A stretch of DNA of 64,000 bases from Cololabis saira (taxonomy: Eukaryota > Chordata > Actinopteri > Beloniformes > Belonidae). The stretch is taken from positions 10,517,343 through 10,581,342 of the forward strand of contig NC_084597.1 of the NCBI RefSeq assembly GCF_033807715.1, in the 5' to 3' direction. Below the pieces are notes generated by a model, which saw nothing but the letters and a program-made list of their open reading frames with translations, had not been told where the DNA came from and ran no database searches. Positions 1 to 64,000 of the stretch are shown here, piece after piece; position 1 is the first letter of the stretch, and every line of letters begins with the position of its first letter. The position numbers were made by a program, and so were the translations under genes.

Positions 1-725
<725 letters not shown>

Positions 726-1470
726 CCATTCCTAGTGGAAACCTGTTCTGCTGAAAACCATTACTTGTAGAGTCATGCTGGCTGAACTTTTGTCGGTGTT
801 CATCAGTGTAAATATAACGTTCTTTTGTTGTTGTTGTGAGACCAGGCTGCTTTAAAAACTGTCAACCGATTCAACACACTGAGGAAGCTGAAAAACCGTG
901 CACTACTATTTTTATGGACCTTTAAAATTAAATTCTTTCTGCATGAGAGTTTATTTCCCTTAGGTTACGATATTGTTTACCACAACACACAAACAGAGAA
1001 ACATGCCCTCAGAGTGAGACGCGGCGTTCTGTAATTAGATTTGCTTTTACAGCTTGCTGAGTGCAAGATTTGGAACTGTTTCCGGTTTTGGTCACAGTCT
1101 CCTGGTGGCACATCTGCAGAGAGTCACCGAAGGTCAGAGATTGTGGGAGTTCAGGAGCCATCAGAAGGATTTCAGAGCGGGAATTAAATCCAGACAAATG
1201 ACAAAAAGCTAAAACCCTGTTTAATACCACTAACTGTTCTCTCAGTGTACTTAAAGGTCGGTGTCATTAACATACACCATGTTGTCGGGTTTGCAGCAGC
1301 GTTCATCCAAACGTAGCATCAGAATATCTCTGTGGTTGTGTCAAGAGGAGTATTTTTACATCTTATGTGAGGTTGTTTTGCAACAAGCTCATGCTTTCTT
1401 GTTTTAATCTTCTGAAAATGCTGCACTCTTCATAAGAAAAACATAAATCACACAAATATCTTCAGCACCT
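726..1470. other. Unassigned AT-rich non-coding stretch
   Basis: No splice-consistent coding segment, RNA gene or clear repeat was recognised. It lies upstream of the mapk10 coding exons and is probably intergenic or intronic. Confidence 0.5.
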
Positions 1471-1478
1471 ACTAACAG

Positions 1479-2237
1479 CAGTACTCGAATTGAGGGGGGA
1501 TGAGGGGGGATGGCATCCCTCTTGAAATAAAAACGGTCCAAATCATCCCCCCTGTAAAACTGCCATCCCCCCTTTCCATCCCTTATGTCATTTCATCAAT
1601 GAATGTGGTTTTACTGCTATTTCAACATTTAGTCATCACCAGAAAAATAACACCAGAAAAATAACTTATTTGACAATTTTCACCGGTTTCAAGTAAATTT
1701 CCACTTGAAATAAATAGAAAAATCTGCCAATGGGACAAGATTTATCTTCTCATTACAAGCAATACAATCTTGTTCCACTGGGAGATTTTTCTACTTATTT
1801 TAAGTGAAAATCTACTTGAAACAGGTGAAAATTGTTGTTTTTTCCAGTGATGAGTCTTGTTTTAAGTGCAATGAGATTTTTTTACTAAAATGAGACATTT
1901 TAACTAGAAATAAGACAAATATTCTTGTTAAGATTGTGAGTTTTTGCAGTGATCCATTTTACTTATCTTGTGAAGGACAGGGTCATATTGATAAGTTCAG
2001 AAAACTGTTTTTTATTGTTGTGTTTTGATGTATTTGATGTAAGCCCAGTGGATATTTAAAGCTTACAGAAGGCTGCATTTAACTGCTGCTATGTCATTCC
2101 TGCAGTATTTCTGCAGGTGTTTTGGTCAGTGCTATTATTTGTAATATATTATATTATTTGTAATCAGCACAAATTATCTGTCCCCATATGATAAAATCCA
2201 CCATCCCCCCTGATTTTTTTTTACAACTCGAGTACTG
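1479..2237 (+). mobile_element. Non-autonomous hAT-type element, copy 1
   Basis: The element begins CAGTACTCGA and ends TCGAGTACTG, and it is flanked on both sides by the 8-bp duplication ACTAACAG (1471-1478 and 2238-2245), which is diagnostic of hAT-type insertion. GGGGGGATGG-type runs sit just inside each end. The centre holds a large imperfect palindrome with arms of about 70 bp (roughly 1675-1747 and 1767-1840). No transposase is present, so it would depend on an enzyme supplied elsewhere. A second copy lies in the opposite orientation at 20185-20896. Confidence 0.9.
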
Positions 2238-2479
2238 ACTAACAGAGTAATGTTGTTGCCACTCAGCTTATCGGAAAACTGCAGTCTAAGCAGGTTTTCA
2301 GTAAAAATGTCGGTGGATAAAGGGACATTAGGTAGACGAGTGAATGAAGGGGATGAACGGTTCTCAGTTCTAAAGAGTAAAATCGATAACTGCTCGCGAG
2401 CACGCAGTCTCATTGCTTGTAGATGAGCTCAGTTGGTGCTGTCTGGTTTTCCTAGCTGGGCCTGGAGCTCTAAGTGTTT

Positions 2480-3055
2480 CCCTTCCCCTCCCCTGAGCCC
2501 GAGCAGGAGGCTGTGGCGCGTTTGGCTCAGGCTGCACAGTAACAGCAAAGCAGTGCTGCATACTGCAGGAGTGAGGCTGAGCCTGCTGAACGAAGCACTC
2601 ACAATGGAGTCGGAGGGAGGGGGAGGGGAGGCGGCCGCAGCGAGGCTGGGAGCCTGGGAGCTGGAACGGTGGGAGCGAGGGAGGGACAAAAGAGAGGCAG
2701 GAAAGGGAGGCTCTCGTCGTCACTGCCGAGGATGGAGGGAAGAGCGAAGAAGACGTAGATGGATATAGACGGTGTTGTGGTGCGCATTGTGTGACATTCA
2801 CAAAGAGTGTAGCTTTCAGGCTTATGACAAAGGGAGAAAGAGTGGTGAGAGGAGAGGCAGCGAAGATGGATATGAGAGCAAAGAATAACACTGGTGGCTG
2901 TGGACGTTTGCACAGGCACATTGCACTTCATCATTACATCCAGAGCACTTCATCAACTTTTTCAGCACAGATATTAAACGCCACCACTTTAAGTCCTATG
3001 TGGCCACACTGGAACAGGACTGCAGCGATGAATGACCAGGAAAGATGGTGCTAGT
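2480..3055 (+). promoter_or_regulatory. Possible promoter / 5' untranslated exon of mapk10
   Basis: This stretch is richer in GC and purines than its surroundings (a NotI-like GCGGCCGC lies near 2630) and is not recognisably repetitive, unlike most of the neighbourhood. Its position, about 12.5 kb upstream of the first coding exon on the same strand, fits a first exon or promoter. I could not define a convincing splice donor or TATA box, and several short frames on both strands look like chance. Treat it as a candidate only. Confidence 0.3.
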
Positions 3056-3186
3056 CCTGTATACATCTAAGTGCAGGTCTCACACAACCCTAACAACACC
3101 TGACACTAACCTTCTGAAACACAAACTGAAATAAGACTGGTTGGGACAGCATTTCATCCTCAAACATCTGCTGTAACAGAATTATT

Positions 3187-3259
3187 TGTATGTATATACA
3201 TATATACATACGTATATATATGTATATACATATATATACATATATATACATATATATAC

Positions 3260-3294
<35 letters not shown>

Positions 3295-3348
3295 TGTATG
3301 TATGTATGTATGTATGTATGTATGTATGTATGTATGTATGTATATATA
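3187..3348. repeat. TATG/TA microsatellite
   Basis: TATA/CATA-rich run followed by about 20 TATG units. The open frames across it on both strands are repeat translations. Confidence 0.97.
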
Positions 3349-3422
3349 TTTTCCCAGTTGCAAAGCATGTAGAAGTCTGTAATTTTTATCATAGGTACTC
3401 TTCAACTGTGAGTGATGGAATC

Positions 3423-4648
<1,226 letters not shown>

Positions 4649-4744
4649 GTCTGTGTCATCAGTCAATTTGAAAAAACTTTTGTCATTTTGACAAATTTCT
4701 ACACTGGCCATAAGGTGCAAAAGTCTCACATGAAAATACTGTAT

Positions 4745-5040
4745 GTACAATTGTCTTCCTGTTAACAGGGAGTTTTTCCTTCCCACTCTCGCCGTGTGCT
4801 TCACCGGGATGGAGCATTAAATCAAACTAACGACTTGATGCAGCCTGTAGGCTGCCTTGTCTAGGCTGCTTATTATGAACGGCCATTATATGAATATAAA
4901 TTGTATTGAACTGAAATGGATGATAAATGGATTATAACAGATTTGGTTAAATTGAGATATATTATAATCAGACTATACTTTGAAGTGCCTTGAGATGACT
5001 TTGGTTGTAAATTAATGCTACGCAAATAGACTGAACTGGA
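4745..5040 (+). repeat. Retroposon 3'-tail-like fragment
   Basis: Contains the phrase GGGAGTTTTTCCTTCCCACT and, further on, GTGCCTTGAGATGACTTTGG followed by ACTGAACTGGA. These are recognisable pieces of the 3' region of a retroposon common in teleosts. It is degenerate; the exact family is not assigned. Confidence 0.45.
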
Positions 5041-6374
5041 AGTGTTACGGCAAGGATGCAGAAAATGTGAGTTGTGAATATTTTACTTGGTTTTGCTTGT
5101 ATCATGAACCATATCTTTATTCATATTGAAACCTAACTGTGTTTTTGTTACATTTTTTTTTAAATCGCAAACCGTAACCATCACAAAAATGCTGAACGAT
5201 ATCCTGATCATGTATTTTTAATGCCAGTAAATTATAAAAGTGAAAAATCCTTGAACTAAATTGAGACTTATGGGACTGGAACATGATTTTGTGGCATTTC
5301 CCACCATCAAGAGTGCTATCAGAGTGCAAGATTTTTGTGACAGTCACATGTCACGCAAGGTGAAAGCACGTCACAATTTAAAAAGACGACCTAGGAAAGT
5401 AGCATTTTTTTGAGGAGTTGAAGTGTTGCAGTTTTTGTAGATTTCATGGGACGCAAAATGCAAGAATTTCACAATTAGTGAACTTTTTCTGTGACACAAA
5501 AGAGCAAAACAGTTTTTACTGTTATATTTTCTAAAAAGAAAAAGATTTTGCACCTGAAGGTCAAGGCCACCACATGTGATTCAGAGAGATTAGGTTGCAC
5601 ATCTTAGAGACAAGAGAGAGTCTCAGTGCAGCAGATATTGGCATCGTGTCCCTTGACTGCACTTCTTCAACTATTAATGAAGTGGACTCATGACACAAGT
5701 CAACAGTATATCTTTTAATAATAGTCTAAAACTTAGGAACAGACCTAGATCTTATGAATAGTTAGGATACAGAACATTTACATTTTTTTAAATGTACACA
5801 GCGCAACTTTCTCACAGATCATGATGAATTAATCTTTTATCCACGGCCACAGTGGTGCTGCTGAACATGTTTGCAGAGCCGCCGCTTTGTTAAAAAATAA
5901 AAAGATTAATATTATTGCTTGGCCTCGTCCATTCTTGGAAGCTGAACCAGGCTTGTTCTGGTTCATTACCGGATTGTTCAAAATACAAAGATAATTTCAA
6001 TCACCCATTTCATTCATTTATTTTCCTCATGATTTGGTGTATTTGTATTTTTTAAGATAAACATGACTTTTGAGGAGAAACATGTCCCTGGACTATTATG
6101 TGCTCTTCTTCTTCTCCAACAAACCATTTTTACCTCAGACTATTGGAGTAATTGCGGAGACATCACAGGGGGAACCAGTCAAAACACTGTGAAGACAATA
6201 ATCATACAAGCTGAACAGAAGAAGAAAGTGTTTTGTTCAGCTTCAGCCAAGAGCAGATCCCAGGGAAGCTAAATGGACGAGCTTGCAGACAGCGGGAGTA
6301 TCAGGTTTCCCTAGACCATGCAGGACCATGTTCTGAACTTCTCTATTTTCAGATGATACAGGCAGACAAAGGAC
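5041..6374. other. Unassigned AT-rich intronic/intergenic sequence
   Basis: No coding potential, RNA gene or repeat was recognised. Short open frames lack codon structure or similarity to known families. Confidence 0.5.
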
Positions 6375-6378
6375 TTAA

Positions 6379-6881
6379 AGGGGACCTATTATGGCATCCA
6401 ATACCTATTTTAAACGGGCCTTGGATGTCTTAAAAACAAGCTTTTGATTTTTTTTGCTAAATAAATTAGAAATTCAGCCTCTGAGCCATGTCTTTATCTT
6501 CCCATTCTCTAACCTCATTATCTATGCAGGATTCTGAGTGGGCGGGGCTATGATAATGAGGCACTGTGCTGATTGGCTGATTGAATGACGCGATACACCG
6601 CTACGAAAAAATGGCGGAAGCTCCGGCCGATGGAGTTAGTTGTGGGCGTGGTTTCACGCATCGGAGGCCAACCGATGCAAATTGCATTTTGGTTATGTAA
6701 CGAAAGGGAGCAGAATCTGAACGGCTCGTAGATCCACATCACACTGGATGCTCATCCGGGCGGCTGTACAGACACTGCAGAATTTGGTTGCTTTCCTCCT
6801 TCTCTGAGTTGGCAGACTGAGGGGAGACCACTTTATATATGTTAAAGCAAGAAAAAACGTGTTTTTCATAATAGGTCCCCT
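6379..6881. mobile_element. Non-autonomous piggyBac-type element
   Basis: Perfect 15-bp terminal inverted repeats, AGGGGACCTATTATG at 6379-6393 and its complement at 6867-6881, are flanked on each side by TTAA (6375-6378 and 6882-6885), the target site of piggyBac elements. The 503-bp interior has no transposase frame. It includes a GTGGGCGGGGC GC-box-like motif near 6537. Confidence 0.85.
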
Positions 6882-6885
6882 TTAA

Positions 6886-8900
6886 GAAAGACGGGCAGAA
6901 GTTGAGCTTGCTAACAAAAAATGATGTAATTCTGCACATCTTACTGTGAAGGAGCACCTCTGCCTTCCAGATGTTGAGTTTCTCCTGCGTTAACTGTCAA
7001 TGCTGCGTGTGATGTCAACCAACACAACACTTAAATGTATTCATGATAGTGAATTTCAGTCGCACTCATATCTCAACTATTGACTGCAGTTCAGTACTTT
7101 AATTACAGGACATTACATCAATGGAAGACCTTTTTCTTTTCACAAAGTAAGACATTTTGGCAATTAAGGATCAAATCTAATGAAAAACTTTGACAGTGAT
7201 TCCACCAAGCATCAGGATCCTTGAACCTAAATATCCTGAAATGAATGTCCTTTTCAAGGCTTTATGGGTTGCTGTGAGAGGCCGGTGTCTGACGGAGAAG
7301 GAACTGATTCAAGTCAAAGGTTAAAACAATTAAAAAGTAACAGTTTATAAGTGTGTGTAGCTCCTAAATTTCTGGTTTCAGTAGATGCAAAGCTATGCAA
7401 AACATAAACATGGCTGGGCGGAGTTATGAAGGGGAAATTCACCATGGCAACTTAAATGGGTCATGATTAATGCTCACCTGTACTGTATATAAGGAGAGGA
7501 ACAACACGTTTTTGCTCGATGAGTTTAACCAGTGATCAAAGCCCACAAATTCAAAAAGTGATGTTGAATCAGAAATTATGAGTTATGATTTCACTTTCTA
7601 TTTTACCCTGGAGGTAAATGACTCAAATATTTATTTTTTGATATTTTACGAAACAAATGGCGCCTTGAAAATACTTCACCATTATGCAACATTTGCCACA
7701 ATTTGGCTGAATATTTCATGTCAAACGTGTAAAATGCATATCGGCTCAGGATCGTCTGTGTTCTGGCTGGATCGAATGAAATGAATTTGCAAACGGGGAC
7801 ACTTGGTAAACTTTTAATTAAATCCGATCCAGTGGAAATCCAAAACTGCAGACGATTGACGGGATTAACTTCAAACTCATTCACGCTTTCAGGTCAATTT
7901 GCGGCAAATGAATCAGTGAAAATCAGGCGTATGATTCAAAGGTTACTTGCTGTGTGAGTTTATGAGGAAGTTAATTTGAGAAAAAGCTAACACTGCCATG
8001 TTTCAACAATTAACAAATTAGTAAAAGTATTTTACACGTAAAAATGTATTAGTATTAAGAGATTTGGCTGTATAATAAGACCCTTCCTCCAAATAATGCA
8101 GAGGGATCAGAGGCTCCCTTGAGGAGTTATTTTGCAGAAAAGGGGTTGATGAAACAAAATGTGCAGAATCAAAATAGCAAAGACATCAAACAAAGCACAC
8201 CGGACACAAGCACTGGAGATTAACGGTTATCTCTATCCATTATATGTATTAGCTCATTTAAGATAATTAATACCTTCTTTCTGCTCTTCCACTTGCCTTT
8301 TATCTTTCTTCCAGTTTTCTCTCGTTGACATTTCTCCCTTTCCAGTGTTTGACATTTGCATGATAAGGGTTGTGTGTGACAAACAGCTGAATTAGTGCAC
8401 GTGACATTGCACATCTTTGATTTTTCATATTTTTTTTACATAGTTTTTCTGAAGCGATAGTTTTATTTGTTTGTGAGCCACGGCGTTCGCCAGTAAAACG
8501 GCCCATTTTCATCCAGATGTTGATGTGATCCACATCTTTTGGGCTTCATGGTTGGTTGCTGGCATGGGTTCACTGGTGCTGCATGAAATTACTTTGACGC
8601 AGGCTCTTAGATGTCTCGTTCAGACTGAGAAATTGAGAGCACAGCGTCAGGCGTCAACAGTCAATTTCAGAAAAACAACACGGCAGCACTGCTAATATCC
8701 TCTCAAAGGTTGTTAATTGGCACTTTTTTGCTGTCTGAACTGTCCTCTTCATCGTGAACCATGATTAGCTCTCTAAACTCTGATGCAACACCAAGCAATT
8801 CTCTGAAGCAAACCTTAAAAGGAACCCTGGCTATTAAGACATGTAGGTCTTAAAAGATAAATGTTGGTATCAATTATAACAATGTGATATAAAAAACCTT
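6886..8900. other. Unassigned AT-rich sequence
   Basis: No gene or repeat boundary was recognised. Several short frames occur on both strands without family similarity. Confidence 0.5.
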
Positions 8901-8949
8901 GTTGATGTCTTCGTTTTTATAAAATTTGAAAATATAATTTAACATGTAG

Positions 8950-9535
8950 GTCGCCATTGTTGTTTACATTCTGGGTAGTGACGTCAGACGGTGGCTCCTG
9001 CTAACCCCCGTACACTGTTTTGACACCCAGAAACAGATGAAAACACAGCTAAACAGGTGACGGCGCACCAGAAACACAGATCAAAACACAGCTAAACATC
9101 AAGGTGACGGCGCACCTACAAAAAAGTAAAAAAAAAAAAAAAAAAGTACGGCACCATAAAGCATGAACTATAAAAACACCATAAAACTCAGATAGACTAA
9201 CAGACCACACGTTTCAACTAGCAGATAGCCGATGCTACAATAAAAACCCCAGCCAGATCCGCCGTAGACGGCGTAGCCTAATGCACTGGTAAGATGCGCA
9301 CGACATTGATCATTTTTGCAGATCTCCCGTGCATCACAGAACTTTGATCCAGTTTGCCTGAACCGAGACGTCTTATGGGCTCCCTCGTCAGCCTCCACGG
9401 CCGGGAGATGCTGCTCATCTATGTTTTAGATACCTGTCCCAGTTAAACTAACGCGGCTTATCTTCCCAGAGCCACCGCTCTACGTCATCGCCCCCAGAAT
9501 GCATTGCGCAGGTAAAACATGGCGCCTCCCACAGG
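8950..9535. repeat. Imperfect inverted-repeat element
   Basis: The left arm near 8953-9000 (CATTCTGGGTAGTGACGTCA, then GGTGGCTC) is matched in inverse complement near 9465-9530 (GAGCCACCGCTCTACGTCAT, then CCCCAGAATG). The arms enclose a poly-A run (9128-9145) and about 460 bp of other sequence. This suggests an old inverted-repeat DNA transposon; the outer boundaries and target duplication were not resolved. Confidence 0.45.
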
Positions 9536-12480
9536 ATATTTTACAAATTATGATGAGCAAGCGTCAGAAAAAGTTTGACTGCTTTAAATTAAGATGTCAT
9601 AAAAAACCTTGCTTTAGTGTCTGTGACAGCTTCGATATAAGAAAAAAAAATCACCAAATTCATCACTTGAATAACTTTGGGTACAATGAAGGGAGTGACT
9701 GCAGTGTTTTCTCTTTACAGCTTTTGTTATCTGTCGCTGTGCCATTTATTTTAGACTAAACAGCGGTTTTTGCATAGCTGTCACACAATCATTTGCCAAA
9801 TAAACTAACTCCGTTCCAACATTAGGAGCGTAAAATATTCCCCTACCTAGAATATCAGTCAAACAGCTCTTTACATGCCCTTTTACGCCCTTTAGACCCC
9901 CCTTTTCTCTAATCTGCATCTATGATGATAGCGTGTCCAGCACATCTGATCAGCTTGCTGAATTGTATATTTTCATTTGAGATTACCATAAAAAAAAACT
10001 AAAAAAGATGGCAGTTTAGATAACCAAAACTCAATGAATGTTCCGCTTTGTGGTCAGAATTGGTATAACTACATATGGTGGCTTTAAAGACTGAACAGAA
10101 TGTTCTATAACTCCAAATTTCTCTCAGCTATAAGGTAATGTTCAGGGTACAGTTTATGCATGAAATTCATAACACCATCTTGGAATAAACTGTGATGAAA
10201 AAACCTAATGTGGGCCTCATTTTTTTTGCTTAGTCAACCTCTCAGTCAGCTCGTACTGATGAGACGTGTTGCTGTCTGGATGATATACGAGCACTTTAAG
10301 GAATGCTGCTGAGTCTTAGCTACAAGCAGAGCAGCATCTGAACCACAACCCTGATCAGCAGAATCAGAGGACTGAACCAAGAAGCTCCGCAGCGTGTTTC
10401 ACTTGCCGTGGGCTTCAGGGGTGAGATATTAGAGTCAGCAAAGTTTGATAAAGCTTGAGATTTTGGCGGCAGACAAAGATAATTAAACAGTTCAATGTGA
10501 CTTATCTGTAAAAACATGGTGGTCTGCCACTTTCTTTCTCATTTACTGAACATGTGTGACATTTAACTGAGATCCAAGCAGTTAAGGTAATTGTTTAGGG
10601 CTTTTTTCTCATCATCACTTACATCGTTAGTGTTATTGATTCATTCAGTAATATAGTAATTTTAAAGAAAGCACATGCTATATAGTACATTTACTTTTTT
10701 CGCGTTTAAATAATCATAACAATACCCTCCATCAGCTTAGCTTAGAGATCACTGCATCAATGCATTGTAAAGTATTTATAATTATACTGGATACCTTGTA
10801 ATCACATTCGGAGATGGGGATCCGAGTGGGGTTTGACTCATCAGAGTGTGTTCTGCCAGAAAACAGTTGGATTTGCGAGGCTTCAGTGATACTCTGCACG
10901 CAGATGGTTTAAAATTAAAGTAGTAGCTCATCATTGGGGACAGATTCAGTGTTGACCGGTCAGATTACCAGCAAATATTGTAGTGAAGTCAGACATGCAT
11001 GTGTGGTGTGATACTACTAGAATGGCTTGAGGTATTAGGAATAATGTATTGAATTATTATATGGATAAAGTAGATAATTTAAATGTATTACTTTGAAGAA
11101 AATCAGGAAAACTAATCCACAGCGGAAATGTCCAGCCTGCGTGTCCCATATCTCTTTTCTTAAAGCTGCTTCTCAAAGACATCAAAGCTGAAGTGGTGAC
11201 TGTACATAAGGACTAGAATAACTAGTACATGCTATGTTTACATCCATAAAGTTATAAGAATCCCCTTTGGAGCAAATTTCAAAGCCACATCTTCTCATTT
11301 GCTATTCTAGATTCAGGGAGTGATCAGGAAATTATCCAAACTCTTATGTGGCCTTTAAAAACAACAACAAACAAGCAAACAAAAAACAACATTCTTTTTC
11401 TCTTCCATTATTATAATCGCACCATGAACACTGCATGCCATTAGACTCAAAGGTCATTAGCTCATGTGAAGCTTCATTACCTGGAAAACCCTTGAAGTAA
11501 TTGTAGGCCAGAGCTGCAGCCAATCTCGCTTCCTGCTTAATGTGGGAGCCGCTGTCATTTAGCACTCTCCCTCCTCCTTCCAGTCTTCCATTTCTTTTTA
11601 ATCCACCGGCAAAAAGCTGAAGAAAAATGTGAAAAAAACCAAACCAAAGTGACCTATTAGGTTTTTTTTTCATAGTAAAAGCATTGCAGCTCTGCTGAAT
11701 TTTCACCACTATCTTTAATGCAGCTCCTATTGCAGGCGTTTCTGGAAGCTATCTTACGATTTCTTTTTCGTCAAATGACATGTTAGCTTCTCAGTGTCTG
11801 AACGAATAATTCACCTGAAGGTTTAAAAGGGTAATGTGTTCGATGTCAAAGTGTCCAATCGACAGTTATGGACAACTCATATGTAACAGGATTGAAGTTT
11901 AACAAGAGGGATGTCATTATAAGTGTGCATGTTTAAAGAAGAGTATAATTAAACCATATTACTGATGTGTTGCACATGTTTTTGTCCAGTACCTGGTGTT
12001 CTGGAGCTTTCTGTGTTATTTAAAATCAAGTTTGACATTTTTGCAAATGCCCTCGCTGTTTTAATGACGGGTATTAAATGTTAACCGTTTAACTGTCTCC
12101 AGGCTTAATGTGAATCCATAATGAGAGATGCAGCGCTGGTCTCTCAGAATACTTTTTGTTCTTGTGATGCCTCATGAATGTATGAATCCTGTATTGGCAC
12201 CAAAAATACAAAATAGGGAATAAAGTCTCACAGAACTGCTTTGAGGTATGGCACCAGTAATGTTTTGGAGAAAAATTGGATTGAAATACATGTTGGGGAA
12301 AAATAATGTAAAAGCTATTTTGCATGGATTAGACTCTTTTTATTCATACTTTTCCCCATGATTGCCAAGATGTAGTAGAACAACTTTTAAATGCCAGAGC
12401 GTCTTACTCCCTTTAAGCTGAAACAAGTTTTGTGACAATACATTTCCACTTTGTTTTTATATTATAATTTAAAAGCATTT
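9536..12480. other. Unassigned intronic sequence
   Basis: Nearly 3 kb without a recognised gene, RNA or transposon end. It is AT-rich with short homopolymer runs. Confidence 0.5.
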
Positions 12481-12486
12481 AGGTTT

Positions 12487-12700
12487 TTATAATCAAATCA
12501 AATCAAATAAAACTTTATTTATAAAGCACTCCATACACGAGTACGCAAAGTGCTTATAATAAAATCAACATTTAACATAGAAAAACTAGCCCAGTCATGG
12601 TTAAAAACACACATCTCGTCATTTTCACACACATTCTCACTTCCATACCCACACAGCACACATATAACCCCCCCAAACACACACATAGACATTAGAACAT
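12487..12700 (-). mobile_element. LINE 3' tail fragment, minus strand
   Basis: Read on the minus strand this ends in a tail of repeated GATTT preceded by a stretch that resembles AAGTGCTTTATAAATAAAGT. This is the same tail type as the LINE at 28084-29097 on the plus strand. Only the 3' untranslated end is present; no reverse transcriptase remnant is seen. Confidence 0.6.
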
Positions 12701-12753
12701 AATCACAAATATCATAAAAATAATGATATTAAATAATTATTATTGTTATATTA

Positions 12754-13771
12754 TAGGGGTGTAACGATACACTAATCTCACGATACGGTACGATACACGA
12801 TATTGAGGTCACGATAACGATACGATATTATAGCAGTATTTTTTAACAACCTTGATAGAGGAACATATGACTGGAAAAAATGGTCTTTTATTTGAAAGAC
12901 ACATAATACAAAACAATGCTGTGTGTTTGCCCTATTGTTACAGTTTGTAATGCTTTATAACTGTTTAAGTTTTAAAGAGAAAGCCAGGCCAACCATTTTC
13001 CACAAACTGAACTAAAAGTAAATGTCAGGTTTGCATTATGCATCTTCAGTTTCATACAAGTACAAATATTTTGCCACAAACTGAATAGTTTCTCTCATGT
13101 ATGATTTGACTTTTTTCTTTTCCAGAAATTTAACAACTAAAATTGAATAAATAAATAAAAGTAAATAAATACATACAATTTTACATCATAAAAAAGATTG
13201 ATTCATGTTCACCTTATAAGTGTAAGAGGAGATTTATTTTTATTAAGGTTATTTTGGTAATTCAGGGTTCATTATTTTATAAATATATTCTTTATATTCT
13301 GTAAATCAGGGACTATAATTACACTAGTCAGTATGTCAGTTGTTAGTATGTTTTAGATTGGGCGGAGTGATACAGCACTAGGTGTTGTGTTGATGTTCTG
13401 AAATCCTACGCTGTTGAGCGGACATTGAAGTACACGCAAACTCACGCAGAAGTTGTCCCGTGTTTATCCTACTCACGACCCCAAAAAGGTTTAATTTAAT
13501 AAGGTAAGGCTTAACTCTACACCAGACTTAAATAAGTAAAGGTTCAGAGCTCAAAACAGGACCGCAAAACGGGACTACTTTCTTGTGAGCGGAGTAAGAT
13601 TTTGGTCCGCGCGGTCGCGGCTGCGGCCGCGGTCAGATGCGCGTTTCTAGTCAACACAATAGATTAATATTAATAATCCAATATCGCGATACAGGTTGTC
13701 ACCTCCACGACACGTATCGTGACGTTTTTGTATCGCGAAATTTCGTGGCACGATATATTGTTACACCCCTA
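12754..13771. mobile_element. hAT-type non-autonomous element, 1.0 kb
   Basis: Ends TAGGGGTGTAACGATA (left) and the near complement TATTGTTACACCCCTA (right), followed by CGATA/TATCG-rich subterminal sequence on both sides. The flanks carry the 8-bp duplication TTATATTA (12746-12753 and 13772-13779), although the AT-rich context makes the exact register less certain. A GC-rich patch (GCGGTCGCGGCTGCGGCCGC near 13610-13632) lies inside. There is no transposase. Confidence 0.82.
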
Positions 13772-13810
13772 TTATATTATAATAATATTACAAAAATAAA
13801 TAAATAAATA

Positions 13811-14350
13811 CCATATTTTCTGGACTATAAGCTGCACCTGTATATAAGCCGCATCCGCTCTATTTTTAAAAAAACAATAAAAAAGATATACAAGCCGCAC
13901 CTGCATATAAGCCGCATCCGCTCTATTAAAAAAAAAAAAGATATGCAAGCCGCAGATATTTCTGTTGTTAGATTAGATATTTACTACATGTACAGAAGGA
14001 TTTTGAACTGTAAATGATGTACATGTTTGTACCTAAATAGATCCTTTCCTAACAGTGTCTTTTAACACGGCAGCAATTTTGCTGATTAAAACGGGACTGA
14101 ACCAAGAGAAAATAACCAGTATTTATTTATCTATTTATCTGTTTGAAATGTGCTTCTATCTACTTCTATCTGCTAAAGAAGAAGTAGCGTATTCTCTTTT
14201 GCATTTATTTTGTCTTAGTTTTTATTCTAATTCCGGTTAGCACTCCCCCTAGCGGTGGAAGAAAAATCCACAGAATAGCCGCACCTTTGTATAAGCTGCA
14301 TGGTTCAAAACCTATGAAAAAAGTAGCGGCTTATAGTCCAGAAAATACGG
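13811..14350. mobile_element. Inverted-repeat DNA element, TA-flanked, copy 1
   Basis: Starts CCATATTTTCTGGACTATAA and ends with the near complement (TTATAGTCCAGAAAATACGG), with TA on both sides. GCCGCATCCGCTCTATT occurs twice near the left end. It shares its full length with the copy at 22034-22504. No transposase is present, and the superfamily is not assigned; a TA target is compatible with Tc1/mariner-like elements. Confidence 0.75.
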
Positions 14351-14352
14351 TA

Positions 14353-15544
14353 CCTGGCTTGACGCTGAGGTAAGAAACGATATCTTGGGGATCCATCCAC
14401 ACCACGAGCCCCCCCACCAATGACCAATGATGGCGTCACCACGAGATAACCTTCATCAGACATCACTGAAGCATACTCAACAGCTGCATATATCTGTTTA
14501 ATGCCTTAATTGATTAAACCTTTTGACCAATTAACATGCATTTTACTCTTTCAGAATTTTGTTTTTTGCGGTTAGGTGTGTGTGAAAGTGAACATGTCCA
14601 TCAGTCCTCTTTGACAGAACGATTGAACATATTTTATCAAGAGATGAAACCCCGATTCTGCCAGAGACGACTGTGAAACATGAAAGGACAGAGAAAGAGA
14701 CAGTGATGGGTACAGTGCGTGCAGTATGATGACTGTATGGTACGTTGATAATTGACATAAATATTTGTGTGGTGGGTTATTACAAAAAGAGCATGTATTA
14801 CAGGGTTGACGATACAAGCACTTTTTTGTTTTCTTGATGCATTCTGCCCATAAGTGTAAGTTTATAGTATAAGTCAATGTTCTTGCGATATATAGAAGTC
14901 AGTATCAGCTGTAAACTTACAATAAAAAGTGAGAAGCTGAAAAATCTGGCTTTGAAATGTGAAGACATAATTTTAAGGGACATACACAATCAAGAAATAA
15001 GTATCAAAACCATCATCTCTCCTCAATAGCTGCAGGGTTTCTTTCCACCCTGCATGTCAACTCGAAACACATCCTTATCCATCAGACCTCCTGCTGAATA
15101 GTTTTCTGATGAGGAATTTATGCATTGCTTAGTTTATATTTACAAAGGGGTAGATGGCCATGACTTGCTGTTTTTCACATTTTTTATGAAAATAGGTGGG
15201 TAAGAGAAGAGAGAAAACAACTTTGAATGAACTGGGTCCGTGCAGTCCCACAGCAGATTTAAAAGACTGCAAAGACAAATCTCCCAGAATTAACTTCTCA
15301 CAAAGACCGTAATAAATTACACCGCTCTGCTGCATAGTATCTGCATCCAGACTCAGATGAAGCTGTGGCATTTATTTTCTTTTGTCTTTTTTCATTTGGC
15401 AACAGTTCATATTTGGTGTCAGCTCATTTGTCATCACCTATCTAAAAAATAATTTACCGCAGACCTTGTAAATTCCTGCCACTCATGCCCACACCACATG
15501 AGCCCCCTGTCTGACTCTTCCTCTCCTCCATTTGTGTCTTCCAG
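14353..15544. other. Intron upstream of first mapk10 coding exon
   Basis: AT-rich sequence without recognised genes or repeats. The last part contains a pyrimidine-rich tract ending TTTGTGTCTTCCAG, the splice acceptor for the exon at 15545. Confidence 0.6.
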
Positions 15545-15616
15545 GTATTTATGAGCAGACATTTCTTATATAACTGCAGCCAACCAGTCCTGGATGTAAA
15601 GATAGCCTTTTGTCAG
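15545..15616 (+). CDS. mapk10: mapk10 (JNK3) first coding exon
   Basis: JNK3 is a stress-activated MAP kinase, enriched in neurons in mammals, that phosphorylates c-Jun and related substrates after activation by MKK4/MKK7. This exon has an acceptor (TTCCAG, ending at 15544), six untranslated bases, ATG at 15551-15553 and 22 codons, then the donor GTGTGTG. It encodes MSRHFLYNCSQPVLDVKIAF followed by Cys-Gln, which closely matches the N-terminal extension that separates JNK3 from JNK1 and JNK2. The exon ends in phase 0. The start context is weak (T at -3), so Met39 in the next exon may serve as an alternative start, as known for shorter JNK3 forms. Confidence 0.93.
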
Positions 15617-16175
15617 GTGTGTGTTCCTTACAGGTAAAAAAGGTACAGTATTCATTCACTTCAATTTCTCCCTCTCTGCTTAATGTTGTTGTGTTTCCAT
15701 TTCCAACAAAATAAGATAACCCTGCAGTGGTTTTTCCCTCACAAACATTTGTAACTTTTAATTAGCAATAAAGGCAAAATCCTGCTTTGATTTAGTAAGA
15801 ATGTCCTCTGGGAGTACTATTTCAGCCGTTAAAGAAGTTTAAGTTGTATGTTGATAACTAATTATGCTGAACTCGAGCAAACAATTTTAAATCTGGACCC
15901 CACTGTCTGAATTTAAGTACCTTGATTGTTTATCTATAGAGATATTTGCTGACCCAAGGCATTGTGGCTGCCTCCTATTGACCTCCCACAGTTTAGATTT
16001 TAAACCGATATGGTAAAAACAGTCTTTACAGTCTTTAGGTTGTGTGAGGACTGCTACAGGCTGAAGCTTCAGGCACTTCAACTGTAGTTTCAGTTACTCA
16101 AGCACTTTGCATGGGATGTGTGCATCATACATGCTGTTCAGTAGCCACAGTACAAACCACTGGCTATATAGTAAA
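15617..16175. other. mapk10 intron segment
   Basis: Begins with the donor GTGTGTGTTC. No repeat or RNA gene was recognised before the hAT element at 16184. Confidence 0.6.
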
Positions 16176-16183
16176 GTCTACAG

Positions 16184-16791
16184 CAGGGATATACAACTGG
16201 CAGCCCGCGGGCCACATGCGGCCCGCCAGGAGCTTTTATGTGGCCCCTGGTCACATTTCAAAAAAAGGGGGTGTTTGTTTAAAAAAAAAGATTTAAATTT
16301 TTTTTATTTTTTTTTGTGTCATAAGGAGCTTATGGTTAATATTTTGGTTGCTTATTTATAACATCAAACTGGCTACTATGGACTGAAATGGTTGTGCTCA
16401 ATGCTTAATATAATATTCAAATAAGGAAATCTTGGTGGAAAGTGGTGCTTTGTCATTATGGCGTGTTTTATTAAAAGTAGGTCAATATCAACTTTATTAA
16501 TTTTGCACAATGCATGGTTTCAAAATGAACTTGCATTTTAAAATAATATTTCTTTATCTGAATATTATATTTAACATCCACAATTACTAAATCTGGAGAC
16601 AATTAATACATAATTCATATGTAAACTAGATATATTCAAATGTATAATACAAATGTATTATATATACATAAGTCTTCGTCTTTGAGTGCAAAATACATTT
16701 TGAAAACCCCCACATTTTCAAATTGTGCGGCCCTCTCCATACAGTCCTTTTGCAGATGTGGCCCCCGGCCGAATTTAGTTGAAGACCCCTG
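16184..16791. mobile_element. hAT (Charlie-like) non-autonomous element
   Basis: Flanked by a perfect 8-bp duplication GTCTACAG (16176-16183 and 16792-16799). The ends are CAGGGATATACAACTGGCAG (left) and TTGAAGACCCCTG (right), with GGCCCGCGGGCCACATG-like and CAGATGTGGCCCCCGGCC sequences just inside, as is typical of Charlie-type hAT elements. The interior is AT-rich without transposase. Confidence 0.9.
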
Positions 16792-16799
16792 GTCTACAG

Positions 16800-17635
16800 T
16801 GTAATGTACTGCAACAATTAGATCACAGGTTTGGATGCTACGTCAACAACGTTAACTTTAAAGGACTATTTGCATGTTGGCTCTGCCCAAGTAATCACAG
16901 CTTGATAATTGTGCATTTGTTAAAGAGTAATGCCTGTAGCTGGTTGAAGACATTAGTTGTATTATATTGTAATATGTGCATGGAAACAAAATATGAGAAA
17001 ATTGAGCTAATCTATTTGTCCTGGCATGTTTACGCTACTTTCCAGTTTTTAATATTGATATACCCTTTAACAGATTTGTTTTTGTATTTTATATCAAGAT
17101 ACAAACATATAAGATACACATGCTTTAACTTTAATTGTGTAAAAATAAGATCAGTAAGCTATAAGACTCGCCATCCCTTAAAGTTCTTACAGTTAGAAGA
17201 AGTGGTTGCACATTAAAAGCTGGTTAACAGAAGCTGCTTGTTTAGAAAGAGGTGCGTTCTGTCCTGTTTGATCCACAGACAGCTAGGGTTTGTTGTTTTT
17301 CTGTGTGTTTGCCTTTAAAGAGATCTCTAAGCCCTCAAGTTGTGGATCTCGATGCATTGGCAAGAGATGACAAAAAAAAGAAAAAAAGGCCACTGTTAAA
17401 ACCTCGCTTTAAAATGGGTTCTGAGAAATGCGGTCAAAAATGGGCAAAGCTTCACACTTGTGTTCAGACAAATGTATACTAAACAATCATGAGCGATCGG
17501 GTCTGACCGTCCTGCTCTTTGTGCAAGTAAACATGCACGTCAATTTTGCTTTTCCAAGATTTTTCTGGCTCTGGTGGCCTTTGTTTGAAAGTATTTTAGG
17601 GAGGAAATGGGGCAGAGAGGGGGGACAGACATTCA
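16800..17635. other. mapk10 intron segment
   Basis: No gene or repeat was recognised. The open frame at 16779-17216 has no family similarity and starts inside the hAT element, so it is regarded as chance. Confidence 0.5.
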
Positions 17636-17639
17636 GAAA

Positions 17640-17740
17640 GCTTCACAGGGCAGGAGTTGAACTTGGGCCAGCTGCAGAAGGACTGTTGGCTCCATATATG
17701 GGGCGCCTGCTCAACCATGTGAACTATAGAGCACCCCGAA
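17640..17740 (-). repeat. tRNA-derived pseudogene / SINE-like fragment
   Basis: On the minus strand a box-A-like TGGTTGAGCAGG (within 17705-17722) is followed after about 45 bases by a box-B-like AGTTCAACTCC (near 17654-17664), the spacing of an internal RNA polymerase III promoter. The arms do not pair as a functional tRNA, so this is a tRNA-related relic rather than a gene. Confidence 0.45.
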
Positions 17741-17887
17741 ATGCATGGTTGTTTTTAATCATCAAAGCTGGAAATAAGTGAGCGTAATTTGCAGAAAAAA
17801 TGATGGTAAAGCTGAAAACAACATAAACAAACCTTTTAATCCCCAATTCAACAAACATGTCTAACATGAATCAGTATGTATACAATA

Positions 17888-18512
17888 TAGGGCTGGGCGA
17901 TATATCGAGATTTTAATATATATCGATATATTTTCGAACACGATATGGTACGAAACAATATCGTTTATACCGATTTAAAAAAAATAAATAAATATTTTTT
18001 TTTAGGATTTTGATATAGCTTATTTTGTGACAAATTGACTTGAATGTTTTATTTGAGATTTGCACAAATGTTTTGTTATTTGCACAACCGTCAACCTCAG
18101 TGGAAAAGTCTGCCTGTTACCGTCTACATTGTATTAATTGTACAGTGTATTTTAATTTAATTGTTATGCAGGAAAGGGATATTTGTTTTATTTTATTCAA
18201 GAAGCATTTTTATTCTATATATGCAGGCAGTTTATTTTTATTTCATTTTTTTTTATACATTTTGATATTGTGCAGACCTCTGTTAATAAAGGTACCTGTG
18301 TGACATTTGGCACAAGGCTTTGTATTAAAACTGACTGTTTTTTTAAGGGTTTGCCTCAGAAAAAAAATGAAGCTAACAGAGATGCTATGCTATAATGCTT
18401 TGGGGGAAACCCCAATTAAGGCACAGAAAAAAATATCGAGATATATATCGAGTATCGGCATTTAGCTAGAAAATATCGAGATATGACTTTTGGTCCATAT
18501 CGCCCAGCCCTA
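17888..18512. mobile_element. hAT-type non-autonomous element
   Basis: Terminal repeats TAGGGCTGGGCGATAT and its exact complement ATATCGCCCAGCCCTA. The flanks are ATACAATA (17880-17887) and ATGCAATA (18513-18520), an 8-bp duplication with one mismatch. TATCGAGAT-type repeats lie beside both ends. No transposase is present; open frames inside are AT-rich chance frames. Confidence 0.85.
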
Positions 18513-18520
18513 ATGCAATA

Positions 18521-19493
18521 CAAGGTAAGGTCCACTACGAGCACAGACAAAAAGGTCCATGGGAAAATATCTTTATTGGAGTCATTCATGTGCAAAATGA
18601 AATTAATATGCTGCTGATATTAGATTATTAGGTGGTTGATAACATCATAAATCCAAGGATGCTTTTGTCTTCAGATTAAGCGGAAAATGTCACAGACCAC
18701 CGTCAAACATGTCCCGAGTGATTGCATATGAAACCTTTGAATATGTTCAGATCTTACAATAGAATTGGCCCGTTGTGATTGGGTCTCCTGGGATGTATTT
18801 TATCGCAAGGTGTGAATGAGGTCTGTATTCAGACATGCTTCAGAGTGTGAAAAAAAATTCCAGTTTGAAAGTTTGAGTGCTTCGATAAAGGTTCAAAGAG
18901 AGTTGTAAGTTGCTAAGTAACTATGATTGGCTTCATCACTCAACAAATGGCAAAAAATCCAGCTTTACACAGATTTTTCTTTCTGTAAAACAGCCTCAGG
19001 ATTTTTTGAAATCACATCTTAGGTCCCAAAGGTAGTTTTCTTTCCTTATCTTTTAGATGAGACCATTAAACTAAGAGTGATTAGGGGATTGAATCGATCT
19101 GGTTTGGGGTCGGTTTGCTGCCTTTGACTTGGCAGTTTGGTGTGATTGAAGCAGTTTAAAATCACTTTTAAAAGTTCTTGATTGCAATCAGCAGTTAAAA
19201 ACAGAAGTTGAACTGGAAGTGAAGCTTTTACCAGAACTACAATGAAAGAGGAAATACAGGTGTATCAAGTGGCACATATTTTTCAAGTCCACATTTTTTT
19301 TCACTGGTTATTTCAACCTTTTCCCATAATTTTATGCTCAGTGGCCAGAAATATATCAACTCCTGATTTCTTTTACTGTCGGTTTAAAACTGATGATTCT
19401 TTTCCAGGTGTTTTACCACTTGTAAGGTAAGTAAACTCATGAATCATCTCCTGTATCACTAACAGGATCATCTGTTATTCTTCCCTGATGTAG
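18521..19493. other. mapk10 intron segment
   Basis: No repeat boundary or RNA gene was recognised. It ends in TTCTTCCCTGATGTAG, the acceptor of the exon at 19494. Confidence 0.55.
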
Positions 19494-20176
<683 letters not shown>

Positions 20177-20184
20177 GTTTTAAT

Positions 20185-20896
20185 CAGTACTTGAAAATCA
20201 GGGGGGATGGTGGATTTTATCATATGGGGACAGATAATTTGTGCTGATTACAAATAATATAATATATTACAAATAATGGCACTGACCAAAACACCTGCAG
20301 AAATACTGCAGGAATGACATAGCAGCAGTTAAATGCAGCCTTCTGTAAGCTTTAAATATCCACTGGGCTTACATCAAATACATCAAAACACAACAATAAA
20401 AAACAGTTTTCTGAACTTATCAATATGACTCTGTCCTTCACATGATAAGTAAAATGGATCACTGCAAAAACTCACAATCTTAACAAGAATATTTCTCTTA
20501 TTTCTAGTTAAAATGTCTCATTTTAGTAAAAAATTCTCATTACACTTAAAACAAGACTCATCACTGGAAAAAAACAACAATTTTCACCTGTTTCAAGTAG
20601 ATTTTCACTTGAAATAAGTAGAAAAAATCTGCCAGTGAAACAAGATTTTTATGCTTGTAACAAGAAGATAAATCTTGTCCCACTGGCAGATTTTCTACTT
20701 ATTTCAAGTGAAAATTTACCTTAAACAGGTGAAAATTGTCACATTTTTCTGGTGTTATTTTTCTGGTGATGACTCTAAATGTTGAAATAGCAGTAAAACC
20801 ACATTCATTGATGAAATGACAAGGAAAGGGGGGATGGCAGTTTTACAGGGGGGATGATTTTGACCGTTTTTATTTCCCCCCTCAACTCGAGTACTG
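20185..20896 (-). mobile_element. Non-autonomous hAT-type element, copy 2
   Basis: Same family as 1479-2237 but inverted. The left end is CAGTACTTGA and the right end TCGAGTACTG, with a perfect 8-bp duplication GTTTTAAT (20177-20184 and 20897-20904). The central imperfect palindrome with matching arms is also retained (about 20570-20745). The two copies have different target duplications, which shows independent insertions rather than a segmental duplication. Confidence 0.9.
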
Positions 20897-20904
20897 GTTT
20901 TAAT

Positions 20905-22031
20905 CAGCTATTTGTTTTATTTTGTGTTGTGTGAAAGTGTTTTATATACTATAGTATTTATCTGTTCGTTTTTTAGCACTGACTGATGGCACTTTTCATT
21001 TCGTTGTTATATAACAATGACTAATAAAGATCTAATCTAATTATTTCTGCTGTAAAATTAAATATTTTAACACAAAGGTCAATGAAGTTCGGCTCACTTT
21101 TGGAGGCCGCCCCTAATGGTTGTTAAAGGAACTGCATCCTTTTGAATTTGTATTGATAAATAGCATATTATCAGTCGAGGAGGATAAATAATACTGATCA
21201 TTAAAGTGAAATGGTAAATGGTGGCAATGCTCTGGAAGAAAGAGATACACATTTTAATGTACAAATTACAAGTAACGGTAGTTCAATCACAATAGGCAGA
21301 ATAAAAAGTAATATATTATTATTTAGCTCGGATTTTTGTGACAGGTGTAGAGTGCCCTCTCATTCGAGCTGATGGCATATCCTCTAATTATAAAGTGGAT
21401 GAATGTGCCATGAGAGCCTAACAGGACAGGCTCTTACATGAATCCTTAATCCAGATTGCAGAGAGAGCACTCGTATTCATTGTAATTCACCTCCAGCCTG
21501 CCCTGTCAGTATGCAGCGTGATGACTGCCAAGGCTCCACTTAGAGGAATGCATCTTCCCGTCGCTGTTAAATGACCAAACAGATCTATAAGTCATGTTTA
21601 TGCTAATGCTGTGTCACCATGGTGGCGCACCTCTCAGAAACCCTCACTCAAATGATATAAGTGGGGATGTTTAATTATATTGCGTCTTCTATAATATGTG
21701 AAATCTCAATGGCTCTTAACACTACTGCCCTCCGCCTACACTGCTCATTGTCCTCCCTCTGCTTCCCATGCCCTCGGTTTGTCTCGTCTTCCGGTCCAAA
21801 GCAATTTTGCGCCCCTGCAAAGGAGCTTGGGCAGGTTGTGCCCGCTGATGCTGGGACTGTGCCCATTTGGACGATAGAGTAGCGATGGACGAAAGAGCCA
21901 ATCTAATTGAACCTACTCTACAGAGTGCTTCTTGACTGCGCCAACAGCTGTCATTCGGCATCATATGGTGGTGGCCTGGTGGGGGTATTACCACAACCAA
22001 ATCACGTAAAAAATATATATATATATATGTA
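20905..22031. other. mapk10 intron segment, possible conserved non-coding block
   Basis: No transposon ends were recognised. The part at about 21340-21650 is of balanced composition and free of simple repeats, unlike its surroundings, and would be a candidate for a conserved non-coding element; this cannot be judged from one sequence. The frames at 21661-21882 on both strands look like chance overlaps. Confidence 0.35.
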
Positions 22032-22033
22032 TA

Positions 22034-22502
22034 CCGTATTTTCTGGACTATAAGCTGCACCTGCATACAAGCCGCATCCGCTCTATTTAAAAAAAAAGAT
22101 ATGCAAGCCGCAGATATTTATGTTGTCAGATTAGATATTTACTACATGTACAGAAGGATTTTGAACTGTAAATGATGTACATGTTTGTACCTAAATAGAT
22201 CCTTTCCTAAGGATCTATTTAATCAGCAACTTTGCTGATTAAAACGGGACAGAACCAAGAGAAAATAAAATAAATAAGTATTTATTTATCTATTTATCTG
22301 TTTGAAATCTGCTTCTACTTCTATCTGCTAAAGAAGAAGTAGCGTATTCTTATTTGCATTTATTTTGTCTTAGTTTTTATTCTAATTACGGTTAGAGCGC
22401 CCCGAGTGGTGGAAGAAAAATCCATAGAAAAGCTGCACCTTTGTATAAGCCGCACGGTTGAATACCTATGAAAAAAGTAGCGGCTTATAGTCCAGAAAAT
22501 AC

Positions 22503-22504
<2 letters not shown>
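22034..22504. mobile_element. Inverted-repeat DNA element, TA-flanked, copy 2
   Basis: Starts CCGTATTTTCTGGACTATAA and ends in its exact complement (TTATAGTCCAGAAAATACGG), with TA on either side. It is collinear with 13811-14350, with one of the two leading GCCGCATCC repeats missing, so it is shorter. Both flanks are in TA repeats. Confidence 0.78.
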
Positions 22505-22595
<91 letters not shown>

Positions 22596-22610
22596 TGTAT
22601 ATATATAGCT
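22503..22610. repeat. TA microsatellite
   Basis: About 45 TA units directly abutting the TA-flanked transposon copy. Confidence 0.97.
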
Positions 22611-22844
22611 ATATAATATGCTATCGAGCATGAAAGCAGTCTGATTTAGATTTGAACAACTGCGACAAGAATATTCTACAAGACTGTGACGTGCAATAAC
22701 ATAAACTAGAGGAATCATCTGATAATGAAAAGATGATCAGAAGTTCTGTTTATCTTCGGCACAATCCCCAACTGTGTGACATAACCACATTTACATGAAC
22801 ATCTGTCTGATTCAGTAACTCACAACAGCTAACCACAAATAGAC

Positions 22845-24150
<1,306 letters not shown>

Positions 24151-24154
24151 TCAC

Positions 24155-24260
24155 ACACGGCACGCACACACGCACACACACACACACACACACATATGTT
24201 GTCTTTTGTCGTTGTTTGCACTGTATGTTAATAAAAAAAAAAAAAAGAAAAAAAACAAGC
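24155..24260. repeat. CA microsatellite followed by poly-A-rich tract
   Basis: An imperfect CA run (about 24160-24194), then an A-rich tract at about 24230-24255. Confidence 0.85.
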
Positions 24261-24644
24261 TATTTGATAAAACATTTACACCGTGAACCTTTTCAAATGT
24301 CAGACTAGCCGTTGCTATGGCTGCAAGCCATCGCTGGTGATGCTGATTCATAACAACGCTGTGGGGGATGTTTAGCACATACAAACAGTGTGACAAAATG
24401 TCCACTGATTAAAACAAAAAACAAAAAAAAAGAACGGTGCCATGTTTATATCTGATTTAGTGTGAGTAAAATGAGACAGAACAGTTATAAAGTATAATTA
24501 GGTGAGTATTTACTTTATTGACGTTAATGGATTCTGAAGTCGGGGTAAGTGAAGCTTTTCCGACTTCAAGAGGTATTTCTACTTGAAACGTGTGACTAGG
24601 AAATTTGTAAAAGTCAGAAACTTGAATTTTTAAATGCAAATGGG

Positions 24645-24985
24645 ACAGACTAAGATAAGATAAGATAAGATAAGATAAGATAAGATAATCCTTTAATAGT
24701 CCCACAGAGGGGAAATTTGCAGTTTACAGCAGCAAAGGGGATAGTGCAAAAACAAGAGGCATCAATAGAAATAGTAATAACACAGTAATAATATCAGTAT
24801 GACACACTATAAACAGTAAACTGGTATATACAATAATTATAATAGGAAGAAACATAAATAAAAAGAAATACTGGTATATAAAAAATAACAGACGGATATT
24901 TACAGATGGGTATTTACATATTGCACGTTGCAGTGAATGATATTGCACATTATTTTCCAGTATGTACAAGAAGGCAGATGTAAGA
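24645..24985 (-). mobile_element. LINE/SINE 3' end with TAAGA tail, minus strand
   Basis: Starts with about eight tandem GATAA units, then TCCTTTAATAGTCCCACAGA and GGGGAAATTTGCAGT. This is a widespread fish retroposon 3' end in reverse orientation, with the tandem 5-bp tail at the left. It continues with ATAGTGCAAAAACAAGAGGC and TATTGCACATTA-type sequence to about 24960. Only the 3' part is present; the clade is likely CR1/L2/Rex-type but not proven. Confidence 0.6.
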
Positions 24986-24989
24986 GACG

Positions 24990-25848
24990 TCGGTGTGAAC
25001 TGTCAAATCAGATATTTTCACAAACCAGAAACCGGGGAAAGTAGTATTCGAAATGCATTGTAGGCTTTAAATTCAATACAAAGGCGTTAAATAAGACTAC
25101 AACATGTCAGTTTCAGCATTTGCTTTTTCAACTCTTTGCTTATTGGTATGGATGAACAAAACTGACATAATTAAAAATAAAAATACATTTCCCTCATAAG
25201 TGCATTCTTTGTTTTTACATTCCCTCATCTCCTCTTTTTACTTTACCTGACGAATTTCTGCCTCATTATGCAAATGAGGAGGGTGGGCCTTCTTGGTCCA
25301 GCTCATCTACTATTGGTCAATGAACAGAAAGGCGCAGGATCGGACCAAAATCAAGACCATTGCGCAACATAAAGACTAAAGACTAAAACTAATAATAATA
25401 ATTTCCAGATTTATAGTTAAAATACACTACCTTCTTTTTTGGCTTTATAATGTCCCTTTGACCCCTACACAACATAACATTAATAGATCATTTTAGAAAT
25501 TCATCCATTATACAATATTCAGTCTTCAGTAAGGGCTGATTGTGTAAACAAAAAGGTAGTGAGAGCAGCATTATACATACACTTCAATGAATATGAGAGG
25601 TAGCTATGTATGTTGCTTTATGTTCCTTCATTGAGCAATAGTAGAGGAGCTGGAACAACAGCCCTCCTCATTTTCATCAAGAGGCAATATAAGGAAAAGG
25701 AAAATTACAATAAATGACTCCCAAACCATTTAAAACCAACTGTATTTTTTTAACTTACATTTTAATGAGAAGGTTTTAATTTTTAAATCTAAAAAGTTTT
25801 GCCATTCCCTCTATCTGCCGATTAAATGTAAACTATCAGGGAAGTCAC
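24990..25848. other. mapk10 intron segment
   Basis: No boundaries recognised. A stretch with TTATGCAAATGAGGAGG (octamer-like ATGCAAAT) lies near 25267. Confidence 0.45.
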
Positions 25849-25856
25849 ATTTAGAT

Positions 25857-26553
25857 TAGGGCTGGGGATCGATTCAAATATCAAAAATCGATTCGATTCC
25901 GATTCTTAAGATTCAGAATCGATTATCACGATCCGATTCGATTCGATCCGATATTGATTTGGGTTACTGTTAATAAAACTGTTTTTTCAGCTGAATGAAT
26001 TATATGACTGTCTAGTTATGCAACATATTAATACTAGTATTATATTGAGATCCAACAGCAAGTATTGGCAGCTAATGATGCTTTAAGGACCAATCAGCTC
26101 CCAGAATGCTGATAGAACTGCTTTCAGAAACATCGTGGATCACAATTATCAAACAGATCCAGGGCAGCAAACAGAGGACGAAAGAAATCGCTTTTATTTT
26201 TTCCCCATTTATGAGAATTTGGTTTTTAACATTTATGCAAATGTAACCCCACGACAGTATATAAAGCAAAGAAATATAGACAATTTATGCAATTATAACT
26301 GAAAACTTTAATGTTTTCATACATTTAAGCATATTTAAAGGCAAAAACATGGCACCAGTTATTCTCGTGTCCCACAAAATATTTATTTTTTGGGCATAAA
26401 CAAAAAAGTACCAAAAGTTGTAGTGATGAAAAAAAAAAAATATATATATAATTTTTTTTTTTAAATCGATCTTTAGACATATGAATCAATTTTTAGGAAT
26501 TAATATGAGAATCGATTTAAAATCGGAGAATCGATCTTTTCAACACAGGCCTA
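25857..26553. mobile_element. hAT-type non-autonomous element
   Basis: Left end TAGGGCTGGGGATCGATTC, right end GATCTTTTCAACACAGGCCTA, with several ATCGATT repeats inside both ends. A perfect 8-bp duplication ATTTAGAT flanks it (25849-25856 and 26554-26561). There is no transposase. Confidence 0.87.
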
Positions 26554-26561
26554 ATTTAGAT

Positions 26562-27436
<875 letters not shown>

Positions 27437-27495
27437 ATAATCAGTTTATTAAATGTCTTCACGCCACAGAAATCATTAGAGGAATTTCAGGATGT
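27437..27495 (+). CDS. mapk10: mapk10 (JNK3) fourth coding exon
   Basis: 59 bases encoding IISLLNVFTPQKSLEEFQD, residues 123-141, plus two bases of Val142, completed by G at the start of the exon at 30181. The acceptor is TCTTTCAG and the donor GATGT|GTAAGT. A 59-base exon at this place is the size I recall for JNK genes. Ser125 (IIS) is the residue seen in JNK2 and JNK3, against Gly in JNK1, supporting the mapk10 assignment. Confidence 0.95.
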
Positions 27496-28083
27496 GTAAG
27501 TACTGTATATCATAAAATCATCTTTCTGCAAAAATGTAATTCCAATAATGCCATCTTTATCATATGTAGCAAGCAGGATGACATTTCTTGTCATTGTTTA
27601 ATCTTCGAAACTATCTCATAAAAGAAGGTGACTGTTTTTGTGATTAACTTTGTGCATAATGCTTCTTTTCACCTGCATTTGTCAGAACACAGCCGCTTAA
27701 GCGTAGCTGGTGGAAGTACTCTAGGGGCCTGATTTACTAAAGGTTTGCGTGCGTAAAAACGTGTGCAAACTTGACAGCACCCGCAAACCAAAGTGCCAGC
27801 TGATCTACTAACAGCGTGCAAAGAGGACTGCGCCTCTCAAATGCGCAAAATAGCACATGCAATTCATTTAGTACTTTTGCCCTGATGAATAATCAATATG
27901 GGGCGTACCCGCCAGAAATAGCTAAATATTGGGAGGGGAAGATGCAAATTGGTCCATTTACCACGCGCAATGAGATTTACCAAGCCTGAAAGTTTTTGCG
28001 GGGATTGTGATTGCGTCTGTATTTAATACGTTCGAAAGGAAGGTGCTAATCTCCACATGCAAAAGGAGAAATATTTTATTTGA

Positions 28084-29097
28084 ATGTTAAATCGAGTATT
28101 ATTATTATTACCCTATCGACCCTCGCGGACCCTGAGGTCCTCCGGTGCTGGCCTTTTAACCATACCAAAAGTTAGAACCAGGACACACGGGGAGGCGGCA
28201 TTCAGTTTTTATGGTCCCCGATTGTGGAACAGCCTCCCGGAGAACCTCAGGGCCGCAGAGACTGTTGATGTTTTTAAAAAGAGGCTCAAGACCCATCTCT
28301 TTAATCAGGCTTTTAACTGACTCATTTAACTCTTTTACATTTCTTATGCTCACTCTTATTTTTATTGAATCTTACTGCTCTGTTTTATATTTAGTTTATC
28401 CTTTCTTATCGTATTTTATTTTTGTTTAATCTCAATGTTTTATCTAAATATTTTAGTTGTTATTTATGGTCTATTTTATACATTTTACTGTTTTATTATT
28501 TTAGTTTTTAATGTCTTACTTTCTAGACATACTTTTAGGATTTTATGTTTGTATGTTTTATGTTTTTTATAAACTCCTTTAGTGTATTTTATCCTGTTTT
28601 CTTGTAGCTTTTATCTCCAGTGTTTCCTCATGGGGAGCCTCCATGCTGGGAGTGACTCTGGCCTGCAGGGGGTCGTCCTGGGGGTCGTTCTGGCCTGGAT
28701 GGTTTTGGAGCTCTGCACCACGGCTTCACCGCTGTGGTGTGGACTCCTCTTTCCGTCCGGGCCGGGATGGTCTCTGTGGGCCCCCCCCCCCTTGTAGCTG
28801 CGGGCTATGGGACCTCCTGGCGTGGATGGCTCCCTGTTACCGTTTCCTCACCTGGATCCTCTGTGCCTAGCCATGTCTACACCATGTGTCTGCGTGCGTG
28901 TCTGTGTGTGTAATTTAGGAATTTAGGTGAATTGTAGTGTGCTTTTGTCTGTGGGGGGGGGGGGGGGGGGGGGGGCATTAATACGTTTTATGTTTATTTG
29001 TTTTTTCTTGTTTTTTTTTTTTCTGTTAAGCACTTTGTGTTTCATTATTTGTAGGAAAAGTGCTATATAAATAAAGTTTGATTTGATTTGATTTGAT
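28084..29097 (+). mobile_element. 5'-truncated LINE with 3' UTR and GATTT tail
   Basis: The start encodes the C-terminal end of a non-LTR reverse transcriptase ORF (28084-28320): PSRTLRSSGAGLLTIPKVRT, then AFSFYGPRLWNSLPENLRAA and FKKRLKTHLFNQAFN. This is typical of the ORF2 end of fish CR1/L2-like LINEs. A roughly 750-base 3' region follows, including a poly-G run (28957-28974), then AAAGTGCTATATAAATAAAG and several GATTT repeats. The rest of the LINE is missing, as expected from incomplete reverse transcription. It is inserted in the transposon at 27724-29925. Confidence 0.85.
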
Positions 29098-29232
29098 TAT
29101 TCAGCAAAAGGTTGCCACAGGAGGCACATTCATTTTTTTATTTGTGATAATAAATAAATCACGTGTTTTCATAGAGAAAAAAGTGTTTCTCATTGTGCGC
29201 CTATACTTGTTCTGCAGTTGTCATACCCCGGT

Positions 29233-29639
29233 GTTGTGCCGTATTCAGCACCCCTGCCGTGAAAAGCACCCCCTCGTCTGACAAAAATGATATTCTCATT
29301 CCGTGTCACGTTCTGTTTAGCGTCCAGTTTTGTGTTAATGATTCATGTTGAAATGCGCTCATGGATTCCACAATAGTCATACTTTCCCACAATCACAGTC
29401 ACAGATAACAAAAATCGGGTAAATGGTTATTGATGTCATTAATTAATAGTCTGCTTACTGTGATGTCTTCCATAATATTTGTAAATATATGTAATATAAA
29501 CTCCTAAGTATGTGTTTGTGTGAGTGTGTATATATAAATATATTGAAGTGTCAGTGTGTTGTTTTTTTTTCTTGGTCTACTTATCATTGAGTATACGAGG
29601 GGGTGCTTTTCACGGCAGGGGTGCTGAATACGGCACAAC
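29233..29639. mobile_element. Short element with perfect 45-bp inverted repeats
   Basis: Bases 29233-29277 and 29595-29639 are exact inverse complements over 45 bp (start GTTGTGCCGTATTCAGCACC). The AT-rich spacer of about 317 bp has no coding potential. It is nested in the larger inverted-repeat transposon. The target duplication could not be set. Confidence 0.8.
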
Positions 29640-29939
29640 AATTTGCCTCTTCCACTAATATCTCTAACTCCAACTCGTCAAATTTCATTTTGCGCTTGCG
29701 ACTATATCCTGCTTTCCATCCAGACTCTCCATGGCGCAAAGTTTGCGCCGCAAACCGTAAGACGCGCAACACCTCATTTAAATACTGCTGTTTGCACCTG
29801 TTATCAATTGCCGCACGCAATCTTAGTTGATCACCCGCAAAACACACAACAACAGCACGTGCAAACTTTTTCAGTGCACACGCAATTTAGTACTCTTTAT
29901 TTAGGATCTTAGTAAATCAGGCCCCTAAGGTGTTATCTG

Positions 29940-30857
<918 letters not shown>

Positions 30858-32489
30858 AATTAAAGCTGCAAGCAGCGATGAACGGGCCCTCGCACTCACG
30901 GCCACCGCCCCCCATAAGCATATCAGAAAAGACACCACCCACGACTTCCTATGTCAAACAATTAAAATGTTATAGCAGAAAAAAGGGACAACCAATCAGA
31001 AGAAGGGGCGGGGCTAGTTCACGCCAATGAAGGTCAAGGACTCCATAAAGAATCTGATGACACCAGCCACGACTCTCTATGTCAAACCATTCCAAAGTTT
31101 TAGCAGAAAATCGGGACAACCAATCAGAAGAAGGGGCGGGGCTAATTAAGGCCAACGAAGCTTAAGGACTCATTACAGAGTCCCATGACACCACCCACAA
31201 CTTCCTATGTCAAACCATTCAAAAGTTATGGCAGATAAAAGTATTCTAGGGGGCGCTGTTGAGCCGTTAGGCAACGCCCATTAATGCAAACCATGAAATA
31301 TCAAATTTATCGCCAAGTCTGTCTTGCATGCAAAATTTGGTGACTTTTGGAGAACTATCAAATATGGACCAATCAGATTTCAAAATGGCCGACTTCCTGT
31401 TCGGTTTCGGCCATGGCTCCAAGAGACTTTTCTTTAAGTTGTGACATGATACAGATGTGTAGCGATTTTCGTGCATGTACGTCGAACTGTATTGTGGGGC
31501 TTGAGGCACAAAGTTTTCCGGGGGGCGCTGTTGAGCCATTTTGCCACGCCCATTAATGCAAACCATGAAATATCAAATTTATCGCCAGGCCTGGCTTGCG
31601 TGCCAAATTTGGTGACTTTTGGGGAACTATCAAATATGGACCAATCAGATGAAGGGGGGCGCGCCTTATGGCGTCTAGCGTCGCCACGGTAACACTTTTG
31701 AAAGAGAAAAGTAATGCGTGTAGTCGCAGGATGAAGACGCACATGTTGATGTATAACACATCTGGGTTCACGATACGGTTAGGGCCGTATTAATTCTCGA
31801 AGGAATGGCATATATTGCTCCAAAATTACGCAATTAATTCAGATTGTTCAAAATGGCCGACTTCCTGTTCGGTTTCGGCCATGGCGCCAAGAGACTTTTC
31901 TTTTAGTTGCGACATGATACAGGTGTGTACCGATTTTCGTTCATGTACGTCAAACCGTATTATGGGGCTTGAGGCGCAAAGTTTTTTCTGTCAGAACCAA
32001 TCAGATGAAGGGTGGGCGCGCTTTTTGGCGTCTAGCGTCGCCACGGTAACGCTTTTGAAAGAGAAAAGTAATGCGTGGTGTCGGAGGATGGAGACGCACA
32101 TTTTGATGTATAACACACTTGGGGGCACGTTACAGTTCGGGCCGTATTAACTGCCGAAGGAATGGCATAAATTTCGGCAAAATGACACGATTAATTCAAA
32201 ATGACCGACATCCTGTTCGGTTTCGGGCACGGCACCAAGAGACTTTTCTTTAAGTTGCGCCATGATACAGGTGTGTACCGAATTTTGTGCATGTACGTCA
32301 AACCGTATCGTGGGGCTTGAGGCACAAAGTTTTCAAGGGGGCGCTGTTGAGCCATTTTGCCACGCCCATTAATGCGAACCATAAAATATCAAATTTTTCG
32401 CCAGGCCTGACTTGCGTGCAAAATTTGGTGACTTTTTGGGCATGTTTAGGGGGGCAAAAAGGCCTTCCTTTTGTCAGAAAAATAATAAT
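30858..32489. repeat. Array A, unit 1
   Basis: The head AATTAAAGCTGCAAGCAGCG is followed by GGGCCCTCGCAC (30884-30895), then a pair of 128-base CCAAT/GC-box modules, then several blocks of about 330 bases. Each of those opens with GGGGGCGCTGTTGAGCC or similar and includes GGCGTCTAGCGTCGCCACGG and GGAGACGCACA. It ends GTCAGAAAAATAATAATAAT, where the next head begins. The many short open frames on both strands are repeated non-coding sequence. Confidence 0.9.
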
Positions 32490-33150
32490 AATTAAAGCTG
32501 CAAGCAGCGATGAACGGGCCCTCGCACTCAAGGCCACCGCCCCCCATAAGCATATCACAAACGACACCACCCACGACTTCCTATGTCAAACCATTCAAAA
32601 GTTATAGCAGAAAAAAGGGACAACCAATCAGAAGAAGGGGTGGGGCTAATTCAGGCCAATGAAGGTCAAGGACTCCATACAGAATCTGATGACACCACCC
32701 ACGACTCTCTATGTCAAACCATTCCAAAGTTATAGCAGAAAATCGGGACAACCAATCAGAAGAAGGGGCGGGTCTAATTTGCACCAATTATGGTCAAGGA
32801 CTCAATACCGAGTCCGATGACACCACCCACGACTCTCTATGTCAAACCATTCAAAAGTTATAGCAGAAAAAAGTATTCTAGGGGGCGCTGTTGAGCCATT
32901 AGGCCACGCCCATTCATGATAACCATGAAATATCAAATTTATCCCCAGGCCTGGCTTGCATGCAAAATTTGGTGACTTTTGGAGAACTATCAAATATGGA
33001 CCAATCAGATGAAGGGGGCGCACTTTTTGGCGTCGAGTGTTGCCACGTTAACGCTTTTGAATGAGAAAAGTAATGGGCGTCGTCGCAGGAAGGAGACGCA
33101 CATGTTGATGTAAAAAAAAAGACACACAAATTGCTGACAATAATCCTTGC

Positions 33151-33222
33151 ATTGAGCTGGGATCGATCCCACGATCTCCCACACGAAAGACGGTGACATT
33201 ACCGCTGAGCCACGAATCAGCT
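33151..33222 (-). repeat. tRNA-like sequence (SINE head or tRNA pseudogene)
   Basis: On the minus strand TGGCTCAGCGGTAATGTCA matches the box A consensus, and GGGATCGATCCC, about 35 bases further, resembles box B. The anticodon arm has no clear 5-bp stem with a U33-type loop, so a functional tRNA is unlikely. A more degraded relative lies at about 33545-33602 (box-A-like part TAGCTCAGCTAGA on the minus strand), followed by a similar AT-rich tail with AATATTTGTAAG. Confidence 0.45.
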
Positions 33223-33796
33223 TGGCCATTTTCTGACTGACTGAGTTAGGAGATACCAACATAGCGATGTAATTTGAGTACCGAATTGTTTTTTCCTAAT
33301 TTTTAAAATATTTGTAAGATATAAATATTAGTAAAACCCCACTATTTGTTCTTTTGTGAATAGCATGTTCCAGTCTTTACTTCCTAGACACACACACTGC
33401 ATGGAAGGGAGCGTTTGATTTATTGTTCACGTAACATTACTTTTATTTTTTCACAACCAAACCACGCACTTTATTTATGTCATTTGCACCGGGCAAGGAC
33501 AAAAAATAAATGATTCCACCAAAATTCCAGAGATTTTTGTGGTTTTCTGGATATCTCACTCCAAAGACAGGAACGCTCTAGCTGAGCTAAGACTCAGCTA
33601 CTTATTTCAATTTGACCTACTGGCTTAGGACAGACCAACATATCGATATTTAGTGATGTAAGTCTTGGACTGTTTTTTTCTAATTTTTTTAAATATTTGT
33701 AAGTTATAAATAATAGTAAAACCCTACTATTTTAATTATTACTTTTTCTGTAACCATTCTGCCAAGGTTGTAACCGGGCTGAGCCGGGAATATTTA

Positions 33797-33972
33797 TGAC
33801 GTCACCACATTACAGGGAGCTGATTGGTCGGGGGGCGGGGCCGTCACCACCCTCCGCGCCACTGATTGGTCGGGGGCGGGGCCGTCATCACCCTACTCGC
33901 CACTGATTGGTCGGGGGGCGGGGCCGTCACCACCCTACTCGCCACTGATTGGTCGGGGGGCGGGGCCGGCAG
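33797..33972 (+). promoter_or_regulatory. CRE plus four reverse-CCAAT/GC-box repeats
   Basis: A perfect cAMP response element TGACGTCA (33797-33804) is followed by four tandem copies of a 41-42 base unit. Each has CTGATTGGTCGGGG and GGGCGGGGCC; ATTGG starts at 33823, 33865, 33906 and 33948. ATTGG is the reverse CCAAT box bound by NF-Y, and GGGGCGGGGC is an Sp1/KLF site. The content resembles a strong TATA-less promoter or enhancer. Whether it is active, and on which transcript, is unknown. Confidence 0.55.
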
Positions 33973-35410
33973 ACGTTTGAATCAGGAAGCGGGAGTCAGC
34001 GCGAGAGCGACTGGCGGCTCGTGGCGATTTTATTATAAAAAAGGGACAACCAATCAGAAGAAGGGGCGGGGCTAATTCAGGCCAATGAAGGTAAAGGACT
34101 CCATAAAGAATTTGATGACCCCACCCACGACTCCCTATGTCAAACCATTCCAAAGTTATAGCAGAAAATCGGGACAACCAATCAGAAGAAGGGGCGGGGC
34201 TAATTAAGGCCAACGAAGTTTAAGAACTCAGTAGAAAGTCCCATGACACCACCCACGACTCTCTATGTCAAACCATTAAAAAGTTATAGCAGAAAAAAGG
34301 GACAACCAATCAGAAGAAGAGGCGGGGCTAATTCTGGCCAATGAAGGTCAAGGACTCCATAAAGAATCTGATGACACCACCCACGACTTCCTATGTAGAA
34401 CCATTCAAAAGTTATGGCAGAGAAAAGTTTTCTAGGGGGCGCTGTTGAGCCGTTAGGCCACGCCCATTAATGCAAACCATGAAATATCAAATTTATCGCC
34501 AAGTCTGGCTTGCATGCAAAATTTGGTGACTTTTGGAGAACTATCAAATATGGACCAATCACATGAAGGGGGGGCGCGCTTTTTGGCGTCTAGCGTCGCC
34601 ACGGTAACACTTTTGAAAGAGAAAAGTAATGCGTGTAGTCGCAGGATGGAGACGCACATTTTGATGTATAACACATCTGGGTTCACGATACGGTTCGGGC
34701 CGTATTAATTCTCGAAGGAATGGCATATATTGCTCCAAAATTACGTGATTAATTAAGAATGTTCAAAATGGCCGACTTCCTGTTCGGTTTCGACCATGGT
34801 GCCAAGAGACTTTTCTTTTAGTTGCGACATGATACAGGTGTGTACCGATTTTCGTTCATGTACGTCAAACCGTATTCTGGGGCTTGAGGCGCAAAGTTTT
34901 TTCTGTCTGAACCAATCAGATGATGGGTGGGCGCGCTTTTTGGCGTCTAGCGTCGCCACGGTAACGCTTTTGAGAGAGAAAAGTAATGCGTGGTGTCGGA
35001 GGATGGAGACGCACATTTTGATGTATAACACACCTGGGTGCTCGTTACGGTTCGGGCCGTATTAACTGCCGAAGGAATGGCATAAATTTCGCCAAAATGA
35101 CACGATTAATTCAAAATGGCCGACATCCTGTTCGGTTTCGGGCATGACTCCAAGAGACTTTTCTTTAAGTTGTGCAATGATACAGGTGTGTACTGATTTT
35201 CGTGCATGTAGGTCAAACCGTATCGTTGGGCTTGAGGCACAAAGTTTTCCGGGGGGCGCTGTTGAGCCATTTTGCCACGCCCATTAATGCAAACTATAAA
35301 ATATCAAATTTTTCGCCAGGCCTGGTTTGCGTGCAAAATTTTGTGACTTTTTGGGCACGTTTAGGGGGGCAAAAAGGCCCTCCTTTCGTCAGAAAAATAA
35401 TAATAATAAT

Positions 35411-37486
35411 AATTAAAGCTGCAAGCAGCGATGAACGGGCCCTCGCACTCACGGCCACCGCCCCCCATAAGCAAATCAGAAAAGACACCACCCACGACTT
35501 CCTATGTCAAACCATTCAAAAGTTATAGCAGAAAAAAGGGACAACCAATCAGAAGAAGGGGCGGGGCTAATTCAGGCCAATGAAGGTCAAGGACTCCATA
35601 AAGAATCTGATGACACCACCCACGACTCTCTATGTCAAACCATTCAAAAGTTATAGTAGAAAATCGGGACAACCAATCAGAAGAAGGGGCGGGGCTAATT
35701 AAGGCCAACGAAGCTTAAGAACTCAGTACAAAGTCCCATGACACCACCCACGACTTCCTATGTCAAACCATTCAAAAGTTATAGCAGAAAAAAGGGACAA
35801 CCAATCAGAAGAAGGCGTGGCTAATTCTGGCCAATCAAGGTCAAGGACTCCATAAAGAATCTGATGACACCACCCACGACTCTCTATGTCAAACCATTCC
35901 AATGTTATAGCAGAAAATCGGGACAACCAATCAGAAGAAGGGGCGGGGCTAATTAAGGCCAACGAAGCTTAAGGACTCATTACAGAGTCCCATGACACCA
36001 CCCACGACTTCCTATGTCAAACCATTCAAAAGTTATGGCAGATAAAAGTATTCTAGGGGGCGCTGTTGAGCCGTTAGGCCACGCCCATTAATGCAAACCA
36101 TGAAATATCAAATTTATCGCCAAGTCTGGCTTGCATGCAAAATTTGGTGACTTTTGGAGAACTATCAAATATGGACCAATCACATGAAGGGGGGGCGCGC
36201 CTTTTGGCGTCTAGCGTCGCCACGGTAACACTTTTGAAAGAGAAAAGTAATGCGTGGTGTCGCAGGATGTAGACGCACATTTTGATGTATAACACACCTG
36301 GGTGCACGTTACGGTTCGGGCTGAATTAACTGCCGAAGGAATGGCATACATTTCGTCAAAATGACACAATTTATTCAAAATGGCCGACATCCTGTTCGGT
36401 TTCGGCCATGGCTCCAAGAGACTTTTCTTTAAGTTGTGCCATGATACAGGTGTGTAGCGATTTTCGTGCATGTACGTCAAACCGTATTGTGGGGCTTGAG
36501 GCACAAAGTTTTCCGGGGGGCGCTGTTGAGCCGTTAGGCTACGCCCATTAATGCAAACCATGAAATATCACATTTATCCCCAGGCCTGGCTTGCATGCCA
36601 AATTTGGTGCCTTTTGGGGAACTATCAAATATGGACCAATCAGATGAAGGGGGGGTGCGCTTGTTGGCGTCTAGCGTCGCCACGGTAACACTTTTCAAAG
36701 AGAAAAGTAATGCGTGTAGTCGCAGGATGGAGACGCACATTTTGATGTATAACACATCTGGGTTCACGATACGGTTCGGGCTGAATTAACTCTCGAAGGA
36801 ATGGCATATATTGCCCCAAAATTACGCAATTAATTCAGAATGTTCAAAATGGCCGACTTCCTGTTGGGTTTTGGCCATGGCGCCAAGAGACTTTTCTTTT
36901 AGTTGCGACATGATACAGGAGTGTACCAATTTTCGTTCATGTACGTCAAACCGTATTATGGGGCTTGAGGCGCAAAGTTTTTTCTGTCTGAACCAACCAG
37001 ATGAAGGGTGGCCGCGCTTTTTGGCGTCTAGCGTCGCCACGGTAACGCTTTTGAAAGAGAAAAGTAATGCGTGTGGTCGCAGGAGGGAGACGCACATTTT
37101 GATGTATAACACACCTGGGTGCACGTTACGGTTCGGGCTGAATTAACTGCCGAAGGAATGGCATAATTTGCGCCAAAGTGACAGGATTAATTCAAAATGG
37201 CCGACTTCCTGTTCGGTTTCTCGACATGACGCCCAGAGACTTTTCTTTAAGTTGTGACATGATACAGGTGTGTACCGATTTTCGTGCATGTACGTCAAAC
37301 CGTATCATGGGGCTTGAGGCACAAAGTTTTCAAGGGGGCGCTGTTGAGCCACTTTGCCACGCCCATTAATGCAACCCATGAAATATCAAATTTTTCGCCA
37401 GGCCTGACTTGGGTGCAAAATTTGGTGACTTTTTGGGCATGTTAAGGGGGGCAAAAAGGCCATCACTTTGTCAGAAGAAAAATAAT
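35411..37486. repeat. Array A, unit 3
   Basis: Head at 35411, four or so 128-base CCAAT/GC-box modules (35480-36030), then blocks of about 330 bases to the AAT-rich end at 37481-37488. Confidence 0.9.
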
Positions 37487-39822
37487 AATTAAAGCTGCAA
37501 GCAGCAATGAACGGGCCCTCGCACTCACGGCCACCGCCCCCCATAGGCATATCAGAAATGACACCACCCACGACATCCTATGTCAAACCATTGAAAAGTT
37601 ATAGCAGAAAAAAGGGACAACCAATCAGAATAAGGGGCGGGGCTAATTCAGGCCAATGAAGGTCAAGGGCTCCATAAAGAATCTGATGACACCACCCACG
37701 ACTCTCTATGTCAAACCATTCCAAAGTTATAGCAGAAAATCGGGACAACCAATCAGAAGAAGGGGCGGGGCTAATTAAGGCTAACGAAGCTTAAGGACTC
37801 ATTACAGAGTCCCATGGCACCACCCACGACTTCCTATGTCAAACCATTGAAAAGTTATAGCAGAAAAAAGGGACAACCAATCAGAAGAAGGGGCGGGGCT
37901 AATTCAGGCCAATGAAGGTCAAGGGCTCCATAAAGAATCTGATGACACCACCCACGACTCTCTATGTCAAACCATTCCAAAGTTATAGCAGAAAATCGGG
38001 ACAACCAATCAGAAGAAGGGGCGGGGCTAATTAAGGCTAACGAAGCTTAAGGACTCATTACAGAGTCCCATGGCACCACCCACGACTTCCTATGTCAAAC
38101 CATTCAAAAGTTATAGCAGAAAAAAGGGACAACCAATCAGAAGAAGGGGCGGGGCTAATTCAGGCCAATGAAGGTCAAGGGCTCCATAAAGAATCTGATG
38201 ACACCACCCACGACTCTCTATGTCAAACCATTCCAAAGTTATAGCAGAAAATCGGGACAACCAATCAGAAGAAGGGGCGGGGCTAATTAAGGCCAACGAA
38301 GCTTGAGGACTCATTACAGAGTCCCATGACACCACCCACGACTCTCTATGTCAAACCATTCAAAAGTTATGGCAGAGAAAAGTATTCTAGGGGGCGCTGT
38401 TGAGCCGTTAGGCCACGCCCATTAATGCAAGCCATGAAATATCAAATTTATCACCAGGCCTGGCTTGCATGCAAAATTTGGTGACTTTTGGAGAACTATC
38501 AAATATGGACCAATCAGATGAAGGGGTGGCGCGCCTTTTGGCGTCTAGCGTCGCCACGGTAACACTTTTGAAAGAGAAAAGTAATGCGCGTAGTCGCAGG
38601 ATGGAGACGCACATTTTGATGTATAACACACTTGGGGAAACGTTACGGTTCGGGCTGAATTAACTGCCGAAGGAATGGCATAAATTTCGCCAAAATGACA
38701 CGATTAATTCAAAATGGCCGACATCCTGTTCGGTTTCGGGCATGACCCCAAGAGACTTTTGTTTAAGTTGCGCCATGATACAGGTGTGTACCGATTTCCG
38801 TGCATGTACGTCTAACAGTATTGTGGGGCTTGAGGCACAAAGTTTTCAAGGGGGCGCTGTTGAGCCATTTTGCCACGCCCATTAATGCAAACCATTAAAT
38901 ACCAAATTTTTCGCCAGGCCTGGCTTGGGTGCAAGATTTGGTGCCTTTTGGGGAACTATCAAATATGGACCAATCACATGAAGGGGGGGTGCGCTTGTTG
39001 GCGTCTAGCGTCGCCACGGTAACACTTTGGAAAGAGAAAAGTAATGCGTGTAGTCGCAGGATGTAGACGCACATTTTGATGTATAACACATCTGGGTTCA
39101 CGATACGGTTCGGGCTGAATTAATTCTCGAAGGAATGGCATATATTGCTCCAAAATTACGCGATTAATGCAGAATGTTCAAAATGGCCGACTTCCTGTTT
39201 GGTTTCGGCCATGGCGCCAAGAGACTTTTCTTTTAGTTGCGACATGATACAGGTGTGTACCGATTTTCGTTCATGTACGTCAAAGCGTATTATGGGGCTT
39301 GAGGCGCAAAGTTTTTTCTGTCTGAACCAAATAGATTGAGGGTGGGCACGCTTTTTGGCGTCTAGCGTCGCCACGGTAACGCTTTCGAAAGAGAAAAGTA
39401 ATGCGTGGGGTCGGAGGATGGAGTCGCACATTTTGATGAATAACACACTTGGGGGAACGTTACGGTTCGGGCTGAATTAACTGCCGAAGGAAGGCATAAA
39501 TTTCGCCAAAATGACACGATTAATTCAAAATGGCCGACTTCCTGTTCGGTTTCTCGACATGACGCCAAGAGACTTTTCTTTAAGTTGCGCCATGATACAG
39601 GTGTGTACCGATTTTCGTGCATGTACGTCAAACCGTATCGTGGGGCTTGAGGCACAAAGTTTTCAAGGGGGCGCTGTTGAGCCATTTTGCCACGCCCATT
39701 AATGCAAACTATTAAATATCAAATTTTTCGCCAGGCCTGACTTGCATGCAAAATTTGGTGACTTTTTGGGCACGTTTAGGGGGGCAAAAAGGCCTTCCTT
39801 TTGTCAGGAAAATAATAATAAT
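37487..39822. repeat. Array A, unit 4
   Basis: Head at 37487. It carries three near-identical 256-base dimers (37560-38330) followed by about 330-base blocks, closing in AATAATAATAATAATT. Confidence 0.9.
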
Positions 39823-42541
39823 AATTAAAGCTGCAAGCAGCGATGAACGGGCCCTCGCACTCACGGCCACCGCCCCCCATAAGCATATCAGAAATGACAC
39901 CACCCACGACTTCCTATGTCAAACCATTGAAAAGTTATAGCAGAAAATCGGGACAACCAATCAGAAGAAGGGGCGGGGCTAATTCAGGCCAATGAAGCTT
40001 AAGGACTCATTACAGAGTCCCATGACACCACCCACGACTTCCTACGTCAAACCATTCAAAAGTTATAGCAGAAAAAAGGGACAACCAATCAGAAGAAGGG
40101 GCGGGGCTAATTCAGGCCAATGAAGGTCAAGGACTCCATACAGAATCTGATGACACCACCCACAACTATCTATGTCAAACCATTCAAAAGTTACAGCAGA
40201 AAATCGGGACAACCAATCAGAAGAAGGGGCGGGGCTAATTCAGGCCAATGAAGCTTAAGGACTCATTACAGAGTCCCATGACACCACCCACGACTTCCCA
40301 CGTCAAACCATTCAAAAGTTATAGCAGAAAAAAGGGACAACCAATCAGAAGAAGGGGCGGGGCTAATTCAGGCCAATGAAGGTCAAGGACTCCATACAGA
40401 ATCTGATGACACCAACCACGACTCTCTATGTCAAACCATTCCAAAGTTATAGCAGAAAATCGGGACAACCAATCAGAAGAAGGGGCGGGGCTAATTAAGG
40501 CCAACGAAGCTTAAGGACTCATTACAGAGTCCCATGACACCACCCACGACTTCCTACGTCAAACCATTCAAAAGTTATAGCAGAAAAAAGGGACAACCAA
40601 TCAGAAGAAGGGGCGGGGCTAATTCAGGCCAATGAAGGTCATGGACTCCATACAGAATATGATGACACCACCCACAACTATCTATGTCAAACCATTCAAA
40701 AGTTATAGCAGAAAATCGGGACAACCAATCAGAAGAAGGGGCGGGGCTAATTAAGGCCAACGAAGCTTAAGGACTCATTACAGAGTCCCATGACACCACC
40801 CACAACTTCCTATGTCAAACCATTCAAAAGTTATGGCAGAGAAAAGGGACAACCAATCAGAAGAAGGGGCGGGGCTAATTCAGGCCAATGAAGGTCAAGG
40901 GCTCCATAAAGAATCTGATGACACCACCCACGACTCGCTATGTCAAACCATTCCAAAGTTATAGCAGAAAATCGGGACAACCAATCAGAAGAAGGGGCGG
41001 GGCTAATTAAGGCCAACGAAGCTTGAGGACTCATTACAGAGTCCCATGACACCACACACGACTCTCTATGTCAAACCATTCAAAAGTTATGGCAGAGAAA
41101 AGTATTCTAGGGGGTGCTGTTGAGCCGTTATGCCACGCCCATTAATGCAAGCCATGAAATATCAAATTTATCGCCAGGCCTGGCTTGCATGCAAAATTTG
41201 GTGACTTTTGGAGAACTATCAAATATTGACCAATCACATGAAGGGGGGGCGCGCCTTTTGGTGTCAGCGTCGCCACGGTAACACTTTTGAAAGAGAAAAG
41301 TAATGCGCGTAGTCGCAGGATGGAGACGCACATTTTGATGTATAACACACTTGGGGACACGTTACGGTTCGGGCTGAATTAACTGCCGAAGGAATGGCAT
41401 AAATTTCGCCAAAATGACACGATTAATTCAAAATGGCCAACATCCTGTTCGGTTTCGGGCATGACCCCAAGAGACTTTTGTTTAAGTTGCGCCATGATAC
41501 AGGTGTGTACCGATTTTCGTGCATGTACGTCTAACCGTATTGTGGGGCTTGAGGCACAAAGTTTTCAAGGGGGCGCTGTTGAGCCATTTTGCCACGCCCA
41601 TTAATACAAACCATTAAATACCAAATTTTTTGCCAGGCCTGGCTTGGGTGCAAAATTTGGTGCCTTTTGGGGAACTATCAAATATAGACCAATCAGATGA
41701 AGGGGGGGTGCGCTTGTTGGCGTATAGCATCGCCACGGTAACACTTTTGAAAGAGAAAAGTAATGCGTGTAGTCGCAGGGTGGAGACGCACATTTTGATG
41801 TATAACACATCTGGGTTCACGATACGGTTCGGGCTGAATTAATTCTCGAAGGAATGGCATATATTGCTCCAAAATTACGCGATTAATGCAGAATGTTCAA
41901 AATGGCCGACTTCCTGTTCGGTTGCGGCCATGGCGCCAAGAGACTTTTCTTTTAGTTGCGACATGATACAGGTGTGTACCGATTTTCGTTCATGTACGTC
42001 AAAGCGTATTATGGGGCTTGAGGCGCAAAGTCTTTTCGGTCTGGACCAATCAGATGAAGGGTGGGCACGCTTTTTGGCGTCTAGCGTCGCCACGGTAACG
42101 CTTTTGAAAGAGAAAAGTAATGCGTGGGGTCGGAGGATGGAGACGCACATTTTGATGTATAACACACTTGGGGGAACGTTACGGTTCGGGCTGAATTAAC
42201 TGCCGAAGGAAGGCATAAATTTCGCCAAAATGACACGATTAATTCAAAATGGCCGACTTCCTGTTCGGTTTCTCGACATGACGCCCAGAGACTTTTCTTT
42301 AAGTTGCGCCATGATACAGGTGTGTACCGATTTTCGTGCATGTACGTCAAACCGTATCGTGGGGCTTGAGGCACAAAGTTTTCAAGGGGGCGCTGTTGAG
42401 CCATTTTGCCACGCCAATTAATGCAAACCATTAAATATCAAATTTTTTGCCAGGCCTGACTTGGGTGCAAAATTTGGTGACTTTTTGGGCATGTTAAGGG
42501 GGGCAAAAAGGCCATCACTTTGTCAGAAGAAAAATAATAAT
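39823..42541. repeat. Array A, unit 5 (innermost)
   Basis: Head at 39823. About nine 128-base modules in a strict 256-base dimer rhythm (39895-41095), then the about 330-base blocks. It is the only A unit whose body runs directly into an A tail, after TCAGAAGAAAAATAATAATA. Confidence 0.9.
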
Positions 42542-42720
42542 AAGAAGAAAAATTCCTGCAAATACAATAGGGCCTTCGCACTGAAGGTGCTCGGGCCCTA
42601 ATAATAAAAATTCCTACAGATACAATAGGGCCTTCGCACTGAAGGTGCTCGGGCCCTAATAACGCGAAGAATTCCTACAGATACAATAGGGCCTTCGCAC
42701 TGAAGGTGCTCGGGCCCTAA
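42542..42720. repeat. Array A tails, three tandem copies of ~60 bases
   Basis: Each copy contains AATTCCT(A/G)CA, ATACAATAGGGCCTTCGCAC and TGAAGGTGCTCGGGCCCTAA, at about 42550-42600, 42608-42660 and 42669-42720, separated by AAT-rich or AACGCG spacers. The final GTGCTCGGGCCC is inversely complementary (10 of 12) to GGGCCCTCGCAC in the A heads. AGGGCC and GGCCCT can pair to form a hairpin. Confidence 0.85.
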
Positions 42721-45700
42721 CTAGAAAATTTCAGGAAATTTTGATATGGGCATGCCCTACCACCCATTCGACCCCTCTCGCTGCTTTGGTTTGGGGCTGT
42801 AGTGTTTGTGTTTAGGGTGGTTCTATGTCAGTTTGAGGTGTTTTTACGCTTGTATTTCTTTCATTCCTGTGCTCCCAATAGTTATTAATGGGGCGCGCTT
42901 TTTGGCATCTAGCGTTGCCACGGTAACGCTTTTGACTGAGAATAGTAATGCCCATCGACGCAAGATGGAGACGCATGTAACGATGTATGCCGTGCATGCG
43001 TGCATGTTCCGGTTCAGGCTACGTTAACGGATAGGTTTTTTTTTCACCATGGTAAAAAACCCCATCCAAATGAATGGGGCCATTTGGCCTGGATTTTGAC
43101 ATAAAATTTCCTTAAATCCCAGCTTAATGAAATTTGAATATGTTGAAGTCCACAGCGTGCCGAGTCAGGGGACATTTGTACGATGTCTCTACGATAACCT
43201 GTTGCCTAGCAACAAGCGTCCAAATTCAAACAGAAATAAAAAAAAAAAATGAAAGGCCAATATCTCAAAAAACTGTAATAATTAGCATAATGAGGTTGTA
43301 CGTAGCGTTAGGGACAATCGGGCCGAGTGTTTGAAAGTTTGAACGATGTCTCTACGATAAAGTTCGACGGAGCAATAAGCGTCTGAATTTTTGCCTTTTT
43401 TTTTGCTTTTTGGCATCTAGCGTTGCCACGGTAACACTTTTGACTGAGAAAAGTAATGCCCATCGAGGCACCATGGAGACGCATCCAACGATGTATGCCA
43501 TGCATGGGTGCACGTTCCGGTTCGGGCAGCATTAACAGATTGGTTATTCACATGGTCCCCCATACAAATGCATTGGTTTTTGTTGCCATGGTAACAAGCC
43601 CCATAGGATAGAATGGGACAATTTGGCTTTAATATCTCAAAAGCTGTAAACGACAGCGTAATGAGACCTCAGTATGTTGTAGTCCACATGAAGCTGAGTC
43701 TTTTAACGTTGGAACCAAGTCTCTGCGATACCGTGTTGCCGCGCAACAAGCATCCGAAGTTCCGTTAGCATCAAAATGAACAATGTGGAATATCTCAAAA
43801 ACCGTAAAAGCAAGCATGACGAGACTAAAATATGTTGCAGTACAAAGCGTCCCGGGTTGGTCAATGTTGTAATGATGTCTGTACGATAAACCGTTGCCTA
43901 GCAACAAGCGTCCAAAATAAAAGTGATTTTTTTTTTAAATTGAAAGTTAAATATCGCAAAAACCGTAATAACTAGAATGATGAAGTTGTATGGTCCTTCA
44001 AAGACTATCGGGCCGAGTGTTTCAAAGTTTGAACGATGTCTCTACGATAAAGTTTGGCCGAGCAATAAGCGCGGGAATTTTCGCCTTTTATTTTGCTTTT
44101 TGGCATCTAGCGTTGCCACGGTAACCCCTATTATTGAGAAAAGTAATACCCATCGAATCACGATGGAGACGCATCCAACGATGTATGCCATGCATGGGTG
44201 CACGTTGCGGTTCGGGCCGTATTAACGGACAAAAAAAAGTGCGGAATAATAAGAATAATAATAACTAGAAAATTTCATGAAATTTTGATATGGGCATGCC
44301 CTACGGCCCATTCGACCCCTCTCGCTGCTTTGGTTTAGGGCTGTAGTGGTTGTGTTCGGGGTGGTTCTATGTCAGTTTGACGTGTTTACGGTTGTATTGC
44401 ATTCATTCCTGTGCTCCCAATAGTTATTAAAGGTGTGCGCTTTTTGGCGTCTAGCGCCCCCCACGGTGACACTTTTGACTGAAAAAAGTAATGCCCATCG
44501 AGGCAACATGGAGACGCATCTAACGATGTATGCCATGCATGGGTGCACGTTGCGGTTCAGGCTACATTAATGGATAGGTTTTTGTTTCACCGTGGTAAAA
44601 AAAACCCATCCGAATGAATGGGGCCATTTGGCATGGATTTTGACATAAAATTTCCTTAAATCCCAGCTTCATGAAATTTGAATATGTTGAAGTCCACAGC
44701 GTGCCGAGTCGGGGAACATTTGTAGGATGTCTCTACGATAATCTGTCGCCTAGCAACAAGCGTCCAAAGTCAAATGGAAATTAAAAAAAAAAATGAAAGG
44801 TCAATATCGCAAAAATTTTAATAATTGGCATAATGAGCTTGTACGGCCCGTTAGTGCCAATCGGGCCGAGTGTTTGAAAGTTTGAACGATGTCTCTACGA
44901 TAAAGTCCGGCCGAGCAATAAGCGTCTGAATTTTTGCCTTTTTTTTTGCTTTATGGCATCTAGCGTTGCCACGGTAACACTTTTGACTGAGAAAAGTAAT
45001 GCCCATCGAGGCACGATGGAGACGCATCCAACGATATATGCCATGCATGGGTGCACATTCCGGTTCGGGCAGCATTAACAGATTGTTTATTCACATGGTC
45101 CCCCATACAAATGCATTGGTTTTTGTTGCCATGGTAACAAGCCCCATAGGATAGAATGGGACAATTTGGCTTTAATATCTCAAAAGCTGTAAACGACAGC
45201 ATAATGAGACCTCAGTATGTTGTAGTCCACATGAAGCTGAGTCTTTTAACATTGGAACCAAGTCTCTGCGATACCGCGTTGCCGCGCAACAAGCATCCGA
45301 AGTTCCGTTAGCATCAAAATGAACAATGTGGAATATCTCAAAAACCGTAATAGCAAGCATGACGAGACTAACATATGTTGCAGTACAAAGCGTCCCGGGT
45401 TGGTCAATGTTGTAATGATGTCTGTACGATAAACCGTTGCCTAGCAACAAGCGTCCAAAATAAAAGTGATTTTTTTTTTAAATTGAAAGTTAAATATCGC
45501 AAAAACCGTAATAACTAGCATGATGAAGTTGTATGGTCCTTTAAAGACTATCGGGCCGAGTGTTTCAAAGTTTGAACGATGTCTCGAGGATAAAGTTCGG
45601 CCGAGCAATAAGCGCGGGAATTTTCGCCTTTTTTTTTGCTTTTTGGCATCTGGCGTTGCCACGGTAACCCCTATTACTGAGAAAAGTAATACCCATCGAA

Positions 45701-48700
45701 TCACGATGGAGACGCATCCAACAATGTATGCCATGCATGGGTGCACGTTGCGGTTCGGGCCGTATTAACGGACGAAAAAAAGTGCGGAATAATAAGAATA
45801 ATAATAATAACTAGAAAATTTCACGAAATTTTGACATGGGCATGCCCTACGGCCCATTCGACCCCTCCAGCTGCTTTGGTTTAGGGCTGTAGTGGTTGTG
45901 TTCGGGGTGGTTCTATGTCAGTTTGAGGTGTTTACAGTTGTATTGCATTCATTCCTGTGCTCCCAATAGTTATTAAAGGTGTGCGCTTTTTGGCGTCTAG
46001 CGCCCCCCACGGTGACACTTTTGACTGAAAAAAGTAATGCCCATCGAGGCAACATGGAGACGCATCTAACGATGTATGCCATGCATGGGTGCACGTTGCG
46101 GTTCAGGCTACATTAATGGATAGGTTTTTGTTTCACCGTGGTAAAAAAATCCCATCCGAATGAATGGGGCCATTTGGCATGGATTTTGACATAAAATTTC
46201 CTTAAATCCCAGCTTCATGAAATTTGAATATGTTGACGGCCACAGCGTGCCGAGTCGGGGAACATTTGTACGATGTCTCTACGATAATCTGTCGCCTAGC
46301 AACAAGCGTCCAAAGTCAAATGGAAATTTTAAAAAAAAATGAAAGGTCAATATCGCAAAAATTTTAATAATTGGCATAATGAGCTTGTACGGCCCGTTAG
46401 TGCCAATCGGGCCGAGTGTTTGAAAGTTTGAACGATGTCTCTACGATAAAGTTCGACCGAGCAATAAGCGTCTGAATTTTTGCCTTTTTTTTTGCTTTAT
46501 GGCATCTAGCGTTGCCACGGTAACACTTTTGACTGAGAAAAGTAATGCCCATCGAGGCACGATGGAGACGCATCCAACGATATATGCCATGCATGGGTGC
46601 ACATTCCGGTTCGGGCAGCATTAACAGATTGTTTATTCACATGGTCCCCCATACAAATGCATTGGTTTTTGTTGCCATGGTAACAAGCCCCATAGGATAG
46701 AATGGGACAATTTGGCTTTAATATCTCAAAAGCTGTAAACGACAGCGTAATGAGACCTCAGTATGTTGTAGTCCACATCAACCTGAGTCTTTTAACGTTG
46801 GAACCAAGTCTCTGCGATACCGCGTTGCCGCGCAACAAGCATCCGAAGTTCCGTTAGCATCAAAATGAACAATGTGGAATATCTCAAAAACCGTAATAGC
46901 AAGCATGACGAGACTAAAATATGTTGCAGTACAAAGCGTCCCGGGTTGGTCAATGTTGTAATGATGTCTGTACGATAAACCGTTGCCTAGCAACAAGCGT
47001 CCAAAATAAAAGTGATTTTTTTTTTAAATTGAAAGTTAAATATCGCAAAAACCGTAATAACTAGAATGATGAAGTTGTATGGTCCTTTAAAGACTATCGG
47101 GCCGAGTGTTTCAAAGTTTGAACGATGTCTCTACGATAAAGTTCGGCCGAGCAATAAGCGCGGGAATTTTCGCCTTTTTTTTTGCTTTTTAGCAACTAGC
47201 GTTGCCATGGTAACCCCTATTACTGAGAAAAGTAATGCCCATCGAATCACGATGGAGACGCATCCAACGATGTATGCCATGCATGGGTGCACATTGCGGT
47301 TCGGGCCGTATTAATGGACGAAAAAAAGTGCGGAATAATAAGAATAATAATAATAACTAGAAAATTTCTGGAAATTTTGATATGGGCATGCCCTACCGCC
47401 CATTCGTCCCCTCTCGCTGCTTTGGTTTTGGGCTGTAGTGGTTGTGTTTAGGGTGGTTCTATGTCAGTTTGAGGTGTTTACAGTTGTATTGCATTCATTC
47501 CTGTGCTCCCAATAGTTATTAAAGGTGTGCGCTTTTTGGCGTCTAGCGCCCCCCACGGTGACACTTTTGACTGAAAAAAGTAATGCCCATCGAGGCAACA
47601 TGGAGACGCATCTAACGATGTATGCCATGCATGGGTGCACGTTGCGGTTCAGGCTACATTAATGGATAGGTTTTTGTTTCACCGTGGTTAAAAAATCCCA
47701 TCCGAATGAATGGGGCCATTTGGCATGGATTTTGACATAAAATTTCCTTAAATCCCAGCTTCATGAAATTTGAATATGTTGACGGCCACAGCGTGCCGAG
47801 TCGGGGAACATTTGTACGATGTCTCTACGATAATCTGTCGCCTAGCAACAAGCGTCCAAAGTCAAATGGAAATTTAAAAAAAAAATGAAAGGTCAATATC
47901 GCAAAAATTTTAATAATTGGCATAATGAGCTTGTACGGCCCGTTAGTGCCAATCGGGCCGAGTGTTTGAAAGTTTGAACGATGTCTCTACGATAAAGTTC
48001 GACCGAGCAATAAGCGTCTGAATTTTTGCCTTTTTTTTTGCTTTATGGCATCTAGCGTTGCCACGGTAACACTTTTGACTGAGAAAAGTAATGCCCATCG
48101 AGGCACGATGGAGACGCATCCAACGATATATGCCATGCATGGGTGCACATTCCGGTTCGGGCAGCATTAACAGATTGTTTATTCACATGGTCCCCCAGAC
48201 AAATGCATTGGTTTTTGTTGCCATGGTAACAAGCCCCATAGGATAGAATGGGACAATTTGGCTTTAATATCTCAAAAGCTGTAAACGACAGCGTAATGAG
48301 ACCTCAGTATGTTGTAGTCCACATCAACCTGAGTCTTTTAACGTTGGAACCAAGTCTCTGCGATACCGCGTTGCCGCGCAACAAGCATCCGAAGTTCCGT
48401 TAGCATCAAAATGAACAATGTGGAATATCTCAAAAACTGTAATAGCAAGCATGACGAGACTAAAATATGTTGCAGTACAAAGCGTCCCGGGTTGGTCAAT
48501 GTTGTAATGATGTCTGTACGATAAACCGTTGCCTAGCAACAAGCGTCCAAAATAAAAGTGATTTTTTTTTTAAATTGAAAGTTAAATATCGCAAAAACCG
48601 TAATAACTAGAATGATGAAGTTGTATGGTCCTTTAAAGACTATCGGGCCGAGTGTTTCAAAGTTTGAACGATGTCTCTACGATAAAGTTCGGCCGAGCAA

Positions 48701-50433
48701 TAAGCGCGGGAATTTTCGCCTTTTTTTTTGCTTTTTAGCAACTAGCGTTGCCATGGTAACCCCTATTACTGAGAAAAGTAATGCCCATCGAATCACGATG
48801 GAGACGCATCCAACGATGTATGCCATGCATGGGTGCACGTTGCGGTTCGGGCCGTATTAATGGACGAAAAAAAGTGCGGAATAATAAGAATAATAACTAG
48901 AAAATTTCTGGAAATTTTGATATGGGCATGCCCTACCGCCCATTCGTCCCCTCTTGCTGCTTTGGTTTGGGGCTGGGGTGGTTGTGTTTGGGGTGGTTCT
49001 ATGTCAGTTTGAGGTGTTTTTACGCTTGTATTTCATTCATTCCTGTGCTCCCAATAGTTATTAATGGGGCGCGCTTTTTGGCATCTAGCGTTGCCACGGT
49101 AACGCTTTTGACTGAGAATAGTAATGCCCATCGAGGCAAGATGGAGACGCATCTAACGATGTATGCCATGCATGGGTGCATGTTCCGGTTCAGGCTACGT
49201 TAACGGATAGGTTTTTTTTTTCACCATGGTACAAAACCCCATCCGAATGAATGGGGCCATTTGGCCTGGATTTTGACATAAAATTTCCTTAAATCCCAGC
49301 TTCATGAAATTTGAGTATGTTGAAGTCCACAGCGTGCCGAGTCGGGGAACATTTGTACGATGTCTCTACGATAATCTGTCGCCTAGCAACGAGCGTCCAA
49401 AGTCAAATGGAAATTTAAAAAAAAATGAAAGGTCAATATCGCAAAAATTTTTATAATTGGCATAATGAGCTTGTACGGTCCGTTAGTGCCAAACGGGCCG
49501 AGTGTTTGAAAGTTTGAACGATGTCTCTACGATAAAGTTCGACCGAGCAATAAGCGTCTGAATTTTTGCCTTTTTTTTTGCTTTATGGCATCTAGCGTTG
49601 CCACGGTAACACTTTTGACTGAGAAAAGTAATGCCCATCGAGGCACGATGGAGACGCATCCAACGATATATGCCATGCATGGGTGCACATTCCGGTTCGG
49701 GCAGCATTAACAGATTGTTTATTCACATGGTCCCCCATACAAATGCATTGGTTTTTGTTGCCATGGTAACAAGCCCCATAGGATAGAATGGGACAATTTG
49801 GCTTTAATATCTCAAAAGCTGTAAACGACAGCGTAATGAGACCTCAGTATGTTGTAGTCCACATGAAGCTGAGTCTTTTAACGTTGGAACCAAGTCTCTG
49901 CGATACCGCGTTGCCGCGCAACAAGCATCCGAAGTTCTGTTAGCATCAAAATGAACAATGTGGAATATCTCAAAAACCGTAATAGCAAGCATGACGAGAC
50001 TAAAATATGTTGCAATACAAAGCGTCCCGGGTTGGTCAATGTTGTAATGATGTCTGTACGATAAACCGTTGCCTAGCAACAAGCGTCCAAAATAAAAGTG
50101 ATTTTTTTTTTAAATTGAAAGTTAAATATCGCAAAAACCGTAATAACTAGCATGATGAAGTTGTATGGTCCTTTAAAGACTATCGGGCCGAGTGTTTCAA
50201 AGTTTGAACGATGTCTCTACGATAAAGTTCGGCCGAGCAATAAGCGCGGGAATTTTCGGCTTTTTTTTTGCTTTTTGGCATCTAGCGTTGCCACGGTAAC
50301 CCCTATTACTGAGAAAAGTAATACCCATCGAATCACGATGGAGACGCATCCAACGATGTATGCCATGCATGAGTGCACGTTGCGGTTCGGGCCGTATTAA
50401 CGGACGAAAAAAAGTGCGGAATAATAAGAATAA
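42721..50433. repeat. Array B, five tandem ~1545-base units
   Basis: Units start with CTAGAAAATTTC at 42721, 44265, 45811, 47357 and 48897 (lengths 1544, 1546, 1546, 1540 and 1537). Each begins with the palindrome AAAATTTCNNGAAATTTT, then ATGGGCATGCC. Each holds three copies of a sub-block with GGCATCTAGCGTTGCCACGG, AGTAATGCCCATCGA and GGAGACGCATC, and ends GTGCGGAATAATAAGAATAA. Units are nearly identical, implying recent amplification or homogenisation. Repeated short open frames are not genes. Confidence 0.93.
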
Positions 50434-50594
50434 CTAGACAAAATTCCCGGGAAATTTTGAAGTGCCACGGACTACTGCCGGATGATCGCGGGGCTTATTT
50501 GCACCCATGAAGGTCAAGGACTCGATACTTAGTCATTTGACACCACCCATGACTCTCTATGTCAAACCATTCAAAAGTTATTACAGAAAATATG

Positions 50595-52555
50595 TAATAG
50601 GCTAATAGAACCGCTAACAAGACCGCTAACGGGACCGCTAACGGGATAGCTAACAGAACCGCTAACGGAACCTCTAACGGGATCGCTAACTGAACCGCTA
50701 ACGGGATCGCTAAAGGGATCGCTAACGGGACCGCTAACGGGACCGCTAACCGAGCCGCTAACGGAATCGCTAACCGAGCCGCTAACAACCGCTAACGGAA
50801 TCGCTAACGGGACCGCTAACGGGACCGCTAACGGGACCGCTAACGGGACCGCTAACGGGACTGCTAACCGAGCCGCTAATGGGGTCGCTAATGGGGTCGC
50901 TAACGGGACCGCTAACAACCGCTAACGGAACCGCTAACTGGACCGCTAACAGAACCGCTAACGGGATCGCTAACGGGATCGCTAACGGTACCGCTAACGG
51001 GACCGCTAACCGAGCCGTTAACGGAATCGCTAACCGAGCCGCTAACAACCGCTAACGAACCGCTAACGGGACCGCTAACGGGACCGCTAATGGGATCGCT
51101 AACGGAACCGCTAACGGGACCGCTAATGGGACCGCTAACGGGACCGCTAACGGGACCGCTAATGGGATCGCTAACGGGGCCGCTAACGGGACCGCTAACG
51201 GGACCGCTAACCGAGCCGCTAATGGGGTCGCTAACGGGGTCGCTAACGGGACCGCTAACAACCGCTAACGGAACCGCTAACTGGACCGCTAACAGAACCG
51301 CTAACGGGATCGCTAACGGGATCGCTAACGGGACCGCTAACGGGACCGCTAACGGGACCGCTAATGGGATCGCTAACGGGAACGCTAACGGGACCGCTAA
51401 CGGGACCGCTAACCGAGCCGCTAATGGGGTCGCTAATGGGGTCGCTAACGGGACCGCTAACAACCGCTAACGGAACCGCTAACTGGACCGCTAACAGAAC
51501 CGCTAACGGGATCGCTAACGGGATCGCTAACGGGATCGCTAACGGTACCGCTAACGGGACCGCTAACCGAGCCGCTAACGGAATCGCTAACCGAGCCGCT
51601 AACAACCGCTAACGAACCGCTAACGGGACCGCTAACGGGACCGCTAATGGGATCGCTAACGGAACCGCTAACGGGACCGCTAACGGGATCGCTAACGGAA
51701 CCTCTAACGGAACCTCTAACGGGATCGCTAACTGAACCGCTAACTGGATCGCTAAAGGGATCGCTAACGGGACCGCTAACCGAGCCGCTAACGGAATCGC
51801 TAACCGAGCCGCTAACAACCGCTAACGGAACCGCTAACGGAACCGCTAACGGGACCGCTAACGGGACCGCTAATGGGATCGCTAACGGGACCGCTAACGG
51901 GACCGCTAACCGAGCCGCTAATGGGGTCGCTAATGGGGTCGCTAACGGGACCGCTAACGGGACCGCTAACAACTGCTAACGGAACCGCTAACTGGACCGC
52001 TAACAGAACCGCTAACGGGATCGCTAACGGGATCGCTAACGGGACCGCTAACCGAGCCGCTAACGGAATCGCTAACCGAGCCGCTAACAACCGCTAACGG
52101 AACCGCTAACGGGACCGCTAACTGGACCGCTAATGGGATCGCTAACGGAACCGCTAACGGGACCGCTAACGGGATCGCTAACGGGACCGCTAACGGGACC
52201 GCTAACCGAGCCGCTAACAGGATCGCTAACGGGATCGCTAACAACCGCTAACGGGACCGCTAACGGGATTGCTAACGGGACTGCTAACGGGGTCGCTAAC
52301 TGGACCGCTAACGGGATTGCTAACGGGATCGCTAACAACCGCTAGCGGAACCGCTAACGGGACCGCTAATGGGATTGCTAACGGGACCGCTAACGGGGTC
52401 GCTAATGGGACCGCTAACGGGACCGCTAACGGGACCGCTAACGGGGTCGCTAACTGGACCGCTAACGGGATCGCTAACTGGACCGCTAACGGGACCGCTA
52501 ACGGGATCGCTAACAGGACCGCTAACAGAACCGCTAACGGGACCGCTAACACCGC
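50595..52555. repeat. 12-bp minisatellite CCGCTAACGGGA, unit C1
   Basis: About 160 tandem units of a 12-base motif with variants (GACC/GATC, CGGG/CGGA/TGGG, CCGAG). At intervals a shortened unit (GCTAACAACCGCTAAC) breaks the register, defining longer phrases. Because 12 is divisible by 3 and the motif lacks stops, several frames on both strands are open for long stretches; these are artefacts. Confidence 0.97.
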
Positions 52556-52559
52556 TAAC

Positions 52560-52779
52560 ACTACCATCCCATAATAAACACCTACCATCCCATAATAACA
52601 CTAACATCCCATAATAACACTAACATCCTATAAAAACACCTGCCATCCCATAATAACACTAACATCCTATAAAAACACCTGCCATCCCATAATAACACTA
52701 AAATCCTATAAAAACACCTGCCATCCCATAATAACACTAACATCCTATAAAAACACCTGCCATCCCATAATAACACCTA

Positions 52780-52780
<1 letters not shown>
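52560..52780. repeat. 39-bp minisatellite, unit C1
   Basis: Tandem copies containing ACACTAACATCCTATAAAAA and CACCTGCCATCCCATAAT, with period 39. Confidence 0.93.

Positions 52781-52781
<1 letters not shown>

Positions 52782-52849
<68 letters not shown>
52782..52849. repeat. GT microsatellite, unit C1
   Basis: About 34 GT units between the 39-bp minisatellite and the conserved 3' part of unit C1. Confidence 0.97.
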
Positions 52850-52850
<1 letters not shown>

Positions 52851-54065
52851 CATCTAAGGTTAAAAGGTCAGGGTTCAGATTTCTCCATGAAGTCTGTACT
52901 GAGTGAGTCATGTGACCAGTTCTGGGTCAGCCTAATCAGTCAACAGCTGAGCTCCGGTTGCTAGGGGCAACAAGAACCTGATACAGAGGGAGCGGGAATG
53001 ATTCAGCTGGATTTTCGGTTGTGACAAACCTGAAATCACTCCACTTTGCGCTCAAACCGTAGCTCTTAGCAGAAAAACGAAAACATTTTGAGAAACAGAG
53101 AACCTACCAGATTATCTAAATGTTATTTTTATACAGATATTCCTTAAAATGTGTTAGTAACGGCAATTCGAAAACAAAAATGAGATTTTTTTGAAGAAAA
53201 CTTCATTTAACATGGGACTCAATGGAGAGCGATACAGGATTTGGCGTGTCTGTTGGGCCCCCCGTTAAAATTGTGTGCACACCACGCCTGTCAAAGTCAC
53301 ATTTTATGAATCACAACACCTATGTCTATATTCTGACCAAAAATGATCTGTCTACCTTTTACGGTTTGGCCGTGACCTCGAGTTACAAATAAGAAATCAT
53401 GTTTTTTTTTCAGTGTAACTACACTCTAGCAAACTGACTCCCGTGCTCTAGATTTGAAAAAAAGTGATTTCCAGTCCTCGCTTGAGGGCTCATATCTTGA
53501 AAAGTGTACATTTTAGGAAAAAACAGTCCGGGGTTTGGAGAGAGAGGAGAAGTTTTCCTCCGTTTTGAAGTTTGAATGACGTTTCTACGTGCAAGTATGA
53601 GAAAGATATGTGACTCGGAAAAAAGGTGAATTTTGTCTTTTTTTTCTCGACATTCTCCCATCCGCTTTGAATGGGCCCATACAAATACATGGGGAAATCT
53701 CCCCATTAGTTTGGAAATTTTGAAATGTTTTTGCACTTCGTGCAAAAACCATTCGTGCCATCGTTCTGAAAATCCACAGGACTGTAGTTAAATTCAGGGC
53801 CTACAACTTTCTAAATCGGTTCAGAATTTTTCGAGTAACGGTGTGCGAGTGGTGAGGCCCCAAACTTCTCGCAATGCGTTCCGGATGGGGCAAAAAGCGC
53901 ACGTTTGTGCACGTTGCGCAAAAACGTGCACGCCAATCGCTAATAAAAGTCATACCCATCGATTCCCGATTAAGGCGCACGTTTCTACGTTTTTACTTTT
54001 CGCGTTTTCTCAAAGCTGTGGGACTAGTTACGCGCCGAAGTTTTTACGGAAGAATAAATAAATAA

Positions 54066-55483
54066 CTAGACAAAATTCCCGGGAAATTTTGAAGTGCCAC
54101 GGACTACTGCCGGGTGATCGCGGGGCTTATTTGCACCCATGAAGGTCAAGGACTCGATACAGATTCCAATGACACCACCCATGACTCTCTATGACAAACC
54201 ATTCAAAAGTTATTACAGAAAATATGTAATAGGCTAATAGAACCGCTAACAAGACCGCTAACGGGACCGCTAACGGGATAGCTAACAGAACCGCTAAAGG
54301 GACCTCTAACAGGATCGCTAACTGAACCGCTGACGGGATCGCTAAAGGGATCGCTAACGGGACCGCTAACGGGACCGCTAACAGAATTGCTAACCGAGCC
54401 GCTAACAACCGCTAACGGAACCGCTAACGGGACCGCTAATGGGGCCGCTAATGGGATCGCTAACGGAACCGCTAACGGGGCCGCTAACGGGACCGCTAAC
54501 GGGATCGCTAACGGGATCGCTAACCGAGCCACTAACGGAATCGCTAACCGAGCCGCTAACAACCGCTAACGGGGCCGCTAACGGGATCGCTAACGGGATC
54601 GCTAATGGGACCGCTAACCGAGCCGCTAATGGGGTCGCTAACGGGACCGCTAACAACCGCTAACGGAACCGCTAACGGGACCACTAACAGAACCGCTAAC
54701 GGGACCGCTAACGGGATCGCTAACAACCGCTAGCGGAACCGCTAACGGGACCGCTAATGGGATTGCTAACGGGACCGCTAACGGGGTCGCTAACTGGACC
54801 GCTAACGGGATCGCTAACGGGACCGCTAACGGGACCGCTAACGGAATCGCTAACTGAACCGCTAACGGGACCGCTAACGGGACCGCTAACCGAGCCGCTA
54901 ACGGGATCGCTAACGGGATCGCTAACGGGATCGCTAACAACCGCTAACGGGATTGCTAACGGGACCGCTAACGGGGTCGCTAACTGGACCGCTAACGGGA
55001 TCGCTAACTGGACCGCTAACGGGACCGCTAACGGGATCGCTAACAGGACCGCTAACAGAACCGCTAACGGGACCGCTAACACCAATAACACTACCATCCC
55101 ATAATAACACTAACATCCCATAATAACACTAACATCCTATAAAAACACCTGCCATCCCATAATGACACTAACATCCTATAAAAACACCTGCCATCCCATA
55201 ATAACACTAACATCCTATAAAAACACCTGACATCCCATAATAACACTAACATCCTATAAAAACACCTGCCATCCCATAATAACACTAACATCCTATAAAA
55301 ACACCTGCCATCCCATAATAACACTAACATCCTATAAAAACACCTGCCATCCCATAATAACACTAACATCCTATAAAAACACCTGACATCCCATAATAAC
55401 ACTAACATCCTATAAAAACACCTGACATCCCATAATAACACTAACATCCTATAAAAACACCTGACATCCCATAATAACACCTA

Positions 55484-55558
<75 letters not shown>

Positions 55559-56795
55559 CATCTAAGGTTAAAAGGTCAGGGTTCAGATTTCTCCATTTTC
55601 CAGGTTATACTATGAAGTATGTACTGAGTGAGTCATGTGACCAGTTCTGGGTCAGTCTAATCAGTCAACAGCTGAGCTCTGGTTGCTAGGGGCAACAAGA
55701 ACCTGATACAGAGGGAGCAGGAATGACTCAGCTGGATTTTCGGTTGTGACAAACCTGAAATCACTCCACTTTGCGCTCAAACCGTAGCTCTTAGCAGAAA
55801 AACGAAAACATTTTGAGAAACAGAGAACCTACCAGATTATCTAAATGTTATTTTCATACAGATATTCCTTAAAATGTGTTAGTAACGGCAATTCGAAAAC
55901 AAAAATGAGATTTTTTTTAAGAAAATGTTTTTTTAACATGGGACTCAATGAACAGCGAGACAGGAATTGGCGTATCTGTTGGCTCCCCCGTTAAAATTTT
56001 GTGCACACCACGCCTGTCAAAGTCACATTTTATGAATCACAACACCTATGTCTATATTCTGACCAAAAATTATCTGTCTACCTTTTACGGTTTGCCCGTG
56101 AGCTCGAGTTACAAATAAGAAATCATGTTTTTTTTTCAGTGTAACTACACTCTAGCAAACTGACTCCCGTGCTCTAGATTTGAAAAAAAGTGATTTCCAG
56201 TCCTCGCTTGAGGGCTCATATCTTGAAAAGTGTACATTTTAGGAAAAAACAGTTTCGGGTTTGGAGAGAGAAGAGAAGTTTTCCTCCGTTTTGAAGTTTG
56301 AATGACGTTTCTACGTGCAAGTATGAGAAAGATACGTGACTCAGAAAAAAGGTGAATTTTGTCTTTTTTTTCTCAACATTTTCCCATCCGCTTATAATGG
56401 CGCCATTGAAATGCATGGGAAAATCTTCCCCATTAGTTTGGAAATTTGGAAATGTTTTTGCACTTCGTGCAAAAACTATTCGTGCCATCGCTCTGAAAAT
56501 CCACAGGACTGTAGTTAAATTCAGGGCCTACAACTTTCTAAATCGGTTCAGAATTTTTCGAGTAACGGTGTGCGAGTGGTGAGGCCCCAAAGTTCACGCA
56601 ATGCGTTCCGGATGGGGCAAAAAGCGCACGTTTGTGCACGTTGCGCAAAAACGTGCACGCCAATTGCTTATAAAAGTCATACCCATCGATTCCCGATTAA
56701 GGCGCACGTTTCTACGTTTTTACTTTTCGCGTTTTCTCAAAGCTGCGGGACTAGTTACGCGCCGAAGTTTTTACGGAAGAATATGGAATAATAAA
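54066..56795. repeat. Array C, unit 2
   Basis: Same order as unit C1: head with AGTGCCACGG at 54093-54102, 12-bp minisatellite (54238-55080, shorter), 39-bp minisatellite (55085-55480, about ten copies), GT run (55485-55557), and conserved 3' part. Confidence 0.92.
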
Positions 56796-58548
56796 CTAGA
56801 CAAAATTCCCGGGAAATTTTGAAGTGCCACGGACTACTGCCGGATGATCGCGGGGCTTATTTGCACCCATGAAGGTCAAGGACTCGATACAGATTCCAAT
56901 GACACCACCCATGACTCTCTATGTCAAACCATTCAAAAGTTATTACAGAAAATATAGAACCGCTAACTGAACCGCTAACGGGATCGCTAACGGGATCGCT
57001 AACGGGACCGCTAACGGGACCGCTAACCGAGCCGCTAACGGGATCGCTAACCGAGCCGCTAACAACCGCTAACGGAACCGCTAACGGGACCGCTAACGGG
57101 ACCGCTAACGGAACCGCTAACGGGACCGCTAACGGGACCGCTAACGGGACCGCTAACAGGATCGCTAACGGGATCGCTAACGGGACCGCTAACCGAGCCG
57201 CTAACGGGATCGCTAACCGAGCCGCTAACAACCGCTAACGGAACCGCTAACGGGACCGCTAACGGAACCGCTAACGGGACCGCTAACGGGACCGCTAACG
57301 GGATCGCTAACGGGATCGCTAACGGGATCGCTAACGGGATCGCTAACGGGATCGCTAACGGGAACGCTAACCGAGCCGCTAATGGGATCGCTAACGGGAC
57401 CGCTAACAACCGCTAACAGAACCGCTAACGGGACCGCTAACAGAACCGCTATCAGAACCGCTAACGGGATCGCTAACAACCGCTAGCGGAACCGCTAACG
57501 GGACCGCTAATGGGATTGCTAACGGGACCGCTAACGGGGTCGCTAACTGGACCGCTAACGGGATCGCTAACTGGACTGCTAACGGTACCGCTAACAGGAT
57601 CGCTAACGGAATCGCTAACTGAACCGCTAACGGGACCGCTAACCGAGCCGCTAACGAGATTGCTAACCGAGCCGCTAATGGGATCGCTAACGGGACCGCT
57701 AACAACCGCTAACGGAACCGCTAACAGGACCGCTAACAGAACCGCTAAAAGAACCGCTAACGGGACCGCTAACGGGATCGCTAACGGGATCGCTAACAAC
57801 CGCTAGCGGAACCGCTAACGGGACCGCTAACGGGGTCGCTAACTGGACCGCTAACGGGATCGCTAACTGGACCGCTAACGGGACCGCTAACGGGATCGCT
57901 AACGGAATCGCTAACTGAACCGCTAACGGGACCGCTAACGGGATCGCTAACAACCGCTAGCGGAACCGCTAACGGGACCGCTAACGGGGTCGCTAACTGG
58001 ACCGCTAACGGGATCGCTAACTGGACCGCTAACGGGACCGCTAACGGGACCGCTAACGGGATCGCTAACGGAATCGCTAACTGAACCGCTAACGGGACCG
58101 CTAACCGAGCCGCTAACGGGATCGCTAACCAAGCCGCTAACGGGATCGCTAACGGGATCACTAACAACCGCTAACGGGACCGCTAACGGGATTGCTAACG
58201 GGACCGCTAACGGGGTCGCTAACTGGACCGCTAACGGGATCCATTACTGGACCGCTAACGGGACCGCTAACGGGATCGCTAACAGGACCGCTAACAGAAC
58301 CGCTAACGGGACCGCTAACACCAATAACACTACCATCCCATAATAAACACCTACCATACCATAATAACACTAACATCCCATAATAACACTAACATCCTAT
58401 AAAAACACCTGCCATCCCATAATAACACTAACATCCTATAAAAACACCTGCCATCCCATAATAACACTAACATCCTATAAAAACACCTGACATCCCATAA
58501 TAACACTAACATCCTATAAAAACACCTGTCATCCCATAATAACACCTA

Positions 58549-58609
<61 letters not shown>

Positions 58610-59843
58610 CATCTAAGGTTAAAAGGTCAGGGTTCAGATTTCTCCATTTTCCAGGTTATACTATGAATTCTGTACTGAGTGAGTCATGTGACCAGTTCTG
58701 GGTCAGTCTAATCAGTCAACAGCTGAGCTCTGGTTGCTAGGGGCAACAAGAACCTGATACAGAGGGAGCGGGAATGACTCAGCTGGATTTTTGGTTGTGA
58801 CAAACCTGAAATCACTCCACTTTGCGCTCAAACCGTAGCTCTTAGCAGAAAAACGAAAACATTTTGAGAAACAGAGAACCTACCAGATTATCTAAATGTT
58901 ATTTTCATACAGATATTCCTTAAAATGTGTTAGTAACGGCAATTCGAAAACAAAAATGAGATTTTTTTTAAGAAAACTTCATTTAACATGGGAGTCAATG
59001 AAGAGAGAGACAGGAACTGGCGTGTCTGTTGGCTCCCCCGTTAAAATTTTGTGCACACCACGCCTGTCAAAGTCACATTTTATAAATCACAACACCTATG
59101 TCTATATTCTGACCAAAAATTATCTGTCTACCTTTTACGGTTTGGCCGTGACCTCGAGTTACAAATAAGAAATCATGTTTTTTTTTCAGTGTAACTACAC
59201 TCTAGCAAACTGACTCCCGTGCTCTAGATTTGAAAAAAAGTGATTTCCAGTCCTCGCTTGAGGGCTCATATCTTGAAAAGTGTACATTTTAGGAAAAAAC
59301 TGTTTCGGGTTTGGAGAGAGAAGAGAAGTTTTCCTCCGTTTTGAAGTTTGAATGACGTTTCTACGTGCAAGTATGAGAAAGATACGTGACTCAGAAAAAA
59401 GGTGATTTTTTTTTTTTTTTAACCTCCTCCCACCCAAAGTGTGAAATGCTGCCCCATACAAATACATGGGAAAATCTCCCCATTAGTTTGGAAATTTGGA
59501 AATGTTTTTGCACTTCGTGCAAAAACTATTCGTGCCATCGTTCTGAAAATCCACAGGACTGTAGTTAAATTCAGGGCCTACAACTTTCTAAATCGGTTCA
59601 GAATTTTTCGAGTAACGGTGTGCGAGTGGTGAGGCCCCAAACTTCACGCAATGCGTTCCGGATGGGGCAAAAAGCGCACGTTTGTGCACGTTGCGCAAAA
59701 ACGTGCACGCCAATCGCTAATAAAAGTCATACCCATCGATTCCCGATTAAGGCGCACGTTTCTACGTTTTTACTTTTCGCGTTTTGTCAAAGCTGTGGGA
59801 CGAGTTACGCGCCGAAGTTTTTACGGAAGAATAAATAAATAAA
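56796..59843. repeat. Array C, unit 3
   Basis: Same order: head, 12-bp minisatellite (56955-58320), 39-bp minisatellite (58322-58548), GT run (58551-58608), and conserved 3' part to the AAATAAATAA junction. Confidence 0.92.
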
Positions 59844-62350
59844 CTAGACAAAATTCCCGGGAAATTTTGAAGTGCCACGGACTACTGCCGGATGATCGCG
59901 GGGCTTATTTGCACCCATGAAGGTCAAGGACTCGATACTTAGTCATTTGACACCACCCATGACTCTCTATGTCAAACCATTCAAAAGTTATTACAGAAAA
60001 TATGTAATAGGCTAATAGAACCGCTAACAAGACCGCTAACGGGACCGCTAACGGGATAGCTAACAGAACCGCTAACGGAACCTCTAACGGGATCGCTAAC
60101 TGAACCGCTAACGGGATCGCTAAAGGGATCGCTAACGGGACCGCTAACGGGACCGCTAACCGAGCCGCTAACGGAATCGCTAACCGAGCCGCTAATAACC
60201 GCTAACGGAACCGCTAACGGGACCGCTAACGGGACCGCTAACGGGACCGCTAATGGGATCGCTAACGGAACCGCTAACGGGACCGCTAACGGGACCGCTA
60301 ACAGTACCGCTAACAGAACCGCTAACTGAACCGCTAACGGGATCGCTAACGGGATCGCTAACGGGACCGCTAACCGAGCCGTTAACGGAATCGCTAACCG
60401 AGCCGCTAACAACCGCTAACGGGACCGCTAACGGGACCGCTAACGGGACCGCTAATGGGATCGCTAACGGAACCGCTAACGGGACCGCTAACGGGACCGC
60501 TAACGGGATCGCTAACGGGATCGCTAACGGAGCCGCTAATGGGGTCGCTAACGGGACCGCTAACAACCGCTAACGGAACCGCTAACAGGACCGCTAACAG
60601 AACCGCTAACTGAACCGCTAACGGGATCGCTAACGGGACCGCTAACCGAGCCGCTAACGGAATCGCTAACCGAGCCGCTAACAACCGCTAACGGAACCGC
60701 TAACGGGACCGCTAACGGGATCGCTAACGGAACCGCTAACGGGACCGCTAACGGGACCGCTAACGGGATCGCTAACGGGATCGCTAACGGGACCGCTAAC
60801 CGAGCCGCTAACGGGATTGCTAACGGGATCGCTAACAACCGCTAACGGGATTGCTAACGGGGTCGCTAACTGGACCGCTAACGGGATCGCTAACTGGACC
60901 GCTAACGGGATCGCTAACAGGACCGCTAACAGAACCGCTAACGGGACCGCTAACACCAATAACACTACCATCCCATAATAAACACCTACCATCCCATAAT
61001 AACACTAACATCCTATAAAAACACCTGCCATCCCATAATAACGCTAAAAACCTTAAAAAAACACCTGCCATCCCATAATAACACTAACATCCTATAAAAA
61101 CACCTGCCATCCCATAATAACACTAACATCCTATAAAAATAAAATGGGGATCATGTAAGGTCAGGGTTCAGATTCCTCCATTATCCAAGGTAAAGTATTA
61201 TGAAGTCTGCATTGATGTGTCATGTGACCAGTTCTGGGTCACATGACCCGGAAGTATGGTAGTGTATATTGTATTGGAATGACTCAGCTAGTTTTTTGGA
61301 TTTGACAAGCCTCAAATAACTTCACCTTGTAATCAAACTGTAGCTCCTATCAGAAAAACAAAGACATCGTGAGAGAGACAGAACCCGGAAGATTCTGACA
61401 ATCTTAATTTTATTCAGATATTCCTTAAAATGTGTTAGTAACGGCAATTCGAAAACAAAAATGAGATTTTTTTGAAGAAAACTTCATTTAACATGGGAGT
61501 CAATGAAGAGACAGACAGGAATTGGCGTGTCTGTTGGCTCCACCGTTAAAATTTTGTGCACACCACGCCTGTGAAAGTCACATTTTATAAATCACAACAC
61601 CTATGTCTATATTCTGACCAAAAATGATCTGTCTACCTTTTACGGTTTGGCCGTGACCTCGAGTTACAAATAAGAAATCATGTTTTTTTTTCAGTGTAAC
61701 TACACTCTAGCAAACTGACTCCCGTGCTCTAGATTTGAAAAAAAGTGATTTCCAGACCTCGCTTGAGGGCTCATATCTTGAAAAGTGTACATTTTAGGAA
61801 AAAACAGTCCGGGGTTTAGAGAGAGAAGAGAAGTTTTCCTCCGTTTTGAAGTTTGAATGACGTTTCTACGTGCAAGTATGAGAAAGATACGTGACTCTGA
61901 AAAAAGGGGAAATTTTGTCTTTTTTCTCGACATTTTCCCATCCGCTTTGAATGGCGCCATAGGAATACATGGCAAAATGGTCTCCCCATTAGTTTGGAAA
62001 TTTGGAAATGTTTTTGCACTTCGTGCAAAAACTATTTGTGCCATCGCTCTGAAAATCCACAGGACTGTAGTTAAATTCAGGGCCTACAACTTTCTAAATC
62101 GGTTCAGAATTTTTCGAGTAACGGTGTGCGAGTGGTGAGGCCCCAAAGTTCACGCAATGCGTTCCGGATGGGGCAAAAAGCGCACGTTTGTGCACGTTGC
62201 GCAAAAACGTGCACGTCAATCGCTAATAAAAGTCATACCCATCGATTCCCGATTAAGGCGCACGTTTCTACGTTTTTACTTTTCGCGTTTTCTCAAAGCT
62301 GTGGGACTAGTTACGCGCCGAAGTTTATACGGAAGAATAAATAAATAAAG
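59844..62350. repeat. Array C, unit 4 (innermost)
   Basis: Head and 12-bp minisatellite (60018-60955), 39-bp copies (60960-61135), but the GT run is absent. The next part (61140-61400) is noticeably diverged from the other three units, then returns to the conserved sequence. Its body runs directly into the first C tail (AATAAATAAAGAAGCCTGAG). Confidence 0.9.
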
Positions 62351-62814
62351 AAGCCTGAGCAATAGTATGAGTGCCTCGTGCTGCGCACGAGGCACTCCTC
62401 CTCCATTGAGCTTGCGCATCTCAATGGAGGAGGAGTGCCACGTGGCGCAGCCGTGGCACTAATAATAAGCCTGAGCAATAGTAAGAGTGCCTCGTGCTGC
62501 GCACGAGGCACTCCTCCTCCATTGAGCTTGCGCAGCTCAATGGAGGAGGCGTGCCACGTGGCGCAGCCGTGGCACTAATAAGCCTGAGCAATAGTATGAG
62601 TGCCTCGTGCTGCGCACGAGGCACTCCTCCTCCATTGAGCTTGCGCATCTCAATGGAGGAGGAGTGCCACGTGGCGCAGCCGTGGCACTAATAATAAGCC
62701 TGAGCAATAGTATGAGTGCCTCGTGCTGCGCACGAGGCACTCCTCCTCCATTGAGCTTGCGCAGCTCAATGGAGGAGGCGTGCCACGTGGCGCAGCCGTG
62801 GCACTAATAATAAT
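62351..62814. repeat. Array C tails, four tandem ~116-base triple-hairpin units
   Basis: Units start GCCTGAGCAATAGTA at 62353, 62469, 62582 and 62698. Each has three consecutive hairpins: a 12-bp stem (GAGTGCCTCGTG, loop CTGCG), a 13-bp stem (CTCCTCCATTGAG, loop of 9) and an 8-bp stem (GTGCCACG). The unit ends CCGTGGCACT, the exact inverse complement of AGTGCCACGG in the C heads, then AATAATAA. Confidence 0.9.
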
Positions 62815-63540
62815 AAGAAAAGGGAAACCTTTTCTAGATACTAATATATCGCCTTCATTTTCATGTTTTTCCTCCTTTTTTCGGCCGTGTTTTACTTTTT
62901 GGGGATTTTTTTTTCCCACATCAGTGCGGGGTCATGCTGTACACCCGCTGGTGCGCAGTGGGACTTTTGCGACTTTAGCATGCTAGCAGCATTGCCCTTT
63001 GGGCCATTCTGGACGATTGCAATATGGTCATGCCACTACTTGGCATGCCCATAATAATAATAAGAAAAGGGAAACCTTTTCTAGATACTAATATATCGCC
63101 TTCATTTTCATGTTTTTCCTAATTTTTTCGGCCGTGTTTTACTTTTTGGGGATTTTTTTTTTCCACATCAGTGCGGGGTCATGCTGTACACCCGCGGGTG
63201 CGCAGTGGGACTTTTGCGACTTTAGCATGCTAGCAGCATTGCCCTTTGGGCCATTCTGGACGATTGCAATATGGTCATGCCACTACTTGGCATGCCCATA
63301 ATAAGAAAAGGGAAACCTTTTCTAGATACTAATATATCGCCTTCATTTTCATGTTTTTCCTCATTTTTTCGGCCGTGTTTTACTTTTTGGGGATTTTTTT
63401 TTTCCACATCAGTGCGGGGTCATGCTGTACACCCGCTGGTGCGCAGTGGGACTTTTGCGACTTTAGCATGCTAGCAGCATTGCCCTTTGGGCCATTCTGG
63501 ACGATTGCAATATGGTCATGCCACTACTTGGCATGCCCAT
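62815..63540. repeat. Array B tails, three tandem ~240-base units
   Basis: Copies start AAGAAAAGGGAAACCTTTTC (itself a hairpin) at 62815, 63062 and 63303 and are nearly identical. Each ends TTGGCATGCCCAT followed by an AAT-rich spacer (or AACTAG after the third). GGCATGCCCAT is the exact inverse complement of ATGGGCATGCC in the B heads, which is why I assign them to family B. CATGCCACTACTTGGCATG forms a 7-bp terminal hairpin. Confidence 0.85.
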
Positions 63541-63542
63541 AA

Positions 63543-64000
63543 CTAGAAAATTTCTGGAAATTTTGATATGGGCATGCCCTACCGCCCATTCGTCCCCTCT
63601 CGCCGCTTTGGTTTTGGGCTGTAGTGGTTGTGTTTGGGGTGGTTCTATGTCAGTTTGAGGTGTTTTTACACTTGTATTTCATTCATTCCTGTGCTCCCGA
63701 TAGTTATTAATGGGGCGCGCTTTTTGGCATCTAGCGTTGCCACGGTAACGCTTTTGACTGAGAATAGTAATGCCCTTCGAGGCAAGATGGAGACGCATCT
63801 AACGATGTATGCCTTGCATGGGTGCATGTTCCGGTTCAGGCTACGTTAACGGATAGGTTTTTTTTTTCACCATAGTACAAAACCCCATCCGAATGAATGG
63901 GGCCATTTGGCCTGGATTTTGACATAACATTTCCTTAAATGCCAGCTTCATGAAATTTGAGTATGTTGAAGTCCACAGCGTGCCGAGTCAGGGGACATTT
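63543..64000. repeat. Array B, sixth unit, cut by the window end
   Basis: Begins CTAGAAAATTTCTGGAAATT and follows the B unit (closest in wording to the unit at 48897) through GGCATCTAGCGTTGCCACGG to the window end, so the B array continues outside. Confidence 0.92.

Follow-up and report, generated by a model that had tools for sequence, protein, structure and literature searches.

Layout of the locus

The window analysed here, a 64,000 nt stretch of Cololabis saira contig NC_084597.1, contains three families of transposon, A, B and C, the ends of which are stacked in a bracket-like manner over about 33 kb, from position 30858 to the window end (Table 1). The cluster apparently lies within a fish gene for a JNK-type kinase, in one of its introns. 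The sequence-only reading had described the repeats as 'heads' and 'tails' in the order five A heads, three A tails, five B heads, four C heads, four C tails, three B tails and one B head; all were located by position as stated, giving 15 heads (five A, six B and four C) and ten tails (three A, four C and three B) from 30858 onward, in a layout read from one assembly sequence. When 30858-64000 was compared with positions 1-30857 of the window by BLAST, with the low-complexity filter on, there were zero matches at 1e-3. A candidate decayed A tail to the left of the first A head was discarded, as 237 of 2000 shuffles scored equally well.

Table 1. Features of the stacked elements, with the starts of heads and the positions of tail motifs
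Feature	Position	Strand	Head starts or tail motif positions
A stack: five A 3'-end and body units with 128 bp central repeats; second unit interrupted by ~930 bp of unrelated sequence	30858..42540	minus	Heads 30860, 32492, 35413, 37489, 39825
Sole uninterrupted A body/5'-unit AAT tract (putative innermost landing site)	42533..42543	minus	
Three A 5'-terminal units, ~50 nt each plus linkers; hairpin including the 5' inverted motif in the two folded	42541..42718	minus	Tails 42587, 42645, 42706
B stack: five B 3'-end and body units, ~1.54 kb each, with AAT tracts between	42719..50431	minus	Heads 42719, 44263, 45809, 47355, 48895
C stack bodies: four C 3'-end and body units within B's AAT tract; 12 bp, 39 bp and (GT)n central repeats	50432..62350	minus	Heads 50432, 54064, 56794, 59842
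Sole uninterrupted C body/5'-unit tract, AAAT type	62339..62349	minus	
Four 5'-terminal units of C, each with a 110 nt core; strong self-complementarity in the one folded	62351..62805	minus	Tails 62451, 62567, 62680, 62796
Three 5'-terminal units of B, each with a 236 nt core, and AAT linkers	62806..63540	minus	Tails 63042, 63289, 63530
Further B element: 3' end and partial body, adjoining a B 5' terminus and leaving the window	63541..64000	minus	Head 63541

The second A unit (A2), at 32492-35412, does not form a single clean body: the left-hand portion ends near 33107 and is followed by the unrelated DNA, after which a second, headless A piece restarts near 34037.

Anatomy and classification of the elements

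Elements of all three families read on the minus strand, such that the tails are 5' terminal units, with a motif at the tip that lies in a hairpin, and the heads are 3' ends, with a motif 24-29 nt from the tip. Neither this orientation nor the class of the elements had been recognised in the sequence-only reading. A complete element would consist, in order, of a 5' unit bearing the inverted motif and hairpin, an AAT microsatellite, a body, the 3' inverted motif, a palindrome and the 3' tip. Tails had been said to carry the inverse complement of their own head's motif, and this is exact in B (11 of 11 positions) and C (10 of 10), neither motif occurring anywhere else in the window; in A the correspondence is the 10 of 12 originally given, and the exact inverse complement is missing from the tails. 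The longest exact inverted match between head and tail ends is 11 nt in B and 10 nt in C, lengths equalled by 5 and 16 of 10000 tail shuffles, respectively; that in A is 6 nt, which was equalled by 3666 of 10000 shuffles and is alone not significant.

The units are tandem and partly homogenised, as would be expected of ordinary satellites, whether these were unrelated minisatellites that happen to be adjacent or an order generated by misassembly. However, inverted motifs that are exact and specific to the family stand at both block tips in B and C, and nowhere else in the window; together with the hairpin at the 5' tip and the presence of both halves of B's AAT tract around the C stack, they make such an origin very improbable, and unrelated minisatellites were rejected on the exact inverted tips of B and C.

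All the 5' units that were folded, one or two per family, form a hairpin with the motif in its stem (z -11.2 in C; -3.3 and -3.6 in B; -1.9 and -2.2 in A, the weakest at about -2). The putative 3' palindromes are modest, with z, as short segments, of -2.5 in C, -1.7 in B and -0.2 in A, where the stem is 4 bp, and more weakly as longer segments (-1.6, -1.3 and +0.5, respectively). Behind the 5' unit lies an AAT or AAAT tract in A and C, and two half-tracts in B. Central tandem repeats are found in A and C, although the fourth C unit has no (GT)n tract; TRF called no array in B, which has only an internal duplication of ~400 bp at about 82%. The only two ORFs of at least 150 aa listed in the arrays are minus-strand frames of the 12 bp repeats. 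No match to Rfam was found at gathering scores and no tRNA by ARAGORN; the exact A-head pattern had no match in viral contigs or in the genome contigs searched, a degenerate B/C-head pattern none in viral contigs, and a single A unit none in plasmids.

This plan, combining a 5' tip motif with a 3' subterminal motif, is that of non-autonomous Helitron2/Helentron elements (HINEs), and thereby supports the suggestion that heads and tails are the two ends of the same elements. Helitron2 elements are described as having ATIRs and hairpins at both ends; as here, the 5'-tip ATIR pairs with downstream bases and the 3' ATIR lies near the 3' tip (~20-30 nt from it), in those elements right before a hairpin (PMC3627910), although no Rep or helicase gene was seen in the present locus. 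HINEs have subTIRs, a 3' palindrome and a TT target (PMC4067079), and in an oyster HINE the left flank comprises the 5' subTIR, an inverted repeat and a microsatellite, and the right flank the 3' subTIR and a palindrome (PMC7492417). The elements resemble HINEs, also known as DINE-1 or non-autonomous Helentrons: they share short subTIRs, a 5' end that is palindromic or paired, a microsatellite behind this unit, tandem repeats in the centre and clustering, with a modest candidate 3' palindrome and a possible T-rich target as further likenesses (PMC4067079, PMC7492417). They differ in the distance of the 3' motif from the tip, which is about 38-60 nt in mite HINEs, and in that 5' units and bodies are stacked apart from each other, upon a microsatellite that belongs to the element itself, an arrangement that does not feature in the portions of the descriptions consulted. 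At the joints of B and C, CTAGTT meets either ATT or a further 5' tip; one Helitron2 family is reported to target the position after TTTT.

Taken together, it is probable, if modestly so, that A, B and C are three related non-autonomous rolling-circle families with Helitron2/Helentron (HINE)-type ends, in which self-insertion was followed by growth of the blocks through unequal exchange. Relatedness was judged from a single copy per family (A4, B5 and C4), and the class assignment draws on end structure at one locus. Cut-and-paste and retrotransposon classes were rejected by inference from the same end structure, and mobilization would presumably depend on a rolling-circle type of transposase supplied in trans.

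The AAT tract as a probable landing site

Heads had been claimed to join exactly at an AAT-rich stretch. Such a tract directly precedes 12 of the 15. Of the other three, A1 borders ordinary flanking sequence, whereas B1 and the last B head (63541) adjoin an A tail and a B tail, respectively, and these A-B and B-B joints are direct abutments of a 3' tip and a 5' tip. It is the body-side half of the tract that precedes the 12 heads, the tail-side half being joined to 5' units. The proposed nesting of the C stack inside a B element was borne out, as one half of B's AAT tract can be read on either side of it and the first B tail linker matches the tail-side half. This arrangement gives good support to the tract as a landing site, probably a favoured one, and to the proposed insertion between body and tail.

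A copy landing in the tract of another member of its family would generate the order 5' unit-5' unit-body-body, with exact element tips at each joint. Were this to occur repeatedly, each new copy entering the innermost copy's tract, splitting it and bringing a fresh one, there would be one live site at a time, a whole body-AAT-tail tract, and the brackets would grow inward. Repeated self-insertion alone could explain the exact tips at joints in all three families and the position of C within B's tract, while the rule of an intact site would account for the absence of heads between tails or between bodies; self-insertion has also been put forward as the source of multiple 5' termini in Helitron2-type elements (PMC5148889). 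Nevertheless, some leftover A half-tracts, at 12, 15 and 18 nt, exceed the innermost tract of 11 nt and carry no further copy, and this combines with the comparisons of copies below to render the explanation doubtful. The corresponding C half-tracts are 8-11 nt, against 11 nt for the innermost, and likewise none hosts a further copy. As a point against insertion followed by exchange, the linkers between C tails read AATAAT or AAT, whereas the innermost tract of C is of AAAT type. The related idea that the target is the entire tract separating 5' unit from body, which each insertion destroys in the host copy and supplies anew, to give strictly inward brackets and interstacked families, seems unlikely. 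Purely random self-insertion into any AAT tract was rejected, since a clean bracket would seldom result (probability 0.0097 with five copies, 0.066 with four and 0.333 with three).

Proposed growth of the stacked blocks

Insertion into the tract and the nesting of C within B have therefore stood, but the part of the sequence-only reading in which each stacked copy is its own self-insertion has not, as the numbers of heads and tails in the stacks differ in A (5/3) and B (5/3), if not in C (4/4). The best reading is that each family underwent at least one self-insertion, after which 5' units and bodies grew separately by unequal exchange; the C insertion into B's tract would be a later step. Once 5' units could misalign only with 5' units, and bodies only with bodies, unequal exchange would lengthen and homogenise the two blocks separately, never mixing them. 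Not every copy need then be a separate self-insertion, given the unequal numbers of ends, the greater likeness of tails than bodies in B and C, the alternation of the C tails and the mosaic structure of one B copy.

In B, the mean difference between tails is 1.1%, compared with 7.2% between the 3'-terminal 236 nt of heads, and in C it is 1.7% compared with 4.1% for the 110 nt head tips; A is reversed, at 2.8% for tails and 1.6% for head tips (about 50 nt). With tract-side body ends as a control the gap narrows to 3.2% vs 1.1% in B and 2.3% vs 1.7% in C, and is 8.8% vs 2.8% in A. In the comparison of A bodies, A2 was trimmed to 34424-35412, its left part being separated by foreign DNA. If outer heads were paired with outer tails, as the bracket demands, the B tails would be too alike for nine of the ten order-preserving assignments to bodies; they fit when assigned to B2-B4 (p 0.15), yet the outermost body should hold the outermost tail. 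The C tails show 11 differences, whereas ~43 are expected from the bodies with the first 420 aligned bases and ~28 without them, by a naive Poisson calculation on non-independent pairs; over the first 200 aligned bases C4 is about 75% alike to the other C bodies, rising to 83-85% over the next 200. B5 is a mosaic that resembles B1 up to a switch near alignment column 373 and B2-4 beyond it (0 of 5000 permutations), and up to that column the outside copy at 63541 agrees with B1 at 27 of 35 sites of this kind, a denominator that is 28 or 35 depending on which of two B alignments is used, as they treat the block near columns 328-336 differently. Mosaic copies might also arise among genomic copies prior to insertion, and constraint on 5' units might hold tails alike.

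The C tails alternate as a duplicated pair, the first and third being identical and the second and fourth differing by one base. Such a repeat is what two insertions of a two-tailed composite might leave, and composites with several 5' ends or bodies could be made during transposition by errors of rolling-circle replication, through ends being skipped or through copying that starts at the outer 5' tip and stops at the first 3' tip reached; they would then land ready-made. Precedents include plant arrays in which many 5' ends share a single 3' end, as recounted in the review PMC12628747, and chimeric Helitrons with two 5' termini proposed in Fusarium (PMC5148889). Yet a two-tailed, two-bodied composite entering its like predicts that C1 should group with C3 and C2 with C4, and the C1+C3 grouping, also that predicted by the bracket, is seen at just 5 of 23 sites, against 14 of 23 for C1+C4, with the minisatellites excluded here as in the other comparisons of C bodies; nor does replication error alone yield several bodies with intact 3' tips. 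It is accordingly an improbable source of the stacks.

If insertion followed by unequal exchange holds, it provides a simple way for a transposon to become a satellite-like array, in which one landing in an element's own microsatellite duplicates each end side by side and recombination can then grow either block alone. It would also offer a concrete layout for the origin of multi-terminus Helentron-type elements, in a vertebrate and within a gene, and the order and relatedness of ends at further loci could distinguish repeated self-insertion from recombination.

Comparable structures, as far as the parts of the sources seen extend, differ in arrangement. The FoHeli elements of Fusarium similarly have repeated short (<200 bp) 5' units, with self-insertion proposed (PMC5148889), but there several 5' ends accompany one 3' end, whereas here bodies and 3' ends are also stacked, in three families, one within another. 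Plant tandem Helitron arrays likewise consist of rolling-circle elements whose ends are repeated (as recounted in PMC12628747), although in many of them several 5' ends share one 3' end, which is attributed to rolling-circle amplification of truncated templates. The five short sequence words taken from the elements occurred in no paper of the literature text searched, and the two-block bracket layout was not found described in the portions of the Helitron and HINE literature searched, including PMC11136912, which is no proof of absence. The nearest statement in those portions is a passage in PMC12628747 on Pacific oyster Helitron/satellite loci, in which the components are shuffled, rather than forming a clean bracket per family as here.

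Organization and affinities of the array elements

The array is composed of three families of element, A, B and C, reading on the minus strand, such that 'heads' are element 3' ends, attached to bodies numbered from left to right (A1-A5, B1-B5 and C1-C4), and 'tails' are 5'-terminal units. All of the repeat positions marked in the sequence-only reading were recovered, giving five A, six B and four C heads and three A, four C and three B tails, and its order was borne out: A heads, A tails, B heads, C heads, C tails, B tails and a B head. A2 requires a correction, as it consists of two partial A pieces flanking approximately 930 bp of other DNA. As noted previously, an AAT-rich tract immediately precedes heads (12 of 15); the others are the outermost A copy, bordered by ordinary flanking sequence, and two B heads directly adjoining a tail tip.

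All families share one minus-strand plan: a self-folding 5' tip with a motif, a unit measuring, by family, about 50, 110 or 236 nt, an AAT-type microsatellite, the body, the inverse of that motif, placed 24-29 nt short of the 3' tip, a putative small palindrome and the 3' tip, which is CTAGTT in B and C. Central repeats are found in the bodies of A (128 bp) and C (12 bp, 39 bp and, in all but one of the four copies, GT). The proposal that tails carry the inverse complement of their own heads' motifs was borne out, with exact matches over 11 and 10 positions for B and C and a match at 10 of 12 positions for A. The longest exact inverted match is reached by 5 and 16 of 10000 shuffles for B and C respectively, and by 3666 of 10000 for A, which is thus not significant by this measure. 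When folded, the 3' palindrome scores highest in C (z -2.5), less well in B (-1.7) and not significantly in A (-0.2), and weakens in all three if longer segments are folded (-1.6, -1.3 and +0.5, respectively).

This terminal plan corresponds to that of HINEs, non-autonomous Helentrons (PMC4067079), and of Helitron2 (PMC3627910), in which short inverted motifs (ATIRs) lie at the 5' tip within a hairpin and approximately 20-30 nt from the 3' end, ahead of a hairpin. Likewise, in oyster HINEs the left flank is described as comprising 5' subTIR, inverted repeat and microsatellite, with 3' subTIR and palindrome making up the right flank (PMC7492417). Comparing one copy per family, A4 has stretches of 131-141 bp in common with B5 (at 71-77%) and of 103-104 bp with C4 (77-82%), plus one of 53 bp (87%), while B5 and C4 have only 35 bp in common (83%); on the basis of these stretches, A, B and C look like related non-autonomous families. 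The only two ORFs of at least 150 aa listed in the arrays are minus-strand frames of 12-bp repeats, one of which produced only a below-cut-off match in a Pfam scan. A few patterns and one unit had no match in prokaryote, virus and plasmid collections, as expected of such collections.

The one C 5' unit folded is almost wholly self-complementary, a fold that could itself promote duplication. The A 128-bp repeats tend to lengthen toward the innermost body, with TRF copy numbers, from the outermost, of 2.4; 2.4 and 3.1 (the broken copy); 4.4; 6.4; and 9.4, and TRF also detects a double period of 254-256 bp in the three innermost A bodies.

Insertion into AAT tracts and proposed growth of the stacks

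Joints coincide with element tips, with the body side of the tract at body-to-head joints and its tail side at tail-to-tail joints. The C stack lies within a B element, as had been suggested, both sides of the B tract being present around it. Such tip-exact joints and tract sides mean that insertion into the tract took place, the clearest case being that of C into B, and the simplest account being a single event per family; no uninterrupted B tract, as an empty site, is left in the window.

This much of the proposed repeated self-insertion stands, but five results run contrary to each copy representing its own insertion, and a history of self-insertions alone, each at a site that the insertion renews, seems less likely than the best reading given below. 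Head and tail numbers are unequal in A and B (5/3 in both; 4/4 in C). If any AAT tract could be hit, the simulated probability of a clean bracket, with heads stacked left and tails right, is 0.333, 0.066 and 0.0097 for 3, 4 and 5 copies, an argument with less force if only the intact tract is the target. Tails are more alike than bodies in B (differing by 1.1%, against 7.2% for head tips of equal length and 3.2% for tract-side body ends) and C (1.7%, 4.1% and 2.3%), the gap shrinking when measured on tract-side ends; the corresponding values for A (~50 nt) are 2.8%, 1.6% and 8.8%. Under bracket pairing, with heads and tails matched in nested order, nine of ten order-preserving assignments of B tails to bodies are rejected (naive Poisson, p up to 0.0016), B4-B3-B2 being retained (p 0.15, same test). 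As C tails 1 and 3 are identical and 2 is close to 4, this pairing predicts that C1 groups with C3, which occurs at just 5 of 23 informative body sites (C1+C4, 14; C1+C2, 4).

Finally, B5 is a mosaic: at 60 sites where B1 is unlike an agreed B2-B4, it is B1-like at 20 and B2-B4-like at 40, the former all at or before alignment column 373, a break as strong arising in 0 of 5000 permutations, although clustering of changes means that the sites are not fully independent. On another alignment, the B copy outside the stack is B1-like at 27 of the 35 sites as far as this column and at 2 of 3 beyond it, where B5 is B2-B4-like. B2-B4 are 97.8-99.0% identical to one another, with the edge copies B1 and B5 94.2-96.3% like them, as expected for arrays grown by unequal exchange.

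The best reading, held with moderate confidence, is one self-landing followed by separate block growth. An element would land once in its own AAT tract, generating 5'unit-5'unit-body-body; 5' units would then share homology only with other 5' units, and bodies only with other bodies, such that recombination would enlarge each block separately without mixing them. This explains jointly the exact tips, the order, the unequal counts and the homogeneous tails. We consider it improbable that the stacks are ready-made rolling-circle composites.

Self-insertion has been proposed as the origin of several 5' termini in Fusarium Helitron2-type elements (PMC5148889), and Helitron clusters and tandem arrays are already known (PMC4067079, PMC12628747). 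Mention is also made of loci in the oyster at which tandemized parts of Helitrons lie within other elements (PMC12628747).

Genomic context

Two translated pieces have MAPK10, then MAPK8, as their best solved structures, and two others we take, from short motifs only, to be further kinase exons. By sequence similarity, the window therefore carries plus-strand exons of a JNK-type MAP kinase gene. DLKPSN, the next conserved kinase stretch after these exons, was sought in the window and not found, so the array probably lies in the intron following the HSAGIIHR exon, antisense to the kinase gene. Taken together, gene and repeats suggest a teleost host.

Features of the window and array
Feature	Position	Details
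(TTCT)n/(TCCT)n tract	1-727	Long; repetitive open frame on minus strand
Inverted pair	1524-2217 / 20194-20876	~690 bp, 94% identity
DDE transposase fragment	4001-4498	Pfam DDE_3, E 1.7e-14
Direct repeat outside array	13889-14352 / 22049-22506	~465 bp, 90% identity
Presumed kinase exon	19644	
Kinase piece	26872-26997	Plus strand; best E against solved structures 8e-23
Presumed kinase exon	27479	
Kinase piece	30182-30319	Plus strand; best E against solved structures 2e-25
Array	30858-64000	
A 128-bp repeats	30931-41102	
Foreign DNA within A stack	33107-34040	184-bp internal direct repeat (73%); 42-bp minisatellite
C 5' unit	62696-62806	-49 kcal/mol for 111 nt, z -11.2
Outside B copy, head	63541	

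The DDE fragment is, by our reading, Tc1/mariner-like, and the foreign DNA within the A stack looks like another repeat element.
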